Assembly: GCA_030645355.1 (NCBI GenBank)
Contig: JAUSNJ010000086.1
Location: forward strand, 1 to 64,000
Length of the DNA: 64,000 nt
Reading direction: 5' to 3'
Origin: Rhodoferax sp.
Lineage (GTDB): Bacteria; Pseudomonadota; Gammaproteobacteria; Burkholderiales; Burkholderiaceae_C
The notes under the pieces are model-generated. The model did no database searches. It saw only the letters and a list, made by a program, of their open reading frames with translations, and had not been told where the DNA came from. Position 1 is the first letter of the stretch. Every line of letters starts with the position of its first letter. Positions 1-64,000 of the stretch are shown here, in pieces. A program made the translations under genes and the position numbers.

Positions 1-344
1 CGATCACTTTCCTGTCGCCGAGCTTTGATTCTTCTCCAAAGGCACACAGAGTACTCGCCGACTGCAGCAACTATTGTCACTGATGACAATCCCCCGGCCA
101 TCAAACGATGCCATTCGATCTTTCTCGCCGATGGCACCGACGACAGTTCCCATCCAAACACTTCGTTCAGCCATTGATCAAAGCGAACCGCCTGTTCGTC
201 ATAGTGATAAACAAGAAAATAGAATCCGACAAAGGTAACGACAGTCAAACAACACCTTTTGAGTGTGTCACTGCCAAGACCTTTGTGCTTTGACTTTTGA
301 AAAAGCTCATCAACAAGAATGGCCCAAATAAGCTTCAAGCGCAT
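1..344 (-). CDS. hypothetical membrane protein of an integron cassette, cut by the window edge
   Basis: An open frame runs from an ATG at 344 to the left edge without a stop, giving at least 114 codons. It contains two hydrophobic stretches, at about residues 32-47 and 82-98, so a small two-pass membrane protein is likely. The ATG overlaps the stop of a tiny upstream frame (TGATG). It lies 53 bases downstream of the cassette core site at 397-403, making it the next cassette of the array. I do not recognise the family. The 3' end and its attC lie outside the window. Confidence 0.55.
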   Translation of the reverse strand, partial: MRLKLIWAILVDELFQKSKHKGLGSDTLKRCCLTVVTFVGFYFLVYHYDEQAVRFDQWLNEVFGWELSSVPSARKIEWHRLMAGGLSSVTIVAAVGEYSVCLWRRIKARRQESD

Positions 345-396
345 CAAATATCCTCGGTCATAAATGCTGGTACTGATGGTATTGCCTTCTAGTGAT

Positions 397-498
397 GCCT
401 AACGTCGGCCGTGAATGGGCCGCAACGGCGCACTCAGCACTGAAGAATGGCGACCATACTGGCCGCCGTTGTGGGTCCACTCGACGAACCCGTTATGC
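397..498 (-). repeat. attC-like recombination site A (102 bp)
   Basis: Bounded by the 7-base cores GCCTAAC (397-403) and GTTATGC (492-498). The inner arms TGGGCCGCAACGGCG and CGCCGTTGTGGGTCCA can pair with an unpaired extra base, as in integron attC sites. On the minus strand the right core follows the 157-aa cassette gene and contains its TAA stop. The left core opens the next cassette. Confidence 0.8.
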
Positions 499-966
499 AT
501 CTCTCCACTGCCAGTGTTCAAGACTAGCTCCATTCAAAAAACAATAGTTCCGAAAGGGCTCCACGAGGCAGTAGCCCTTTGAGTGCGCCCACGCATTAAT
601 GCGCTGCCCAATCTCAACTCCATCGGGTGATTCCGTCAAATGAACCCAGGCGAGAGCCCGCCCGTACGAATACTCAAGAAATTTGGCCGCGCTATTGATT
701 GCGCAGACGTTAGCCTCAAGCCCATTTTGCACGCAAAATTCATGGAAGTCGTCTCGCGACAATTCACCTGTAGCGAGGCAAGCTGTGAGGTTCTGCGAGT
801 CAATTGGGGCGGGGATTTCGGACAGCCCGAGCACAACACCCTCGGGCAAATTCAGGTCACTGCTACATCGGGGTGCAACTACATCTTTGCCTATTTCTGG
901 GGGCAATTTGGATGATGGCCGCGACCACAATTCCAATTCAATCACGGGCGGCGTCTTAAGAGGCAT
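493..966 (-). CDS. hypothetical protein, integron cassette gene
   Basis: This 157-aa soluble protein has no signal peptide or membrane segment and no family I recognise. Aromatic residues and cysteines cluster toward the C-terminus. The ATG overlaps the opening core site (GTTATGC on the minus strand) and the TAA stop lies in the closing core GCATAAC, so the ORF fills the cassette almost completely. The two cores are exact reverse complements, as expected for a cassette that was once a circle. Its role is unknown; cassette genes of this type are often poorly conserved single-domain proteins. Confidence 0.7.
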   Translation of the reverse strand: MPLKTPPVIELELWSRPSSKLPPEIGKDVVAPRCSSDLNLPEGVVLGLSEIPAPIDSQNLTACLATGELSRDDFHEFCVQNGLEANVCAINSAAKFLEYSYGRALAWVHLTESPDGVEIGQRINAWAHSKGYCLVEPFRNYCFLNGASLEHWQWRDA

Positions 967-1064
967 AACGTTGGCGATGATTGGACGACGACGGCGCGCG
1001 GTGGACCGAAGAATGGCGGTGACGGTGGTCGCCGTCGCCGGTCCAATCGATCAACCCGTTATGC
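963..1064 (-). repeat. attC-like recombination site B (102 bp)
   Basis: Core sites GCATAAC (963-969) and GTTATGC (1058-1064) are perfect reverse complements. Inner arms GATTGGAC (977-984) and GTCCAATC (1041-1048) are also perfectly complementary, giving the R-L-L-R order of attC. It shares length and parts of its inner sequence with site A. Confidence 0.85.
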
Positions 1065-1409
1065 GTGCTTCTGTACATAGGAAGATATGTTCTCGTAGCC
1101 ATACCCGCACCGTTCTCTGACCAGGTCGTTCAGTTCGTCAAGCAGGAGTTCCGAGATGGGGGGATCACTCTGAGCCACGTCGAAGAACGCCGCTCCTACT
1201 TTGCTAGCCCCGATTGCGCGGAACGCATCCGCGAACAAGGCTGACGAGGAATATCCATACTTTTCAAAGAGGCTGTCGATGCCTTCCATGTCGCAGGACA
1301 CCTCGGCCTCGGTGACGGCGAACACGACCTGAGCCAAAGGAGCGAGGCTGCTCAATCCATGTTTGGCACCACGGTCGATGGCATCGGCAATGAACGCGTC
1401 AACACTCAC
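1059..1409 (-). CDS. DMP19/DUF4375-like cassette protein (tentative)
   Basis: A 116-aa acidic protein beginning with GTG ten bases inside its cassette; the TAA stop lies within the closing core. The segment around residues 35-75, with an Asp/Glu-rich helix, an FEKYGY-like turn and then a phrase ending in AIGA, resembles the DMP19/DUF4375 fold that is often seen in cassette genes and in immunity-like small proteins. That assignment is by eye only. There is no signal peptide. The opening core GTTATAC differs by one base from the closing core. Confidence 0.55.
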   Translation of the reverse strand: MSVDAFIADAIDRGAKHGLSSLAPLAQVVFAVTEAEVSCDMEGIDSLFEKYGYSSSALFADAFRAIGASKVGAAFFDVAQSDPPISELLLDELNDLVRERCGYGYENISSYVQKHA

Positions 1410-1412
1410 AGC

Positions 1413-1502
1413 GTATAACGTAGATGTAACCGGCGACCGCGGAACGGTGCAACCGAAGGCAGTGGACGCCCGTTGGCGTCCGTGTTGACGGGCATGTTAA
1501 AG
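1413..1502 (-). repeat. attC-like recombination site C (90 bp)
   Basis: Left core GTATAAC (1413-1419) and right core GTTAAAG (1496-1502), with GC-rich self-complementary sequence between them. Site length and placement between two same-strand small genes match the other sites. The right core matches the opening core of the metallopeptidase cassette at 1915-1921. Confidence 0.7.
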
Positions 1503-1503
1503 C

Positions 1504-1911
1504 TCATGCGATGTGTAGTTGTTGAAACGCCCACCGGTCGCACTCTTCTTCACTCCAATCGTGGCCGATTGCGTGCGCTACCTCGTGCAAAAGAAGATGC
1601 TTCACGAAAACATGCGGATCTGTCAACGACGCAATGCTTTCGCGAGGCATCTTGGCGTGAGACTCCATTGCCGAGATCACTGAAGCCTGCATTTCTGGCG
1701 TAATTCGTTCAGCAAGCAGGACCAGGTGTCGGTCACTCTGAAGGTCCTGAACGGTCTTGCCACAGAGAAACGGGTTGTCTTCAGGCAATCCGATGGCTTT
1801 GCACCGGTCTTGGATGCTCGGCACCGCCTCAACCTGGATATCGCTCACGAAGCGGCGCGCTACGGACGTCAGGTCGTCAAGGATTTCAGAGGTGACGATT
1901 AGTTGGCCCAT
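1504..1911 (-). CDS. small HExxH zinc-metallopeptidase-like cassette protein
   Basis: A 135-aa protein whose C-terminus carries HEVAHAIGH (His109, Glu110, His113, with another His at 117). It is followed by an acidic EEECD segment and RWAFQQL, a layout like the ImmA/IrrE-type gluzincins (HExxH followed by an acidic third ligand and a helix with AxxF). There is no signal peptide, so it is probably cytoplasmic. The first 100 residues match nothing I know. The ATG lies three bases after the opening core and the TGA just before the closing core. Peptidase activity is an inference from the motif. Confidence 0.65.
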   Translation of the reverse strand: MGQLIVTSEILDDLTSVARRFVSDIQVEAVPSIQDRCKAIGLPEDNPFLCGKTVQDLQSDRHLVLLAERITPEMQASVISAMESHAKMPRESIASLTDPHVFVKHLLLHEVAHAIGHDWSEEECDRWAFQQLHIA

Positions 1912-1914
1912 GAG

Positions 1915-2001
1915 CTTTAACGTGGAGATGACCGGACCACAACAAGCTGCGGCGAAGCCGTCTTCTGATGTTGTGGGTCCGTGTCGATTGGCATGTTAAA
2001 T
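1915..2001 (-). repeat. attC-like recombination site D (87 bp)
   Basis: Cores CTTTAAC (1915-1921) and GTTAAAT (1995-2001). The arms GGACCACAAC and GTTGTGGGTCC pair with one extra base. It is closely similar to site E in length and inner sequence, including a shared GGCGAAGCC centre. Such resemblance between neighbouring sites is typical of resident chromosomal arrays. Confidence 0.85.
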
Positions 2002-2468
2002 CACATGCTGTCAACAACGGTGCGAACACAAGCGTAGAGCGCATTGCTCTTTTCCTTTCCGTGCTGCTCCTCGCAAGCGGTGACTTTCACCCGTACCGTT
2101 TCAAATCTGGGGTAGGTCTTGGCAGCCATCACCTCACGCCTACAGACTTCCGCACGGAAAACCATCAAGCTGTAGGTTCCAATGTTCGGAAAATCAAATA
2201 CATCTTCAACATTCTCGCGGTACGCTTCCAGTGCGCGAAGCTCAATTACCTTTGACTTAGGTGGAATCAGCGCCATCACATCCTCCCGCGTTCGCCCTTG
2301 GTCGCGATGCCGAGCGGCGAGCATCACTGAAAGGTTTTGCTCATCGCATAGCGAGAGGGCCGCCTTCGCGAAAACATCAGGATCAGGATAGCCCCATTTC
2401 TCCATGTGCTGGGCCGACGCGGTTGATCCCGCGACAAGAAGTGAGAGAGCGAGCGCAATGCATTTCAT
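2001..2468 (-). CDS. secreted hypothetical protein, integron cassette gene
   Basis: A 155-aa protein with a clear N-terminal signal peptide: Lys at position 3, a hydrophobic stretch, and cleavage probably after the ASA near residue 19. The mature part contains four cysteines that could form disulfides, and otherwise looks like a small helical, charged periplasmic protein. No family recognised. The ATG is a few bases inside the opening core ATTTAAC (2472-2478) and the TGA overlaps the closing core. The two cores are exact complements. Confidence 0.7.
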   Translation of the reverse strand: MKCIALALSLLVAGSTASAQHMEKWGYPDPDVFAKAALSLCDEQNLSVMLAARHRDQGRTREDVMALIPPKSKVIELRALEAYRENVEDVFDFPNIGTYSLMVFRAEVCRREVMAAKTYPRFETVRVKVTACEEQHGKEKSNALYACVRTVVDSM

Positions 2469-2471
2469 GTG

Positions 2472-2558
2472 ATTTAACGTGAAGATGACCGGAACACAAC
2501 AACCTGCGGCGAAGCCGCCTTGTGCTGTTGTGGGTCCGGGTCGATTGGCATGTTATCC
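2472..2558 (-). repeat. attC-like recombination site E (87 bp)
   Basis: Cores ATTTAAC (2472-2478) and GTTATCC (2552-2558), with inner complementary arms ending in ACAAC and GTTGT around a GGCGAAGCC centre. Near-duplicate of site D. The closing core holds the TAA stop of the SUKH-like cassette gene. Confidence 0.85.
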
Positions 2559-2945
2559 ATCGTGTTCCACCAGTAACAAGAAATTTTCGAAGTCTGGTGC
2601 GACCACCTCCAAACTCCCCTGCGGGTCGATAGGGTCGAAGCACACTACCGGCCACTTGCCAGGAGCGCTCAGATCGAAAGCAAGGCAATCGCCACCTCCG
2701 TTGCTCCCGAACACGAATACTTCGGAGGCTGTGTACGTTCCGCTCTGCCAGTAGTCGAGTGCAGCCTCAGCAGGGTCCAAGCAGAAGTTTAAGGGCATGA
2801 CCTTAAGCCCAACTTCGCCACCGTTACCTTGAGCAAGTAGCGCTAGGTATGAGGCTGGCAAAGGGCCGACTTTGGTGCTCAACTCCTCGAGCGCCGTCAA
2901 AGACGCACCTTGAGAAGATAGCCAGTCTAGCGTCGAGCCTTTCAT
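2553..2945 (-). CDS. SMI1/KNR4 (SUKH) family cassette protein
   Basis: A 130-aa protein with typical SUKH features: an N-terminal helix, the LPASYLALLAQGNGGE segment (a proline then a helix then NGG), a central VFGSNGGGDCLAFD strand-turn, and a C-terminal FENFLLLV helix. SUKH proteins are often immunity proteins against nuclease toxins; no toxin gene adjoins this one. The frame stays open upstream to 3005, but the cassette core GGATAAC at 2949-2955 lies in that extension and the ATG at 2945 sits just inside the cassette, so I start there. Confidence 0.75.
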   Translation of the reverse strand: MKGSTLDWLSSQGASLTALEELSTKVGPLPASYLALLAQGNGGEVGLKVMPLNFCLDPAEAALDYWQSGTYTASEVFVFGSNGGGDCLAFDLSAPGKWPVVCFDPIDPQGSLEVVAPDFENFLLLVEHDG

Positions 2946-2948
2946 GAT

Positions 2949-2955
2949 GGATAAC
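2949..2955 (-). other. opening core site of the first cassette (possible attI or array boundary)
   Basis: GGATAAC here is the exact reverse complement of the closing core at 2552-2558. No convincing attC partner lies upstream (2956-3100), so this is the 5' border of the array in transcription order. It could be a decayed attC or a simple attI-type site; no integrase gene is adjacent to decide between these. Confidence 0.5.
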
Positions 2956-3069
2956 GTAATGTCCAGAGACACAAAAGGTGCTCTATAAATCGGACACTGC
3001 TCCATAAGTTGGCCATCAAATCCTTCTAAATGTGGCTTGCAGCCTCGCTGCGGGCAGTTTTACCACTCT

Positions 3070-3098
3070 ATTAAACGTATCTCCATATTCTTGCAGAA
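3070..3098 (-). promoter_or_regulatory. candidate cassette-array promoter
   Basis: Read on the minus strand: TTCTGC, a 17-base spacer, then TTTAAT (five of six matches to the -10 consensus), pointing into the first cassette gene about 125 bases downstream. The -35 is weak. The surrounding 2956-3339 stretch has no convincing gene; it holds this candidate, a short GC-rich hairpin and the palindrome at 3221-3299. Confidence 0.3.
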
Positions 3099-3220
3099 GA
3101 GATGATGAGTCAGGACGATTCAGGGCCTGCTGGGAAAACTAAGGCAAATTGGGCGGAGGAAATCTATGTCCGCTTCCGCCCCGAAGGTGCCCTCCTGTCC
3201 CCGCCAACAAGCCCCCGGCC

Positions 3221-3299
3221 GCAGAGAGTGTGGCAGTGGTCCGCGCCGATTTGTGGGCGTTTGACACCATGAGGCGCGGGCCACTGCCACACACTCTGC
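3221..3299. repeat. 27-bp imperfect palindrome beside the cassette array
   Basis: Arms 3221-3247 and 3273-3299 are inverted copies with two mismatches around a 25-base loop. It lies between the end of the aminotransferase gene and the start of the cassette array. No run of T follows either arm, so it is not a classical terminator. Function unknown. Confidence 0.75.
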
Positions 3300-3339
3300 A
3301 GCCACAAACGCCGCCAAGGCGCTCAGCGAAAGTGCAGCT

Positions 3340-4536
3340 TCAAACCGCCAGCCCCAACCGCCCCACGCCCTCCTCAATCTTCGCCACATCCGCCGTAGCA
3401 AAACTCAACCGCAGAGTAGACAGATCAGGGTTGGAAGCATAAAACGGCGCACCCGGAACAAAGGCCACGCCCTTGTCGATGGCGCGCTTGGCCAGTTCGG
3501 CGCCGTCCTTCACCTTGCCATTCGCGCCGGTCAACCGCGCCCATACAAACAGGCCGCCCTGCGGTTGCACAAAGTCAATGGCATCACCTAGCTCCTTGCG
3601 CAGCGCATTGCCCATGGCCAGCGCGCGCTCGGCATACACCTTGCGCACATGGGCCAACGTGGCGGGCATGCGGCCGGCCTTGAGGTATTGCGCGGCGGTG
3701 GCCTGGGCGAAGGTGCTGGTGTGGGCATCGCTGAACTGCTTGCACATCGTGGCCTTGGCCAGCAGCTCGGGCGGGGCAATCATCCAGCCCACGCGCAGAC
3801 CGGGGCTCAGTACCTTGCTCAGCGAACCGCAGTGGGCCAGCAGCTCGCGGCTGCCGGGCACACCGGCGCTCAGGGCCAGCAAGGACGGCGGCGGCGCGGC
3901 GTTGAAGTACCGATCACCATAGGGGTCATCTTCCACGATCAGCGTCTGGTATTGCACGGCCAGCTCCAGCACGCGCTTGCGGCGCTCCAGGCTCAGCATG
4001 GCGCCGCTGGGGTTGCCAAAGGTGGGGATCAGGTAGACGAACTTGGGCTTGTGCTCGGCAATCAGGGCTTCGAGCTTGTCGACCTGCACACCGTTGGCGT
4101 CAATGGGTGCGCTGATCAGCTCGGCACCGTACAGTCGGAAACACTGGATGGTGGCCAGGAAGGTCGGGCCTTCCACAATGACCTTGTCGCCGGGGCTGAT
4201 CATGGTCTTGCCCAGCAGGTCCAGCGCCTGCTGGCTGCCGGTGGTGACGATCAATTGATCTGGCGCAAGGCTTTGCACACCCTTGGCGCCCATGAAGGCG
4301 GCCAGTTGTTCACGCAGCGGGTTGTGGCCCTCGGTGGCACCATATTGCAGTGTGGCGCCGGCCTCTTCCGTCAATGCGGCGTTGACGGCTTCGCGAATGC
4401 CCTCCACATCGAACATGGCCGGGTCGGGAAAGCCACCGGCAAAGCTGATGATGCCGGGCTTGCCCAGCAGCTTGAAGAGTTCGCGGATGGCGGAGGTTTC
4501 GACGTTGTCTAGACGAGTGGCAAATTGCAGCGGCAT
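3340..4536 (-). CDS. PLP-dependent class I/II aminotransferase (2-aminoadipate/LysN-like)
   Basis: A cytoplasmic fold-type I aminotransferase of 398 aa. Visible features are the N-terminal ISFAGGFPDP phrase of the MocR-domain/2-aminoadipate transaminase group, YGATEGHNPLRE, GDPYGDRYF-type residues (EDDPYGDRYF) that hold PLP, and the Schiff-base lysine in SLSKVLSPGLRVGW. A final substrate-binding Arg is plausible in LRLSFA. The frame opens at 4608, but the family N-terminus begins at the ATG at 4536 (MPLQFATRLD). Substrate cannot be read from sequence; 2-oxoglutarate-linked transamination of a hydrophobic or aminoadipate-like amino acid is likely. It is divergent from the glutamate dehydrogenase gene. 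Confidence 0.85.
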   Translation of the reverse strand: MPLQFATRLDNVETSAIRELFKLLGKPGIISFAGGFPDPAMFDVEGIREAVNAALTEEAGATLQYGATEGHNPLREQLAAFMGAKGVQSLAPDQLIVTTGSQQALDLLGKTMISPGDKVIVEGPTFLATIQCFRLYGAELISAPIDANGVQVDKLEALIAEHKPKFVYLIPTFGNPSGAMLSLERRKRVLELAVQYQTLIVEDDPYGDRYFNAAPPPSLLALSAGVPGSRELLAHCGSLSKVLSPGLRVGWMIAPPELLAKATMCKQFSDAHTSTFAQATAAQYLKAGRMPATLAHVRKVYAERALAMGNALRKELGDAIDFVQPQGGLFVWARLTGANGKVKDGAELAKRAIDKGVAFVPGAPFYASNPDLSTLRLSFATADVAKIEEGVGRLGLAV

Positions 4537-4689
4537 GGCGATATGGGCGTAATGGTTATGCCGCAATGGTAGCGTGTAGTGTGTCATGCGCTTATTGCAT
4601 AAGGGCATGAATCAGGGCATTTCGGCATATCCAGACCAGAGTTGCGCGCCTAGAATCCGCGTCATCCAAAAGATAACCCGGAGCCATAC

Positions 4690-7600
4690 ATGACCTCTTC
4701 CGCGCTCACCGAGCTGCTGTCCTATACCCATGAACACGCAGGCCCGGCTTCCAGTCGAATCGCCGATTTTGTAGCGGCCTATTTCGACAGCACCGACCCC
4801 GATGAATTGCAGGCACGTGGCCCCGCCGCGCTGTTTGCCAGTGCCAATGCGCACTGGCGCCTGCTGGACACACCGCGCCCCCCCGACACCGCCAAGGTGC
4901 GCGTGTTCAACCCGACGCTGGCCGAAGACGGCTTTGTCAGTGACCACACGGTGGTCCAGATCGTCAACGACAACATGCCTTTCCTGGTGGACTCGGTCAC
5001 CATGGCCATCAACCGGGGCAATCGCACCGCGCACTGGATTGTTCACCCCCTGCTCAGCGTCACGCGTGACGCCAACGGCAAGGTGCAAAGCGTCAGCAGC
5101 GCCGCAGCCGCCACTGCGGCCGGGCGCCACGACCCGGTGGAATCCTTGATCCAGGTCGAATGCGACCGCATCGTCAGCAGTGCCGAACAGCAGGCCCTGG
5201 CCGAAGAACTGCAACGCGTGTTGAACGATGTGCGCAGCGCCGTGCAAGACTGGCGCCCGATGCTGGAGCGCGCGCAGGCCATGGCAGCAGCAGCGTCTGG
5301 CTCCACGCTATCGCCCACCGGGCGCCAGGAGGGCGTGGACTTTCTGCGCTGGCTCGAGGACCGGCATTTCACCTTCCTGGGCGCACGCGACTACGACCTC
5401 AAACGCGATGGCGATGTGGTGAGTCTGGTGGCCAAGCCCGAAACCGGCCTGGGCATTTTGCGTGGCCCGGTCCACACGCTGGAAACCGTGCTGCCGCCCG
5501 AGGCCGTGGCCCTGCTGGAGTCCAACGAGCTGGTGCTGGTCACCAAGGCCATGACGCGGGCCACCGTGCACCGCCCGGCCTGGCTGGACTACGTGGCCGT
5601 GAAGCGCTTTGACGCCGACGGCCAGGTGGTGGGCGAAGCCCGCTTTCTGGGCCTGTACACGGCCACTGCCTACCTGGCGCCGGTCAGCGAGATTCCCCAG
5701 GTGCGCAGCCGCGTGGCCGCCGTGCTGGCAGCCGCTGGTGTGGTGCCCGACAGCCATGCTGCCAAGTCGCTGCAATCGATTCTGGACGTGTACCCGCGCG
5801 ACGAGCTGTTCCAGATCGACACCGCAACGCTGACCGAGCATGCAATCGGCATTCTGCGGCTGCAGGAGCGCCAGCGCACCCGCCTGTTCCTGCGCCGCGA
5901 CCCGTTTGGCCGCTTCACCTCGGCCATGGTGTTTGTGCCGCGCGAGCGTTTCAACACCGAGTTGCGCATCAAGATCGGCAACGAGCTGATGGCCGCGCTC
6001 GATGGCCAGTCGGTGGAGTTCACGCCCATGCTGACTGACAGCCCGCAAGCGCGCATCCACTACCTGGTGCGGGCCAAGGAGAACGCGCCGCACAGCGTCG
6101 GCTTCCCCGCCCTGGAGGCCCGCATTGCGCGCCTGACCCAGCGCTGGGAAGATGATTGCACCACCGAGCTGCTGCGCGCCCATGGCGAAGGCCCGGGCCT
6201 GGCCCTGGCGCACCGCTTTGCCGATGCCTTCCCCACCGCCTACCGCGAAGACTTCTCGGCCCAGGTTGGCGCCGAAGACGCCGACATGCTGGTTGCCTTG
6301 TCAGCCACCTCCCCGCTGGCCGTGAAGCTGTACCGCCCGCTGGACGCCGTGCCGGGCAACCTGCGCTTCAAGATCTACAACACGTCAAAGGTGGCGCTGT
6401 CCGATTCCCTTCCGGTGCTGGAGCGCATGGGCGCCCGCGTGCTGGATGAACACCCCTACAGCATAGAGACCAACGGCGACACGCTGTGGATCCATGACCT
6501 GGGCCTGCAGCTGCCCACCGACACCGACCTGGCCACCGTCAAGGCCCGCTTTGAGGCCCTGTTTGCCAAGGCCTGGCGCGGTGAGGTGGAGAGTGACGAC
6601 CTGAACCGCCTGGTGCTGGTCACCACGCTGGATGCACGCGCCATAGCGGTGCTGCGCGCCTACACCCGCTACTTCAAGCAGCTGGGCTTTGCCTTCAGCC
6701 AGAGCTACATCGAGGCCACGCTGAACAAGAACGCCGACATTGCCCAGGCCATTGCCGAACTCTTCATGGTGCGTTTTGACCCGGCTCTGGCCGGTGACCG
6801 GAAAGCCGCGCAGCAGCAGCTGAAGCAAAGCATCGATACCGCACTGGGCCAGGTGGCCAGCCTGGATGAAGACCGCATCCTGCGCCAGTTTGTAGCGACC
6901 GTGCTGGCCACGCTGCGCACCAACCTGTGGCAAACCACCACGACGGGCGGTGCCAAACCCTATGTGAGCTTCAAGCTCAACCCGCGCGAAGTGCCCGGTG
7001 TGCCCGAGCCCAAACCGCTGTTTGAAATCTGGGTGTATTCACCCCGGGTGGAGGGTGTGCACCTGCGCGGTGGCAAGGTGGCGCGCGGCGGCCTGCGCTG
7101 GTCGGACCGTCGCGAAGACTTCCGCACCGAGATTCTGGGCCTGGTCAAGGCGCAGCAGGTCAAGAACACGGTCATCGTGCCGGTCGGCTCCAAGGGCGGT
7201 TTTGTGCTCAAGAACGCCCCTCCGGCCAGCGACCGCGATGCCTATATGGCCGAAGGTATTGCCTGCTACAAGCTGTTCCTGTCGGGTCTGCTCGATGTGA
7301 CCGACAACGTGGTCAAGGGCAGCGTGGTGCCCCCCGCCGACGTGGTGCGCCACGATGTAGACGACCCCTACCTTGTGGTCGCCGCCGACAAGGGCACGGC
7401 CACATTCTCCGACATCGCCAATGGCGTTTCCGCCGACTACGGTTTCTGGCTCGGTGACGCGTTTGCCTCGGGCGGCTCGGTGGGTTACGACCACAAGAAG
7501 ATGGGCATCACCGCGCGTGGTGCCTGGGAGGCGGTCAAGCGCCACTTCCGCACCCTGGGCGTAAACACCCAGACCACGCCATTTACCGTGGCCGGCATTG

Positions 7601-9450
7601 GCGACATGTCGGGCGATGTGTTTGGCAACGGCATGCTGTTGTCCGAGCAGATCCAGCTGGTGGTGGCCTTTGACCACCGCCACATCTTCATCGACCCGAC
7701 ACCCGATGTGGCCCGCTCCTTCGCCGAGCGCCAGCGCCTGTTCAACCTGCCCCGCTCCAGCTGGGACGATTACGACAAGAGCCTGATCTCCAAGGGCGGC
7801 GGCGTCTATCCGCGCGGTGCCAAGTCGATTGCACTGAGCCCCGAGGCACGTGCCGTCATTGGCATCACCGCCGAAGAACTGCCGCCGCTGGAGCTGCTGA
7901 AAGCGATTTTGCAGGCCCCCGTGGACCTGCTGTACAACGGCGGCATTGGCACCTATGTCAAGGCCAGCTTCGAGACCCATGCACAGGTGGGCGACAAGGC
8001 CAGCGATGCCTTCCGGGTCAACGGCAGCGAGCTGCGTTGCAAGGTGGTGGCCGAAGGTGGCAACCTGGGTTGCACGCAAAACGGCCGCATCGAATATGCG
8101 CAAAAAGGTGGCCTGATCTACACCGATGCGATTGACAACTCCGCCGGTGTCGACTGCTCCGACCACGAAGTCAACATCAAGATCCTGCTGGGCGGCGTGG
8201 TCGAAGCTGGTGACCTGACGCTCAAGCAGCGCAACGACCTGCTGGCGTCGATGACCGACGAAGTGGGCCATCTGGTACTGCAGGACAACTACTACCAGAC
8301 CCAGGCGCTGGACATTGCCACGCACCGGCCGCTGTATGTGCTGGACGGCCAGCAGCGCCTGATGCATTGGCTCGAAGGCAGCAACCGCCTGAACCGCGCC
8401 ATCGAGTTCCTGCCAAACGATGAGGAAATTGCCAAGCGCCGCGCCCGCAAGGTGGGGCTGACATCCCCGGAGAATGCCGTCGTCCTGGCCTACGCCAAGA
8501 TGAGCGTGTTTGACGATCTGGTGGCCAGCAATTTGCCGGACGATCCTTTCTTCAGCCGTGCGCTCAAGGCCTACTTCCCGCAGGTCTTGACCGAAAAATT
8601 TGGCACTGCCATTGCGGCCCACCCGCTGAAGCGCGAAATCATCGCCACCTACATCACCAACACGGTGGTGAACCGCACGGGCGCGACCTTCGTCAACTTC
8701 ATCGCAGCCGAGTCGGGCGCGACCGCCGCGGATGTGATCCGCGCGTTCACGCTGGCCCGCGAAATCTTTGACCTGGAACCCATCTGGGACCAGCTCGACG
8801 CCCTGGACTACAAGGTCGACGCCAAGCTGCAACTCGATTTGCTGACCAAGCTGATCGCCATTGCACAACGCGCCTCCCGCTGGATGCTGCGCATCCGCGC
8901 CCAGGGTGCGGATCTACCCACGCTGATCCAGCGCTACCAACCCGCCGCCCGCGAGCTGCGCCAGAACCTGGCAACCTGGTTGCCGCAGAGTGCGCAGGCG
9001 AACTGGCAACAGGCCACCGACGCGCTGGTCAAGGCTGGCGTGGACTCCGCACTGGCGCAAAACCTGACGGCGCTGGAATTCATCTTCCCGGCACTGGATC
9101 TGGTCGATGTGGCGCAAAGCGCCAAGACCGGCCTGGAGCAAGCCGCCCGTGCCTACTTCGACATTGAAGCGGAACTGTGCCTGACCGAGTGGCGCGCCCA
9201 GATCAACCGCCTGCCCACCGACACCCTGTGGCAAACCCAGGCCCGGGGCAGTGCGCGCGACGATGTGTACTCCATCGCCCGCCAGATCACGCTGGGCCAG
9301 CTCTCGCGCACCAGCGAAGCGCAAACCTGGCGCGTGCAACACGGGCAGTCCATCGGGCGCCTGCAAAGCCTGCTGAACACCATCAGCACCCAGGCGGCCG
9401 ATCTGGCGCCCGTCTCCGTGGCGCTGCGGGAACTGCGCCATTTGGCATGA
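4690..9450 (+). CDS. NAD-specific glutamate dehydrogenase, large (GDH-160/180 type)
   Basis: A protein of 1586 aa, the usual size for the large bacterial NAD-dependent enzyme that oxidatively deaminates glutamate to 2-oxoglutarate and ammonia. The N-terminal two-fifths corresponds to the regulatory ACT-like modules. The catalytic core shows RGGLRWSDRREDFRTEI near residues 800-816, GSKGGF soon after, GDMSGDVFGNGMLLS for the dinucleotide site, and NGGIGTYVK. A good ribosome site (CCCGGAG) lies 6 bases before the ATG. The stop overlaps the nth start (ATGA), so the two genes are probably co-transcribed. Glutamate catabolism in the cytoplasm is the expected role. Confidence 0.95.
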   Translation: MTSSALTELLSYTHEHAGPASSRIADFVAAYFDSTDPDELQARGPAALFASANAHWRLLDTPRPPDTAKVRVFNPTLAEDGFVSDHTVVQIVNDNMPFLVDSVTMAINRGNRTAHWIVHPLLSVTRDANGKVQSVSSAAAATAAGRHDPVESLIQVECDRIVSSAEQQALAEELQRVLNDVRSAVQDWRPMLERAQAMAAAASGSTLSPTGRQEGVDFLRWLEDRHFTFLGARDYDLKRDGDVVSLVAKPETGLGILRGPVHTLETVLPPEAVALLESNELVLVTKAMTRATVHRPAWLDYVAVKRFDADGQVVGEARFLGLYTATAYLAPVSEIPQVRSRVAAVLAAAGVVPDSHAAKSLQSILDVYPRDELFQIDTATLTEHAIGILRLQERQRTRLFLRRDPFGRFTSAMVFVPRERFNTELRIKIGNELMAALDGQSVEFTPMLTDSPQARIHYLVRAKENAPHSVGFPALEARIARLTQRWEDDCTTELLRAHGEGPGLALAHRFADAFPTAYREDFSAQVGAEDADMLVALSATSPLAVKLYRPLDAVPGNLRFKIYNTSKVALSDSLPVLERMGARVLDEHPYSIETNGDTLWIHDLGLQLPTDTDLATVKARFEALFAKAWRGEVESDDLNRLVLVTTLDARAIAVLRAYTRYFKQLGFAFSQSYIEATLNKNADIAQAIAELFMVRFDPALAGDRKAAQQQLKQSIDTALGQVASLDEDRILRQFVATVLATLRTNLWQTTTTGGAKPYVSFKLNPREVPGVPEPKPLFEIWVYSPRVEGVHLRGGKVARGGLRWSDRREDFRTEILGLVKAQQVKNTVIVPVGSKGGFVLKNAPPASDRDAYMAEGIACYKLFLSGLLDVTDNVVKGSVVPPADVVRHDVDDPYLVVAADKGTATFSDIANGVSADYGFWLGDAFASGGSVGYDHKKMGITARGAWEAVKRHFRTLGVNTQTTPFTVAGIGDMSGDVFGNGMLLSEQIQLVVAFDHRHIFIDPTPDVARSFAERQRLFNLPRSSWDDYDKSLISKGGGVYPRGAKSIALSPEARAVIGITAEELPPLELLKAILQAPVDLLYNGGIGTYVKASFETHAQVGDKASDAFRVNGSELRCKVVAEGGNLGCTQNGRIEYAQKGGLIYTDAIDNSAGVDCSDHEVNIKILLGGVVEAGDLTLKQRNDLLASMTDEVGHLVLQDNYYQTQALDIATHRPLYVLDGQQRLMHWLEGSNRLNRAIEFLPNDEEIAKRRARKVGLTSPENAVVLAYAKMSVFDDLVASNLPDDPFFSRALKAYFPQVLTEKFGTAIAAHPLKREIIATYITNTVVNRTGATFVNFIAAESGATAADVIRAFTLAREIFDLEPIWDQLDALDYKVDAKLQLDLLTKLIAIAQRASRWMLRIRAQGADLPTLIQRYQPAARELRQNLATWLPQSAQANWQQATDALVKAGVDSALAQNLTALEFIFPALDLVDVAQSAKTGLEQAARAYFDIEAELCLTEWRAQINRLPTDTLWQTQARGSARDDVYSIARQITLGQLSRTSEAQTWRVQHGQSIGRLQSLLNTISTQAADLAPVSVALRELRHLA

Positions 9451-10091
9451 AGGCCGCGGCCATCGAGGGCTTCTTTGCAACGCTGCAGGCGGCCAACCCC
9501 ACGCCGGTGACGGAGCTGGAATACACCACGGTGTTCGAGCTGCTCACCGCCGTGTTGTTGAGCGCCCAGGCTACCGACGTGGGGGTCAACAAAGCCACGC
9601 GCAAGCTGTTCCCGGTGGCCAACACACCGCAGGCGATTCTGGATCTGGGACTGAATGGCCTGGAGTCCTACATCAAGACCATAGGCCTGTACCACAGCAA
9701 GGCCAAACACCTGCTGCAGACCTGCCGCATGCTGGTCGATCTGTACGGCGGCCAGGTGCCACGCACGCGCGAGGCCCTGCAGGCCCTGCCCGGCGTGGGC
9801 CGCAAGACCGCCAACGTGGTGTTGAACGTGGCCTTTGGAGAGCCCACGATGGCGGTGGACACGCACATCTTTCGCGTCTCCAACTGCACCGGACTGGCGG
9901 CGGGCAAAACACCGGAAGCCGTGGAGCAGCAACTGCTCAAACGCGTCCCTCCACGCTTCATGGTCGATGCCCACCACTGGCTGATCCTGCATGGGCGCTA
10001 CGTGTGCCAGGCGCGCAAGCCGCTGTGCTGGCAGTGTGGTGTCAGCGCCTATTGCGACTTCGCCGACAAGACTCCCGCGCCGGCGCGCTGA
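9447..10091 (+). CDS. nth: endonuclease III, DNA glycosylase/AP lyase
   Basis: A 214-aa base-excision-repair enzyme that removes oxidised pyrimidines. The helix-hairpin-helix LPGVGRKTANVVLN carries the catalytic lysine (Lys120), and VDTHIFRV carries the catalytic Asp138. The C-terminal iron-sulfur loop is intact (C-x6-C-x2-C-x5-C within CQARKPLCWQCGVSAYC). The frame is open far upstream inside the dehydrogenase gene, but family length and the ATGA overlap put the start at 9447, suggesting translational coupling. Confidence 0.95.
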   Translation: MKAAAIEGFFATLQAANPTPVTELEYTTVFELLTAVLLSAQATDVGVNKATRKLFPVANTPQAILDLGLNGLESYIKTIGLYHSKAKHLLQTCRMLVDLYGGQVPRTREALQALPGVGRKTANVVLNVAFGEPTMAVDTHIFRVSNCTGLAAGKTPEAVEQQLLKRVPPRFMVDAHHWLILHGRYVCQARKPLCWQCGVSAYCDFADKTPAPAR

Positions 10092-10111
10092 CGGCGTGCT
10101 AAGGTTGCGGA

Positions 10112-11443
10112 GTGACCCAATCCATACGCTACACCCTGCTCTCCCTGCGCGACCTGGCCGTCTCGGTCGGGCCCTTTCTGTTGCTGGCCATCGCTCTGCT
10201 GGTCCTGGCCTACAACTGGCTGGACCCCAATCCGCCCAAGCATGTGACGCTGGCCACCGGCCCGGCACAAAGCGCCTACGCCGAGTTTGGCAAACGCTAT
10301 GCCCAGGCACTGGCCAAGGAAGGCATCACCGTCGAGCTGCTGCCCTCCGAAGGGTCCGCCGCCAATTTGCAACTGCTGCGCGAGGGCAAGGCGGACCTGG
10401 GCTTTGTGCAGGGCGGCACCAGCGAGGCCGGCGCGCTGGATGACGCCGATCTGGAGTCGCTGGGCAGCCTCTTTCTGGAGCCGGTCTGGCTGTTCTACCG
10501 CGAGGCCGCCGCACCATCGGACACCACACCGCCCCACACGCTGGAGTCGCTGACCCAACTGCCGGGCCTGCGGATCAACGTGGGCACACCGGGCAGCGGC
10601 GTACCCAACCTGATGAACAAGCTGCTCGACAGCAACCGCGTCGATCCGCGCACGTTGACGCTGTCGCAGCAGGAGCAGACACCGGCCACCGTGGCCTTTC
10701 TGGGCGGTGAACTCGATGCCATTGTTTTCGCGTCGGCGCCCGAGTCCTCCATGGTGCAGATGCTGCTGCAAACGCCAGGCGTCAAGCTGATGGACTTTGC
10801 ACAGAGCGAGGCCTACTCGCGCCGCTTCGCCTTTCTGAGCCCGGCCGTGTTGCCGCGCGGCGTGGTCGACCTGGCGGCGAATATCCCACCCCGCAATGTG
10901 CACCTGGTGGCGCCCACCACCACGCTGCTGACCCGTACCAGCACACACCCTGCCCTGTTGCAGCTGTTCGCGCTGGCGGGCAACACCATCCACGGCAGTG
11001 CTGGCTGGTTCAAACATGCCCGCGAATACCCCAACGTCAAGAACAACGAACTGCCCCTGGCCCAGGAAGCCGAGCGCAGCATCCAGGGCGGCACACCGCT
11101 GCTGCAGCGCTACCTGCCGTTCTGGGTGGCCAACCTGGTGGAGCGCATGTGGCTGGCCATGGGCATCATCCTGGCGGTGCTGCTGCCGCTGTCGCGCGTC
11201 ATCCCGCCGCTGTATGCATTTCGGGTGCGTTCACGCATTTTTCGCTGGTATGCCCAGCTGCGCGAACTTGAAGCCCGGGCCGAGGATGCACAGGACACCG
11301 CGGCATTGGTAGACGAGCTCAACCAGATGGACCGCCACGCCGAGAAAATCAGAGTGCCCCTGTCTTACACCGACGAGCTGTATGCCCTGCGCAACAACAT
11401 CCAGCTGGTGCGCAAGAAGCTGCTAGGCGGCGTGCCACGCTGA
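10112..11443 (+). CDS. TAXI-type TRAP solute-binding-like membrane protein
   Basis: A 443-aa protein with an N-terminal membrane anchor at about residues 15-38. A TAXI-like periplasmic binding domain follows: VTLATGPAQSAYAEFGKRYAQ, then EGSAANLQLLREGKADLGFVQGG. A second membrane segment lies near residues 345-365 and a charged cytoplasmic tail ends the protein. TAXI proteins bind carboxylates for TRAP transporters, but no TRAP permease gene is nearby and the double anchor is unlike a free binding protein, so a sensing role is possible. It starts at GTG (10112), 20 bases after nth. Confidence 0.8.
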   Translation: MTQSIRYTLLSLRDLAVSVGPFLLLAIALLVLAYNWLDPNPPKHVTLATGPAQSAYAEFGKRYAQALAKEGITVELLPSEGSAANLQLLREGKADLGFVQGGTSEAGALDDADLESLGSLFLEPVWLFYREAAAPSDTTPPHTLESLTQLPGLRINVGTPGSGVPNLMNKLLDSNRVDPRTLTLSQQEQTPATVAFLGGELDAIVFASAPESSMVQMLLQTPGVKLMDFAQSEAYSRRFAFLSPAVLPRGVVDLAANIPPRNVHLVAPTTTLLTRTSTHPALLQLFALAGNTIHGSAGWFKHAREYPNVKNNELPLAQEAERSIQGGTPLLQRYLPFWVANLVERMWLAMGIILAVLLPLSRVIPPLYAFRVRSRIFRWYAQLRELEARAEDAQDTAALVDELNQMDRHAEKIRVPLSYTDELYALRNNIQLVRKKLLGGVPR

Positions 11444-11504
11444 CGCACTTCCAGTAGACTCGCACGCGCCATCCACTTCTTTCCAACCCACTGGGAGTCC
11501 CTTC

Positions 11505-12302
11505 ATGGATATCGTCGAACGCGCGCGTGCAATCGTTGTCAACCCCGGGCCCACCTGGGTCACCATTGAACAGGAAACCACGGACTGGCAGAAGCTCTAC
11601 GTTCCCTACATGGTGGTGCTGGCGGTCATTCCCGCCATCGCCAGCTTCATCGGCTGGACGGTGATGGGGGTTGGCGGCTTCGGGTTCTCCATGCGCCTGC
11701 CCGTTTTCACTGGCCTGAGCCTGATGGTGAGCCAATACATCATGACCCTGGTCATGGTGTTCGTCTGGGGCTGGCTCATCAGCCAGCTGGCGCCCAGCTT
11801 TGGCGGGCAGGCCAATGTGATGAATGGCGTGAAATTGACCGTCTATGCCAGCACGCCCGCCATGCTGGCCGGTGTGTTCTCGGCCATGCCGGGTCTGTCC
11901 ATCCTGGCCCTGGTGGGTAGCCTGTACTCGCTGTACCTGGTGTACCTGGGCCTGCCGGTGCTGATGAAGAATCCGCCCGAAAAATCGGTTACCTATCTGG
12001 TGGTGGCCGCCATCGTCGGCATTGTCGGCAGTGTGTTGATCAGTGCGGCCAACGCCATCTTCATGCCCTCTCCGCTGTCACGCATGCACGGCATGAACGA
12101 CGCTCCCGACATCCAGATCAACACGCCCAAGGGCGATGTGCAGATTTCCACGGCGCCCGCCACCGCCAACACCCCGGCCGGCTCCACCGTGACGATCAAG
12201 ACCCCCGATGGCGAGGTCAAGGTCGTCGCGGAAGGCATGCAGGACATGGTCAAGCGGCTGGAGATCCTGGCTGCCGAGCAGGAAAAAGCGGCCAAGAAAT
12301 AG
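11505..12302 (+). CDS. Yip1 domain membrane protein
   Basis: A protein of 265 aa with about five hydrophobic segments between residues 35 and 190. The N-terminal RARAIVVNPGPTWVTIEQE phrase (starting near residue 6) and the W-x2-L near the first membrane span are typical of bacterial Yip1-family proteins. A hydrophilic tail of about 70 residues, rich in Thr, Ala and Lys, follows and ends in a short predicted coiled coil. Function in bacteria is unclear. A good ribosome site (TGGGAG) precedes the ATG. It converges with the protease gene, with one base between the two stop codons. Confidence 0.8.
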   Translation: MDIVERARAIVVNPGPTWVTIEQETTDWQKLYVPYMVVLAVIPAIASFIGWTVMGVGGFGFSMRLPVFTGLSLMVSQYIMTLVMVFVWGWLISQLAPSFGGQANVMNGVKLTVYASTPAMLAGVFSAMPGLSILALVGSLYSLYLVYLGLPVLMKNPPEKSVTYLVVAAIVGIVGSVLISAANAIFMPSPLSRMHGMNDAPDIQINTPKGDVQISTAPATANTPAGSTVTIKTPDGEVKVVAEGMQDMVKRLEILAAEQEKAAKK

Positions 12303-12303
12303 A

Positions 12304-13161
12304 TCAGTAGCCGGACAGCAGCGCGTTGAAGTAGTAGGTGTTCAATGCGCCCAGGGTCTGAATCACGCCGTCGGGGCCCATGAAGTAAGCCACACCATCG
12401 CGGATGCCCACATAGCTGTTGGTTCCGGAGTAATAGCGGTAGTAGTAGCCACTGAACGTGCCCGACGCGCTCGGGCTGGGCGACAGGTATTGCGGATACG
12501 CCGCCTCAGCCCAGTTCAAGGTGCGGTTGGAGCGGGCTGTCGCCGCGGCCCCGTACAAGCTGGCGCAACCGTCGGCATCGTCCCCGCGCAGGGTACGCAT
12601 GTACCGCGCCGAGTGGTAGGGATCGGCAAACATCACGGACGCGAACTGGTCGGAGTGCATCAGCCCTATGGCGTGGCCGAGCTCGTGGGTCATGATGGCC
12701 TCCACCTCGTCAATGGTCCAGGGCTCCAGGGTGTTCATCATGATGTCGGAGTCGACATAGGAGTCGCCGACAAACCAGCTCTTGGTCAAACCGGAATAGG
12801 ACGCATCTTCTCCCTGCAAAACACCCCAACCAAACACATTGGCGCCTTCCACGGTGGAGGCGTCACCGTACATATTGGGCAGGGTCGACGTCATGCCACG
12901 GTAGACGAACGTGATATTGCACATGCCCGACCAGCGGGCGGCAGCGTTCTGGATGGCGTTGAGCACCGCGGAAGTACTCAGATTGAGCGGCTGATTGATC
13001 GGGTTGTAGTACCAGTCCACCTGGCCCGAGGTCCAGCGCTGGCCGTTGGCCCCCTGCACGTAGCTGGGGCGTTCGCGCAAGCTGGGCAAGGGCAAGGCTC
13101 TGAAGTCCTGCGCCTGGCTGGCTCCGGCCAACAGCAAGGCGGCATAGATAAATTTGCGCAT
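12304..13161 (-). CDS. secreted matrixin-type zinc metalloprotease
   Basis: A 285-aa protein with a short signal peptide ending around ASQAQ (residue 18). The metzincin zinc site HELGHAIGLMH is complete (His159, Glu160, His163, His169), followed by the Met-turn in SVMFADPY, as in matrixin/M10-like peptidases. A C-terminal region of about 75 residues is rich in Tyr, Ser and Gly. I start at the ATG at 13161, because the five residues upstream only spoil the signal peptide. Substrate unknown; the location is probably periplasmic or extracellular. Neighbours give no functional clue. Confidence 0.85.
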   Translation of the reverse strand: MRKFIYAALLLAGASQAQDFRALPLPSLRERPSYVQGANGQRWTSGQVDWYYNPINQPLNLSTSAVLNAIQNAAARWSGMCNITFVYRGMTSTLPNMYGDASTVEGANVFGWGVLQGEDASYSGLTKSWFVGDSYVDSDIMMNTLEPWTIDEVEAIMTHELGHAIGLMHSDQFASVMFADPYHSARYMRTLRGDDADGCASLYGAAATARSNRTLNWAEAAYPQYLSPSPSASGTFSGYYYRYYSGTNSYVGIRDGVAYFMGPDGVIQTLGALNTYYFNALLSGY

Positions 13162-13197
13162 GGCAGTTCTCGGCAAAGGCGTGGGGTTTATTGTCGG

Positions 13198-13749
13198 TCA
13201 AGTATCGAAAGTTCGCCACGCGCCCCAGGGCGGCGCGTCGATCGGCCACTGGTCGGCCCGCTGCACCTGGCGCTGGCCCTGCGCCAACAGCGTGGCCGCG
13301 CGGATCACACCGGCATGGGTGATCCACACCGCGGTTTGATTCATGGCCAGCGTCTCGTCCCACGCCGCGCCCACGCGCGCCATGAAGCCCTGCACGCTCT
13401 CGGCCCCACCACAGCGCCAGCTGGCAAAAGACTCGGTCCAGCCATCGAGTTCGGCGCGGGCAATGGCGTCCCAGCGCTGGCCTTCCCAACGGCCAAAGTC
13501 CATTTCGGCAAGCCGTGCGTCCACGCTAGAGTTCTGAATCAAATCGGGCCGTAGCCCTCGTAGAACCTGCGTCAGCTGCTCACATCTTTGTAGCGGTGAG
13601 GTGCGGATGGCGATGCCCCGTGGCAGCGCGTGCGCCAGCACCTGCGCGGCGTCCAGGGTGGCCCGGGCATCGGCCGGCACGTCCAGCGCGCCATAGCACA
13701 CACCACCGGCCACCAGCGGTCGTGCATGGCGCACCAGCCATAGCGTCAT
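13198..13749 (-). CDS. cobC: alpha-ribazole phosphatase-like histidine phosphatase
   Basis: A 183-aa member of the histidine phosphatase (phosphoglycerate mutase-like) family. The phosphohistidine motif is LVRHARPL at the N-terminus, with the acid/base region in DARLAEMDFGRWEG and the second histidine in WITHAGVIRA. In this position, directly after cobS, it is expected to dephosphorylate alpha-ribazole-5'-phosphate or adenosylcobalamin-5'-phosphate. The true start is the ATG at 13749; the longer frame runs into cobS. It is ten bases downstream of cobS on the same strand. Confidence 0.85.
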   Translation of the reverse strand: MTLWLVRHARPLVAGGVCYGALDVPADARATLDAAQVLAHALPRGIAIRTSPLQRCEQLTQVLRGLRPDLIQNSSVDARLAEMDFGRWEGQRWDAIARAELDGWTESFASWRCGGAESVQGFMARVGAAWDETLAMNQTAVWITHAGVIRAATLLAQGQRQVQRADQWPIDAPPWGAWRTFDT

Positions 13750-13759
13750 GGCCACGGTG

Positions 13760-14602
13760 TCACAGCGCCAGGGCCAGCCCGAGGTAGAACGCCAGCTCGC
13801 ACAGCTGCTGCGTTGCCCCCAGTCCATCGCCGGTAAAACCCTGCAGGCGCCGCCACAGCAGGCGCCCCATGTAGGCAAAGCCCAGGCTGGAGGCGAACAG
13901 CGCCACCAGCAGCGGGCTGACCGGAAAAAGTGCCGGCACCCGCATTACTCCTGAATCTATAGCACCATATCCAACAAATACGAGGGCCAGCGCCATAAGG
14001 CACCACATACCTGCCGCCAGCAGGCTGGCCCCGCTGATCTGGTCCGCCAGCGGCTTCGACTTGGATCCCGCAGCGTCCCCCACGTGTGGCATCAGCCGGA
14101 TCAGCAGCAGCGGCCAGGTGCGCGACACCACGTGTGCGGAAAAAATGCCCAGTACCATCCAGCGCGGGCTGACCGAGCCGATAAGGGCCAGCAAGCCCAC
14201 CTTGGACAGCAGTGCCAGCACCAGTGCCAGTGCGCCAAAGGCGCCGACCCGCGAGTCCTTCATGATGACCAGCGCTCGCTCCCGGTCACTGCTGCCACCC
14301 AGGCCGTCGGCCACGTCGGCCAGACCGTCTTCGTGAAAGGCTCCGGTCACCATGACGCTCAGCACCGTGCCCAGCACGGCCGCCACCAGCGGCGCAAACG
14401 GACTGTGCGGCAGGCAGGCCAACAGCACGGCAGTGACTCCCGCCACCAGGGCCCCCACCACCACGCCCACGCCGGGAAAGTGCGCTGCACTGGCGCGCAG
14501 CATCGCCGGGCTAAAGCCCACCCACGCAGCCAGCCGCCCGGTCACCGGAATGCGGGTGAAAAACTGGACAGCCAGCAGGTAGTGGCGCAGGAAATGGGAC
14601 AT
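13760..14602 (-). CDS. cobS: adenosylcobinamide-GDP ribazoletransferase
   Basis: A 280-aa integral membrane enzyme joining adenosylcobinamide-GDP to alpha-ribazole. Signatures are FFTRIPVTG at the N-terminus, the catalytic acidic segment HEDGLADVADGLGG, and DSRVGAFG, with several membrane helices. Start taken at the ATG at 14602 (MSHFLRHYLL). About residues 203-218 are encoded by an R3 repeat (13948-13993), giving the phrase ALALVFVGYGAI in a membrane helix. It would normally be expected beside cobT but is separated from it by inserted DNA. Confidence 0.92.
   Translation of the reverse strand: MSHFLRHYLLAVQFFTRIPVTGRLAAWVGFSPAMLRASAAHFPGVGVVVGALVAGVTAVLLACLPHSPFAPLVAAVLGTVLSVMVTGAFHEDGLADVADGLGGSSDRERALVIMKDSRVGAFGALALVLALLSKVGLLALIGSVSPRWMVLGIFSAHVVSRTWPLLLIRLMPHVGDAAGSKSKPLADQISGASLLAAGMWCLMALALVFVGYGAIDSGVMRVPALFPVSPLLVALFASSLGFAYMGRLLWRRLQGFTGDGLGATQQLCELAFYLGLALAL
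13948..13993 (-). repeat. R3 short repeat inside cobS
   Basis: A diverged copy of the ~48-bp R3 element, recognised by GCCCTCGTATTTGTTGG aligned with the copies in cbiB, cobU and pgeF. It is read in the same frame as those copies (A-L-V then a variable stretch then A-I). The cobS frame stays open through it. Confidence 0.5.
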
Positions 14603-14732
14603 GTCGAGTGAGTATGCATGGAAAAGCGGTGCGCTTTTCAACCAGCGCGAGTCTGCCGACTAGAGGAAGACCGGAGAAAGATCGGTGTGCTGGCGCACGG
14701 ACGGGTAGTGCCTGCGTCGACAAAATCATCTG

Positions 14733-17700
14733 ATGCTTCAATTCGATGGGTTAGAGACCAGCACAACCGCTTCGCGGACAGTGGAAAACCGACGCCAACC
14801 CCACGTAGGGCTGGTGGTGGTGCCGAGGAGCGCTCCGCTGGTCACCGTGATTGTCCGCAGCATGGACCGTGCGATGCTGCGAGACGCACTGGACTCCATT
14901 GCTACGCAGACCTACGCCAACGTGGAAGTCGTCGTGGTGAACGCAAAAGGCGAGCAGCACAGCGATCTGGGAGATGCATGTGGCTGCTTTCCCCTGCGGC
15001 TGGTCCAACGAAGCACTGCGCTGACCCGCTCAGAGGCTGCCAATTTCGGAATGGAACAGGCCAGGGGGCAGTACCTGATCTTTCTGGATGACGACGACAT
15101 CTTCCTGCCCAACCACCTGGAAAAACTCAGCCGTGCGCTGACGCGGGGATCGACTCGGGCCTGTTACACCGGTGTGCAATTGATTGGTGAGGCTGGACAA
15201 ACACTGCTCGTTCTGGATGAACCCTGGAACATCGACAGGCTGCGCGGAGCGAACTTCCTGCCGATCCACGCCGTTTTGTTTGAACGCTCGCTTCTGGACA
15301 GCGGTTGCCGGTTCCGGGAGGATCTGGAATGCCTGGAGGACTGGGAGTTCTGGCTGCAAATTGCCGCTTTGACGCCCTTCGAGCATGTCCCGCAGGTAAG
15401 CGCCGTGTACCGCATGGATCTCGGCACTTCCGGCCTCTCAGCGGAGGCGGATGCCGAAAAACATATCGCCAATCGCGCACGCATCTTCGAAACCTGGCAA
15501 CCACGCTTTACCGCTCGCGAGTGGGTGCGTTCGATCCACTGGTTTGAAAACGCAAGAAGCCATTTCTACCAGGTAGCACTGGACCGGTTCCATGAGAACC
15601 AGCAGCTGGAAGTCCGCCTGGCGGCCAGCAACGAGAGCCTTGCGGATATGCGCCTGCAGCTGGACGCCGCTGAAGCCCATGCGGTGACCATGCGGGCCAG
15701 CATGGACCGCCTGAACCGGCAAAAAGGGGCGGCCAAAGAACTGGCTGCCAACCACGCTGCGCACGCGGAGTCGCTGCACGCGGCTGTGCAACAGCTGATT
15801 GGTTCAACGTCATGGCGCGTGACAGGCCCACTGCGTTTTGTGTCGCGGATTGCGCGCGGGGAGCATGAACAGGCACTGAACAGTGTCCGCAGGCGTCTGG
15901 TCGCACTGGCGACGCGAATCGGCGTCCAACTGCCGGTCGCATGGCGTGGTGCTCCACTGCCCACAGCGGCCCCAGGAGGGGGAATGCAAACCGACAACGC
16001 AGCACAGTATTGTCTGGCGCCTGCTGATTCATCACGGTCGCAAATGGTGGACATGGCGTGCGTGGCACCCGTGGACAACACTCCCGACGGGCGCATTGCC
16101 GTGCACGCGCACATCTTCTATGTGGATACTGCTGCAGAGTTTGCGGATTTCTTGGGCCGTATGCCGTTTGCATTCGACCTGTTTGTGTCGGTGCCCTCGG
16201 AAGACATCCGCATGACCTGCGAAGCATTGCTGTCGCGCCTGCCCAAGGTGCTCCAATTGAAGACGGCGGTCGTTCCCAATCGCGGACGCGATGTGGCTCC
16301 CATGTTCTGCACCTTTGGTGAAGACTTGCGCAACTACGATTACCTGGCCCATATTCACAGCAAGAAGTCACTGTACAACGACGGTGCCACCCTGGGCTGG
16401 AGAGAATATCTATTGGAGCAACTGTTGGGCAGCCCGCTTCAGATCCGCAAGGTATTTGCCTTGCTGTCGGAGCAGACCGGCATCGGCCTCGTCTACCCCC
16501 AAAACTATTCCAAGCTTCCCTACTGGGCCAATACCTGGTTGTCCAACAAACCCATGGCGCGCGCATGGTGCCAGCGCCTGGGTATTGATGACATGCCCCA
16601 TGGCTACTTCGACTACCCGGCGGGTTCGATGTTCTGGGCGCGCAAGGAAGCGCTGAAGCCCCTGTTTGATGCAGGTTTGACGTTGCAGGACTTCCCCGTG
16701 GAAACCGGGCAACAAGACGCCACGCTGGCCCATTGTCTGGAACGGCTATTCGCGTTGACTACCAACCGCAGCGGCTTCACGACGGCCATTGTGCGGGATA
16801 CCGTTTCCCCACGGTCGTCCGCTTGGGGCTTTGAACAATATCTGGGGCAAACCGGCGACGGTGTGCGTGCTGTTATCGCCCATGAAGACATCAAAGTCGT
16901 GGTGTTTGACATCTTTGACACGCTGCTGTTGCGGCCACTGTTGAACCCCGAGAGCACGAAGGCCATCGTTGCGCAAAAGGCGGGGCCGGAAATAGGCAAG
17001 ACTTACCTCCGGTTCAGGGCCGAAGCGGAAGGATCGGCACGCCAGCAGGCCGGGCGCGATGTCGGTCTGGATGCGATATTTGCGGAGTTCGCAGCCCTTT
17101 CGGGCTTGCCAGATGATGCGGTGCGTCGACTGCACCAACTGGAAGAAGGCGTCGAGCGCGCATTGGTAGCGGCACGACCCGAAGTCGCTACGATGTTGCA
17201 GTTCGCGCTGTCACAGGGCAAGCGGGTTGTACTGGCAAGCGATATGTATCTGCCCCTACCCGTCCTGGAGTCCATGCTGGCCACGCACGGCATCTGCGGT
17301 TGGCATGCGCTGTACCTGTCATCGGACATCGGCCTGCGCAAGGACACCGGCGATTTGTACCGCCACCTGTTGGCCAAAGAGCAGGTGACGCCAGACCAGA
17401 TACTGATGATTGGCGACAACGAGCACTCGGATGTCCAGATACCAAACGACTTGGGGATGAAGGTCTGGCACGTGATGCGCCCCGTTGACATGGCACAGTC
17501 CGCTGCGCGCATGGGGCCGCTGGTGAGGCAAGCCTTGACCAGCAATGATCTGAACGAAGAGTTGGCGTTAGGGCTCTTGCTGCGCGCCAACTTGGCGCCC
17601 GTGTTCTACCAGCACTTCAGTTCGCGCGATCTGGTCCCCCCCAACTACCAGGCCCTGGGCTATACCGTGCTGGGGCCTTTGGTGTTGTCGTTTGCGCAAT

Positions 17701-18692
17701 GGTTGACGCAGCAGGCAACGGCAGACGGCATGCAACGACTGTATTTCCTGTCGCGCGAAGGGGAGTTTCTCAAGAAGGTCTACGACATTTGGGCTCCGTA
17801 TGCGGATGCAGCGCCACCGTCAGAGTACCTGGTCTTGTCGCGGCGGGCGGTCACCGTTCCCATGATCAATACCATCGAAGAGATTGAGGCGATTGCGCGC
17901 ACACGCTACTTTGAAAACCACGCTTCGGCTTTTGTGCGCGAGCGGTATGGACTGATCCTCACGGAAGAAGAGTGGTCTGCCCTTGAGCGCCAGGGGCTGC
18001 TGGACGCAGACCGACAGGTGGAAGTGACAGATGAGCAAATCGATCACATCAAGCCCTTGCTTGCGGCGCTGTTGCCGCGCATCCTGGCGCAAGCGCAAGC
18101 AGAAATGCCGTGCGTGATGGCCTACCTGGACGGGATGGGGCTGAACCGCGGAGAGAAGTTCGCCGTGGTTGACGTGGGATATTCAGCAACGATTCAAGGA
18201 AGGCTGAATCAACTCCTGGGTAGTAAAGCCCATGGCTACTACATGATGACCGATGCGCGTGCACAACCTGTTGCGGATCGATTTGACGTGACCGTCCAAG
18301 GGTGTTTTGGACAGTATGTGAAGTTCACCGACGACGCCACCGCCTTGCTGCGCCAAAGCTTCGATCTTGAAAAATTGCTGAGCTCCGACGAGGCCCAGAT
18401 CATTCGCTACCACGTGTTGCCGAGCGGTGCAGTGGCTCCCGAAGTTCGCGTCTTGAGCCGTGATGAAGTGCGTTGCCAACCCATTCGGGCGGAAATTCGC
18501 GCAGGTGCCCTGCAGTTCATCGCAGATGCCATTGCGACGCGCACGCAGCTTCTGGAAGACTTTGTGGTGCCTACTGCGCTGGGGCGACAGCTCTACGAAA
18601 TCTTGGTCAAGCAGCCCTCCGAACGGGAAGTGGCCTTGCTGCGTGAAGTCGTTCTGGACGACTACTACTGTGGTCGTGACCTGGTCAATTGA
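14733..18692 (+). CDS. multidomain glycosyltransferase: GT2, RgpF-like and HAD modules
   Basis: A 1319-aa protein of several modules. A family 2 glycosyltransferase (about residues 35-240) carries VTVIVRSMDR, EAANFGMEQARG and LDDDDIF. A coiled-coil linker lies at about 285-345. An RgpF/rhamnan-synthesis-like domain (about 455-705) shows NRGRDVAPM, HSKKSLY and YPAGSMFWARKEAL. A HAD-type domain begins with VVVFDIFDTLLLRP near residue 723 and ends with MIGDNEHSDVQ near 892. About 400 uncharacterised residues follow. Expected to build cell-surface polysaccharide. There is no signal peptide. It overlaps the convergent methyltransferase by 8 bases and lies inside DNA that interrupts the cobalamin cluster. 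Confidence 0.85.
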   Translation: MLQFDGLETSTTASRTVENRRQPHVGLVVVPRSAPLVTVIVRSMDRAMLRDALDSIATQTYANVEVVVVNAKGEQHSDLGDACGCFPLRLVQRSTALTRSEAANFGMEQARGQYLIFLDDDDIFLPNHLEKLSRALTRGSTRACYTGVQLIGEAGQTLLVLDEPWNIDRLRGANFLPIHAVLFERSLLDSGCRFREDLECLEDWEFWLQIAALTPFEHVPQVSAVYRMDLGTSGLSAEADAEKHIANRARIFETWQPRFTAREWVRSIHWFENARSHFYQVALDRFHENQQLEVRLAASNESLADMRLQLDAAEAHAVTMRASMDRLNRQKGAAKELAANHAAHAESLHAAVQQLIGSTSWRVTGPLRFVSRIARGEHEQALNSVRRRLVALATRIGVQLPVAWRGAPLPTAAPGGGMQTDNAAQYCLAPADSSRSQMVDMACVAPVDNTPDGRIAVHAHIFYVDTAAEFADFLGRMPFAFDLFVSVPSEDIRMTCEALLSRLPKVLQLKTAVVPNRGRDVAPMFCTFGEDLRNYDYLAHIHSKKSLYNDGATLGWREYLLEQLLGSPLQIRKVFALLSEQTGIGLVYPQNYSKLPYWANTWLSNKPMARAWCQRLGIDDMPHGYFDYPAGSMFWARKEALKPLFDAGLTLQDFPVETGQQDATLAHCLERLFALTTNRSGFTTAIVRDTVSPRSSAWGFEQYLGQTGDGVRAVIAHEDIKVVVFDIFDTLLLRPLLNPESTKAIVAQKAGPEIGKTYLRFRAEAEGSARQQAGRDVGLDAIFAEFAALSGLPDDAVRRLHQLEEGVERALVAARPEVATMLQFALSQGKRVVLASDMYLPLPVLESMLATHGICGWHALYLSSDIGLRKDTGDLYRHLLAKEQVTPDQILMIGDNEHSDVQIPNDLGMKVWHVMRPVDMAQSAARMGPLVRQALTSNDLNEELALGLLLRANLAPVFYQHFSSRDLVPPNYQALGYTVLGPLVLSFAQWLTQQATADGMQRLYFLSREGEFLKKVYDIWAPYADAAPPSEYLVLSRRAVTVPMINTIEEIEAIARTRYFENHASAFVRERYGLILTEEEWSALERQGLLDADRQVEVTDEQIDHIKPLLAALLPRILAQAQAEMPCVMAYLDGMGLNRGEKFAVVDVGYSATIQGRLNQLLGSKAHGYYMMTDARAQPVADRFDVTVQGCFGQYVKFTDDATALLRQSFDLEKLLSSDEAQIIRYHVLPSGAVAPEVRVLSRDEVRCQPIRAEIRAGALQFIADAIATRTQLLEDFVVPTALGRQLYEILVKQPSEREVALLREVVLDDYYCGRDLVN

Positions 18693-19596
18693 CAAGGGCT
18701 TTGTGAGCGCTGAAAACAAAGAACGGGAAGCCGATGTGCCCCGCCCAGGGCCCCCAATACATATGCGCCTGGGGCTGGACAAGCCCTGCAATTCTCAGCG
18801 CGTCCAATAGATCCCAGCCAAAATTCTGAAAGCACAACGATCCTTCGTTGGAGACCGGGTTGCCATGGAATTCCGGCGGCAGGATATGCTGAACAGTACC
18901 TTGTGCATCCACCGTTGCGCGGATGCAGGTGGTAGCCTGATCGTAGAAGAACGGGATCGTGAAGACCAGCGAGCCCCCTGCCTTCAATACGCGTGCGGAT
19001 TCCGAGAATGTCTTTTGATAGTCCGGAATGTGTTCAAAAACGTCCTGGGTCACAACCAGATCAAAAGTCCCATCTGGAAAAGACAGGTTGCTGAGATCTT
19101 CGTGCCGGACGTGGGCGTGGCCTTTGAACTCCGCGGCAGTTTCACCAGGCCGGTAGTCTGGCCCGAGGTATTCGCTACCGGTCACATCGGCAAACAACTT
19201 CTTCATTGCCGTGAATGACGTCGTGATCTGCTCAGCCATGTAGACATGCGACGCCGGGTTGGCCTTGAGCTTGCTGAACAGAAAATCAACCAGGGCCCGC
19301 ATACGGCTGTTCAAACCACAGGTATTGCAGGCACAGGTTTCAGTCCAGGCGGGATGCACGGAACCCTGTCCATTCGTCCCGCAGTAGTGCCAGCTCACAC
19401 GCATCGTCGTTACCGCGTGGCATGCCGCACACCAGGCCTTGATGTCAAACGGATGTCGGGATTGCAGCATCCGATCATCGATCGCAGCCATGACCTCCAG
19501 CTGTGCGCCGAGCGCCGAAGCCCGGGCATCGAACTGCGCCTTGCTGCAAAAGTCCGCTAGCCAAATGGAAGGAAGGTAAGAGTTTCCGCCGCTCAT
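18685..19596 (-). CDS. class I SAM-dependent methyltransferase
   Basis: A 303-aa protein with a Methyltransf_11-type core: SEYLGPDYRPGE, LSFPDGTFDLVVTQDVFEHI and ESARVLKAGGSLVFTIPFF. Upstream of the core is a cysteine-bearing module (CAACHAV, then CACNTCGLNSRMR) that looks like a zinc-binding knuckle. Methyltransferases with this build often sit in polysaccharide loci, which suits the neighbouring glycosyltransferase. A strong ribosome site (AGGAGT) precedes the ATG. The methyl acceptor cannot be read from the sequence. Confidence 0.85.
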   Translation of the reverse strand: MSGGNSYLPSIWLADFCSKAQFDARASALGAQLEVMAAIDDRMLQSRHPFDIKAWCAACHAVTTMRVSWHYCGTNGQGSVHPAWTETCACNTCGLNSRMRALVDFLFSKLKANPASHVYMAEQITTSFTAMKKLFADVTGSEYLGPDYRPGETAAEFKGHAHVRHEDLSNLSFPDGTFDLVVTQDVFEHIPDYQKTFSESARVLKAGGSLVFTIPFFYDQATTCIRATVDAQGTVQHILPPEFHGNPVSNEGSLCFQNFGWDLLDALRIAGLVQPQAHMYWGPWAGHIGFPFFVFSAHKALVN

Positions 19597-19697
19597 CTAA
19601 GCACTCCTGTGGTGGTTGCCATCCAAACCGCGGCCTTGGGAATGCCCGTTGAGTCGGTGTAAAGTTATGTCGTCCGTGGCGAGTATGACCCAGAAAG

Positions 19698-19785
19698 CCG
19701 TCAAGCCAGCGCGTCCTGACCCGCCGCTGACTTCTCCGCCACCCCGGCCGACTCAAAACTCGCCATCTCCCGCAGGATGGCACAG
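19698..19785 (-). pseudogene. 88-bp duplicate of the cobT 3' end
   Basis: These 88 bases match the end of cobT (22256-22343) with a single difference (19776 against 22334). Read on the minus strand they encode the last part of CobT without its stop. It is a direct repeat that, with the real cobT end, flanks the DUF3857 gene. The rest of 19597-19885 shows no gene. Confidence 0.9.
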
Positions 19786-19885
19786 ACGCTGGACTAGCAT
19801 GGACTGCAAGCAACTGAGGCTCACGCCAACATCCGTATCAGCGCGTCATGATGGACACATAGGTTTCGGGAATTGACGCTATCGT

Positions 19886-22072
19886 TTACAACGAAGTCTT
19901 TCGCATCGTTGCTCTACGGTGCTCAATCACTGTCCGACCGACGTACAAAGTCACGAACAATACGGAAATCAACCAAAAGATCCATTGATTCCCTTCGGTC
20001 CTGCCTGCTTCCTTCTTCGGGGCAGCCCCTCCCTGATAGAGCTGATAACGTGTTGCCGACCGAGCCTTCGACAGACTGTCCACGTAGCGCGCAGTTTCGT
20101 CCACGGTTACGGTGTCCGCATAGGTTTGAAACGTGTCAGTAATGACCACGACGCTCGCATCCCGGGTTATATCTCGGTTGAATTCAAAAGCAGGGTCAGC
20201 GATTCTCTTTGACTGAGGCTTTATCGACCAGTCTGCCGGCAAACGAATCTCGGTAACACTCTCGATTTCAAGTGGGTGCTCCACGCGCAATGGCGAATTG
20301 CGCTTGGTGTCGCGCGGCGCGCGCATAGCGGCAGAAATCTCGGGCACTTCAATTTGCGCCTCTTGTCTCGATTTTTGGTCGTTCATGACCCAAAAATTCG
20401 GAATTAAATACTTTTCGGTCGTGGTGACTACGTTGCCTGTCTGATCGTCACCAAATTGAAACGGCTCAGCAATTTTTATCGCAGGATAGTACGCAGCATA
20501 GAAATTCAAATAGTCTTGCTGCAGCTTGTCGATTGTTTGCTTCGCGATATTCGCTCTGAACGCTTCGGCACTTGCGCCTTTCAATAGCGTTTTGACCGTA
20601 TAGGTCGCATCGGCATCTTTGTTCTTCGGAACCTCAAAGACTGAGTGAACGACACGTTTGTACTTTGTTGCTTCACCCGGGAACATTGGGGTCAACCCCA
20701 TTGTGGCCGGATCGATAACCAACGCCTTACCGTAGTCCGGCTGCGAGATAGCTCTCAAGTCCCCAAATTGGACTGCTTGGGTAGGATCAATCCAATAGCT
20801 ACGATCGGCCAAGTCAACTTGAACGATCACATGATCGAAAGCGCCAGGCGTAGCCAAGAGACGTTCAATGCCACCCCGCAATCGGGTGTTAACGACTGCT
20901 GCTCTAGCCTTGATACCCAATGCATCCAACATGCTCAACACAAGAAATGCCTTGTCTTTGCAGTCGCCAAAACGCCTGGCAAGAACGATATTTGGATCCG
21001 TGGGCGCATGAGAACCTATCCCGACTTCCACGCCCATATAGCGAACATTCTTCTGCACGTAGCGCAATGTCTCGACCACTCTTGCCGGCGCATCACTGAA
21101 ATCACCCGCAATTCGATCCACTTGGCTCTTTAGTTCAGGACTGATTCGATTCGGCAACTTGTAGAGTGCAGAGGCCCATTGTGCGACGTCGGCCCAACCG
21201 GCAAACTCGCTCCACTGAACACTGGCATAAGGGTCGTAGGCCACTGGAGTGTCGCGACTCAGTTGCAGTCCTGATTGCCCCTGAATGCTCCATGTGTACT
21301 CAGTGAATTCACCACTTTCGTTTTGTTTTGGAAGTGGTGCACCATTAAAATTCTTAAAGAAGATATTGCGTCCTTTAGGCCACAGTAGTCGAAGCTGCAA
21401 TCGCTCGACAGGTGCGCCCCACTGCATGTCGAACCAAGCAAAGTGTTTTCCACCAAATACTGGGTTAACACCCTCAATGGTGTAGTCATACTCCACTACA
21501 TCACCGACCCGGACATCATCCAATAAGACGCTCGCCGACTTTCGACCGTCGAAAATCAGGTATTCGAGTTCCCTTTCACGCTGCAAAACACGAACACGCG
21601 CGGAGTTCAGCTTCGCAATCACCGCATCGCCGCGGTGGACACGAATGGCGTGCAGTGTGAGTTTTTGATAGGAGGGATCAAATACGATCTCTATATTTGC
21701 AGTGCTTTCCATGCCTCGTTCGTTCAATACCCTGACCGCATAGTGGTTGTACTGTTGCTTTGTCTTGCCCTGGACTCGCACCTGAATATCCGAAAGCAAG
21801 TAGTACTTGCCATCCCTGACTGTCGGCGGAAGGGGTGGGGCGAGTTCTGTCAATGGAGCTGTGGCTACCCATCCGGATGGCTTACCCTTCGAGACCCCTC
21901 CATCAGCAGCAATTGATTGCGAAAAGAAACCAAGAAGCATCGCCAAACTACAGAAGATCGCCGCGGCGGGACTCTTCGCATCCCATTTGAAGTTGAAAAA
22001 CTGAAACAGAAAACCTCCCGTATCGCCGCGCAAGTTGGAGTCGAAGCGCTTGCGTAGCTTTTTTGAAATCAT
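19886..22072 (-). CDS. DUF3857 / transglutaminase-like envelope protein
   Basis: A protein of 728 aa. A hydrophobic segment near residues 35-55 acts as signal or anchor. A DUF3857 domain covers roughly residues 85-290, followed by a transglutaminase-like core with RFGDCKDKAFLV (Cys371), AFDHVIVQV and WIDPT supplying the Cys-His-Asp triad. A C-terminal membrane helix lies near 700-715. Such proteins are often encoded beside polysaccharide genes and their substrates are unknown. The DNA looks less GC-rich than its neighbours and lies between two copies of the cobT 3' end, suggesting acquisition as a unit. Confidence 0.82.
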   Translation of the reverse strand: MISKKLRKRFDSNLRGDTGGFLFQFFNFKWDAKSPAAAIFCSLAMLLGFFSQSIAADGGVSKGKPSGWVATAPLTELAPPLPPTVRDGKYYLLSDIQVRVQGKTKQQYNHYAVRVLNERGMESTANIEIVFDPSYQKLTLHAIRVHRGDAVIAKLNSARVRVLQRERELEYLIFDGRKSASVLLDDVRVGDVVEYDYTIEGVNPVFGGKHFAWFDMQWGAPVERLQLRLLWPKGRNIFFKNFNGAPLPKQNESGEFTEYTWSIQGQSGLQLSRDTPVAYDPYASVQWSEFAGWADVAQWASALYKLPNRISPELKSQVDRIAGDFSDAPARVVETLRYVQKNVRYMGVEVGIGSHAPTDPNIVLARRFGDCKDKAFLVLSMLDALGIKARAAVVNTRLRGGIERLLATPGAFDHVIVQVDLADRSYWIDPTQAVQFGDLRAISQPDYGKALVIDPATMGLTPMFPGEATKYKRVVHSVFEVPKNKDADATYTVKTLLKGASAEAFRANIAKQTIDKLQQDYLNFYAAYYPAIKIAEPFQFGDDQTGNVVTTTEKYLIPNFWVMNDQKSRQEAQIEVPEISAAMRAPRDTKRNSPLRVEHPLEIESVTEIRLPADWSIKPQSKRIADPAFEFNRDITRDASVVVITDTFQTYADTVTVDETARYVDSLSKARSATRYQLYQGGAAPKKEAGRTEGNQWIFWLISVLFVTLYVGRTVIEHRRATMRKTSL

Positions 22073-22255
22073 TCAGTCCGCCGTTTCTGATCCAGCAGAC
22101 GATCAGTTTACGGGATCCAGCCTTCGATTTTTTCTGTGTTGAAGACCACAAAGTCAGGCGCCGGCATCTGGGTTGTCGAGCTTCGGCCTTGTTTCTGATG
22201 CCGTCTGGATGATCGTCTCATCGCAGCCGGTCGCTTTCGCAACCACACAAGAATC

Positions 22256-22343
22256 CCGTCAAGCCAGCGCGTCCTGACCCGCCGCTGACTTCTCCGCCAC
22301 CCCGGCCGACTCAAAACTCGCCATCTCCCGCAGAATGGCACAG
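22256..22343. repeat. second copy of the 88-bp direct repeat (authentic cobT end)
   Basis: Contains the last 28 codons and stop of cobT plus three bases beyond. It pairs with 19698-19785 as a direct repeat, spaced 2558 bases apart. The 183 bases between the DUF3857 start and this repeat (22073-22255) hold no recognisable gene. Confidence 0.9.
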
Positions 22344-23341
22344 GCGGACTGCAGCAGCGGCCAGGCCAGCGCGGCACCCGAGCCCTCGCCCAGGCGCAGG
22401 CCCAGGTCCAGCAATGCCTGCACACCCAGGTGCTGCAGCATGAACTCATGGCCGCGCTCACCCGAGCGGTGGGCAAACACGCAGCGCTGCAGCACCAGCG
22501 GCTGCAGGGCGTGGGCCACCAGCACGGCGCTGGTGGCAATGAAACCGTCGACCACCACCACGCGGCGTTCGTGGGCGGCCTGCAGCACGGCACCCACCAT
22601 GGTCGCAATCTCCAGGCCCCCCATGGCAGCCAGTACGTCCAGTGGCGCATATACGTCGGCATGGCGCGCCAGCACATCGCGCAGGAAGTCGGTCTTGCGC
22701 TGCACGGCAGGAGCATCCAGGCCGGTACCCGCGCCGGTGCACTGGGCAATGTCCAGAGCGGCCAGCCGCGACAGCAGCAAGGACGCGGCCGAGGTATTAC
22801 CAATGCCCATCTCGCCCAGCAGCAGGGCGTTGCCCGGCAGGCCCTGCACCAGCTCGCGGCCGTGCGCGATGGCCCGCTGGCATTGGACAGCCGTCATGGC
22901 GGCCTGTGCCGACGCATCGGCCGTACCCAGCGCAGCCTTGCGGACCTGCAAACCGGCGCGGGTGGCGCCAACGGGCAGCCCGGCCAGGAAGTCGTGCTTG
23001 ACGCCGCAGTCCACCACGGTCAGGGCCAGCCCATGCTGGCGCGCCAGCACGCTGACCGCCGCACCCCCGGCCAGAAAGTTTTCCACCATCTGCCAGGTCA
23101 CGTCACTGGGAAAGGCCGAGACGCCACGCGCCGCCAAGCCGTGGTCCGCTGCAAACACCACCATCTGCGGCTGATCCAACACCGGGTTCTCGGTTCCCAG
23201 AATCTGCCCCAGTTGCAGCGCCAGCGCTTCGATCTGGCCCAGCGAGCCCAGCGGCTTGGTCTTGTTGTTGAGTTTGTGTTGCAGGGCCTGGGTAAACGCG
23301 GCGTCGCGGATGTCGGTGAGTTGGGGAGCAATAGTGTTCAT
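22259..23341 (-). CDS. cobT: nicotinate-nucleotide--dimethylbenzimidazole phosphoribosyltransferase
   Basis: A 360-aa enzyme making alpha-ribazole phosphate for the lower ligand of cobalamin. Family marks are KPLGSLGQIEALALQLG, VFAADHGLAARGVSAFP, GEMGIGNTSAAS and the late acidic HRSGERGHEFML segment with the catalytic Glu. The frame extends upstream to a TTG at 23371 overlapping the PBP stop, but the ATG at 23341 gives the normal N-terminus. It is the last gene of the riboswitch-led run; its 3' end is duplicated 2.6 kb downstream. Confidence 0.93.
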   Translation of the reverse strand: MNTIAPQLTDIRDAAFTQALQHKLNNKTKPLGSLGQIEALALQLGQILGTENPVLDQPQMVVFAADHGLAARGVSAFPSDVTWQMVENFLAGGAAVSVLARQHGLALTVVDCGVKHDFLAGLPVGATRAGLQVRKAALGTADASAQAAMTAVQCQRAIAHGRELVQGLPGNALLLGEMGIGNTSAASLLLSRLAALDIAQCTGAGTGLDAPAVQRKTDFLRDVLARHADVYAPLDVLAAMGGLEIATMVGAVLQAAHERRVVVVDGFIATSAVLVAHALQPLVLQRCVFAHRSGERGHEFMLQHLGVQALLDLGLRLGEGSGAALAWPLLQSACAILREMASFESAGVAEKSAAGQDALA

Positions 23342-23367
23342 GGGGTGTGCAACGCGAACAGTGGGAG

Positions 23368-26300
23368 TCAAAAAGAGGTGCCGCAGGCCTGTGCGGCGGT
23401 GGCCGGGTACGCGGCGGGATCCATCAAGGGCATCAGGGACGGCGACAGGACCTTGAGCAACTGCACCGGCAAGGCGCTGGTGAAATCGTAGTCGGCCGCT
23501 TGCGGGCCATACACATAGGCGGTGATGCTGCCAAAGTATTGCTCGGCGATATTGAAGACAAAGGTGGCCGAACGGCTCACCACGCGCGAATCCACCAGCT
23601 GACCTTGCCCGCCATAAACCTCAAAGCGGTGGTCCCCGGTGCCGGTCTTGCCGCCGACGGGCAAGACACTGCCGTCCGCGCGGGTGAACGCATTCTTGAC
23701 ACGCCGCGCGGTGCCCTCATCCACCACGTCGCGCACCGCACCCAGCACGGCCTGCGCCACCTCGGGCGCCAGAACCTGCTCGCTGGCCGCGTTCTGGTGT
23801 TGCAGCACGGTCTCATACGGTGTGGCAGACGCAAAATGCAGCGCGGTGATGCGCTCCGTGGGCTTGCGCTGGCCGCCATTGACCAAGACACCCATCAATT
23901 CCGCCAGGGCCGCCGGGCGATCGGCCGACGCGCCGAGCGCGGTGGCATACGAGGGCACCAGGGAGCCAAACGGGTAACCCATGCGCTTCCACTGGCGGTG
24001 AATTTCCAGAAAGCCCTCCACCTCCAGCAGGCTCAGGATGCGCTTGTCCTGCGCGTGCTTGAGGTTGGTGCCCAATAGCCACTGGTAGACGGCCTGGCGC
24101 TCGGCCGCGCTATCGGCCACCACCTGGGACAGGCTGGCGCCGGGATGGCTGCGCAGATAACCCACCACCCACAGCTCCAGCGGATGCACGCGGGCGATGT
24201 AGCCGCGGTCGGCCAACGGCATCTTGTCCGGCCCGTACTGCGTGTACAGCGATGCCACGCGTTCCGGGGGTGTCTCGCGCGCATCAGGCAAATTCTCTTT
24301 CAGGAAGCTGCCCCATTGCGCCAGCGACGCGTCGGGCGCAATGGTGCGGAAGATGCTGGCCAGGCGGGCCGGCGTGGGCCGCAGATTGTGCAGCAGCAGT
24401 TCCTGCGCCTGCTCTGGCGTCTTGCCCTGGTACTTGGTCACAAAGCGGTTGATGAATTCGCGCCCTTCGCGGTCGGCAAAGCGGCTCAGATATTCGGCGC
24501 GGCGCGGATCGCTGGTGTCTTGCAGCAAGGTGGCCGAAGACCCGGGCACCTGGAACATGTAGTGGTGCACGACATCACGCAACAGACGCACAAACACCAG
24601 GTTCACCGAGTGGCGCAAGCCTTCACGCACGCTCAAGGTCCGGCTGTTGTCCTCGCGCTTGAAGTTGCTGAAGGTGTGCATGCCGCCACCGGTGTAGAAG
24701 CTTTCCTCGGGGCTGGCGGAGTATTTGCGGTCCAGTGCGGCTTGCAACAGCGTAGTCATATCGGCGGACGGGTTGCTCCCCAGATAGTCCACCACCCAGC
24801 GCGAGAGCTTGTCCTTGGGGTCCAGCACCACCTTGTTACGCTCTGCGGCGTCCATGGCGCTGTAACGCTGGTGCAGGCCGGCCATGATGTCCAGATACGT
24901 CACCAGCGTGCGCAGCTTGGCGGTGGAGCCCAGGTCCAGCTTGGCACCGGCATTGATGTCCATGGGCTGGTCAAAGTTGTCGGTCTGCACCCGCAGGTAG
25001 TTGGTTTGCGCACCGCGCTCCAGCAAGGTGAAGCTGTAGACCACCTGGGCCGGGTCGCCGTTGCCGAGCATGCCCTTGCCCTGCAGGCCGGCCGCCTGGG
25101 CCACATCAGCCTCCCGCAGTTGCCGCAAGACCGCGGTCACCGCCTCCTGGGTCTGTCCATCCAGTGTGCTGGCCACGCCCAGGTCCAGGCGATCCAGGCT
25201 ATAGAAAGTGGGCACACCGAGCAGCCCCAACAACTGGCTGCGCATCGCCGTCGACGCCTTGCGCGTGACGAACGACGGCGCCGGGGGTGTGGGCGCGCGG
25301 CTGCCATCCGTGAGCCGCACCGCCAGCGCCACGTCGCGCAGGGCATCGGAAATCACGCCCTGGCTGGCCAGCACCCGCAGGTGGCTGTCGGTCAGGGCCT
25401 CCAGATCACTGTCGCGGTCGGCCAGGTAGTAGGACGGCCGCCGTTGTGCAATCACCAGGCTCAGCGCCTGCTTGTAGGCCAGGGCCTGTTCGGCCGTGGG
25501 CTGCGCCGCATTGGCTGCAGACTGCAACAAGGCGTTGACCTGGGTGAAATCCTGCCCATACCAGACCCACAGCCCATCGCCCATGCCATTGACCTCGCCA
25601 AAGCCGGGCCGTGCCGCCAGTGGCACGGTGTTGAGGTAATCGACGACCAGCTGGTGGCGCACGGCCGTGGTGTCCTGACCCGGCTGGTAGGCCCGTGCGG
25701 CGGCCGAGGCCATCTGGCGCAACTTGTCCTCCATGGAGGCAGTGCGTCCGTCGGGTGAGTGGCGGTATTTCTCGATCTGCGTGGCCAGGGTGCTGCCTCC
25801 TGGCGTGCGCCCATCCGAGCCAAAGACCTGGGAGGCATGTTCGAACAGGGCCCTGCCCAGGCGTGTCCACTCCACCGCCGGGTTGCGCAGCGGATAGCGC
25901 GGGTCCAGCAGTTCCCGGTTCTCGACAAACAGCAGACTATTGACCAGCAGCGATGGGACCTGTGCAAAACCGGGGTAGATGCGTTCCGGGAAGCGCGCCG
26001 CAAACAATGGCTGCTTGCGGCAGTCCAGCACCGACAAACCCATCTGCGTTTTTTCGCGGTACGGCGCGAACAGGCCCTGGTCAATGCCTTCCACCAAGGC
26101 CGGTGTCATGCGGGCCTGGCTGGTGATCTGGAATTCCCTGGATTGCAACCGATCCAAAAAGTCCGGCAATCGGGAATAGCCCAGGCGCTGGTCATAGGGT
26201 CCGTCCACGGGGTAGCGCACGGCCGTTGCGGGCGCTGCGCCGGGCTGCACCACAAACCCCATACGCCCCGCCCATTCGGAAAGATACTTGGCCTGCCACT

Positions 26301-26595
26301 GCGATGTGCGCATTTCGTGCCACGCCAGCTGCGCCACCGCCACCAGCAAGGCCAGCAGCACCATGAGCACAAAGGTGACGATGGCACGCCGCACGGTAAA
26401 CGGCGCCTTGGTCAGCGCAGGGCCCGCGCTGGCCCCACTGGCCCGGGGCGGCATGGGTGCCGATGCCTGCGACGGCATGCGCTGCGGTGCCTGCGGGTGC
26501 TTGCGCAAGCCCACCGCTGCCGCAGCCCTGCGGCCCATCGAGCGCACTGCGTGCAGATAGGTGTTGGGTTGGCGCCCTGGGGTTCTTCTACTCAT
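23368..26595 (-). CDS. class A penicillin-binding protein (transglycosylase/transpeptidase)
   Basis: A 1075-aa inner-membrane protein with one anchor at about residues 70-92. The GT51 glycosyltransferase region has VENREL (Glu225) and GGSTLATQIEKYRHSP (from 267). The transpeptidase region has GSTAK (Ser557 nucleophile), the SVN motif in RHSVNLVF, and GGKTGTGD near residue 980. It is longer than E. coli PBP1a/1b, with a large insert between the SVN and KTG motifs. The start overlaps the cobQ stop (ATGA) and the stop lies 26 bases before cobT, so it is embedded in the cobalamin operon. Why a cell-wall enzyme sits there is unclear. Confidence 0.9.
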   Translation of the reverse strand: MSRRTPGRQPNTYLHAVRSMGRRAAAAVGLRKHPQAPQRMPSQASAPMPPRASGASAGPALTKAPFTVRRAIVTFVLMVLLALLVAVAQLAWHEMRTSQWQAKYLSEWAGRMGFVVQPGAAPATAVRYPVDGPYDQRLGYSRLPDFLDRLQSREFQITSQARMTPALVEGIDQGLFAPYREKTQMGLSVLDCRKQPLFAARFPERIYPGFAQVPSLLVNSLLFVENRELLDPRYPLRNPAVEWTRLGRALFEHASQVFGSDGRTPGGSTLATQIEKYRHSPDGRTASMEDKLRQMASAAARAYQPGQDTTAVRHQLVVDYLNTVPLAARPGFGEVNGMGDGLWVWYGQDFTQVNALLQSAANAAQPTAEQALAYKQALSLVIAQRRPSYYLADRDSDLEALTDSHLRVLASQGVISDALRDVALAVRLTDGSRAPTPPAPSFVTRKASTAMRSQLLGLLGVPTFYSLDRLDLGVASTLDGQTQEAVTAVLRQLREADVAQAAGLQGKGMLGNGDPAQVVYSFTLLERGAQTNYLRVQTDNFDQPMDINAGAKLDLGSTAKLRTLVTYLDIMAGLHQRYSAMDAAERNKVVLDPKDKLSRWVVDYLGSNPSADMTTLLQAALDRKYSASPEESFYTGGGMHTFSNFKREDNSRTLSVREGLRHSVNLVFVRLLRDVVHHYMFQVPGSSATLLQDTSDPRRAEYLSRFADREGREFINRFVTKYQGKTPEQAQELLLHNLRPTPARLASIFRTIAPDASLAQWGSFLKENLPDARETPPERVASLYTQYGPDKMPLADRGYIARVHPLELWVVGYLRSHPGASLSQVVADSAAERQAVYQWLLGTNLKHAQDKRILSLLEVEGFLEIHRQWKRMGYPFGSLVPSYATALGASADRPAALAELMGVLVNGGQRKPTERITALHFASATPYETVLQHQNAASEQVLAPEVAQAVLGAVRDVVDEGTARRVKNAFTRADGSVLPVGGKTGTGDHRFEVYGGQGQLVDSRVVSRSATFVFNIAEQYFGSITAYVYGPQAADYDFTSALPVQLLKVLSPSLMPLMDPAAYPATAAQACGTSF

Positions 26596-28178
26596 AGAGG
26601 GGCAATGAGGCGCTCCAGCACCTGGGGTGCAAAGTGTTGTTCGATGTAATCCGCCAGACCATCAAAAACGGTGTCCAAGGTGGGCACCGGTCCGTTGAGC
26701 TTAGTGCCAAACAGCGCCTGCAACACCTGCGCATCCTCAAACAGGCCGTGCAAATACACGCCCAGCACATTGCCCGTTGCGTTTTGCCAACCCAGGCCAT
26801 CCGGCAGCACGGCCAGCGCCACATCACCCGCTGCCGCCATGGCCACATGCTGCTGCGTTTGCCCATGGTGAATCTCGTAGCCAGCGACAGTGACGCCCGC
26901 AAGCGCCGCCCAAGGTGACGGCGTACCAGCACCCAAGCCGGAGTACAAGTCAGCGGCGAAGCGCGTCTCGGTATGCCGCACCGTCTTATCCTCTGCAAAC
27001 ACCGTCACCAGCGGCAACAACCCCAATCCGGGTGCGTTGCCGTCAATGCCATGGGTATCAATCAACGCCTCACCCAGCATCTGCAAGCCGCCGCACACCC
27101 CCAGCACCGCCCCACCCCGCCCCGCATGCGCCGCCACCGCCGCGTCCAGGCCCTGCGTGCGCAGCCAGGCCAGGTCACCCGTGGTGTGCTTGGAGCCCGG
27201 CAGGATGATCCAGTCCGTGGGCTGGAGCGCCGCCAACTCGCTGGGGCTGCGCACCCACTGCAGCCGCAACCCGGGAATATTCTTCAGCGGCTGGAATTCA
27301 TCCAGGTTGCTGATGCGCGGATAGGCGATCACCGCCACCGTCATGTTCACCGCGCCCTTGGCCACGCTGCGGTCATCAAACACGCCATCCTCTTCGGGCA
27401 AACCATGGTGCCACCACATCGGCAGCGTGGCCACCGTGGGAATGCCGGTCAGATCCTGCAGCATCTGCGGCGCCGGTGCCAGCAGCGACGCATCGCCCCG
27501 GAACTTGTTGAGGACATAGCCCTTGATCAGCGCGCGCTCGTTCTCGGGCAGCAGCGCCCAGGTGCCATACAGATGCGCAAACGCGCCACCGCGGTCGATG
27601 TCGGTCACCAGCAGGCAGGCCGCGTTGCAGTGCAAGGCCACGCGCATGTTGACGATATCGCTGCTGGAGAGGTTGATTTCGGCCGGTGAGCCAGCGCCTT
27701 CAATGACCACCACGTCGTTTTCTGCGCGCAAGGCGTCCAGCGCCGCAGCAATCTGCGGCCAGACCCTGAGGCTGCGCCCGCGCCACGGCAGATCGGTGAG
27801 CTCAGCGCTCACCTGCCCCATCAGCACCACCTGGCTGTGCGTGTCGCGCTCGGGCTTGAGCAGCAGAGGGTTCATGCGCACATCAGGAATCGCGTTCGCC
27901 GCGAGCGCCTGAAAGTATTGGGCAGAGCCGATTTCGCCACCCGAGACACAGTTTCCCGCCGGGCCGCCCCAAGGGAAGTCAGACCACACTGGGGGCAGCG
28001 ACCCGCGCAGCGGTGGAGCGTGGGGGCCAACGACCCTTGCGTTGTTGCTCATGTTCTGAGCCTTGAACGGCGCGACCTTCAGGCCCTGGCGGGCGTAGTG
28101 GCGGCACAGGGCCGTGGTCAGCCAGCTTTTGCCGGCACCGCTGGTAGTGCCCAGCACCATCACACATTGGGCCGTCAT
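26592..28178 (-). CDS. cobQ: adenosylcobyric acid synthase (glutamine-hydrolysing) with repeat insertion
   Basis: A 528-aa enzyme amidating adenosylcobyrinic acid a,c-diamide. An ATP-binding DTBS-like half has GTTSGAGKSWLTTAL and FKAQNMSNNARVV; the glutamine amidotransferase half has GVCGGLQMLGEAL with the nucleophile Cys and the late HGLFED. Residues 51-79 are foreign to the family: they are encoded by an R2 repeat (27942-28028) that adds 29 in-frame residues between ARVV and GGEIGSAQ, close to the active site. Whether the enzyme still works is unknown. It overlaps cobD upstream and the PBP gene downstream by ATGA. Confidence 0.9.
   Translation of the reverse strand: MTAQCVMVLGTTSGAGKSWLTTALCRHYARQGLKVAPFKAQNMSNNARVVGPHAPPLRGSLPPVWSDFPWGGPAGNCVSGGEIGSAQYFQALAANAIPDVRMNPLLLKPERDTHSQVVLMGQVSAELTDLPWRGRSLRVWPQIAAALDALRAENDVVVIEGAGSPAEINLSSSDIVNMRVALHCNAACLLVTDIDRGGAFAHLYGTWALLPENERALIKGYVLNKFRGDASLLAPAPQMLQDLTGIPTVATLPMWWHHGLPEEDGVFDDRSVAKGAVNMTVAVIAYPRISNLDEFQPLKNIPGLRLQWVRSPSELAALQPTDWIILPGSKHTTGDLAWLRTQGLDAAVAAHAGRGGAVLGVCGGLQMLGEALIDTHGIDGNAPGLGLLPLVTVFAEDKTVRHTETRFAADLYSGLGAGTPSPWAALAGVTVAGYEIHHGQTQQHVAMAAAGDVALAVLPDGLGWQNATGNVLGVYLHGLFEDAQVLQALFGTKLNGPVPTLDTVFDGLADYIEQHFAPQVLERLIAPL
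27942..28028 (-). repeat. R2 repeat inserted in frame in cobQ
   Basis: 87 bases carrying CCCCCACGCTCC, then the conserved loop TTGGGGCGGCCCGGC, as in the copies at 40531-40631 and 53305-53390. It has the same orientation as the gene. The stem around the loop is only partly preserved (TTCCC/GGGAA), and the second hairpin is degraded compared with the intergenic copies. Confidence 0.85.
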
Positions 28179-29230
28179 GTTTGGACCTCCATGGAACTGT
28201 AGTCAGGGGTGGCGGCGGCCTGCCGCAAGGCCGCCCGCAGCGCATCCTGCGCCACCGGCGGCTGCACGCTCAGGCGGGCATGGCCCGGCAGGCCGAAGGA
28301 CGCCGTGTCGCGCAGCTTGACGCCCGCCGCGCGCAGGCGGTTCAGCTCTGCGACCCACAGGGCATCGCCCATGCCCAGGCTGTTGGGCCGTTGCGCGGGC
28401 TGGGCACAGAAGAAATTTGCATCGCTGTGCAGGCAGGTCCAGCCCATGTCCTGCAGCATGGCGATCTGCATGGCTTTCCAGCGGCGCAGCGTGTGCAGGC
28501 TCTCGGCCAGCCAGGCCTGTGCGTCCGCCTGCACCCAGGCCTCCAGCAACGCCACGCCATGCGCGCCCATCGGCCACGAGGGGGCCAGCGCGTCCAGCGC
28601 CAGGGCATCCGCCTCTGCGCCGACCGGGGCGATGGCATAGGCCGCGCGCACGCCGGTCAAGCCCAGGGCCTTGTTGGGTGAAAACAATTGCCAGACCTGC
28701 GCGCGCTGGTCGTCGGTGAACGACACCGCACCGTTCAGGCGCAGGGGCTCGTAGGCACTGTCCAGCACCACCACGGCGTGCGGGGGCAGTTCTGGCAGGG
28801 GCGCGGCAATGCCCAAAGGGCTGGACGGCTCGCAGCACCACACCAGCTTGGCCAGCGCGGCTTGCGTGGTGATTCCCAAGCCCCAGGCCCTCGCGGCCTG
28901 CGCATAGTCACCAAAGGCGTGGGGCGGGATAAACACGGTGTGATCGGACTTGCGGCGCCCCTGCTGGCCCGTCCACGCCGTGATGCGGCAGATGAACTCA
29001 CTGGCGCTGCCGGCCAGCACAACGCGCGCGCCGTCCACGCCATGGAAATCTGCCAGGCGCTCGCGCAGGTCGGTGTAACCGGGGTCGGGGTAGCGCGTGG
29101 CGTCGGCCTGTTGCACGGCCGCCAGCGCCACAGGACATGGGCCACAGGCGTTGCTGTTGGTTGAAAAGTCAAAGCGCGGCGCGCCCTGGGCGTCAACGCC
29201 GCCATGGATGCGAACAAAACTACTGGACAT
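28175..29230 (-). CDS. cobD: threonine-phosphate decarboxylase-like PLP enzyme
   Basis: A 351-aa fold-type I PLP protein related to histidinol-phosphate aminotransferase. Key phrases are DFSTNSNACGPCP, the RYPDP turn, VVVLDSAYEPLRL with the PLP-binding Asp, and the lysine in FSPNKALGLTGVRAAY. In cobalamin clusters this family makes (R)-1-amino-2-propanol phosphate from threonine phosphate, used by CbiB next door. Some bacteria call it CobC; I use the Salmonella name. It overlaps cbiB by 11 bases and cobQ by 4. Confidence 0.85.
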   Translation of the reverse strand: MSSSFVRIHGGVDAQGAPRFDFSTNSNACGPCPVALAAVQQADATRYPDPGYTDLRERLADFHGVDGARVVLAGSASEFICRITAWTGQQGRRKSDHTVFIPPHAFGDYAQAARAWGLGITTQAALAKLVWCCEPSSPLGIAAPLPELPPHAVVVLDSAYEPLRLNGAVSFTDDQRAQVWQLFSPNKALGLTGVRAAYAIAPVGAEADALALDALAPSWPMGAHGVALLEAWVQADAQAWLAESLHTLRRWKAMQIAMLQDMGWTCLHSDANFFCAQPAQRPNSLGMGDALWVAELNRLRAAGVKLRDTASFGLPGHARLSVQPPVAQDALRAALRQAAATPDYSSMEVQT

Positions 29231-30278
29231 GGTGAATCAAGAACACTATCAAAATAATAGCTGGATAAGCAATCAACACGAGGGCTAGCAGGCTATTTTG
29301 TGCACGTCTTATGGCTGCGGCCGTGTCGGTGGGCTGCGGCTGGCAGCCGCTGGCGTTGAGCGCATAGACCCCCGGCTTGTGCAAGGCCAGCCCCAGGGCC
29401 AGGGCCATGGCCGCCATGGGCCAGCCACTGTTAGGCGACGGCGTGCGCGCGGCCTCGCGGCGCAGCTGGCGCCAGCGCTGCGGCGCCAGCGCCAGAAGCA
29501 AAAGTCCCGTGATGCGGGCCGGCAGCCAACACAGCACGTCGTCCGCGCGTGCTGCCCACTTGCCCGCCCACTCCCAGTTCTGCCCCTGGTAGACCCCGCG
29601 GTAGCCCCACATGGCATCCGCCGTATTGGCAAAGCGAAACAGCGCCGCGCCGGGCAGGCCCAGCAGCACAAACCAGAACAGCGGCGCGACGACCGAGTCG
29701 CTGAAGTTTTCGGCCAGGGTCTCGATGACGCTCTCGCGCACCTGGGTTTCGGTCAAGGCGGCTACGTCACGGCTAACCAGCCAGCGAAGGCGCTCGCGGC
29801 CGCTGGCGAGTGAGCCTCCGTGCGCCGGTCGCAGTGCGCGCTCCACAGCCAGCACTTCGCTGCACAGCAGCGCCCAGGACAGCAGGGGCTTGAGCAGCAG
29901 GCCCAGCAGCAGCGCCGCCAGAACGCCAGCGCCTATCTGTGCCCAAGCGCCCTGTCCCAGCTCCAGCGGCACCGCCGCCGCCAGCAAAACCTGTTGCAGG
30001 GTGCATGACACTATCAAAACAATAGCTGCACCACCAATCCACACGAGGGCTCCCAGCCAGAATGCCTTGTAGTCCGGGGCCACAGACGCGCTATGGCGCG
30101 TGCGCGCCTGCACCCAACGCCCGCCCCAGCCCAGGTAGTGGCCCATCCACACGACGGGGTGCCAGCGCACAGGCGGTTCGCCCAGCCAGCGGTCCACCGC
30201 CAGCGCCACCAGCACGGCGGCGCCCAGCAGCCATGCGGGCAGCGTCGAATAGCCCAGCCAGACCAGGTTTGGGAGCAT
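29220..30278 (-). CDS. cbiB: adenosylcobinamide-phosphate synthase, membrane protein
   Basis: A 352-aa multi-pass membrane protein attaching the aminopropanol arm to cobyric acid. Family marks include DRWLGEPPVRWHPVVWMG, ETLAENFSDSVVAPLFW and ANTADAMWGYR. I start at the ATG at 30278, because the longer frame only covers the bioB end. It contains two R3 repeats: one encodes ALVWIGGAAIVLIV in an early membrane helix, the other ALVLIAYPAIILIV at the very C-terminus. Both are read in the same frame, so repeat DNA supplies membrane-helix sequence twice in one protein. Confidence 0.9.
   Translation of the reverse strand: MLPNLVWLGYSTLPAWLLGAAVLVALAVDRWLGEPPVRWHPVVWMGHYLGWGGRWVQARTRHSASVAPDYKAFWLGALVWIGGAAIVLIVSCTLQQVLLAAAVPLELGQGAWAQIGAGVLAALLLGLLLKPLLSWALLCSEVLAVERALRPAHGGSLASGRERLRWLVSRDVAALTETQVRESVIETLAENFSDSVVAPLFWFVLLGLPGAALFRFANTADAMWGYRGVYQGQNWEWAGKWAARADDVLCWLPARITGLLLLALAPQRWRQLRREAARTPSPNSGWPMAAMALALGLALHKPGVYALNASGCQPQPTDTAAAIRRAQNSLLALVLIAYPAIILIVFLIHHVQ
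29246..29294 (-). repeat. R3 repeat at the 3' end of cbiB
   Basis: A 49-bp element reading CTATCAAAATAATAGCTG on the plus strand and ending in CGAGGGCTAGCAGG. One of two copies in this gene. It encodes the last hydrophobic helix of CbiB. Confidence 0.75.
30011..30059 (-). repeat. R3 repeat inside cbiB (second copy)
   Basis: A 49-bp element with CTATCAAAACAATAGCTGC and CACGAGGGCTCCCAGCC at its ends. It is read in the same frame as the copy at 29246-29294 and adds a hydrophobic stretch to CbiB. Confidence 0.75.
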
Positions 30279-30304
30279 GCCGTTCACTTCACCGTTGCGC
30301 GCAA

Positions 30305-31333
30305 TCAGTCCCGGGGCTTGGGATGGCCGGTCTTCAGGCCCAGACGCGCCAGCAGCTCCATGTCGGTATTGCCCTGAGGATTGGGCGTGGTCAACAGCTT
30401 GTCGCCATAGAAGATGGAGTTGGCACCGGCGACAAAGCACAGGGCCTGCACCGCATCGCTCATGCTCTGGCGACCGGCCGACAGGCGCACACGCGCCTTG
30501 GGCATGGTGATGCGGGCCACGGCGATGGTGCGCACAAATTCCAGCGGGTCCAGATCGGGTTGGTCGGCCAGCGGCGTGCCGGCCACCTTGACCAGGTGGT
30601 TGATGGGCACGGACTCGGGGTATGGCGCCAGGTTTGCCAGCTCGGCAATCAGGCCGGCGCGCTGCAGGCGCGACTCACCCATGCCGACGATGCCGCCGCA
30701 GCACACGCTGACACCCGCGTTGCGCACGCGCGTCAACGTATCCAGACGGTCCTGGTAGTCGCGGGTGGTGATGATGTCACCGTAGAAATCGGGCGCGCTG
30801 TCCAGGTTGTGGTTGTAGTAGTCCAGGCCGGCGTCGCGCAGGGTCTCGGCATGGCCTTCGCCCAGCATGCCCAGCGTGGCGCAGGATTCCAGCCCGGTGG
30901 CCTTGACGGCCTTCACCAGTTCGGCCACAGCCTCCACATCGCGGTCCTTGGGTGCGCGCCAGGCCGCGCCCATGCAAAAGCGGGTGGCGCCTGCGGCCTT
31001 GGCGGCCAGCGCGGCGTCGCGCACCGCGTCCACGCCCATCAGCTTGCCGGCCTCGACGCCGGTGTCAAAGTGCACGCTCTGTGGGCAGTAGCCGCAGTCC
31101 TCCGGGCAGCCGCCGGTCTTGACCGACAGCAGCGTGGCCAGCTCCACCAGATTGGGGTCGAAGTGGGCGCGGTGCACGGTCTGGGCCTGGAACATCAGGT
31201 CGTTGAACGGAAGTTCCAGCAGGGCCTGGATCTCGGCCACGGTCCAGACGCGCTGGTCCACCTTGGGGCGGGCCACCGGGGTCTTGTGCGGGGCGTGGAA
31301 AGTCACGGGATGGGTGGTGGTCTCTGGGGTCAT
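30305..31333 (-). CDS. bioB: biotin synthase
   Basis: A 342-aa radical-SAM enzyme inserting sulfur into dethiobiotin. The cluster motif is C-x3-C-x2-C within [13 protein letters not shown], followed by the usual [14 protein letters not shown] and [11 protein letters not shown] phrases. The ribosome site GGAG lies upstream of the ATG. It lies between cobO (33-base gap) and cbiB (26-base gap) on the same strand, well inside the cobalamin run, rather than beside other biotin genes. It may therefore be co-expressed with B12 functions unless it has its own promoter. Confidence 0.95.
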
Positions 31334-31366
31334 GGTTTTTTCTCCAACGCAAGATTTTTGTCTGAT

Positions 31367-31936
31367 TCAGTCTTCAATGCCGCGCTGGGCCGGTATGCCG
31401 GCCTTGAACGCGTGTTTGACCATTTGCATCTCGGTCACGGTGTCAGCCAGCGCGATGATCTCCGGTGGGCAGCGCCGCCCGGTCAGCACCACGTGCACAT
31501 GGCTGGGGCGCACTGTAAGCGTTTCCAGCACCTCAATCAGCGGCAGCCAGCCGTAGATCAGCGGGTAGGTAATCTCGTCCAGCGTGACCATGAAGTAGTC
31601 ACCGCTGAGGATGGCCACTTTGGCTTTTTGCCAACCGTCGCGGGCCAGTTGGGCACTGTGTTCGAGATCCTGGCTTTTCCAGCTGAAGCCGTCGCCCAGT
31701 CCTTCGATCGGAATCCCGATCTGCTCGAACATGCGGTGCTCGCCAAAGCGGGCACTGGGCACCTTCATGAACTGGAATATCTTGACCGCCTTGCCGCGGC
31801 CGTGGGCACGCAGGGCCAGGCCAAAGGCGGCGGTGCTTTTGCCCTTGCCGTCGCCGGTGTTGACGATGACGATGCCGCGGCGTTCGCCCTCGGCTTTGTC
31901 ATACGGTTTTTCGGTTGGTGGGGTTTCTATTTGCAC
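31367..31936 (-). CDS. cobO: corrinoid adenosyltransferase (cob(I)yrinic acid a,c-diamide type)
   Basis: A 189-aa ATP:corrinoid adenosyltransferase of the CobO/BtuR type. The P-loop is GDGKGKST at about residues 28-35, followed by QFMKVPSARFGEH, LDEITYPLIYGWL and VLTGRRCPPEIIALAD, all characteristic. It makes the adenosyl-corrinoid form needed by CobQ, CbiB and CobU. It is preceded by a 387-base gap holding two R1 elements, which could separate its expression from btuD. Confidence 0.95.
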   Translation of the reverse strand: MQIETPPTEKPYDKAEGERRGIVIVNTGDGKGKSTAAFGLALRAHGRGKAVKIFQFMKVPSARFGEHRMFEQIGIPIEGLGDGFSWKSQDLEHSAQLARDGWQKAKVAILSGDYFMVTLDEITYPLIYGWLPLIEVLETLTVRPSHVHVVLTGRRCPPEIIALADTVTEMQMVKHAFKAGIPAQRGIED

Positions 31937-31987
31937 GGCTTTTCTTTCAGCTGGAAGTGGATGCGGTAGAGGGTTTAGGGGCGCTCC

Positions 31988-32086
31988 GAGGAGACCGGTG
32001 CGGGTGTTCTGCTCCGTGTCCCCCGCGACGGCCGAGGGCCGTCAGCTCCTCCTTGACCTGCGCAGAACACCCACACCGGCCTCCTC
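31988..32086 (-). repeat. R1 variable-stem hairpin element (btuD-cobO gap, copy c)
   Basis: Arms 31988-32012 and 32062-32086 are inverted copies, 25 bp, with two non-Watson-Crick positions that become G-U pairs on the minus strand. The loop contains TCAAGGAGGAGC, an inner hairpin GACGGC...GCCGTC, and GCGGGGGACACGG. The core is shared with the copies in cobU and beside prpE. Confidence 0.85.
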
Positions 32087-32158
32087 TGCGAGTAACGGGC
32101 ACGCGTAACAGACACACGGACACACAGCGCCACTGTTGGCTGACTACACCGCTGACCA

Positions 32159-32263
32159 GAGCGGGATGGCGTGGTGCTTGGCTACGCGGCATCAAGGAGG
32201 AGCAGACGGCCCTAGGCCGTCGCGGGGGATAGCCGCGTAGCCAAGTGCCATGCCAGCCCGCTC
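32159..32263 (+). repeat. R1 variable-stem hairpin element (btuD-cobO gap, copy d)
   Basis: The inner arms 32168-32189 and 32233-32254 pair fully on the plus strand with three G-U pairs; further outer complementarity reaches 32159 and 32263. The core ATCAAGGAGGAGC, an inner hairpin GACGGCC...GGCCGTC and CGGGGGA match the other copies. It is opposite in orientation to copy c. The 31937-32323 gap holds these two elements and no gene. Confidence 0.8.
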
Positions 32264-32323
32264 CCGCCAACCAGGCAGCGCATCCGGTGTCCGGTATGCG
32301 GTTTGCCCTCTCCAAGGAACTAA

Positions 32324-33133
32324 TCATCTGAAACCACCCGAGGTGCAAGGCAATGCCACCCACTGCCCATCAATGGTGTGGATGGCAATGCGTTGATCGA
32401 ACACGTCCACCAATGCCTGGTGCGTTGCCGGATCGGCACTGGCGCCGTGGTGGGTGACCCGGCCCTTCGCCATGACCACCACGCGATCGGCGTGCAGCGC
32501 CATGCTGATTTCGTGCAGCACGCTGACAATCGTGCTGCCCTGCGCCACCAGCGCCTGCACCACGGCCAGCCAGTCGGACTGGTGCGGCGGGTCCAGGTTG
32601 GCCAGCGGTTCGTCCATCAGCAGCACCTGGGCCTGCACGGCCAGTGCGCGGGCCAGCAGAACGCGCTGGCGTTCGCCGCCGGACAACTGGCCCAGCGAGC
32701 GGCAGCGCCAGTCCCACGCCTGGGTGGCGCGCAGGGCTTGCTCGACTGCGGCGTGATCGGCCGCGCTGGGCGGGGCCAACCACGCCTGGTGCGGTAGACG
32801 GCCCAGCATGGCCACGTCCCACACCGTCAGGTCATCGGCCGAGGTTTCGTTCTGGCCCAGCCAGGCCAGTTGGCGCGCCCGCACGCGGTGCGGCAGGTCG
32901 TGGATGGGATGGCCCAGCAGCGACACCGTGCCGGTGTGCGGCAGCACGCCGGCCAGCACCTTGAGCAGCGTCGACTTGCCGGCGCCGTTGGGCCCGACGA
33001 TGCTGGTCCACTGACCGGCAACCAGCCCCAGCGAGACACCGTGCAGCACGGCGGTCTTGCCCGCGCCGCTGCCCAGCGATGCGCGAACGGCGTCGGCCTG
33101 CAAGGCAATGCCGGAATGTGCAGCAGTCGTCAT
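32324..33133 (-). CDS. btuD: vitamin B12 ABC transporter ATP-binding protein
   Basis: A 269-aa FecE/BtuD-type ATPase with Walker A GPNGAGKST, signature LSGGERQRVLLARALA, Walker B VLLMDEPLANLD, and the switch His in SVLHEI. It powers the import through BtuC. The start at 33133 overlaps the btuC stop (ATGA); the longer frame to 33175 lies within btuC. It is the last gene of the btuF-btuC-btuD block. Confidence 0.92.
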   Translation of the reverse strand: MTTAAHSGIALQADAVRASLGSGAGKTAVLHGVSLGLVAGQWTSIVGPNGAGKSTLLKVLAGVLPHTGTVSLLGHPIHDLPHRVRARQLAWLGQNETSADDLTVWDVAMLGRLPHQAWLAPPSAADHAAVEQALRATQAWDWRCRSLGQLSGGERQRVLLARALAVQAQVLLMDEPLANLDPPHQSDWLAVVQALVAQGSTIVSVLHEISMALHADRVVVMAKGRVTHHGASADPATHQALVDVFDQRIAIHTIDGQWVALPCTSGGFR

Positions 33134-34206
33134 GTCGCAGCCCCCGTGCGGGCCGGGCCGCGGTGCATCAGCCACAGCAGGTAGCCACCACCCAGCACGG
33201 CGGTCAGCACGCCCACGGGCAGCTCCTGCGGCGCAATCAGTCCGCGGGCCAGGATGTCAGCGGCCAACAGCAGCACGCCACCCACCAGGCTGGCCAGCAG
33301 CATCAGGGGGCCGTGCGTGGTTTTCACGACCGAGCGCACCAGGTGGGGCGCGGCCAGGCCGACAAAGGCAATCAATCCGGTCTGCGCCACCGCCGTGCCG
33401 GTGGCCAGCGCCAGCACCGCCACCACCGCCGCGCGCATGGGCGCCACCGGCAGGCCCAGACTCAGGGCTGTTGCATCGCCCAGGCTCAGGCCGTCCAGCA
33501 CCCGCGCCAGCAGCCAGGCGGCCACCGCGCACGCCAGCCAGACCAGCGCCATCAGGCCCACGGCGGTCCAGCCGACAAAGGCGGTGGACCCCAGCATAAA
33601 GGCCTGCATGGCCTGCAGGGAATCGGGCGACAGCAGCAGCACCAGGTGCGTCATGGCGCCCAGCACCACGCCCACCACCACACCGGCCAGCAACAGCCGC
33701 AGCGTGTGGCCCACGCCGCTGGACAGCGCCAGCGTCAGCAGCACGGCCAGCACGGCACCGACGAACGCGGCCCCGGTCAGGCCCAGGCGCACCAGCAGGT
33801 TGCTGGAGAACACGCTCACCGCCACGCCGCTGTGCATCATGCTGCCACCCAGCATGCCGGCGCTACCGCCCAGCACCGCCAGCGCCAGCGCCACGCCCAG
33901 CGAGGCGCCCGCCGCGCTGCCCAGCAAATAGGGGTCGGCCAGCGGGTTGCGAAACACCCCCTGCGCCACGGCACCCGCCAGGCCCAGCAGGGCACCGGCG
34001 GCCCAGGCGCCCAGCGTGCGCGGCAGGCGGATCTCCCAGACGATTTGCCGTGCCAGGGCCGTTCCCTGCGGGTCAAGCTCAGGGCTCAGCAGCGGGCGCA
34101 GGACGTTCTCAAAGCCCACGCTGCCCACGCAAATGCCCAGCACGGCCAGGCCCAACGCGCCCAGCACGCAGGCCAACACCATCCAGGCGACGCGGCCTTG
34201 CATCAT
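33130..34206 (-). CDS. btuC: vitamin B12 ABC transporter permease (FecCD family)
   Basis: A 358-aa permease with about ten membrane helices. Family phrases are RLPRTLGAWAAGALLGLAG, GVFRNPLADPYLLGSAAGA, and the late GLIAFVGLAAPHLVR that contacts the ATPase. The ATG at 34206 overlaps the btuF stop. Placed between btuF and btuD in a riboswitch-led run, so corrinoid import is the expected task, although the family also contains siderophore permeases. Confidence 0.9.
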   Translation of the reverse strand: MMQGRVAWMVLACVLGALGLAVLGICVGSVGFENVLRPLLSPELDPQGTALARQIVWEIRLPRTLGAWAAGALLGLAGAVAQGVFRNPLADPYLLGSAAGASLGVALALAVLGGSAGMLGGSMMHSGVAVSVFSSNLLVRLGLTGAAFVGAVLAVLLTLALSSGVGHTLRLLLAGVVVGVVLGAMTHLVLLLSPDSLQAMQAFMLGSTAFVGWTAVGLMALVWLACAVAAWLLARVLDGLSLGDATALSLGLPVAPMRAAVVAVLALATGTAVAQTGLIAFVGLAAPHLVRSVVKTTHGPLMLLASLVGGVLLLAADILARGLIAPQELPVGVLTAVLGGGYLLWLMHRGPARTGAAT

Positions 34207-35126
34207 GGCCGAGCCTTGGCGGGTGCGGGATGGGCGTCCGCGTTCGGCGATTTGGTTTCAAGGCACTTGGCCATCAGGCGTGCCGCTTCGGCCATGCGTG
34301 GCCCGGGTCGCACCAGCATGTCGGCCTCATCCGACGGAAACAGGCACACGCGCTGCTCGCGCAGGGCCCGCAGGCTTTGCCAGCCGGGGCGGGTCTGCAG
34401 GCCATCGGCGCTGCGCTGACCGATCATGATGACGTCCGGGTTGGCGCGCACGATGAATTCGGGGTTGAGCTTGGGAAACGGCCCGAGCGCCGCTGGCACG
34501 ATGTTCTTGGCCCCCAGGCGGGTCAACGTCTCGCCCATGAAGGACGATTCACTGGCCGCATACGGCCCCTGATTGACCTCGAAGTACACCCGGGCGCCAC
34601 GCGCATTGGGCCCAATGGACTGGGCGGCGGCCGATACCCCGGCGTCAATCGCGCGCCAGATGCGCTGGGCATCCGGCACCTCCAGCAACTGGCCGATTTT
34701 CAGCATGACGCGCTGCACGTCGGCATGGGTCTTGGGTTCCAGCGCCACGACCTTGACGCCCAGCGCCTCCAGCCGCTCACCCACGCGCGAGGACTTGGCC
34801 ATCAGCACCACGTCGGGGCGCAGCGCCACAATGGCCTCTACATTGGGGTCCAGTCCGCCACCGACCTGGGGTAGCTTCTGCACGCTGGCCGGAAAATTGG
34901 AATAGCGATCCACCCCGACCAGGCGCGCACAATGGCCCAACTCACACACGGTCTCGGTCAGCGAGGGCAGTATGCTGACGATGCGTTGCGGCACCGCGGG
35001 CAGCGTGACGCTGACGCCCCGGTCGTCGACGATTTGAACCGCGTGCGCGGCCACACTACAGGAAAGCGCGCACACCAGACCGAACCCGGCGACAAGCCGC
35101 AGCAGCGAAATAGATTTGCAGGTCAT
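34203..35126 (-). CDS. btuF: periplasmic vitamin B12-binding protein
   Basis: A 307-aa periplasmic binding protein of the BtuF/FhuD helical-backbone class. The signal peptide ends after VAAHA (around residue 28). QRIVSILPSLTETVCELG, LVGVDRYSNFP and GGGLDPNVEAIVALRPDVVL are typical of B12-binding lipid-free receptors. The frame extends upstream through cobU, but the ATG at 35126 overlapping the cobU stop (ATGA) gives the right N-terminus and signal peptide. Confidence 0.9.
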   Translation of the reverse strand: MTCKSISLLRLVAGFGLVCALSCSVAAHAVQIVDDRGVSVTLPAVPQRIVSILPSLTETVCELGHCARLVGVDRYSNFPASVQKLPQVGGGLDPNVEAIVALRPDVVLMAKSSRVGERLEALGVKVVALEPKTHADVQRVMLKIGQLLEVPDAQRIWRAIDAGVSAAAQSIGPNARGARVYFEVNQGPYAASESSFMGETLTRLGAKNIVPAALGPFPKLNPEFIVRANPDVIMIGQRSADGLQTRPGWQSLRALREQRVCLFPSDEADMLVRPGPRMAEAARLMAKCLETKSPNADAHPAPAKARP

Positions 35127-35821
35127 ACCGTATCTTTCAAAACCAGCGGTAAACCCGCCGCCATCAGGGTCACACGCTTGCAGGTTGCGGCCACGTCCTG
35201 GTTCAGGCGCCCCAACGCGTCGACAAAGGCGCGCACCTCGCGTCCCATGGGGATCACACCCAGACCGATCTCGTTGCCGACCAGCACCACCGGACCGGGT
35301 GCGGCGGCAATTGCTCCTAAAAGCATAGCTGTCTGAGCTTTTTCCACGGGGGCTGGCGGCCTGTGCGGCTGGACATTTTGCTCCGTGTCCCCCGCCCGCT
35401 GCGCGGGCTCCTCCTTGACCTGCGCAAAATGCCCAACCGCACAGGCCTCCGTGGGCGTGCCGTGATCTCGGACAACCGGCATGCGCAGGTTGGTTAGCCA
35501 CAGGGTGAGGCAGTCCACGACCACTAGCGTGTCATGCCGGCTGTGCTGGGCCAGGGCTTCTGCCAAAGCCAAAGGTTCTTCCACCGTGGCCATGCCGGGC
35601 ACACGTTGCGCCCGGTCGACCTGGTGGCGTTGGATGCGTTCGCGCATCTCATCATCCCAGGGCTGGCCGGTGGCGATCAGCACGGCGCGGTGTGCGTCCG
35701 ACTGGTCCAGCCAGACCCGGGCCAGCGCCTCGGCGCGGCGCGACTTGCCGCTCTTCTGGCCGCCCAGAATCAGCTCGCTGCGGGCCAGCGTCAAAGGCTT
35801 GGGATTCATCGCCGTATTCAT
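35123..35821 (-). CDS. cobU: adenosylcobinamide kinase/guanylyltransferase with repeat-encoded insert
   Basis: A 232-aa bifunctional enzyme that phosphorylates adenosylcobinamide and transfers GMP to it. Visible marks are the P-loop GGQKSGKS, VDCLTLWLTNL, and VLVGNEIGLGVIPMGREVR. Family members are about 180-190 aa; the excess is an insert of about 45-50 residues between NLRMPV and LLGAIAAAPG, encoded by an R1 element and an R3 element side by side (35314-35451). The frame remains open. The start at 35821 overlaps the upstream stop by ATGA; a second ATG lies at 35809. Confidence 0.88.
   Translation of the reverse strand: MNTAMNPKPLTLARSELILGGQKSGKSRRAEALARVWLDQSDAHRAVLIATGQPWDDEMRERIQRHQVDRAQRVPGMATVEEPLALAEALAQHSRHDTLVVVDCLTLWLTNLRMPVVRDHGTPTEACAVGHFAQVKEEPAQRAGDTEQNVQPHRPPAPVEKAQTAMLLGAIAAAPGPVVLVGNEIGLGVIPMGREVRAFVDALGRLNQDVAATCKRVTLMAAGLPLVLKDTV
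35314..35361 (-). repeat. R3 repeat inside cobU
   Basis: A 48-bp diverged R3 copy abutting the R1 element. On the minus strand it has GCCCCCGTGGAAAAAGCTC and AGCTATGC, in the same reading frame as the copies in cbiB and pgeF. Confidence 0.6.
35354..35451 (-). repeat. R1 variable-stem hairpin element inside cobU (copy b)
   Basis: Arms 35360-35381 and 35424-35445 (22 bp, extendable to 28) pair on the minus strand with two G-U pairs. The core GGTCAAGGAGGAGC, an inner hairpin CCCGC-GCAG-CGGGC and GGGGGACACGGAGC are nearly identical to the copy at 53398-53497, although the arms are unrelated. The gene is read through it on the core strand. Confidence 0.88.
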
Positions 35822-36657
35822 TCTGTAAGTGCTCCCGCCAGATCTGCATCCATCCACCGCAGGATGATGGCGTGCATCTTGGCCACGCCGTCGGTCAGAG
35901 CCGCCGGGCCGGGTTGCAGGATGTCGGGGGATTTGATTTCAAACAACTGGGCGTGGCGTACGGCGTTCACTGCACCCCAGCCTTCGCGTGCCGCGACGTT
36001 CTCGGCACGGAATTTCTTGCCGCACCACGAGCCCAGAATGATGTCCGGGTTGCGCCGAGCTATCTCCGCACCATCGGCAATGATGCGGTTCTTGCCCAGA
36101 GACTCACCCGCCAGCTCGGGGAAGCAGTCATCGCCCCCGGCAATTGCCAGCAGCTCGGAGACCCAGCGGATGGCGCTGATATGGGGCGTGTCCCACTCTT
36201 CAAAAAAAACCTTGGGTCGGCGCGCACCGGCGGCCACGCGCACCGCCACCGCCGCTTGCATGGCCTGCAGTTCGGCCTGCATCTTCTCAATGCGTTGCAG
36301 GCCTTGCCCGGCTTCACCGACCATGGCCGCGACCTGGTACAGCATGGAAAAAATCTCCGCCACGCTGCGCTGGTTGAAGATGGTGACCTGCACGCCACGG
36401 CGCACCAACTCGGCGGCGATGTCGGCCTGCAGGTCGGAAAAGCCCAGCACGCAGTCGGGCTGCAGGTCCATGATCTTGTCGATCTTGGCACTCAGAAAGG
36501 CACTGACCCTGGGCTTTTCGTCGCGCGCGCGCTTGGGCCGCACGGTGTAGCCCGAGATACCGACGATGCGTTCTTCCTGGCCGAGCAGGTACAACCACTC
36601 CGTCGTCTCCTCCGTCAGGCAGACGATACGCTGGGGACCGTGCGGAAAGTCAAGCAC
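35818..36657 (-). CDS. cobalamin-binding-type substrate-binding protein lacking a signal peptide
   Basis: A 279-aa protein of the BtuF-like fold: PQRIVCLTEETTEWLYLLG, RIVGISGYTVRP, DLQPDCVLGFSDLQADIAAEL, and the late RRNPDIILGSWCGKKF. Unlike the BtuF protein 0.7 kb away it has no export signal, because translation starts at a GTG directly after the btuB stop codon. It may therefore act in the cytoplasm, or a start upstream is missing. It overlaps cobU by ATGA. A related group of stand-alone cobalamin-binding proteins is known in proteobacteria; its role is uncertain. Confidence 0.75.
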   Translation of the reverse strand: MLDFPHGPQRIVCLTEETTEWLYLLGQEERIVGISGYTVRPKRARDEKPRVSAFLSAKIDKIMDLQPDCVLGFSDLQADIAAELVRRGVQVTIFNQRSVAEIFSMLYQVAAMVGEAGQGLQRIEKMQAELQAMQAAVAVRVAAGARRPKVFFEEWDTPHISAIRWVSELLAIAGGDDCFPELAGESLGKNRIIADGAEIARRNPDIILGSWCGKKFRAENVAAREGWGAVNAVRHAQLFEIKSPDILQPGPAALTDGVAKMHAIILRWMDADLAGALTE

Positions 36658-38535
36658 CTACATCGTCCAGTTCACGGACACAAACGCATTGCGACCCGGC
36701 ATGGAGAATCCATTGGCCAGGTTGTACTGCGCGTCCGTCAGGTTGTTGATGCGCGCCAGCAGTGCAACATGTTTCTGCAGCTTCCAGTTGACACCCAGGT
36801 TCATCAGGGTGTAGCCGGGCAACAGGTCGCGCCCGGTGAAGGTCAGGTTGTTGTCCTCGCGGTCGCCGGACACCTTGAGCTCGCCAAACACATTGAAGCT
36901 ACCCAATTGGTAGGTGACCCGAGCATTGAAGACGTTGCGCGCAATGCGCACCAGGCGCAGGTCGTTGGAAGCCGGGCTGGTCGAGTAGGACCGGGGATCG
37001 GCGTAGTCGTAGGACAGACTGTAAGTCGTGTCGCCCGCCTGCACATCGCCCGTCAGCGTGACGCCACGCAGCACCGCCAGGGAACTCTGCACATTGGTGG
37101 TCGGGATGATGAATCCCTGGATGTCGTTGTGGTAGACCACGGCGCCCATGGACACATCGCCCGAGCGGTACTTCAGCCCCAGCTCGGTGGCGCGGTTCTT
37201 CTGGGGCACCAGGGCCGTATTGCCAAAGCCGGGGTAGTAGAGTTGGTTGAAGCTTGGCGCCTGGAAACTGGTGCCCAGGCTGGCCACGGCGCGCAGGCTG
37301 TCGGTCATGCGGTAACCGCCCGACACCGCCCAGTTGTTGAAGTTGCCAAACTGCGAGTTCTCGTCATTGCGGGCCACCAGCAGCGCGTTCCACAGCGGGC
37401 GGTTCAGCGCGTACGACGCCAACGCGCTGCGCACGTCGCGGCTGGTCACGGTGTAGGCGGTGGAGCTGTCCACGGTTTCATTGCGGCTCTCGAGCATCAG
37501 GGACAGGATGTCCTTGTCCAGCGTGATGTCGTTCTGCCAGGTGGCCTGGCGGCGGCTGGTGTTGAACTGGGTGGTGCCGCCGTTGGCACCGTCGGTGGTG
37601 CGGAAATAGTCACCCAGTGATTGCTCGTTGCTGGCGCCGGCCGTCAGCGTGGAATGCCACTGCGGCAGCCACTGCGCGTCCCACTGCAGGGTCGCGTGGC
37701 CCAGGCCGGTCTTGCCGCGGGCGTCGGATGTCAGGCGGTTCAGGCCCAGCGGATTGGGAAAAGGTGTGGAGTCAAACCGGTAGCTGGTGTCGCTGCGCAA
37801 CAGACTCAGGCGCAGGCCATGCGCACGGTTGATGTGTGCCGACAGGCGGAAATCTGCGCTGCTGGCGTCGAACCCGTCCTCGTCGGCGTTGTAGCTGCCA
37901 GAGGCGGGATTGGAAACCGCGCTGATGCCCGACGCCTTCTCGCGCGCGACGCCAAAGCTGTAGCCCATCACACCGCTGCTGCCACTCAAGTGGGCGCCGG
38001 CTTGCTGTTGACCATCGGAGCCAAGGCCCGCACTGGCGCCCAGCTCCAGTGCCTGGCTGGCCTCGCGGGTGAAGATCTGGATCACGCCGCCCACCGCATC
38101 CGGGCCATACAGAGCGGACGCCGCACCGCGCAAAATTTCAATGCGCTCGATGCGTGACAGCGGCAGATTCTCCAGTGAGCCGCCACCCGATGTGGCCGAG
38201 CCGACGCGCACGCCGTCGATCAGCACCAGGGTCTGGGATGTGACCGCGCCCCGCAAGAACAGGCTGGTCGTGGAACGGTAACTACCGCTGCTGGCGATCT
38301 GGACGCCGGGCAACTGGGCCAGAAGGTCGCGGACCGAGGACTGGCCAGCCAGCTCCAGCGTGGCGCGGTCGATCACGGACACATCGGCCAGCACGTCGGT
38401 CACCGGGGTGGCCACACGGGAAGCGGTGACGATTTTTTCAGGGAGTTGCAGTTGCGATTGGGCGTGGGCCGACAAAGCGGCGCCCAAGGCCACGGACAGC
38501 GTAGCAAAGCGCGCACGGGTAGTGCAGTTTTTCAT
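36658..38535 (-). CDS. btuB: TonB-dependent outer-membrane cobalamin receptor
   Basis: A 625-aa outer-membrane barrel protein with a signal peptide ending after ALSAHA. A TonB-box region (EKIVTASRVATPV) precedes the plug domain (SVRDLLAQLPGVQI, LVLIDGVRVGSATSGG, IEILRGAASALYGPDAVGGV). The C-terminal barrel strands end in VSVNWTM with the usual aromatic-rich last strand. The start is the ATG at 38535; the longer frame to 38682 runs through the riboswitch. A cobalamin riboswitch just upstream supports B12 or cobinamide as the substrate. Confidence 0.93.
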   Translation of the reverse strand: MKNCTTRARFATLSVALGAALSAHAQSQLQLPEKIVTASRVATPVTDVLADVSVIDRATLELAGQSSVRDLLAQLPGVQIASSGSYRSTTSLFLRGAVTSQTLVLIDGVRVGSATSGGGSLENLPLSRIERIEILRGAASALYGPDAVGGVIQIFTREASQALELGASAGLGSDGQQQAGAHLSGSSGVMGYSFGVAREKASGISAVSNPASGSYNADEDGFDASSADFRLSAHINRAHGLRLSLLRSDTSYRFDSTPFPNPLGLNRLTSDARGKTGLGHATLQWDAQWLPQWHSTLTAGASNEQSLGDYFRTTDGANGGTTQFNTSRRQATWQNDITLDKDILSLMLESRNETVDSSTAYTVTSRDVRSALASYALNRPLWNALLVARNDENSQFGNFNNWAVSGGYRMTDSLRAVASLGTSFQAPSFNQLYYPGFGNTALVPQKNRATELGLKYRSGDVSMGAVVYHNDIQGFIIPTTNVQSSLAVLRGVTLTGDVQAGDTTYSLSYDYADPRSYSTSPASNDLRLVRIARNVFNARVTYQLGSFNVFGELKVSGDREDNNLTFTGRDLLPGYTLMNLGVNWKLQKHVALLARINNLTDAQYNLANGFSMPGRNAFVSVNWTM

Positions 38536-38614
38536 AGAGAGGAGACCATCAACAAAAAGCCCTCGCCGTCTTCCCCGACAGCGCATGGGCATCACGGATG
38601 CACGACTGGCGTGC

Positions 38615-38840
38615 AACCACCGTGTTGGCCGGTATCCGGGCTGGTGGAGCAACTCCCATCGCCTTCCCACACGCTTGTTCAAGGCGTCCAGTGGCTGTTG
38701 ATGGGAGCGGAATCGCGAAACGATTCGTCCACTTACCGTTGCGGGGGCAGCGCAGGTTAGGCGAGTGCTGTGACCAGCTTGCCCTCCTGCTTCCCGTTGA
38801 ACTGCTGCGTGTGAACCACGCCGCGAGAACCAACGCAGGA
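38615..38840 (-). promoter_or_regulatory. cobalamin riboswitch upstream of btuB
   Basis: On the minus strand the leader contains the conserved blocks GCTGCCCCCGCAACGGTAAG (around 38726-38745), GCCACTGG, GTGGGAAGGC and CCAGCCCGGATACCGGCC, in the correct order for the AdoCbl aptamer. A GC-rich hairpin (about 38593-38624, arms CACGG-GCAC/GTGC-CCGTG) follows before the btuB ATG and may be the expression platform. High cobalamin should reduce btuB and the downstream run. Exact ends are approximate. Confidence 0.88.
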
Positions 38841-38884
38841 ATTTTACGTCAAGTTCCTTGCCCTAACCCTACAATGTGCAGTCT

Positions 38885-39109
38885 ATGGCGAACCAGAACC
38901 ACATCGACCAAATTGCCGAGCGCGTTGAGCGCCTGCTGGTGCGTTACGGTGAGTTGCAGCGCACCAATGTGCTGCTCACCCAGCAGGTAGAAACGCTGAC
39001 CCAGGAGCGGGACTCCCTGAAGTCGCGCCTGAACGCGGCGCGCTCCCGGGTGGATGCATTGCTTGAACGACTTCCGGATGCGCCTGCCGTGCAAAAAGAC
39101 CCATCATGA
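38885..39109 (+). CDS. small coiled-coil protein of the ZapB-like / TIGR02449 type
   Basis: A 74-aa protein that is almost entirely a heptad-patterned coiled coil (IAERVERLLVRYGELQ, then VETLTQERDSLKSRL). Genes of this kind sit directly before zapA in betaproteobacteria, where a cell-division role is supposed. A -10 like TACAAT at 38870-38875 would start transcription within a few bases of the ATG, so the mRNA may be nearly leaderless. The stop overlaps zapA by ATGA. Confidence 0.8.
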   Translation: MANQNHIDQIAERVERLLVRYGELQRTNVLLTQQVETLTQERDSLKSRLNAARSRVDALLERLPDAPAVQKDPS

Positions 39110-39471
39110 AACAGCTTGAAGTTCAAATCATGGGGCAAACCTATCTGCTGGGTTGCCCCGAAGGCGGAGACGCCCGCCTGCTCGAAGCAGTGGAACGTGT
39201 CGACACCGCGATGTGCAAGATCCGCGATGCGGGCAAGGTCCGTGCGCGCGACCGCATTGCCGTGCTGGCCGCCTTGAACCTGGCGTTTGACGTCACCGAC
39301 CGTGCGCCTGCCGCAGCCAGCACCAGTGCTGCACCCGCCGTCCAGGCACAGACCGACGTCCAGGACCAGCCTGCGGCGGTAACCCCGGACGCAACCGACT
39401 CCAACGTGCTGCTGATTTCCCTGCTGGAGCGCCTGGATGAGGCGCTTAGCGAAGACGGACGCCTAATTTAG
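39106..39471 (+). CDS. zapA: cell division protein ZapA
   Basis: A 121-aa FtsZ-ring associated protein. The N-terminal globular part has VQIMGQTYLLGCPEG and the helix AVERVDTAMCKIRDAG, then RDRIAVLAALNLAFDV, typical of ZapA. An alanine-rich linker and a C-terminal helix follow. It is translationally coupled to the coiled-coil gene (ATGA), and 6S RNA follows 40 bases later, the conserved proteobacterial order. Confidence 0.92.
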   Translation: MKQLEVQIMGQTYLLGCPEGGDARLLEAVERVDTAMCKIRDAGKVRARDRIAVLAALNLAFDVTDRAPAAASTSAAPAVQAQTDVQDQPAAVTPDATDSNVLLISLLERLDEALSEDGRLI

Positions 39472-39497
39472 TCCGTCTGGCCCGGCAACGTTGGGCC

Positions 39498-39503
39498 TAC
39501 AAT
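39498..39503 (+). promoter_or_regulatory. -10 element of the 6S RNA promoter
   Basis: TACAAT with five of six matches to the sigma-70 consensus, placed eight bases before the predicted 6S RNA start. The -35 region is not well conserved. Confidence 0.5.
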
Positions 39504-39510
39504 CAACACC

Positions 39511-39682
39511 GTCTGCAGTGCTCGCCGGGCTTTATATTTCCTTGAACCAATGCTCATAGAGCCCGGGCTTGGAACATTGCCCTGCTAGCGTGATCATCTC
39601 GCGTTAGATGAACCCAAAGCTGGCGCTGACCTCGCCCACCTGAACCCCGGTTCAGGATGCCGGTCCGGTGGCATTTGCAGAC
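39511..39682 (+). ncRNA. ssrS: 6S RNA
   Basis: About 172 nt directly downstream of zapA, the usual place for 6S RNA. The ends form a closing stem (GTCTGCAGTGC with GCATTTGCAGAC). CCTTGAACC occurs near the 5' side and a CCTGAACCCCGGTTCAGG hairpin near the 3' side, both 6S-like. A -10 TACAAT at 39498-39503 lies eight bases before the 5' end. The RNA should bind RNA polymerase holoenzyme as a promoter mimic in stationary phase. Confidence 0.75.
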
Positions 39683-39711
39683 ACCCTCCACGCCCCTCTC
39701 CACACCGCGCA

Positions 39712-40524
39712 ATGCTCGATCCCCTGCTGATAGTTGAACTGGCCACCCTGGGCCTGGCCACCGGTTTTCTGGCGGGTCTGCTGGGCATTGGCGGGGGCAT
39801 GCTGATCGGCCCCTTCATGACCATCATCCTGTCGGCACTGGGCGTCAGTGCCGATCTGGCGGTCAAGATGGCGATCGCCACGTCGATGGCAACCATCATG
39901 TTCACGTCCATCTCCAGCGTGCGCGCCCACCACAAGCGCGGTGCGGTGCGCTGGGATATCGCCCGGGGTCTGGCACCGGGGATCGTCATCGGCGGTGCCA
40001 TCGCCAGCGCCGGCGTATTTGCCCTGCTCAAGGGCACGGCCCTGGCGATCTTCTTTGCAGCATTTGTAGGGTTTTCCGCCACCCAGATGTTTCTGGACAA
40101 AAAGCCCAAGCCCAGTCGCCAGATGCCGGGCACTGCGGGTCAACTGGCGGCGGGCAGCGTGATCGGATTCCTGTCCGGCTTGGTCGGCGCAGGTGGCGGG
40201 TTTATCAGCGTGCCCTTCATGGTGGCGCACAACGTGGCCATCCTTAACGCGGTGGCCACCAGCGCGGCGCTGGGCTTCCCGATTGCGCTGGCCAACACGG
40301 TGGGGTATGTCATCAGCGGCGCTGCCTTGCCCGACCTGCCCCCCCACTCCCTGGGCTATGTGTGGCTACCGGCGTTGGCCGTGATTGCCAGCTGCAGCGT
40401 ATTCACGGCACCACTGGGAGCCAGGATGGCGCACCGCCTGCCCGTGGCCAAATTGAAGAAGATCTTTGCCGTCGTGCTGTACGGCCTGGCCGGCTACATG
40501 CTCTGGAAAGGTTTGCAGGGCTAG
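39712..40524 (+). CDS. TauE/SafE family permease (sulfite/organosulfonate exporter type)
   Basis: A 270-aa protein with about eight membrane helices arranged as an internal repeat: FLAGLLGIGGGMLIGP in the first half and FLSGLVGAGGGFISVPFM in the second, each the GxGGG motif of the TauE/SafE family. Transport of sulfite, sulfonates or related anions is typical, but the substrate is not shown by the sequence. The gene ends within a few bases of an R2 element and converges on the GGDEF-EAL gene. Confidence 0.9.
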   Translation: MLDPLLIVELATLGLATGFLAGLLGIGGGMLIGPFMTIILSALGVSADLAVKMAIATSMATIMFTSISSVRAHHKRGAVRWDIARGLAPGIVIGGAIASAGVFALLKGTALAIFFAAFVGFSATQMFLDKKPKPSRQMPGTAGQLAAGSVIGFLSGLVGAGGGFISVPFMVAHNVAILNAVATSAALGFPIALANTVGYVISGAALPDLPPHSLGYVWLPALAVIASCSVFTAPLGARMAHRLPVAKLKKIFAVVLYGLAGYMLWKGLQG

Positions 40525-40530
40525 TTGCCC

Positions 40531-40631
40531 AGCGGCGGAGCGTGGGGGTCACAATTTCCCGCCGGGCCGCCCCAAGGGAAATTCGCCCCCTCGGGGGGCA
40601 GCGACCCGCGCAGCGGTGGAGCGTGGGGGCT
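40531..40631 (-). repeat. R2 hairpin repeat between tauE-like and GGDEF-EAL genes
   Basis: On the minus strand it begins with CCCCCACGCTCC just after the TAG of the GGDEF-EAL gene. It then has a hairpin CCCCCCGAGGGGGC and the loop TTGGGGCGGCCCGGC closed by an 8-bp stem AATTTCCC/GGGAAATT. Plus-strand GCGTGGGGG occurs at both ends. It lies between two converging genes and could end transcription. Confidence 0.85.
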
Positions 40632-42672
40632 ACCCTCTAGGCAGGGTCGCGTACAGTTTCTCGAAGTCTTCTGCCGCCAGACCCGGCGAACACAAAAACC
40701 CCTGAAATGCTTCGCAGTGCAGTCCTTGCAGAAAGTCGCGTTGCGCATCGGTCTCAACGCCTTCAGCCACCACGGACAGCTTGAGAGCCTGCGCCATCGC
40801 GATGGTGGCACCGACAATCGCACGGTCGCCTTCATCCGCCGGTAAACCCATGACAAAGGCCCGGTCGATCTTCAGCTTGGAAATGGGAAATTTCTTCAGG
40901 TAGGCCAGGCTGGAGTATCCGGTGCCAAAGTCGTCAATCGCCAGGCTCACGCCCAAGGCTGCCAGTGCGTGCAGGCGGGCCAGGGTTTCATTGATGTCCT
41001 TGATCAGGATGGACTCCGTCAGCTCCAGCTCCAGCAGCGACGGGTCCAGACCCGCGTCGCCGATGGCGCTGGCGACACGTTCGACAAAATCACCCTGCTG
41101 AAACTGCAGCGCCGAGACGTTGACCGACACCACCACCGGCCGACCCGCCGTCTGCCAGACCACGGCCTGGCGGACCGCCTCGTTCATCACCCAATTGCCA
41201 ATGGTGATGATGAACCCGGACTCTTCGGCCAGCGGAATAAACGTGGCTGGCGACACATTGCCCAGCTCGGCATCGCGCCAGCGGATCAGTGCCTCCACCC
41301 CCAGCAGGCGCCCGTCACACAATGCGATCTGCGGCTGGTAGTGCAATCGGAACAAGCCCTGCTCCATCGCCAGGCGCATCGCATGGTCCATCTTGACCCG
41401 TGACAGCAGGTCCACATTCATCTGCGGCTGGTAGAAACGGAAATTGCCGCGCCCGCGCTCCTTGACCCGAAACATGGCGGTATCGGCGCACTGGATCAGC
41501 GTGTCCAGCGTGCGACCATCTTCCGGGTACATGGCCACACCAATACTGCAACCCAGTGAAAAGTTGACGGCATCGAGCACGAAGGCCTGGCCCAGTTTTT
41601 CCAGGATGCGACGGGCCACAATTTCGGCACCAAAGGCATCGGCTTCCTGCAGGAACGCAATGAATTCATCGCCGCCCACCCGGCAAAGCGTATCGACCTC
41701 CCGCAGGGTCTGCTGGATGCGCGAAGAGGCCTCTATCAACACCCGGTCACCAAAAGCATGGCCCAGGGAATCGTTGATGTTCTTGAAGCGGTCCAGGTCA
41801 ATGAACATCACGGCAAAGGTTGACCCGTTGCGCTGGGCCGCGCGCAACGCGACGGCTACCCGCTGGCCCAACAACAGACGATTGGGCAGGCCTGTCAGCA
41901 CATCGGTGTAGGCCAGGGCCTCGATGCGCTTTTGTGCGTCCAGGCGTTCTGTCAGATCGCGAAACGAGTACACCCGTCCGAGCACGGTGCCGCGGCTGAT
42001 CTGCGGCAGCGTGACGCGCTCCAGCATACGCCCCGAACGCAGCAGCAGCACGTCAGTGCACTCCATCTTGGGGTCTTCGGCAATCACGTGCAAGCGATCC
42101 TGGTAGGCCGCCTCGTCTTGCACGCAGGCCGTCATATGGGCAAACAATACCGCGTCGTCACGGCTTTCCAGCAGGTCCGTGGGAATGTTCCATAGCTCGA
42201 CAAATCGCCGGTTGTAGTGCCGCACCACGCCCGCCACGTCGACGACCAGAACGCCGTCGCCGGTGGACTCCAGTGTGGCCCGCAGTTCGGCCATGCGGGT
42301 TTCCAGTTGCGCTTCCGCATGGCGCTGCTGTCGCAGGTCGCGCAGCCCCACCAGGTACACCGGTTCCTGGGGGTTGAGCCAGACACGGCTGACCTTGCGC
42401 TCCACCGGTATAGCGACGCCATCCGCACAGCGCAACAGGGATTCCGACAGGATGTTGTCGGCCAACCCGGCGGCCACGTCTTCCCAGAAAAACAGGTCCT
42501 CCGGCGAACTGGTCATTTCGACCACAGGTTTGTTCAGAAAATCAGCAGGGTCCAGACCCACGAGACTGGCAAACACCTGGTTGGCTGCGCAGATGCGCAG
42601 GGTCTTGGGGTCTACCAGGCAGACCGCCTCGATCATCGCATTCAGCAGGGGTCCGCAGCTCTCTGGGGTCAT
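40630..42672 (-). CDS. PAS-PAS-GGDEF-EAL cyclic-di-GMP enzyme
   Basis: A cytoplasmic 680-aa signalling protein. Two PAS-like domains cover about residues 8-125 and 130-245. A GGDEF domain with intact GGDEF near residue 331 is followed by an EAL domain with GVEALIRW near 458, DDFGTGYSSL and EGVET. Both catalytic motifs look complete, so it may make and break cyclic-di-GMP, with one activity dominating. It has no membrane segment; the PAS domains would sense a ligand or redox state. The start overlaps the HD-GYP stop (ATGA), so the two are translationally coupled. Confidence 0.92.
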   Translation of the reverse strand: MTPESCGPLLNAMIEAVCLVDPKTLRICAANQVFASLVGLDPADFLNKPVVEMTSSPEDLFFWEDVAAGLADNILSESLLRCADGVAIPVERKVSRVWLNPQEPVYLVGLRDLRQQRHAEAQLETRMAELRATLESTGDGVLVVDVAGVVRHYNRRFVELWNIPTDLLESRDDAVLFAHMTACVQDEAAYQDRLHVIAEDPKMECTDVLLLRSGRMLERVTLPQISRGTVLGRVYSFRDLTERLDAQKRIEALAYTDVLTGLPNRLLLGQRVAVALRAAQRNGSTFAVMFIDLDRFKNINDSLGHAFGDRVLIEASSRIQQTLREVDTLCRVGGDEFIAFLQEADAFGAEIVARRILEKLGQAFVLDAVNFSLGCSIGVAMYPEDGRTLDTLIQCADTAMFRVKERGRGNFRFYQPQMNVDLLSRVKMDHAMRLAMEQGLFRLHYQPQIALCDGRLLGVEALIRWRDAELGNVSPATFIPLAEESGFIITIGNWVMNEAVRQAVVWQTAGRPVVVSVNVSALQFQQGDFVERVASAIGDAGLDPSLLELELTESILIKDINETLARLHALAALGVSLAIDDFGTGYSSLAYLKKFPISKLKIDRAFVMGLPADEGDRAIVGATIAMAQALKLSVVAEGVETDAQRDFLQGLHCEAFQGFLCSPGLAAEDFEKLYATLPRG

Positions 42673-43973
42673 GCAAGCGCGCCCATCTGCGAGTCCACCA
42701 GCCGTTCATAGAAATAGCTGACCCGCTGGCGCGGGGCTAAAAAGTCCATGGCTGCACTGGGCAGCCCGGCGGGCTTGAGACTGCGACGGATGCCGACCTG
42801 GGGCGTGTGCTCCAGATCAAGAATAAGGGCTTCGTGTTTGGACACACCCGATTCGTGCACGATGACACGGGGTTTCAAGGGCCGCGAGGAGTTGACCGAC
42901 ACCACCATCGCATAACGGTCGTCGATCAGCTGCACTACCGACCCGGGCGGGTAGACACCCATCATGCGGATGAACGCACTCAGTGCGGTCGAGTCAAAAC
43001 GCGTCTTCAACTGGGCGAAGATCAGGGAGAGCGACTCATGGGGTGTCATGGCTGCGGCCGGGCGCGTGGGATTGCACAGGTTGTCGTAGCGGTTCACCAG
43101 CGCGAGGATGCGGGCACCGACCACCATGGACTCACCCTTGGCCCGCAACGGGAAACCGCTGCCGTCTGCCAGTTCGTGGTGCTGCGCGATCGCCATCAAG
43201 GCGCCTTTGGGCAGCTCCATGGCTCGCCCAACCTGCACGCTCTGCGCCACATGCTCCTGGTACAGCTTGTACTCCGCGGTGGAGAAATTCTCTTCCAGCC
43301 AGCGCACCCGATCGGGCAACTGCGCCTTGCCCACATCGTGCAGAAACGCGGCCATGCCCAGTTCCACCAGCTCGGACTCCTGCAGACCCATGGCCTTGCC
43401 CAGCAGCAGCGACACCACGGTGACATTGACAGGGTGCATGGAGGACTTGTCGCCCGCGGCCTCGGTCAGCAAGCGGATGGCGGATTCGCCTTCCATCAGC
43501 ATTTCACCGACAAATCCGCTGACCATGGCGTGGCAGTGCTCGGCTGCAGCCTTGGGATGTGAGGGAATCAGCTCCAGCGTCTTGCGGTACTGCCGCACGG
43601 CCTCGCCAAATCGGCGCTCGCACACAACCAGCGTGCGTTGTTGTAAAGACAGTTGTTCCGCGCGCTCCTTGCGCTGCAAGGCTTCACGCTGCGCAGCCTG
43701 GGCACGCGCCTGCGCGCGCTCCTGAGCCAATGCATCCGCTTGCGGGCTGGCAGCGGGGGCCACCTCTGAAGGATCCGGATCACTCCTGGCGGTGTTGACG
43801 CGCACCTGGTCCAGGCCCAGACTGCGAATGGTGTCGATCTGCTTGCTCGAAGAAATCTTGAAACTACCAGTGGGAAATGGATGGGCCAGCCAACCGACAT
43901 CCAGTTCCACGAACATGCCAATCCTCAGCGAATTACTGTCTACCATCACGACACTATCGTCTTTTTCCTTCAT
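42669..43973 (-). CDS. HD-GYP domain cyclic-di-GMP phosphodiesterase
   Basis: A 434-aa protein with an N-terminal DUF3391-type domain (RIGMFVELDVGWLAHPF), a long Ala/Gln/Arg-rich coiled coil, and an HD-GYP domain. The metal motif FLHDVGK lies near residue 210 and HHELADGSGFP near 263-273. The last motif reads GFP in place of GYP, a tolerated variant in related proteins, so activity is likely but not certain. First gene of a two-gene unit with the GGDEF-EAL gene. Confidence 0.9.
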   Translation of the reverse strand: MKEKDDSVVMVDSNSLRIGMFVELDVGWLAHPFPTGSFKISSSKQIDTIRSLGLDQVRVNTARSDPDPSEVAPAASPQADALAQERAQARAQAAQREALQRKERAEQLSLQQRTLVVCERRFGEAVRQYRKTLELIPSHPKAAAEHCHAMVSGFVGEMLMEGESAIRLLTEAAGDKSSMHPVNVTVVSLLLGKAMGLQESELVELGMAAFLHDVGKAQLPDRVRWLEENFSTAEYKLYQEHVAQSVQVGRAMELPKGALMAIAQHHELADGSGFPLRAKGESMVVGARILALVNRYDNLCNPTRPAAAMTPHESLSLIFAQLKTRFDSTALSAFIRMMGVYPPGSVVQLIDDRYAMVVSVNSSRPLKPRVIVHESGVSKHEALILDLEHTPQVGIRRSLKPAGLPSAAMDFLAPRQRVSYFYERLVDSQMGALA

Positions 43974-44127
43974 GGGCTTTCTTTCTTCGATTCACACAAC
44001 CCACCGCTACACACTAGCGCCTCCAACCTGGCTTGACGCAAGCATACCGCAGGATTTTGACTGTTCAGTCAAGATGTTACGCAATTTATATGCCCGCGGA
44101 CTCCCATAAACAAGTTAGTTTCGGCAC

Positions 44128-44155
44128 AAAAAAACCTGCCGAAGCAGGTTTTTTT
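44128..44155. terminator. bidirectional rho-independent terminator
   Basis: A stem AACCTGC/GCAGGTT with a four-base CGAA loop, flanked by a run of seven A on the left and seven T on the right, so it works on both strands. It lies 33 bases after the phaB stop and closes the phaC-phaA-phaB unit. Confidence 0.92.
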
Positions 44156-44188
44156 GTAACAAGGTGACGAAGCGCCGTCACCGGGGTC

Positions 44189-44926
44189 TTAACCCATGTG
44201 CAAGCCACCGTTGACGGAGAACTCGGCACCGGTTGCATAACCACCTTCATCCGACGCCAACCACGCAATGATGGAGGCAATCTCGCCGGGCTCACCCAGG
44301 CGCTTGACAGGCACTGTTGCGATGATTTTATCCAACACTTCCTGGCGAATGGCCTTGACCATATCCGTGCCGATATAACCGGGGCTCACGGTGTTGACCG
44401 TCACGCCCTTGGTCGCCATTTCCTGCGCCAACGCCATCGAAAAACCATGCATACCGGCCTTGGCGGCCGAATAGTTGGTCTGCCCTGCCTGGCCCTTGAC
44501 GCCGTTAACCGATGAGATGTTGATGATGCGGCCCCAGCCCTTTTCCACCATGTCACCGACCACTTGCTTGGTCACGTTGAACATACTGTTCAGGTTGGTT
44601 TCGATCACGGCATCCCAGTCTTCGCGGGTCATCTTCAGGAACATACGGTCCTTGGTGATGCCGGCGTTGTTGACCAGCACGTCGATGCTGCCGTGTTCGG
44701 CCTTGCTCTTGGAAAAGGCTTCCACGGTGGAGTCCCAATTGCCCACATTGCCCACGGATGCATGAAACGTGAAGCCCAGTGCGGCCTGCTCGGCAATCCA
44801 TTTGGCGTGGTCACGGGTCGGGCCGCAACCGGCGATGACCTTGAAACCTTCTTTGTGCAGACGCTGGCAGATGGCGGTACCGATGCCACCCATGCCGCCG
44901 GTCACATATGCTACTTTTTGACTCAT
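44189..44926 (-). CDS. phaB: acetoacetyl-CoA reductase
   Basis: A 245-aa NADPH-type short-chain dehydrogenase making (R)-3-hydroxybutyryl-CoA. It has the TGGMGGIGTAIC cofactor loop, NNAGI, catalytic Ser in INISSV, and YSAAK (Tyr152, Lys156). The sequence around GYIGTDMVKAIRQEV is typical of PhaB. Start at 44926 with a GGAGAG ribosome site; the longer frame has no support. Third gene of the phaC-phaA-phaB operon, followed by a strong terminator. Confidence 0.95.
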   Translation of the reverse strand: MSQKVAYVTGGMGGIGTAICQRLHKEGFKVIAGCGPTRDHAKWIAEQAALGFTFHASVGNVGNWDSTVEAFSKSKAEHGSIDVLVNNAGITKDRMFLKMTREDWDAVIETNLNSMFNVTKQVVGDMVEKGWGRIINISSVNGVKGQAGQTNYSAAKAGMHGFSMALAQEMATKGVTVNTVSPGYIGTDMVKAIRQEVLDKIIATVPVKRLGEPGEIASIIAWLASDEGGYATGAEFSVNGGLHMG

Positions 44927-44969
44927 TTTTCTCTCCTCTTTGGTTTTACACGCTACAAAATCAGTTTGA

Positions 44970-46148
44970 CTATCGCTCAATGGTCAGGGCCACGCCCATG
45001 CCGCCACCGATGCACAGGCTGGCAATGCCCTTCTTGGCGCCACGGCGCTGCATCTCGTGCAGCAGCGTGACCAGGATACGGCAACCGGACGCGCCGATGG
45101 GGTGACCAATCGCAATGGCGCCGCCATTGACGTTGACCTTGGACGTATCCCAGCCCATCTCGTTGTTGACGGCGCAGGCCTGGGCGGCAAAGGCTTCGTT
45201 GATTTCCAACAGGTCCAGATCCTGTGGCTTCCAGCCGGCGCGCTCCAGCGCCTTGCGGGACGCGGACACCGGGCCCATGCCCATCAGCGCGGGATCCAGG
45301 CCACTGGTAGCAAAGCTGGCAATGCGGCCCATGGGCGTCAAGCCCAGGGCGGCCGCCTTCTTGGCGGTCATCACCATCACCGCGGCGGCGCCGTCGTTGA
45401 TGCCCGAGGCGTTGCCGGCGGTCACGCCACCGGCCTTGTCAAACGCGGGGCGCAGACCGGCCAGAGCTTCGGCATTGGACTTGCGGTTGATGAACTCATC
45501 GGCTGCGAAGACGATGGGATCACCCTTCTTCTGGGCGATGCTGAAGGGCACGATTTCGTCGACAAACTTGCCGGCGTCCTGTGCGGCAGCCGCCTTTTGC
45601 TGGCTGGCCAGCGCCAATGCGTCCTGCATGTCGCGGGTAATGCTGTAGGCCTTGGCCACGTTCTCGGCGGTGATGCCCATGTGGTACTGGTTGTAGACGT
45701 CCCACAGGCCGTCGACGATCATGGAGTCGGTCATCTTCCAGTCGCCCATGCGCTGGCCATCGCGGCTACCCAACAGCACGTGCGGTGCGGCGCTCATGTT
45801 TTCCTGACCACCGGCAATCACGATCTCGCTGTCACCATAGGCTACGGCTTGCGCAGCCAGCATCACGGCCTTCAAGCCCGAGCCGCAAACGGCATTGATG
45901 GTCAGTCCCGGTGTTTCCTTGGCCAGGCCGCTCTTGATGACGGACTGGCGTGCCGGGTTTTGACCCGAACCGGCAGCCAGCACCTGGCCCAAAATCACTT
46001 CATTGATCTGGTCCGCCGCCAAGCCGGTGCGGGCCAGCAGCGCCTTGATGACGGCAGCGCCCAGTTCAGGCGCGGCGGTCTTGGCCAGCGTGCCGCCAAA
46101 TTTGCCGACGGCGGTGCGGGCGGCTGAAACGATAACGATGTCTTCCAT
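44970..46148 (-). CDS. phaA: acetyl-CoA acetyltransferase (beta-ketothiolase)
   Basis: A 392-aa thiolase condensing two acetyl-CoA to acetoacetyl-CoA. Cys88 in NAVCGSG is the acyl acceptor, GHPIGASGCR and CIGGGMG hold the second catalytic His and Cys, and the N-terminus IVSAARTAVGKFGG is typical. It lies 36 bases after phaC and 43 bases before phaB, so it belongs to the PHB operon. A ribosome site GGAAGAG precedes the ATG. Confidence 0.95.
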   Translation of the reverse strand: MEDIVIVSAARTAVGKFGGTLAKTAAPELGAAVIKALLARTGLAADQINEVILGQVLAAGSGQNPARQSVIKSGLAKETPGLTINAVCGSGLKAVMLAAQAVAYGDSEIVIAGGQENMSAAPHVLLGSRDGQRMGDWKMTDSMIVDGLWDVYNQYHMGITAENVAKAYSITRDMQDALALASQQKAAAAQDAGKFVDEIVPFSIAQKKGDPIVFAADEFINRKSNAEALAGLRPAFDKAGGVTAGNASGINDGAAAVMVMTAKKAAALGLTPMGRIASFATSGLDPALMGMGPVSASRKALERAGWKPQDLDLLEINEAFAAQACAVNNEMGWDTSKVNVNGGAIAIGHPIGASGCRILVTLLHEMQRRGAKKGIASLCIGGGMGVALTIER

Positions 46149-46184
46149 TTTTTCTCTTCCTTCAGTGGGTCAAAATAAGAATGA

Positions 46185-47906
46185 TCAGGCCTTGGCCTTG
46201 ACGTAGCTGCCAGGGGCCGGCTGCGTGGCCTTGTACTTGCCTTTGCCATAGGTCTTGGGTGCAGCAATCTGCTTTCCGGCGTGGCTCTTGAGCCAGGCTG
46301 CCCAGTCGGTCCACCAACTGCCGGGGTACTCGGTGGCGCCTTCGAGCCAGGCGGCTTGCGTCTTGGGCAGCTTGCCATCGGCGCGAATCCAGTGGCTGCG
46401 TTTTTTCTTCTCGGGCGGGTTGATCACACCGGCAATGTGTCCGGAGGCGCCCATGACAAAGCGCTTCTTGCCCGGCAACACCTGCGTGGAGGCATAGGCA
46501 CCGCCGATGGGCACGATATGGTCTTCACGCGAGCCGTAGATGTAAACCGGCATGTCAACCTTGTTCAGGTCAACCTTCTCGCCACAAACCGTGGCTTTGC
46601 CTGGTTTGACCAAGTTGTTTTCTAGATAGGTGTTGCGCAAGTACCAGGCGTAGTAAGGGCCAGGCAGGTTGGTGCTGTCAGAGTTCCAGTACAGCAGGTC
46701 GAACGGCGGCGGGGTTTCGCCCTTGAGGTAGTTGCCCACCACGTAGTTCCAGACCAGGTCGTTGGGGCGCAAGAAGCTGAAGGTGCTGGCTAGGTCCTGG
46801 CCCTTCATCAGACCGCCCTTGCCCATTTCCTTTTCGCGGTACTGCACGAACGCTTCGTCAATGAAGACGTCCAGAATGCCGGTGTCGGTGAAGTCCAACA
46901 GGCTGGTCAAAAACGTGGCACTGGCCACAGGCTTCTCGCCGCGCGCGGCCAGCACGGCCAGCGCCGTGCCCAGCATGGTTCCGCCGACACAGAAGCCCAA
47001 TGCGTTGATGGTCGGCGAGCCGGAAATCTCGCGGGTCACGGCAATGGCCTTGATGACGGCCTGCTCAATGTAGTCGTCCCAGGTAGCCGTGGCCATGGAT
47101 GCATCGGGGTTGCGCCAGCTCACGACAAAGGTGCGGTGCCCCTGCGCCACGGCGTAGCGCACCAGCGAGTTTTCGGGCTGCAAGTCCAGAATGTAGAACT
47201 TGTTGATGCAGGGCGGCACCAGCAGGAAGGGCTTTTCATAGACCTTGGCAGTCAGCGGCTTGTATTCGATCAGCTGGAAAAATGCGTTCTCGAACACCAC
47301 GGCGCCTTCGGTGGTGGCCACATTCTTGCCGACCTCGAACAGGCTTTCGTCCGTCATGGATACGTGGCCCTGGCGCAGGTCGTGCACCAGGTTTTGCATG
47401 CCCTTGGCGATGCTCTCGCCCTTGGTTTCAATGGCTTTCTTCTGCGCCTCGGCATTGAAGGCCAGGAAATTGCTGGGGGCGGCGGCGGCCATCCACTGCT
47501 CGACGGCAAAACGGATGCGGCTGCGCGTCTTGGCATCCGCCTCCACGGCATCGGCCAGGCCCATCATGGTGCGGGCATTGAGCAGGTAAACCGCAGCCGA
47601 ATACGCCGCCACCGGGTTGCTGCCCCAGGCCTCGCCTGAAAAACGCTTGTCGGCCGTGCTGGGGGCGGAAAACCCGTGGCTGAACATGCCCACGGCGTCC
47701 TGCAGATACTGCTGTTGCAGGGCCTGCAACTTGTCAGGCGCAAAACGAATGTCAGGCTGTTTGGCGCCAACGCCCGGAAGGCTGCCACCAATGGCGCCCA
47801 AGTCCATACCCTGGAACGACTGCACCGCCTTACTCCAGTTTTCTGTCATGGACTGCTGAAACTGCTGAGAGGCCTGGGTCCAGAATTCGGGAGCGTTTTG
47901 CGTCAC
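46185..47906 (-). CDS. phaC: class I poly(3-hydroxyalkanoate) synthase
   Basis: A 573-aa granule-associated polymerase of the usual class I length. The lipase-like box GFCVGGT carries the nucleophile Cys306. VSWRNPDASMATATWDDY, VYIYGSREDHIVP with the catalytic Asp/His region, and GHIAGVINPP complete the family picture. It starts with GTG (47906), preceded by AAGGTGAC. It heads the PHB operon and is divergent from a small membrane-protein gene. Confidence 0.95.
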   Translation of the reverse strand: MTQNAPEFWTQASQQFQQSMTENWSKAVQSFQGMDLGAIGGSLPGVGAKQPDIRFAPDKLQALQQQYLQDAVGMFSHGFSAPSTADKRFSGEAWGSNPVAAYSAAVYLLNARTMMGLADAVEADAKTRSRIRFAVEQWMAAAAPSNFLAFNAEAQKKAIETKGESIAKGMQNLVHDLRQGHVSMTDESLFEVGKNVATTEGAVVFENAFFQLIEYKPLTAKVYEKPFLLVPPCINKFYILDLQPENSLVRYAVAQGHRTFVVSWRNPDASMATATWDDYIEQAVIKAIAVTREISGSPTINALGFCVGGTMLGTALAVLAARGEKPVASATFLTSLLDFTDTGILDVFIDEAFVQYREKEMGKGGLMKGQDLASTFSFLRPNDLVWNYVVGNYLKGETPPPFDLLYWNSDSTNLPGPYYAWYLRNTYLENNLVKPGKATVCGEKVDLNKVDMPVYIYGSREDHIVPIGGAYASTQVLPGKKRFVMGASGHIAGVINPPEKKKRSHWIRADGKLPKTQAAWLEGATEYPGSWWTDWAAWLKSHAGKQIAAPKTYGKGKYKATQPAPGSYVKAKA

Positions 47907-48002
47907 ACTGTCACCTTTTCAATCGTTGGTCTTCGAGTAGGCCCTAGTATCTCAGCATACGCCCTACGATTCCCTGACATGTGGTAAATACCTCGTGACC
48001 CT

Positions 48003-48275
48003 ATGTACATCATTCCCATAGCCTGGCTGTATGTGGCCGTCATGATGAGCGTGGCCGAAGCCACCGCCACCAACGGCTCCCTGCTCGGGGCCATCATCAC
48101 ACTGGTCCTGTATGGCCTGCTGCCTGTGGGGCTGATCCTGTACTTCATGGGAGCGCCCGGGCGCAAGCGCGCCATCCGGGCCCGCGAGGCGGCTGAGCTG
48201 CACGCCTCACACCCTCCAGATGCAGGCGGCCTGGCGCCCACTGACGCGGTCCCGCCGGTGGGAAAAGAACCGTAG
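48003..48275 (+). CDS. small two-helix membrane protein
   Basis: A 90-aa protein with hydrophobic helices at about residues 2-19 and 28-48, then a basic, proline-rich tail. No function is known to me; short proteins of this build are common and conserved in Burkholderiales. The 3' end overlaps the convergent pgeF gene by 69 bases, which may mean its true stop or expression deserves a check. It diverges from phaC across a 96-base spacer. Confidence 0.65.
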   Translation: MYIIPIAWLYVAVMMSVAEATATNGSLLGAIITLVLYGLLPVGLILYFMGAPGRKRAIRAREAAELHASHPPDAGGLAPTDAVPPVGKEP

Positions 48276-49004
48276 CGGATTGCCAACAGTGCACCAGGGC
48301 GGGCTGCCGTCGTTGCCAAATACCTGCATGATGCCCAACTGCGACAGGCGCTGGCGCGCCAGCGCCGGCAAGTCCGCCAACCACTTGTCACCGGGCAGCG
48401 GCAGGAAGCATTCCGAAGCCTGGGGCGAGACACGGACGAACGCATCCCGCACATCTGCGCCCACCTCAAATGCCTGCGGTCCAATGCAAGGTCCCAGCCA
48501 CGCTATCAATTCAATAGCTGATTGTTCATATTCCACGAGGGCTGGAGGCCTGAATCGTTCAACGGCTCGTTCCACTACGCCGATGCCAGCCACGCCCGCC
48601 AGCCCGCGCCATCCGGCGTGCACCGCCGCCACCTGGGTGCCCTGCGTATCGCACAACAGAAGGGGCAGACAGTCAGCCACCATGATGGTGCAGGCCAGGC
48701 CGCTCGCCCGCGTGCAGGCGCCATCGGCCTGCGCACCATCGAAAGTGTCCGGCGCCAGTTCCAGTATCTCGGAGCCATGGACCTGGTTCAGAAACACCGG
48801 ACGGACCGCCAGGGTCTGTTGCAGGATGGCGCGGTTGCGCTGCACGTGCGCCGCACCATCGCCTACATGTGAACCCAGATTCAGACTGTCATAGGGCGCA
48901 GCCGAGACGCCGCCGACACGCGTGGTGCACAGTGCGCGCACATTTGCCGGTGCGGGCCAATCGGGTATCAGGCAATCGGCCGGATCAAGTGGGGGACGGG
49001 TCAT
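48207..49004 (-). CDS. pgeF: polyphenol oxidase / laccase-domain protein (peptidoglycan editing factor)
   Basis: A 265-aa protein of the YfiH family. The metal-site residues are His76 in NQVHGSE, Cys112 in VADCLPLLL and His129 in AVHAGWRG. The family corrects wrongly built peptidoglycan precursors and shows phenol or purine activity in vitro. Residues ~153-168 (PPALVEYEQSAIELIA) are encoded by an R3 repeat in frame, between VERAVERF and WLGPCIG, in a region that is a short connection in relatives. Confidence 0.88.
   Translation of the reverse strand: MTRPPLDPADCLIPDWPAPANVRALCTTRVGGVSAAPYDSLNLGSHVGDGAAHVQRNRAILQQTLAVRPVFLNQVHGSEILELAPDTFDGAQADGACTRASGLACTIMVADCLPLLLCDTQGTQVAAVHAGWRGLAGVAGIGVVERAVERFRPPALVEYEQSAIELIAWLGPCIGPQAFEVGADVRDAFVRVSPQASECFLPLPGDKWLADLPALARQRLSQLGIMQVFGNDGSPPWCTVGNPLRFFSHRRDRVSGRQAACIWRV
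48503..48550 (-). repeat. R3 repeat inside pgeF
   Basis: A 48-bp element with CTATCAATTCAATAGCTG and CCACGAGGGCTGGAGGCC on the plus strand. In frame with the host gene and in the same frame as the cbiB copies. Confidence 0.75.
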
Positions 49005-49078
49005 GCAAACAAGGATAAACCAAGCCCGTTACCATTGATCCCTGTACCGACCCCTCACCCGCCCTGGAGCTCCACACC

Positions 49079-49381
49079 ATGATTCTCGAACTCGCTGACA
49101 TCCGCATCCACCCCGGCCAGAACGCCGCCTTTGAAGAAGGCATCCAGCGTGGTCTGGCCACCGTCATCGGCAGTGCCAAAGGCTTTCAGGGCTACAAGGT
49201 CAACCGCGGCATCGAGAGCACCGAGCGCTACATCCTGCAGATTTTCTGGGACACGCTGGAAGACCACACCGTGGGTTTTCGCCAGTCCGATGCCTTCACC
49301 CAATGGCGCGCCATTGTGGGTCCGTTCTTTGCCGGCCCACCGGTAGTCGAGCACTTTGACCTGGTCGCCAAATCCGCCTGA
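49079..49381 (+). CDS. antibiotic biosynthesis monooxygenase (ABM) domain protein
   Basis: A 100-aa single-domain protein with the ferredoxin-like ABM pattern: ADIRIHPGQNAAFEEGI at the start, GFQGYKVNRGIE in the middle, and FWDTLEDHTVGFRQSDAF, ending with VVEHFDLVA. Small ABM proteins are quinol or haem monooxygenases or have unknown roles. CTGGAGC lies just before the ATG. It is 17 bases upstream of the FAH-family gene, so the pair may be co-transcribed. Confidence 0.8.
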   Translation: MILELADIRIHPGQNAAFEEGIQRGLATVIGSAKGFQGYKVNRGIESTERYILQIFWDTLEDHTVGFRQSDAFTQWRAIVGPFFAGPPVVEHFDLVAKSA

Positions 49382-49398
49382 CTGAAAAGGAAAGCACC

Positions 49399-50094
49399 AT
49401 GTCCTACGTCTTCGCCCCCGCAGCCCCCGTCTGCGTGCCCGTTGTCGGCCAGGCCCCGCGCTTCCCGGTGCATCGCATCTACTGCGTCGGTCGCAATTAC
49501 GTCGACCACGCGCTGGAGATGGGCGGCACCGGCCGCGAGGCGCCGTTCTTCTTCATGAAACCCGCCGATGCCGTGCTGGTGGCCGAGCCCGGCCAGACCG
49601 TGGCCATGCCCTACCCCAGCCTCACCCACAACCTGCACCACGAGATCGAGCTGGTCGTGGCCATCGGTGTGGGGGGTACCAACATCCGAGCCGCCGAGGC
49701 AGCCAAGCACATTTATGGCTACGCCGTGGGCCTGGACATGACGCGGCGCGACCTGCAAAACGACATGAAAAAGCAGGGCCGTCCCTGGAGTATTGGCAAA
49801 GGTTTTGACAACTCTGCCCCCATAGGCGCCATCACCCCGGCGGCACAGGTGCCGGACATCACCAGCGCCGCCATCCACCTGCAGGTCAATGGCCAGGACC
49901 GCCAGCGCAGCACGGTTGCCAAGCTGATCTGGAACATTGCGGAAACCATTGAGCAACTGTCCGCCGCCTGGACGTTGCAGCCGGGCGACCTGATCTTCAC
50001 CGGCACCCCCGAAGGAGTAGGCGCCGTGGTGCGGGGCGACACACTGGTGGGTGGCATTGACGGGCTGCAGACGATCCAGGTTCGCGTGGAGTAA
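49399..50094 (+). CDS. fumarylacetoacetate hydrolase family protein (fumarylpyruvate hydrolase-like)
   Basis: A 231-aa FAH-superfamily hydrolase. Metal ligands lie in the HHEIELVVAIG segment, with IYCVGRNYVDHALEMG at the N-terminus and FTGTPEGVGAVVRGD near the C-terminus, the usual C-C bond hydrolase signatures. The size and N-terminal region fit the fumarylpyruvate or acylpyruvate hydrolase subgroup. The exact substrate is not shown. It is followed five bases later by the thioesterase-like gene. Confidence 0.88.
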   Translation: MSYVFAPAAPVCVPVVGQAPRFPVHRIYCVGRNYVDHALEMGGTGREAPFFFMKPADAVLVAEPGQTVAMPYPSLTHNLHHEIELVVAIGVGGTNIRAAEAAKHIYGYAVGLDMTRRDLQNDMKKQGRPWSIGKGFDNSAPIGAITPAAQVPDITSAAIHLQVNGQDRQRSTVAKLIWNIAETIEQLSAAWTLQPGDLIFTGTPEGVGAVVRGDTLVGGIDGLQTIQVRVE

Positions 50095-50099
50095 TACCC

Positions 50100-50906
50100 G
50101 TGCATTCCCACGCCAGCTCCGCCTATGTGCAGCGCCCGGATGGCCGCTACCAGTCCACGCCGCTGACGCGCGGCCCCTGGAACCCCGAGCACCAGCACGC
50201 CGGCCCGCCTATAGCCCTGGTCTGCCGGGCCTTTGAGGCCGCGGCGCGCGAACACGGCCTGACACATATTGCCCGCCTCACCGCCAACCTACTGCGGCCC
50301 ATTCCTCTCAGCGATCTGGACATCCAGGTCGCCACGGTCTATGCCGGACGCAACGCGGCGCACTTTTCCGCCACGCTGGTGGCCAACGGCAAGGAAGTCG
50401 GCGTCTTCACCGCCCTGGTCCAGCGCGAGAATGCGTTGGTGCTGCCCGAGGGTCTGGCAGGTCACCCGCTGCCGGTAATGCCGCTGCCGCCAGAAGACGC
50501 ACCGGTGGTGAGCTTTCCGTTCGCCGGACGCCATGTCGGCTATGCGGAATTGGTCGAAACCCGTGCCGCGCGCGGTCACATTTTTGACGGCCCCTGCGCC
50601 ATCTGGTTTCGCCTGCACCACCCCCTGGTGGCCGGCGAGACGCCCAGCCCCTTCCAGCGCGTGGCCGTGGCCGCCGACTCAGGCAACGGCATCAGCGCGG
50701 TGCTGGACTACCAGCGTTTCAGCTTCGTCAATTCCGACCTCACCATCAACCTGCTGCGCGCGCCCGTGGGCGAATGGGTGTGCCTGGACGCACGCACCTG
50801 GCTGGGTGCCAATGGCTGCGGCCTGGCCGAATCGGCACTGTACGACCAGCAGGGGCTGATAGGCCGTGCGACACAAAGCCTGTCGGTGCGCCCGCTGTCA
50901 CCCTGA
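50100..50906 (+). CDS. acyl-CoA thioesterase-like double hot-dog protein
   Basis: A 268-aa protein resembling the TesB-like/4HBT_3 family. The N-terminal half has GPWNPEHQHAGPPIALVCRA and LTANLLRPIPLSDLDI, typical of the first hot-dog; the C-terminal half has NSDLTINLLRAPVGEWVCLD and GLAESALYDQQGLIG of the second. Expected to hydrolyse acyl-CoA thioesters; chain-length preference unknown. It starts at GTG 50100, five bases after the FAH gene. Confidence 0.82.
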   Translation: MHSHASSAYVQRPDGRYQSTPLTRGPWNPEHQHAGPPIALVCRAFEAAAREHGLTHIARLTANLLRPIPLSDLDIQVATVYAGRNAAHFSATLVANGKEVGVFTALVQRENALVLPEGLAGHPLPVMPLPPEDAPVVSFPFAGRHVGYAELVETRAARGHIFDGPCAIWFRLHHPLVAGETPSPFQRVAVAADSGNGISAVLDYQRFSFVNSDLTINLLRAPVGEWVCLDARTWLGANGCGLAESALYDQQGLIGRATQSLSVRPLSP

Positions 50907-50986
50907 GCCCGGGTTCGTGGAATACTACGCAGGCTTTTCCTCCCAACCAACCAGCCACCCATCCTTCCCTACCGAAGACGTTCGCC

Positions 50987-51505
50987 ATGATCAAACTCAG
51001 CATCCCCCTTGCCGCCGCCCTGCTGTTGGGCGCCTGTGCCTCCACTGCGCCCAGTGGCCCGTCCGCAACCGCGCGACTGGTGGCCACCACGGGCAACGCC
51101 GTCACCGGCGATGTGCGCTTTGCGCGCCAGGGCGCGGCAGTGCTGGTCTCCGGCACTGTGCGGGGGCTGGCACCCAACACCGAGCATGGCTTTCACATCC
51201 ACGACAAGGGTGACTGCTCCAGCGGCGACGGCATGAGCACCGGCGGGCACTTCAACCCGCTGGCAAAGAGCCACGGCGCCCACGACCATAGCGAACACCA
51301 CGCCGGCGACCTGGTCAGCCTGAAGGCCGACACCTATGGCGTGGCCACCTTCAGCTACACCAGCAGCACCATCATGGTCGGTGAAGGTGCAACCGACGTC
51401 ATCGGCCGCGGCCTGATCGTCCACCGCGACGCCGACGATTTCAAGACCCAGCCCACCGGCAACTCGGGCCCCCGCATGGCCTGCGCGGTCATTGCCAAGG
51501 ATTGA
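50987..51505 (+). CDS. sodC: Cu-Zn superoxide dismutase, lipoprotein
   Basis: A 172-aa periplasmic SodC. The signal peptide ends in a lipobox (LLGAC), so it is probably anchored to a membrane. Copper and zinc ligands are visible in HGFHIHDKGDC, GGHFNP, HDHSEHHAGDL and HRDADDF, and the second disulfide Cys is in MACAVI. The longer frame upstream overlaps the thioesterase gene; the ATG at 50987 gives the proper lipoprotein start. Confidence 0.92.
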   Translation: MIKLSIPLAAALLLGACASTAPSGPSATARLVATTGNAVTGDVRFARQGAAVLVSGTVRGLAPNTEHGFHIHDKGDCSSGDGMSTGGHFNPLAKSHGAHDHSEHHAGDLVSLKADTYGVATFSYTSSTIMVGEGATDVIGRGLIVHRDADDFKTQPTGNSGPRMACAVIAKD

Positions 51506-51525
51506 CCTGGTTTTCTGACACTCCA

Positions 51526-52071
51526 ATGCTGCGCAGCCCCATCAAACATTGCAAACAATGCGGCACCGCCGTGGTCTACCGCCTGCCCGACGATGGCGAC
51601 ACCAAGGAGCGCGCGGTCTGCGTGAGCTGCAACACGGTTCACTACGAAAACCCGCTCAACGTGGTGGGAACCGTGCCCCACTGGGGCGACAAGGTGCTGC
51701 TGTGCAAGCGCAACATCGAGCCGCGCTGGGGGAAATGGACGTTGCCGGCCGGTTTTATGGAGCTGGGCGAGACCACGGCGCAGGGTGCCGCGCGCGAGAC
51801 CGATGAGGAAGCCGGAGCGGAGTTCGAGATGCAGGAGCTGCTCACGCTGATTAATGTGCCGCGGGTCGGCCAGGTTCACCTGTTTTACCGGGCGCGCCTG
51901 ATCCATGACCGCTTCAACCCCGGCACCGAGACCATAGAAGCCCGTTTGTTTGCCGAGGATGAAATCCCCTGGGACGAGATAGCCTTCCGCACCGTCAAGG
52001 AGACGCTGGAGCGCTACTTTGCCGACCGGCGCGCGGGCCACTATGGTTTTCACATCGTCGACATTGTCTGA
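51526..52071 (+). CDS. Nudix hydrolase with N-terminal zinc ribbon
   Basis: A 181-aa protein. The first 40 residues hold a zinc ribbon (CKQCG and CVSC). The Nudix box is complete: G-x5-E-x7-RE-x2-EE-x-G within GFMELGETTAQGAARETDEE and the following AG. The layout matches the NADH pyrophosphatase-like or ADP-ribose-like Nudix group; the substrate is not known. A TTG at 51502 would overlap sodC, but the ATG at 51526 fits better. Confidence 0.88.
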   Translation: MLRSPIKHCKQCGTAVVYRLPDDGDTKERAVCVSCNTVHYENPLNVVGTVPHWGDKVLLCKRNIEPRWGKWTLPAGFMELGETTAQGAARETDEEAGAEFEMQELLTLINVPRVGQVHLFYRARLIHDRFNPGTETIEARLFAEDEIPWDEIAFRTVKETLERYFADRRAGHYGFHIVDIV

Positions 52072-52093
52072 CCGCCCCTTGCACGCCAGCCCC

Positions 52094-52693
52094 ATGGCAA
52101 CGACCCCTTCTACCAACGACAACCCCAACGCGCTGACCGACGCCGTACTGGCGCTGGTGTTGCAGGTGCCGGACAGCAACGAGCCAGTGGGCCAACACCC
52201 GGCCGAGCGCGCACACGCCATTGCGCGCAGCGCGGCGCGCACCGCCAGCCTGGTATCGGGCTCGCTGTCTCTGCCACCGGGCTTTCTGGGCTGGCTGACC
52301 GTGCTGCCCGAACTGGTGGGTGTGTGGAAGCTGCAGGCGCAAATGGTGTCCGACATCGCTGCGGTCTACGGCCAGCGCAAGACCCTGGGCCGCGAACAGA
52401 TGCTGTACTGCCTGTTCAAACATGTGTCCGCCCAGTTGTTGCGCGATGTCGTCGTGCGGGTCGGTGAACGGGTGGTGGTGCAACAGACCTCGCTCAAGGT
52501 GCTGCAGAACATCGCCCAGCAAATTGGCGTGCAGGTGTCCAAGGCAGTGCTGAGCAAGGGGGCGGCACGCTTTGTGCCGCTGCTGGGCGCGGTGGGCGTG
52601 GGGGCCTATGCCTATTACGACACGCTGCAGGTCGCCAAGACCGCAGTGGAACTGTTTGAGCGCGCCAGCATCATTGATGAAACAACCTCCTAG
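52094..52693 (+). CDS. EcsC-like protein
   Basis: A 199-aa protein resembling the C-terminal part of EcsC-family proteins: GFLGWLTVLPELVGVWKLQAQ, DIAAVYGQRKTLGREQ, and a Gly/Ala-rich hydrophobic end (PLLGAVGVGAYAYYD). The role is unknown; EcsC homologues are associated with membranes. The assignment rests on a few phrases. Start at the ATG at 52094; the longer frame overlaps the Nudix gene. An R3 repeat begins at its last codons and reaches tdk. Confidence 0.6.
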   Translation: MATTPSTNDNPNALTDAVLALVLQVPDSNEPVGQHPAERAHAIARSAARTASLVSGSLSLPPGFLGWLTVLPELVGVWKLQAQMVSDIAAVYGQRKTLGREQMLYCLFKHVSAQLLRDVVVRVGERVVVQQTSLKVLQNIAQQIGVQVSKAVLSKGAARFVPLLGAVGVGAYAYYDTLQVAKTAVELFERASIIDETTS

Positions 52694-52733
52694 CCCTCAT
52701 GAAATAAGCGCATTGCGCTACTCAATCCATAGC
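52686..52733 (-). repeat. R3 repeat between the EcsC-like gene and tdk
   Basis: Non-coding R3 copy: AGCCCTCATGAAATAAGCGC then CGCTACTCAATCCATAG on the plus strand, with an internal GCGC-ATTG-CGC hairpin. This form looks closest to a full-length element. Confidence 0.7.
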
Positions 52734-52737
52734 AAGC

Positions 52738-53304
52738 ATGGCCAAACTCTTCTTCCGCTACTCGGCCATGAATGCCGGCAAATCCACGGCGCTACTGCAA
52801 ATCGCCTACAACTACGAAGAACAGGGCCAGCGTGTGCGGTTGTACACCGCGGCCATTGATGACCGCAGCGGCCTGGGCTGCATTGCCTCGCGCCTGGGGC
52901 TGCAACGCCAGGCCGGCGTGTTCGAAGCCGATACGGACTTCTTTGCGCAACTTGTCGATGAAAAAAGCCTGGCCTGCGTGCTGATCGATGAAGCGCAGTT
53001 TCTGTCACCCGCGCAGGTACGCCAGTTGCACCGCCTGTCCAATGTGTGCAACCTGCCGGTCATCTGCTTCGGTCTGCGCTCGGACTTCCAGGGCAATGCC
53101 TTCCCCGGCGCGGCGCACCTGTTGACCCTGGCCGACGATATCGAGGAGATCAAGACAATTTGCGCCTGCGGCCGCAAGGCCACGATGAACATCCGCATGG
53201 ATGACGACGGCCGGCGCGTACACGCCGGGGAGCAAGTGGAGATAGGCGGCAACAACCGCTACCAGCAGGTCTGCGCTCGTTGCTTCTACCAGGGCGAGAA
53301 CTAA
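52738..53304 (+). CDS. tdk: thymidine kinase
   Basis: A 188-aa type II thymidine kinase for nucleoside salvage. The P-loop is in SAMNAGKST (residues 9-17), the catalytic glutamate in LIDEAQF, and zinc-lasso cysteines in CACGRKA and CARCFY. FGLRSDFQGNAFPGA is the lid region typical of the family. It ends in TAA directly before an R2 and then an R1 element. Confidence 0.95.
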   Translation: MAKLFFRYSAMNAGKSTALLQIAYNYEEQGQRVRLYTAAIDDRSGLGCIASRLGLQRQAGVFEADTDFFAQLVDEKSLACVLIDEAQFLSPAQVRQLHRLSNVCNLPVICFGLRSDFQGNAFPGAAHLLTLADDIEEIKTICACGRKATMNIRMDDDGRRVHAGEQVEIGGNNRYQQVCARCFYQGEN

Positions 53305-53390
53305 ACCCCCACGCTAGTCGCTTCGCGTACTGCGCTGCCCCCCAAGGGGGCTAAGTCGCCTTGGGGCGGCCCGGCGGCGACTTGTCGCCG
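53305..53390 (+). repeat. R2 hairpin repeat downstream of tdk
   Basis: Begins with CCCCCACGCT two bases after the tdk stop. It then has CCCCCCAAGGGGGC and the conserved loop TTGGGGCGGCCCGGC closed by an 8-bp stem AAGTCGCC/GGCGACTT. The stem differs from the 40531-40631 copy but pairs equally well. Confidence 0.85.
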
Positions 53391-53397
53391 GCGTGGC

Positions 53398-53497
53398 CTA
53401 AGCGGCTGGGCGCCGAAGCGTTCTGCGCAGGTCAAGGAGGAGCCCGCGCAGCGGGCGGGGGACACGGAGCAGAACGCTTCGGCGCCCAACCGCTTAG
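53398..53497 (+). repeat. R1 variable-stem hairpin element between tdk and prpE (copy a)
   Basis: Arms 53398-53426 and 53469-53497 are 29-bp inverted repeats with one mismatch. The core GGTCAAGGAGGAGCCCGC, the inner hairpin CCCGC-GCAG-CGGGC and GGGGGACACGGAGC equal those of the cobU copy. It ends one base before the prpE stop codon, so it may also serve as a 3' end structure. Confidence 0.9.
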
Positions 53498-53498
53498 C

Positions 53499-55391
53499 TC
53501 AGGCCAACAAATCGCGAATCTGCTGCAGCGCGGCGGGATCTTCCATCGTGGTCAGATCACCCACATCACGCCCTTCACACACCGCCTGGATGGCGCGGCG
53601 GAGCAGCTTTCCGCTGCGGGTCTTGGGCAACACGGTCACAAAGCGCACCCTGGCCGGGCGACCGACCGCGCCAATGGTGTTGTCCACTACTTTCATGACC
53701 TCGGCTTCGAGCTTGGCGCGTGCGGCGTCGTCCACCAGCGCACTGGCATCCTTGACCACGGCAAAGGCCACGGCCACCTGGCCTTTGAGTGCGTCGGCAA
53801 TCCCCACCACCGCCACTTCGGAAATGTTGGGATGGCTGGAGATGCTCTCCTCGATTTCACGGGTGCCCAGGCGGTGGCCGGCGACGTTGATCACGTCGTC
53901 GGTACGGCCCAGGATGAAGAAGTAGCCGTCCTTGTCGCGCACACCCCAGTCAAAGGTGCTGTAGATCAGCTTACCTGGGATGCTTTGCCAGTAGGTTTTG
54001 ACAAAGCGTTCGTCGTCGCGCCAGATGGTCTGCATGCAGCCGGGTGGCAGCGGGCCTTCGATGGCCACCACGCCTTTCTGGTCAGCGCCTGTCAATTCCT
54101 CACCGGTGTTTTCGTCGATCAGTTTGACGTTGTAACCGTACATGGCCACGCCAGGGCTGCCAAACTTGCTGGGCTTCTTCTCCACGCCGTTGGCAATGCT
54201 CAGGATGGGCCAGCCGGTTTCTGTCTGCCAATAGTTGTCGATAATGGGCTTCTTAAGGCCTTCGCTGATCCACTGTGCCGTCGGCTCGTCCAGCGGCTCA
54301 CCGGCAAGGAAAAGTGCGCGCAGACTGGACAGGTCATACTTGGACAGCAGCGCTGGGTCCTGTTTCTTCAGCACGCGTACAGCCGTGGGGGCGCTGAACA
54401 TGACCGTGACCCTGTACTTCTCGACCAGGCTCCACCAGACACCGCCATCGGGCCGCGTGGGCAGGCCTTCGTACATGATGGTGGCCATGCCGGCAATCAG
54501 CGGGCCGTAGATGATGTAGCTGTGGCCCACCACCCAGCCAATGTCGCTGGTAGAGAAATAGGTTTCACCGGGGTTACCACAATAAATGTGCTTCACCGAC
54601 GCGGCCAGCGCCACAGCGTAACCGCCGGTATCGCGCTGCACGCCCTTCGGTCTACCGGTGGTACCACTGGTGTACAGCGTGTAGCTGGGGTGGGTGGATT
54701 CCACCCACTCGCACGGCACTACGGTGTGCAGGTGTTTCTCGCGCAGAGCCCTCCACAAATGGTCACGTCCCGCTACCAGTTTCATAGCAGTCAGTTTGCG
54801 GTCGGCCAGCAGCACGGCGTCCGGCTTGTGGCTCGACTGGGCAATCGCCTCGTCCAGCAGGGGTTTGTATTCCACGACCTTGCCACCACGCGAGCCGCCG
54901 TCTGAACTGACGATGACCTTCGGACTGGAGTCTTCAATACGCGAAGCCAAAGCGCCGGCGGCAAAGCCGCCAAACACCACCGAGTGGATGGCGCCGATGC
55001 GGGCACAGGCCAACATCGCGAACGCGGCCTCAGCGATCATGGGCATGTAGATCAGGACGCGATCGCCCTTTTGCACGCCCAGCTCCATCAAGGAGGCGGC
55101 CATGCGCTGCACTTCGGCATGCAACTGGCTGAAGGTGTAGACCTGTTCGGTGTTGGTCTCGGTGGAGACCGCAATCAGGGCGGCCTGGTTGGCGCGGTCC
55201 TTGAGATGGCGATCCACGGCGTTGTGGCACAAATTAGTGGTGCCGCCGACGAACCAGCGCGCAAACGGCGGGTTGCTGTAGTCGCAGACTTGCTGCGGCT
55301 GCGTTTGCCAGTCGATGGCTTTCGCCTCATCAGCCCAAAAACCGTCCCGGTCATCAATGGAGCGGCGGTAGAAATCTGCGTATGCGGTCAT
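53499..55391 (-). CDS. prpE: propionyl-CoA synthetase (propionate--CoA ligase)
   Basis: A 630-aa AMP-forming acyl-CoA ligase. It has YTSGTTGRPKGVQRD (phosphate loop), WQTETGWP, the DDVINVAGHRLGTREIEE hinge, and the acetylation-site lysine in TRSGKLLRR. GWVVGHSYIIYGPLIAG and the shorter length relative to Acs point to the PrpE subgroup, making propionyl-CoA for the methylcitrate or methylmalonyl route. A perfect 16-bp palindrome lies upstream. GAGGGAC precedes the ATG. Confidence 0.92.
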   Translation of the reverse strand: MTAYADFYRRSIDDRDGFWADEAKAIDWQTQPQQVCDYSNPPFARWFVGGTTNLCHNAVDRHLKDRANQAALIAVSTETNTEQVYTFSQLHAEVQRMAASLMELGVQKGDRVLIYMPMIAEAAFAMLACARIGAIHSVVFGGFAAGALASRIEDSSPKVIVSSDGGSRGGKVVEYKPLLDEAIAQSSHKPDAVLLADRKLTAMKLVAGRDHLWRALREKHLHTVVPCEWVESTHPSYTLYTSGTTGRPKGVQRDTGGYAVALAASVKHIYCGNPGETYFSTSDIGWVVGHSYIIYGPLIAGMATIMYEGLPTRPDGGVWWSLVEKYRVTVMFSAPTAVRVLKKQDPALLSKYDLSSLRALFLAGEPLDEPTAQWISEGLKKPIIDNYWQTETGWPILSIANGVEKKPSKFGSPGVAMYGYNVKLIDENTGEELTGADQKGVVAIEGPLPPGCMQTIWRDDERFVKTYWQSIPGKLIYSTFDWGVRDKDGYFFILGRTDDVINVAGHRLGTREIEESISSHPNISEVAVVGIADALKGQVAVAFAVVKDASALVDDAARAKLEAEVMKVVDNTIGAVGRPARVRFVTVLPKTRSGKLLRRAIQAVCEGRDVGDLTTMEDPAALQQIRDLLA

Positions 55392-55420
55392 GGTATGTCC
55401 CTCGGTGCCGTTGAAACTGA

Positions 55421-55436
55421 ATTCATAATTATGAAT
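55421..55436. promoter_or_regulatory. 16-bp perfect palindrome upstream of prpE
   Basis: ATTCATAATTATGAAT is a perfect inverted repeat centred about 37 bases before the prpE ATG, in an otherwise GC-rich region. The size and position fit a dimeric repressor or activator site, or an AT-rich promoter. No regulator gene is adjacent. Confidence 0.5.
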
Positions 55437-55529
55437 ACACAGCTTGCTAGCACCTGACTGACACAGGTCAATTCAACCGCGCGACCGTCGCCTGCAGGGC
55501 CGTCCTGTCAAACCCGGCCCGTCGGAAAA

Positions 55530-56141
55530 TCACTTGATAAGGGCTTGCGCGGCCTTGAAATCAGGATGCTCGGCGCTGCGAATCCACTCGAACGCCACCA
55601 TTTCTGTGGTCACCAACTCGGCCCCCGCGCCTGCCAAGCGGTCAAAAGCCGCGTCGCGGTTGCGCTCGGTGCGCGAGCTGCAGGCATCGGTCACGACCCA
55701 CACATCAAACTCATCCTCCAGCAGGTCCAGAGCAGTCTGCAGCAGGCAGACATGCGCCTCACAACCCGCCAGCACAATGGTGCCGCGCTCGGCACCCGCG
55801 GACGCCTTTTGCAGGTGCTTGGGCAGGCTGCGGGCATTGCCTTGCACGGGTTTGGGAGGCGGCCGCAGCCACTCGCCCAGCCCTTCCTCCACGGCACTGA
55901 ACTGCATCTTGGACAGCACCCGGGCGCCTGCCGCCTCCAGCGCCACTTGCAGTTCAGGCGCAGTCGCGCCCAGCCCGGACGGGTTTTGCTCCGTGGCAAA
56001 CGCCGGCACGTGCAGCAAAGCCGCCAGACGGGCCAGCCGCACCGCGTTGGCCAGCGCCAACGGGCCATCCAGCATCGCCGGCATCAGCCGCAGCTGGTAG
56101 TCCACCAACACCAATTGCGACTCTTCAACATCCAACAGCAT
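55530..56141 (-). CDS. isochorismatase-family hydrolase
   Basis: A 203-aa cysteine hydrolase. The catalytic triad is recognisable: Asp in LVLVDYQLRLMPAM, a lysine around SKMQFSA, and Cys in VLAGCEAHVCLLQTALDL. Such proteins include nicotinamidases, carbamoylases and YcaC-like enzymes; the substrate is unknown. There is no signal peptide. A 17-base gap separates it from the small cysteine-containing gene upstream (start at 56407), so the two may be co-transcribed. Confidence 0.85.
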   Translation of the reverse strand: MLLDVEESQLVLVDYQLRLMPAMLDGPLALANAVRLARLAALLHVPAFATEQNPSGLGATAPELQVALEAAGARVLSKMQFSAVEEGLGEWLRPPPKPVQGNARSLPKHLQKASAGAERGTIVLAGCEAHVCLLQTALDLLEDEFDVWVVTDACSSRTERNRDAAFDRLAGAGAELVTTEMVAFEWIRSAEHPDFKAAQALIK

Positions 56142-56158
56142 GGGCGTCTTTCAAAAAT

Positions 56159-56407
56159 CTACTTTTCGGCAGCCGCCGCCGCGGTGGCTTCGTCCAGCGC
56201 CTTGCAAGATGGCGAGCACACGGCCTGCGATTTGCCCAGCACCTTGCGGGTGGTCATCAGTGAACGTGCCCGGTGCTTGCCGCACAGGAAACACGACATG
56301 GTGGCGCCGCCAAACGACGCGGCCGCCATGAACGGTGAGCCCGACACTTTGGACTTGTAACGCAATCCGTCTGGTAGAACGGTAGTTTTCGATTCTGCTT
56401 TTGCCAT
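56159..56407 (-). CDS. small cysteine-containing protein, probably zinc-binding
   Basis: An 82-aa protein with CFLC and CSPSC, four cysteines spaced like a treble-clef or zinc-ribbon knuckle, and an alanine-rich C-terminus. Family not recognised. I start at the ATG at 56407 (MAKAESKTTV); the longer frame adds 14 unsupported residues. It is divergent from the NlpC/P60 gene across 58 bases. Confidence 0.65.
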   Translation of the reverse strand: MAKAESKTTVLPDGLRYKSKVSGSPFMAAASFGGATMSCFLCGKHRARSLMTTRKVLGKSQAVCSPSCKALDEATAAAAAEK

Positions 56408-56465
56408 GAAAGGTCCCTCTTTAGCCTTGCTTGACGCCGTGAACACCACGGGTTAAGCTTCCTAG

Positions 56466-57011
56466 ATGCGAATTATCCTCGTTCTGGCCGCGCTTTTGCT
56501 GATTAATACCGCATATGCAAATCCGGCGCCGTCTCCAGACGACACCACCCGCCTCCATTCAGACCGTGGTTTATTGACCAAAATCGGCGATGTGGGTGAC
56601 AAAGTGGAGGCAAAAGCCTCTGAATTGGTCGTAAATGCCATGACCTTTCTGGGCGTACCCTACCGTAGAGGGGGCACCAGCGTAGACACCGGTTTTGATT
56701 GCAGCGGCTTTGTGCGCGCCATTTTTGAGCAAACCGCTGGACTGGTATTGCCCCGCCGCGCCAAGGAGCAGGCTGCCACATCGCAAAAGATTGACCGATC
56801 CGACCTGCAACCGGGCGACCTGGTGTTCTTCAACACCATGCGCCGTGCCTTCAGCCACGTCGGCATCTATATTGGCGATGGCCAATTCATTCACTCCCCC
56901 AAACCAGGGGCTGAAGTCCGCGTCGAAAGCCTCTCACTGGCCTACTGGGCGCGCCGCTTCGATGGCGCCCGCCGGGTTCCGGTTGAGGCTGACACCGCCG
57001 ACAAACCCTGA
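56466..57011 (+). CDS. secreted NlpC/P60 cysteine peptidase
   Basis: A 181-aa cell-wall peptidase with a signal peptide (cleavage near residue 18, after AYA). The catalytic Cys79 is in GFDCSGFVR, His131 in SHVGIYIG and His143 in FIHSP, the complete C40 triad. It should cut stem-peptide bonds in periplasmic peptidoglycan. TTGACG at 56431-56436 could be a -35 element, with only a weak -10 that would give an almost leaderless mRNA. Confidence 0.9.
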   Translation: MRIILVLAALLLINTAYANPAPSPDDTTRLHSDRGLLTKIGDVGDKVEAKASELVVNAMTFLGVPYRRGGTSVDTGFDCSGFVRAIFEQTAGLVLPRRAKEQAATSQKIDRSDLQPGDLVFFNTMRRAFSHVGIYIGDGQFIHSPKPGAEVRVESLSLAYWARRFDGARRVPVEADTADKP

Positions 57012-57173
57012 GGTCGGCCAGGCCGCGCCGCGCTGCGTCGGCCTACTTTGCGCAGCTTTACACGCCTGCCTGCCTTGACAAGGTCAAAGCGGGCTGCCGC
57101 TGGCTATCATTCCTGGCCGGGCACCGCAGGTCGCGGCCCTCCTCAATTCTGTCCCCCCCATCGGCAAGCTGTG

Positions 57174-59447
57174 ATGCGCATTTCCCGTCTGAACCGAACA
57201 CTGGTCAATCTTCCCCACTGCGCGCTGGCCTTGGCCGCGTTAGCCTGTTTTTCCGCTGACGCCCAGGTAGCCCCCTCACCAACGCCCCCGGAAGCCGACA
57301 GCAAGGACGCAAAGCCAGGAACCAACCCCGCCCCCACACTCAATCGTGTCGAAGTTATTGGCTCCAGCAGCGACACAGACCTGCGCCGCGCTTCCACCGC
57401 AGCCAAGATCATCATCGGCAAGGAAGATATCGAGCGCTACGGGGATAGCTCGGTCAGCGAAGTTCTCAAGCGCTTGCCTGGTGTGACCACCGGTGGTCGC
57501 CCCGGGCGCGGCGGCGACGTGCGCATGCGCGGCATGGGCGGTGGTTACACGCAACTGCTGATCAATGGCGAGCGCATGCCACCGGGTTTTTCCTTGGACA
57601 ATTTGCCTCCGGACCAAGTGGAACGCATCGAAGTCATGCGGGCACCCACTGCCGAGTATGGCGCCCGCGCTGTGGCCGGCACCATCAATGTGGTGCTGAA
57701 AGAGGCGCTCAAGAAGACGCTCAATGAGGTCCGCATTGGAGCCGGCGTTGAGGACAACCGGGTGTCACCCAACCTGTCCTGGACGCGCAACGACAAGTTT
57801 GGGGAAGGCGTTGCCTACACCGTAACCCTGTCCGCCAACCGCAGTGACACCCGCGATGAACATGACACCCGCACCCGCTGGTACGACCTGGGCAGCGGTC
57901 TGACGGTACTGAACCAGCATGAAACAGGCTTTAGTGCCAACACACGGCAAGGCGTTCACCTGAATGGGCGCGTGCAAATTGCCATTGCGCCGGGAGAGTC
58001 GCTGATCCTGATGCCATTTTTGATGCTGTCGCAAGGCACGTCTGAATCACAAGGCCAACTCGACCAGCTGCCCGGTGGAGCCATTACCCAGCCGTATGCA
58101 CGCTATGCCACAGCCGGTGATGGCCGCTTCAGTTCACTGCGGGGCAATGCCCAATGGCAGAAAAATCTGGGCAACGGCGCCCGGCTTGAGTTGCGCGGTG
58201 GCGCCGGAAGTGGCAATTTCGAAAACCACGGGACCCGACAGGAATTTGACAGCGCCGGACTGCTGACCCGAACCACAGACGACCAGACCAGCACCCGGGA
58301 AACGGGCTGGAACCTGACCGGCAAGGCTTCCCAACAACTGGAAAATGAACACAGCCTGGTGGCCGGTTTAGAGCTGGATAACAGCATCCGCAAACAAAGC
58401 CGCACCACCCTGCAAAACGGCCAGCCCATCCTCACCGAGTTCGGTGACGACCTCAGCGCCTCCAGCATGCGCTTGGCCACCTATATTCAGGACGAGTGGA
58501 ACCCCACCAAGCAGATTTCCGCCTACGCCGGACTGCGCTGGGAAGGCATTGAAACCCGCAGCGACAGCGATGCCTACCAGGTCAGCAACCGCAGCAGCGT
58601 AGTGACGCCCCTGCTGCATGCGACCTGGAGGCCGACCGAGACAAGCCGCGACCAGTGGCGCAGCAGCCTGACGCGCAGCTACAAGGCCGCCAGTTTGCAG
58701 GAGCTGATTGCCCGGCCCGCCATTTCGCAGCGTTTCCCGACCGGCAGCAACGAAGTAGGCAGCCCGGACCGCGCCGGTAACCCCCATCTGGCCCCCGAAC
58801 TGGCACGCGGGTTCGAGTTGGCCTACGAGCACTACCTGGGCAAAGGCGGCCTGATGAGCGCCAACTTCTTCTACCGCCGCATCAACGATCTGATTCGCAA
58901 TGTGGTGGCACTGGAAGATGTCTCCTGGTCTACCGACAAGCGATGGGTGTCACGCCCGCAGAACGTGGGCGATGCCATTGCCCAGGGCATTGAGCTGGAA
59001 GCCAAGTTCCGCATGGATGAGCTGTGGGCAGACGCCCCGCCGGTCTCCCTGCGCACCAATGTCAGTTTCTTTGATTCCCGTGTGGAACAGGTGCCCGGCC
59101 CGAACAACCGGCTGGAAGGCCAACCCAAGGGCACGGCCAACCTGGGCGCCGACTACAAGATGCGCGGTCTGCCCCTGAGCCTGGGTGCCAGTGTCAACAT
59201 CACGCCGGGCTACGATTTGCAGCTCAGCGACATCCAGAGCAGCTCCGTGGGCACCAAGGTCGTCACCGATGCCTTTCTGGTGTGGTTCATCAACCCCAGC
59301 GCGCAATTGCGCCTGAGCGCCAACAATCTGCTGCCCCATGATTACCTCAGCACCGGCAGCACCCTGAATGGAACACAACGCCAGGATAACGAGAGCGCCA
59401 ACGCGTCCAAAATCCGCTGGGGATTGCGGCTGGAATTCAAGCTTTAG
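57174..59447 (+). CDS. TonB-dependent outer-membrane receptor
   Basis: A 757-aa protein with a signal peptide (cleavage near CFSADAQ). A proline-rich linker precedes the plug domain (SVSEVLKRLPGVTTGG, MRGMGGGYTQLLINGERM, VERIEVMRAPTAEYGARAV) and a 22-strand-type barrel ends in GLRLEFKL. The plug resembles ferric-siderophore or catecholate receptors; the substrate is not shown. The first frame start at 57048 lacks a signal sequence, so I use 57174. It overlaps the convergent thioredoxin-like gene by 11 bases. Confidence 0.88.
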   Translation: MRISRLNRTLVNLPHCALALAALACFSADAQVAPSPTPPEADSKDAKPGTNPAPTLNRVEVIGSSSDTDLRRASTAAKIIIGKEDIERYGDSSVSEVLKRLPGVTTGGRPGRGGDVRMRGMGGGYTQLLINGERMPPGFSLDNLPPDQVERIEVMRAPTAEYGARAVAGTINVVLKEALKKTLNEVRIGAGVEDNRVSPNLSWTRNDKFGEGVAYTVTLSANRSDTRDEHDTRTRWYDLGSGLTVLNQHETGFSANTRQGVHLNGRVQIAIAPGESLILMPFLMLSQGTSESQGQLDQLPGGAITQPYARYATAGDGRFSSLRGNAQWQKNLGNGARLELRGGAGSGNFENHGTRQEFDSAGLLTRTTDDQTSTRETGWNLTGKASQQLENEHSLVAGLELDNSIRKQSRTTLQNGQPILTEFGDDLSASSMRLATYIQDEWNPTKQISAYAGLRWEGIETRSDSDAYQVSNRSSVVTPLLHATWRPTETSRDQWRSSLTRSYKAASLQELIARPAISQRFPTGSNEVGSPDRAGNPHLAPELARGFELAYEHYLGKGGLMSANFFYRRINDLIRNVVALEDVSWSTDKRWVSRPQNVGDAIAQGIELEAKFRMDELWADAPPVSLRTNVSFFDSRVEQVPGPNNRLEGQPKGTANLGADYKMRGLPLSLGASVNITPGYDLQLSDIQSSSVGTKVVTDAFLVWFINPSAQLRLSANNLLPHDYLSTGSTLNGTQRQDNESANASKIRWGLRLEFKL

Positions 59448-61044
59448 GGCTCTTGCCAAACACACCGGTGCAGGCAGCGCGCGCGCTGTCTGCCTCGGGC
59501 AGCTTGGCACAAATGCCGTTGAGCTGGGCACTGAGTTTCTGTACCACGGCGGCGTGCTTGCCATCGGCATTCCATTTGCCGAGCTGCGCGCCCATTTTCT
59601 CCAGACTGCGGCGGTTGCGCTCATAAAACGTCTCCGGAGCCGCATCCAGTTCGGCAATCACCTGCGCCGCCGCTTTTTCGATGCGCGCGCTGTCCTGGGG
59701 CGCCATCTCGATCAGTTTCAGCACGTAGCCACTACCCCACTGCAAGCGGGTGGCGGGCCCCATGGAGCCGGCGTAGGCCTTCTCGGCCCAGTCCAGCGAC
59801 GCGGCCTTGTCGCCGCGTTTCTTGGCATTCGAAGCCAGTACCAGCATGTGGTAGTACGCCGACACCGCCTTGGGCAGTTCGGCCTGCAACATCGCGTCGG
59901 AGGCGTCGAGCATGCCCACCTCACTGAGCAAATGCGCCGCGGAGGGGATCACCGCCTGGCGCTCGTACTTGTCGGTGCTGGTCGTATCGGCCTTGGCCGC
60001 AGCGGCCTGGGCCTGCGCCACCAATTCGGCAGGCAGATCAACCTTGGCATTCTTGGGCTTGTCGATTTGCGCCAGACTGACCTTGGCCTGCACCGCACCG
60101 AGCTGATCGGCCTTGGACAATGCCTGGTCAGACGCCAGCCGGTCCAGTGCCGCATTCATCGCGGATACCAGCGCCGTGCGCTCGGTACTGCCGGCAGCGG
60201 TCAACACGGTCACCAGATCGTTGGCATAGTTGACGAAGATGTCACCGTTCTCCCGCGTCCGAGGCGCATCGGCCAGAATTTTCTGGACCTGGGCCAGGGC
60301 CTGTGCTTTGTCCAGTTGCGGCGTCTTTTCCTGGGCTGCAAGCGCGACGGAGCGCAGCGCGAGGCGCGCGGCCGCTTCTTCCTGCTGCGCCGGGCATTTC
60401 AGTGCCAATTGCTGCACGGTAGAGGCCAGCTCCTTCTTGGGCAGCAGCTGTGCCTCATCCAGTTCCCAAGAGTAGTACGCCAGCATGCGCCATGCGTCAG
60501 CGGAAAGCGCTGTGCCACCGGCGCCAGGTGCGGCCAGTGCCGCAGCCAGGGTTTCCTTGATGGGTTGCGTGGCATTCATTCCCATCTTCAGCACCTGCAT
60601 ATACTGCACGGCATCCACCTCACCGGGCAAGCGCGTGAGTTCGGTGCCGTCGGGCTTGAACAGAATCGTGGTCGGGTAGCCGCGCACCTTGAACTGCGTG
60701 CCCAATTTTTGCGCACCGGGCGTGTCGCCATCCAGATAGACCGGAATGAAGCCTTTGCTGCGCTCCACAAAATCAGGGCGGTTGAAAACCGTGGCCTTGA
60801 TCTGGTTGCACGGTGGGCACCAAACCGCGCCCCAATACAAGAACACCGGTTTGTTGTCAGCCTTGGCCTTGGCAAAAACAGCGTCAAGACTGGCGCCATC
60901 GGGCTTGACCCAATCGATTCCGGCATGGGCCGCAGCGGCAGAAGGCACAGCCGGTTTGGCTGCAGGCAACGCCGCGGTTTCAGGCGCTTTGGAGCACGCC
61001 ACAAGCAGCACGGGTAGGGCGGCGAGCAATGCGAGACGGGTCAT
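59437..61044 (-). CDS. thioredoxin-domain lipoprotein with helical repeat C-terminus
   Basis: A 535-aa protein with a lipobox signal (LLVAC). The thioredoxin-like domain follows (residues ~45-165) with WCPPC redox motif and FKVRGYPTTILF. The remaining 370 residues are helical and alanine-rich, looking like tandem TPR/SEL1-type helices. Expected to be periplasmic and involved in thiol reduction or protein folding. The start at 61044 gives the lipoprotein signal; the frame to 61110 does not. It converges with the TonB receptor. Confidence 0.8.
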   Translation of the reverse strand: MTRLALLAALPVLLVACSKAPETAALPAAKPAVPSAAAAHAGIDWVKPDGASLDAVFAKAKADNKPVFLYWGAVWCPPCNQIKATVFNRPDFVERSKGFIPVYLDGDTPGAQKLGTQFKVRGYPTTILFKPDGTELTRLPGEVDAVQYMQVLKMGMNATQPIKETLAAALAAPGAGGTALSADAWRMLAYYSWELDEAQLLPKKELASTVQQLALKCPAQQEEAAARLALRSVALAAQEKTPQLDKAQALAQVQKILADAPRTRENGDIFVNYANDLVTVLTAAGSTERTALVSAMNAALDRLASDQALSKADQLGAVQAKVSLAQIDKPKNAKVDLPAELVAQAQAAAAKADTTSTDKYERQAVIPSAAHLLSEVGMLDASDAMLQAELPKAVSAYYHMLVLASNAKKRGDKAASLDWAEKAYAGSMGPATRLQWGSGYVLKLIEMAPQDSARIEKAAAQVIAELDAAPETFYERNRRSLEKMGAQLGKWNADGKHAAVVQKLSAQLNGICAKLPEADSARAACTGVFGKSPKA

Positions 61045-61208
61045 GGATTTCAAACCTTTTGTAAAAGTGAAGCCAGGATTTTGCGCCATTTCCGAACGCC
61101 CTGCCCACACGGACCGTGCCTGCGCGGCATCTGAAGCTTGCGCGGACCTTTACGCCGGCTTCACGCAGCCTTAACCGGTTCGCCACCTTCGGGACCGAAG
61201 ATAGGCAG

Positions 61209-62717
61209 ATGGAAAAACCACATCGACATCATCTCCCATACCGTCCGCAGATTCTGCGGGTCATTGGCCTAGCCTGGCTGTGCGCCGCTGCCAGCCTTCC
61301 CACGCCCGGCCTTGCGCAGAGCGGCCCATCCCAGACGGCGGCGGTCGCCACAGCGGCGTCCGTGGCGCTACCGGACATGACCACGATCGCCGCCCGGCTA
61401 TCGCCCAGTGTCGTCAACATCAGTGTGCGCGGCGTGCGCAAGGTATCAACAGCCGCAAAGACCACGCCCCCCGCCGGTGACGGTTCCGCAGGTTCCCCGG
61501 ACGACCTGGCATTGCGCGAATACCTGCGCCGGTTCCAGCAGCGCTTCGGCGAGCTGCCTTCCCAGTTGAACATGCCGGTGCGCGGCGAAGGCTCCGGCTT
61601 CATCGTCCGCTCCGACGGCGTGATCATGACCAACGCCCATGTGATCAGCGATGCGGACGAAGTGGTCGTCAAACTGTCCGACCGCCGGGAGTTCCTGGCC
61701 AAGGTGCTGGGCACCGACAAGCGCACGGATATTGCCATCCTCAAGATCGATGCCAGGGATCTGCCCGCGGTCGTGTTGGCCCCCTCCAAGCCGCAGCGGG
61801 TCGGCGACTGGGTGATGGCGATTGGCTCGCCGTTCGGCTTCGAGAGCACGGTCACGGCCGGCGTCATCAGCGCCACCCGCAGGACCCTGCCCGGAGACGG
61901 AACGGTGGCCTTTATCCAGACCGATGCGGCCGTCAATCCCGGCAATTCCGGCGGCCCGCTGATCAACATGCAGGGTGAGGTCATCGGTATCAACTCGCAG
62001 ATTTTCTCGCTGTCGGGCGGCTACCAGGGCGTGTCGTTCGCAATACCGGTCGACGTCGCGGTGAACATCGAGCAGCAAATTCTGGCCACCGGCCAGGTGC
62101 GCCACGCCAAGATCGGGGTCGCCGTCCAGGAGGTGGACCAGTTGCTGGCCCAATCGTTTGGTCTGGCCCGGCCACGCGGCGCGCTCGTGTCGGAAGTGGT
62201 GCCTGGCGGCGCAGCGGATCGCGCCGGCATCCACGTCGGCGACATCGTGCTGACCGCCAATGGCAAGGCAATGGAACAAGCGGGGGACTTTTCCGTCGTC
62301 GTTGGCATGGCGCTGCCACGTGACCGGCTGGGCCTCTCGGTCTGGCGCAGAAGCAAGGAAGTCAGCCTGCAAGTCACGATGGACGACTCCGCCGACGGTC
62401 TGGCCCAGCCGGTGGTCGACACGGCCGGCACACCTATCAACCGCCTGGGCCTGGCACTGCGGCTGGCCAAGCCCGATGAACTGGGTGCAATGGGAGCGGC
62501 GAGTGGATTGTTCATTGAAAAAGTCAGCGGGGCTGCCGAGCGCGCCGGCGTGCAGGCAGGCGATCTCTTGCTGGCCATCAACAACGAAAACATCCACACC
62601 GTTGCACAAGCCAGAACCCTGGCCGACGGGTCAGCGGGGGCCGTCGCCTTGCTGCTGCTGCGCGATGGTTCGCGCCTGTTTGTACCACTGCGTCTGGCAG
62701 CACCGCCCACGGTCTAG
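61209..62717 (+). CDS. HtrA/Deg-like periplasmic serine protease with two PDZ domains
   Basis: A 502-aa protein with an N-terminal signal peptide. The chymotrypsin-like domain has His144 in MTNAHV, Asp174 in RTDIAILK and Ser247 in GNSGGPLIN. Two PDZ domains follow (about residues 300-390 and 405-500). It resembles DegP/DegQ quality-control proteases; the LA-loop region is short. The start at 61209 gives the signal peptide. No sigma-E-type site was identified by eye. Confidence 0.92.
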   Translation: MEKPHRHHLPYRPQILRVIGLAWLCAAASLPTPGLAQSGPSQTAAVATAASVALPDMTTIAARLSPSVVNISVRGVRKVSTAAKTTPPAGDGSAGSPDDLALREYLRRFQQRFGELPSQLNMPVRGEGSGFIVRSDGVIMTNAHVISDADEVVVKLSDRREFLAKVLGTDKRTDIAILKIDARDLPAVVLAPSKPQRVGDWVMAIGSPFGFESTVTAGVISATRRTLPGDGTVAFIQTDAAVNPGNSGGPLINMQGEVIGINSQIFSLSGGYQGVSFAIPVDVAVNIEQQILATGQVRHAKIGVAVQEVDQLLAQSFGLARPRGALVSEVVPGGAADRAGIHVGDIVLTANGKAMEQAGDFSVVVGMALPRDRLGLSVWRRSKEVSLQVTMDDSADGLAQPVVDTAGTPINRLGLALRLAKPDELGAMGAASGLFIEKVSGAAERAGVQAGDLLLAINNENIHTVAQARTLADGSAGAVALLLLRDGSRLFVPLRLAAPPTV

Positions 62718-62727
62718 GGGGGCGCCA

Positions 62728-63435
62728 TCAATGCACCCAGCGCAAATCCCACTCCTGCACGATAGGGCCGTACTGTCCCCTGGTTTCGGCGGTGGGCATC
62801 AGCGTGTATTTCGCGCTCAGGCGCCCAGCATCCGCGAAGGACTGCGGCGCCAGCCCTTGCATACCGGGTGCGCCGGTGCCGACATACAGTGCAACCCCTT
62901 GCTTCTTCTTGTACGCGCACGAGCGGGAATGCACACAGTTGAATGCGACATCCTGGGTGGACAACAGAGTCAGCGACAACTCATGCTTCTTCTTGTCAAG
63001 GTCCACGTTGAGTATGCCGGTCGGCTTCATGGCAATCTCCACGGGCGCCGCCAGCGCACAGGTCCAACTGCTGAACTTGCCATCCGACTCGGCCGACCTT
63101 TCTTTGAACGAAACATCCCATTGCGACAGCAGCACGCTGGCATTGGGCGCCTCTCCGCTCAGAAAGTCAGAGCTGACGGACCTGCTGTCGCGTTCGGTGA
63201 CGGGCAGGCTGACCTTGACGGTGGCACGAGAAACCACCTGCGGGCTGACCTCGGTTCCTGACACATTGATGGTCCCGGTATAGGCACCCAGTTTGGCCGG
63301 CTGCGCCAGCACCGCAGCGGGTGCGGCACCGGCCACGACAGCGACAATGATCACGCCGTTGAAGCATGACGCCAGACGCATTCCGTTTGATGATCTGGCC
63401 GCTTTGGCCCGCGAAGGCGCAATTTCTGTCAGCAT
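62728..63435 (-). CDS. secreted hypothetical protein
   Basis: A 235-aa protein with a hydrophobic export segment at about residues 25-45 followed by an Ala-x-Ala site (VLAQP). The mature part is beta-rich, with a pair of cysteines around FNCVHSRSC. No family recognised. GGGAG lies 10 bases before the ATG at 63435; the ATG at 63381 would give a more typical signal peptide but has a poor ribosome site. It converges with the HtrA-like gene, 10 bases between stops. Confidence 0.65.
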   Translation of the reverse strand: MLTEIAPSRAKAARSSNGMRLASCFNGVIIVAVVAGAAPAAVLAQPAKLGAYTGTINVSGTEVSPQVVSRATVKVSLPVTERDSRSVSSDFLSGEAPNASVLLSQWDVSFKERSAESDGKFSSWTCALAAPVEIAMKPTGILNVDLDKKKHELSLTLLSTQDVAFNCVHSRSCAYKKKQGVALYVGTGAPGMQGLAPQSFADAGRLSAKYTLMPTAETRGQYGPIVQEWDLRWVH

Positions 63436-63598
63436 GGTTTTGGTTCTCCCTGGGCCGATTAAACAGGCTTACCAACGGGCACGCAAGCGCCAAGCACGAC
63501 GGTAATAGTTTGTAAGTGGAGCCCCAAAGCCCTTCAGGTGGATCAAAATGGAGCACTCCCATTTGCCCATCTATCGCTACCGCGTTCACACACATCCC

Positions 63599-63988
63599 AT
63601 GTCCATCTACAAACGTTTTCTCGCCTCCACCCTGATCGCTTCCACGCTGGTCATGGGTCTTCCCGCAACCGCCCAAGCGGGCATTGTGCCGACCCAAGAC
63701 GCCATGTCCACCAGCTCAGCCACGGTGAACCGTGCACAGATCAATACCTTTCTGGCTCGCGCTGACGTACGCAAAGGTCTGATGGACCAGGGTATCGATG
63801 TAGAGGCCGCCCAGAGCCGCGTCAACTCCCTGTCAGACGCCGAGGTGGCGGAGCTGGCCGGCCGGGTTGACCAGGCTCCAGCCGGTGGCGATGTTCTTGG
63901 CCTGATGTTCACGGTTTTCATTGTTTTGCTGGTGACCGATATTCTGGGCCTCACCAAAGTCTTCCCGTTCACTCGATCGGTGCGATGA
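63599..63988 (+). CDS. PA2779-family protein
   Basis: A 129-aa protein with an N-terminal signal sequence (cleaved near ATAQA), a small helical domain containing RAQINTFLARADVRKGLMDQ and VNSLSDAEVAELAGRVDQAP, and a C-terminal membrane helix (VLGLMFTVFIVLLVTDILG). This is the pattern of the PA2779 group, usually next to a PA2778-like cysteine peptidase gene. Function unknown. The stop overlaps a further ATG (ATGA), consistent with that partner. Confidence 0.8.
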   Translation: MSIYKRFLASTLIASTLVMGLPATAQAGIVPTQDAMSTSSATVNRAQINTFLARADVRKGLMDQGIDVEAAQSRVNSLSDAEVAELAGRVDQAPAGGDVLGLMFTVFIVLLVTDILGLTKVFPFTRSVR

Positions 63989-64000
63989 GCAAACGGCGCT
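63985..64000 (+). CDS. start of the next gene, cut by the window edge
   Basis: An ATG at 63985 overlaps the stop of the PA2779-like gene (ATGA) and reads M-S-K-R-R into the window end. By analogy with other genomes it may begin a PA2778-like peptidase; only five codons are visible. Confidence 0.35.

Follow-up and report, generated by a model that had tools for sequence, protein, structure and literature searches.

A dispersed palindromic element with a conserved core, strand-specific pairing and in-frame copies inside genes of Burkholderiales

There are four copies of a hairpin with a conserved core in the window, which is the whole stretch of 64,000 nucleotides from Rhodoferax sp. that was analysed. 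They belong to an element that is dispersed and patchily distributed across many Comamonadaceae and some other Burkholderiales genomes. Its stems covary, its pairing is specific to one strand and it is present in frame within genes whose counterparts in relatives are empty. The best explanation, to which we assign a probability of roughly 0.55, is a dispersed, non-autonomous, translation-tolerated palindromic mobile element that would work like REPINs and the palindromic elements of Rickettsia. This is a proposed likeness of working only, and membership in either group is not claimed.

Copies in the window and architecture of the element

The exact core TCAAGGAGGAGC is found in the window only at 32045-32056 (-), 32192-32203 (+), 35407-35418 (-) and 53432-53443 (+), and there are 11 matches with up to two mismatches versus 4.94 expected. 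All four sites match a covariance model, with placements at 31990-32084 (-), 32165-32257 (+), 35359-35446 (-) and 53404-53491 (+) and scores of 46-101 bits. All four also fold as a long hairpin (z -3.50 to -8.77 for the four regions on both strands), and none of the 200 shuffles of each region is as stable. The four copies proposed in an earlier note on this DNA are therefore real (Table 1).

Table 1. Hairpin copies and associated features, in window positions
Feature	Position	Strand	Remarks
Hairpin copy 1	31988..32086	-	38-nt core region; 74.6 bits; left half of twin unit; flanked by CobO gene (31367-31936 -) and ABC-transporter gene (32324-33133 -)
Hairpin copy 2	32159..32263	+	46.1 bits; right half of copy-1 twin unit
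Twin unit (copies 1 and 2)	31988..32263	.	divergent hairpins, AAGGAGGA strands facing outward, 135-139 bp core to core
Hairpin copy 3	35354..35451	-	in frame within CobU; 31-nt core; 101.4 bits
CobU gene (adenosylcobinamide kinase)	35123..35821	-	232 aa; PF02283 E 3.7e-44
Hairpin copy 4	53398..53497	+	98.8 bits; flanked by thymidine kinase (52738-53304 +) and acetyl-CoA synthetase (53499-55391 -)
Core TCAAGGAGGAGC of copy 4	53432..53443	+	5' half of 8x4 internal loop AAGGAGGA / GGGG

The basic hairpin is approximately 100 bp long, wherein an outer stem of 20-30 bp is followed inward by a short stretch of conserved mismatches (A.G, usually G.A) and a bulged A, then by the asymmetric 8x4 internal loop AAGGAGGA/GGGG, and finally by a variable inner hairpin. 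Copy 2 is a variant in which ATC..GAT replaces GTC..GAC. As had been suggested, the core is largely conserved, but it is not fixed, since TAAAGGAGGAGC takes the place of the exact core in 20 of the 39 copies read in the copy-rich genome G306, and also in the units examined in family f13. Similarly, the outer arms are self-complementary as described, but to call their sequences unrelated was too strong, because many arms in G306 can be seen to be related (GGAG..CTGGGCGGCAG), with compensatory changes as they diverged.

Many copies are single, and others form divergent twin units, which measure about 300-350 bp in family f13 and in genome G020. Close pairs in the fetched loci are divergent in 47 of 48 cases and never share the same orientation. 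Copies 1 and 2 are the two halves of one such unit; both this arrangement and the in-frame invasion of coding sequence had been missed in the earlier note. Tandem repeats of the 3' part are found in 4 of 210 copies and of the 5' part in 0 of 210, with 1 and 2 in the controls. These are too few and too weak to support directional copying via 3' duplication, and this mechanism was set aside.

At the gathering score, Rfam 15 detects only a cobalamin riboswitch in the window (38610-38849) and no family over the hairpin copies, in agreement with the earlier view that no described class has this form. When six hairpin loci were compared with Rfam at E values up to 1, only four miRNA matches appeared, all of them below gathering score. 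A search of open-licence literature by core sequence, peptide and topic found no description of the element.

Covariation and strand specificity

Covariation was measured on an alignment of 68 of the 115 copies whose core is 31 nt long; it leans to good pairing because copies were taken best-paired first before thinning at 85% arm identity. The score is 0.551, compared with 0.147 for shuffled and at most 0.128 for slid alignments, and 0 of 500 shuffles reach the observed covariation on any measure. The covarying stems that had been proposed are thus borne out in this wider alignment.

The main collection of 216 copies was gathered by exact core patterns, and consequently its core identity exists by construction. 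Across 20 arm positions of these copies, wobbles on the AAGGAGGA strand comprise 317 G-T and 39 A-C, so the initial observation of seven G-U among eight non-Watson-Crick positions on one strand holds at scale. The ratio of G-T to A-C is 105:10 in copies sense to both neighbours in tandem, 62:9 in copies antisense to both neighbouring genes and 54:6 in copies inside genes. Material that had not been used before gives 21:4 (family f13) and 12:3 (G020).

Orthologous copies carry 42 single changes to a wobble and 6 to A-C (p 1e-7, assuming that both outcomes are equally likely). There are 12 double changes where 5.2 are expected, and 9 of these 12 leave the position paired; this count set aside 44 of 106 pairs in which the best register differed. 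The orthologous-pair counts come from 23 site groups. Group membership was defined by matching of both flanks (39 groups); in a few of these, separate insertions into the same spacer may have been put together. Deamination of C on one strand was rejected as the cause of the bias, because changes of both the A/G (18) and the C/T (24) type feed the G-T class and such deamination is therefore insufficient alone. We infer that a copy, once inserted, remains under pressure to stay paired.

One might instead attribute the complementarity of the arms to mutational self-correction by template switching between them. This process would explain compensation without function, and is described as a known maker of perfect inverted repeats in the excerpted text of PMC6649704. 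However, it does not explain why, on one strand and in both orientations of the element, G-T would be left in place and A-C removed, and we regard it as the least credible of the explanations considered.

The same observations bear on whether the element is a structured RNA, either an sRNA or a cis-acting mRNA element, made from the AAGGAGGA strand. Covariation and tolerance of G-T (G-U) pairs are as a structured RNA shows, and 39 of the 43 copies inside genes lie in the sense direction. AAGGAGGA could be a target of the CsrA/RsmE-like or anti-Shine-Dalgarno-like kind. However, copies that run antisense to both of their neighbours show no weaker pairing or G-T bias, and thus the transcript of a host gene cannot be what folds. 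In addition, intergenic copies occur in mixed contexts comprising all gene arrangements, Rfam offers only the sub-gathering miRNA matches noted above, and the sense bias within genes is tied to a fixed reading frame, so that it is explained by the encoded peptide. A structured RNA therefore appears unlikely. The earlier note had offered a functional RNA or a protein-bound DNA hairpin, and of these the RNA is not supported over the DNA hairpin. The folding strand is the element's own AAGGAGGA strand, and this property is intrinsic to the element.

Copies inside genes

Predicted genes contain 43 of the 216 copies, at 23 gene sites, where gene contexts were taken from a simple gene finder rather than from annotation. 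One of the six possible frames is used at 18 of the 23 sites, yielding the peptide ..AQVKEEPAxRAGDTEQ... The CobU copy of the window is among these and encodes ..GHFAQVKEEPAQRAGDTEQN.. within an insert placed in a variable loop. The core length is 1 mod 3 in all 39 sense copies inside genes, compared with 61 of the 84 type-A cores between genes. The choice of frame is not a matter of avoiding stop codons, because among 60 intergenic copies the chosen frame is open in only 36, fewer than the 52 and 56 with open antisense frames. A further idea, that the in-gene copies are bypassed in translation or excised, is not supported: neither process should require a set frame or a core of 1 mod 3, and the copies show both.

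All 16 of the host proteins checked with Pfam match a family, and congeners show empty counterparts of occupied gene sites. The distance from anchor to anchor in CobU is 252 nt in the occupied gene versus 150-174 nt otherwise, the insert being absent in the 14 relatives listed; in Mpl, it is 177-195 nt when occupied versus 93 nt when empty. These lengths support the insertion of a whole hairpin. In a tree of the Mpl site built from 29 of 30 loci (G328 lacks the anchor), the occupied state needs at least four changes, which is compatible with one or several insertions. Inserts of 28-34 residues are present in CobU, MutL, MutS, Mpl, PutA and HrpA of some species, and annotation may misread them.

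In some Mpl genes the insert is shorter (129-153 nt) and does not match; it may be a remnant of the element. Such remnants, along with the patchy distribution and the in-frame insertions in many conserved genes, are what one would see if, like Rickettsia palindromic elements, the copies were inert selfish debris that decays after insertion. Against this stand the pairing that is kept in orthologous resident copies, their 42:6 bias towards wobbles and their compensated double changes, which make inert debris very improbable.

Distribution and the search for a partner

The genome of the window contains 28 exact-core copies and 49 by the covariance model. By model search, at least one copy is present in 49 of 61 congeners and none in the remaining 12. 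A second family has the element in 7 of 10 sampled genomes, and G020, which is listed as 100% complete, has 10 copies. The model scored at most 72 candidates per congener genome and 150 in the window's genome, and the highest copy counts are accordingly lower bounds. Reversed-pattern controls gave 3 matches over 299 genomes and 1 over 349. The hosts of the element are described as freshwater bacteria. Carriage by viruses, plasmids or phages is not supported, as the exact pattern has 0 matches in the viral contigs searched and a blastn search of plasmids and phages with one 108-base copy returned nothing.

A REP, REPIN or BIME family that is moved by a Y1 (RAYT/TnpA-REP) transposase of the same genome deserves consideration because the divergent pairs resemble BIMEs or REP doublets, and because the hairpin is strand-specific with conserved mismatches. 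Compensatory changes are also reported for REPINs in the available portion of PMC3116915, and 54 of 61 congeners have a Y1 gene. However, a model search (E at most 1) of 56 Y1 loci, each taken with some 1.5 kb of sequence to either side, finds no hairpin. The gene is found in 25 of 30 congeners with at least eight copies (several of the five lacking it are incomplete) versus 29 of 31 with fewer (Fisher p 0.26), and in 10 of the 12 element-free congeners. No Y1 match is present in G020 or in the window's genome, which is 88% complete. Furthermore, the conserved part is the tip rather than a GTAG-type foot, and 43 of 216 copies lie within predicted genes, in contrast to the almost wholly extragenic REPs. 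A Y1/RAYT partner is not supported and this explanation is improbable, somewhat more so than a structured RNA; the possibility of a REP family with a transposase behind it, raised in the earlier note, thus gains no support from the Y1/RAYT genes.

Comparison with known elements

According to the portions of PMC8266576 and PMC3116915 available, REP, BIME and REPIN sequences with RAYT genes share with this element dispersed hairpins, divergent pairs, conserved stem irregularities, strand-specific folding and compensatory changes. The present element differs in its conserved tip, its arms of 20-30 bp and its copies inside genes. It also lacks an associated Y1 gene among those found and a GTAG-type tetranucleotide upstream, in that 125 type-A copies give no consensus 5' of the palindrome and the upstream columns hold little information.

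The protein-coding palindromes of Rickettsia (RPE) and Wolbachia, as the excerpts of PMC2229807 and PMC10969869 describe them, are likewise about 100-150 bp long, are both intergenic and in frame within conserved genes, and encode a repeat-derived peptide. They belong to another lineage and probably have another sequence. The element reported here has one preferred frame with its peptide AQVKEEPAxRAGDTEQ, divergent twin units and strand-specific covariation at resident sites. Rickettsia elements lose repeat identity over time after insertion, as stated in the excerpt of PMC6649704, whereas orthologous copies of this element keep pairing.

MITEs such as ERIC, Correia/NEMIS and YPAL are also short, non-autonomous and structured, and some have open reading frames (in the consulted text of PMC2229807). 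Here, by comparison, unlike copies have no terminal repeat sequence in common and the arms vary from copy to copy. The mitochondrial coding palindromes of Nematomorpha are long hairpins kept in coding sequence, but in the part of PMC6649704 that treats them they are near-perfect repeats, unrelated to any dispersed family with a conserved core.

Possible mode of action and implications

If the element is mobile and tolerated by translation, the AAGGAGGA strand would fold, probably as single-stranded DNA, and the irregular core might be recognised by a protein in the way that TnpA-REP recognises the bulge in REP hairpins. New sites would receive copies of whole hairpins or of twin units. Intergenic insertions would survive in either orientation, and insertions within genes mainly in the AQVKEEPAxRAGDTEQ frame, where the product would be a hydrophilic peptide at a loop or linker. 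Among 1062 predicted proteins near copies, with the 25 largest clusters inspected, no transposase was recognised. No target-site duplication was established, and movement was not seen.

A DNA substrate that is purely selfish would not be expected to keep its pairing at resident sites, which points to a continuing role or to one at the level of the host. The element may have its own promoter and transcript. We tentatively suggest, at odds short of even, that a formerly mobile hairpin has become a set of genome-wide folded-strand recognition sites, read by a host protein or as the element's own transcript. Perhaps every resident copy retains pairing on its own strand whichever way it lies, including within genes, where it would also have to remain readable as a harmless peptide.

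The available text of PMC2229807 and PMC10969869 reports protein-coding palindromes as a peculiarity of Rickettsia and Wolbachia, and the free-living Betaproteobacteria studied here have what appears to be a similar system in a far better state of preservation. Because many orthologous sites are available in both occupied and empty form, questions left open for Rickettsia can be addressed by comparison, namely whether the fold matters after insertion, which strand acts and whether the peptide is chosen. The answers so far, drawn from sequence comparison, appear to be that the fold matters, that the element's own strand acts and that one frame is preferred. If the copies do serve as recognition sites, selection would be acting on one repeat both for its fold, as DNA (or RNA), and for its coding sequence.

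The hairpin element in the window and its consensus structure

The four hairpin copies claimed by an earlier note are all found at the positions it gave, and TCAAGGAGGAGC has no other exact match within the window. Each folds far more strongly than shuffled sequence. All four are also recovered by a covariance model (101.4 bits for copy 3, 98.8 for copy 4, 74.6 for copy 1 and 46.1 for copy 2), whose alignment combines copies from elsewhere with copies 3 and 4 (loci L013 and L014) and omits copies 1 and 2.

Coordinates of the element copies and of a cobalamin riboswitch
Feature	Location	Strand	Score (bits)	Remark
Copy 1	31988-32086	-		half of a twin unit with copy 2
Copy 2	32159-32263	+		half of a twin unit with copy 1
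Copy 3	35354-35451	-		inside CobU gene
Copy 4	53398-53497	+
Further copy, beyond window end	contig C72 of same genome, 75063-75150	+	97.0
Cobalamin riboswitch RF00174	38610-38849	-	71.4	in a region of vitamin B12 genes, alongside CobO, CobU and a pair of periplasmic binding proteins

The structure model is based on the 31-nt core set, an alignment of 68 divergent copies whose selection leans towards well-paired copies; in it, 90.6% of cells at the 36 drawn pairs are paired versus 69.9% after shuffling, and 29 of these pairs exhibit changes on both sides. The stems indeed covary, as had been proposed, with a covariation score of 0.551 versus 0.147 for shuffled sequences and 0.128 for the best slide. 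The ladder proceeds from the outer stem through a G.A mismatch (61 of 68 copies), a covarying pair, an A.G mismatch (68 of 68), a G-C pair, a bulged A and GTC/GAC to the 8x4 internal loop, AAGGAGGA/GGGG, and the inner hairpin. Column information reaches about 33 nt upstream and about 36 nt downstream of the core, and thus the type-A element spans about 100 bp. Beyond the 3' arm, 40 of 125 copies continue with AGCG, versus 10.7% of background windows. At four loci of one genome, G064 (L179, L181, L190 and L191), the end of the 3' arm is tandemly repeated downstream, which is rare over all copies.

Distribution and twin units

The window's genome carries the exact pattern TCAAGGAGGAGC-N(4,30)-GGGGGA 28 times and the reversed pattern not at all. 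The forward pattern is present in 36 of 299 genomes of the same family, with a maximum of 28 copies (reversed control, 3 matches in total). Among 61 congeners, the model detects at least one copy in 49 and none in 12, and 29 carry at least 10. The copy-rich genomes G306 and G368 have at least 124 and 71 model matches, respectively, and the congeners G287 and G302, both listed as 99% complete, have none by the model. A slightly wider pattern matched 12 of 349 genomes across the order (four of family f1, seven of the ten sampled from f13 and one of f21; reversed control, one match). There are at least 113 matching stretches in the named-genome collection, and titles among the matches listed include Rhodoferax, Curvibacter, Ramlibacter, Polaromonas, Hydrogenophaga, Comamonas, Comamonadaceae, Burkholderiales and unspecified (beta)proteobacteria.

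When neighbouring copies in the fetched loci lie less than 330 bp apart, they are divergent (left -, right +) in 47 of 48 pairs, with orthologous sites counted singly by sequence rather than by ancestry. Copies 1 and 2 of the window form such a pair. The one remaining pair has the reverse arrangement and lies within a chain, and there are no same-orientation pairs.

Copies inside genes

Of the 216 copies in the main exact-core collection, 43 (39 sense, 4 antisense) fall within genes predicted by our own gene finder, at 23 gene sites. Eighteen sites use solely the frame encoding ..AQVKEEPAxRAGDTEQ..; at two others the orientation differs between species, a further two have the element exclusively antisense, and one is sense in another frame. 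Core length is 1 mod 3 in all 39 sense in-gene copies, versus 61 of 84 intergenic type-A cores. In intergenic copies, the chosen frame is open less often (36 of 60) than antisense frames (52 and 56 of 60), and therefore the in-gene preference appears to reflect selection for the peptide.

Among the hosts recognised by Pfam are CobU, FemAB-like, XdhC, MutL, Mpl, GNAT, DsbA, ThiG, an AraC-type regulator, CobB/CbiA-like, PutA, an HrpA-like helicase, MutS, a DNA methylase and MurD. The CobU insert occupies a variable loop and leaves the conserved kinase positions intact. The Mpl site spans 93 nt in 14 relatives and 177-195 nt with the element in nine. In one of these nine (G301, L262) the core is inverted relative to the forward copies of its relatives, and absence of its usual stop leaves the antisense frame open. 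Orientation thus differs between species at three gene sites, Mpl and the two mixed ones, a pattern consistent either with inversion between the arms or with repeated insertion. The Mpl genes of G315, G304, G311 and G308 (L264-L267) have shorter inserts lacking the core (129-153 nt between anchors, versus 93 when empty), which are possibly element remnants.

Strand preference and a possible mechanism

The suggested wobble bias on the AAGGAGGA strand holds over the 216 copies, with 317 G-T versus 39 A-C arm positions. The bias is independent of gene context (tandem-sense 105:10, tandem-anti 62:9, convergent 51:6, divergent 12:3; within genes, sense 54:6, antisense 6:0). This independence of orientation does not agree with folding in the messenger of the host gene. 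Later-fetched material gives 21:4 for family f13 and 12:3 for genome G020; the ratios are 48:4 for G306, which partly overlaps the earlier set, and 46:1 for G064, already among the 216.

A REP family explained by a transposase was considered through Y1/RAYT genes, the partners of REP/REPIN repeats elsewhere. This candidate is not supported: no hairpin was found at 56 Y1 loci, element copy number shows no dependence on Y1 presence, and neither G020 nor the window's incomplete genome yielded a Y1 match. In most of the genomes that supplied the Y1 loci L213-L222, from several genera, a lone Y1 transposase-like gene adjoins a gltB-like gene whether or not the genome has the hairpin; it is a conserved chromosomal RAYT-like gene.

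Single changes between orthologous copies comprise 42 Watson-Crick/wobble versus 6 Watson-Crick/A-C exchanges, and both A/G (18) and C/T (24) changes contribute to the wobble class. Therefore, resident copies are still constrained as a fold of the AAGGAGGA strand, which fits either single-stranded DNA or the element's own transcript. The nearest working model is a REP-like one, wherein a single-strand hairpin would be recognised through its irregularities.
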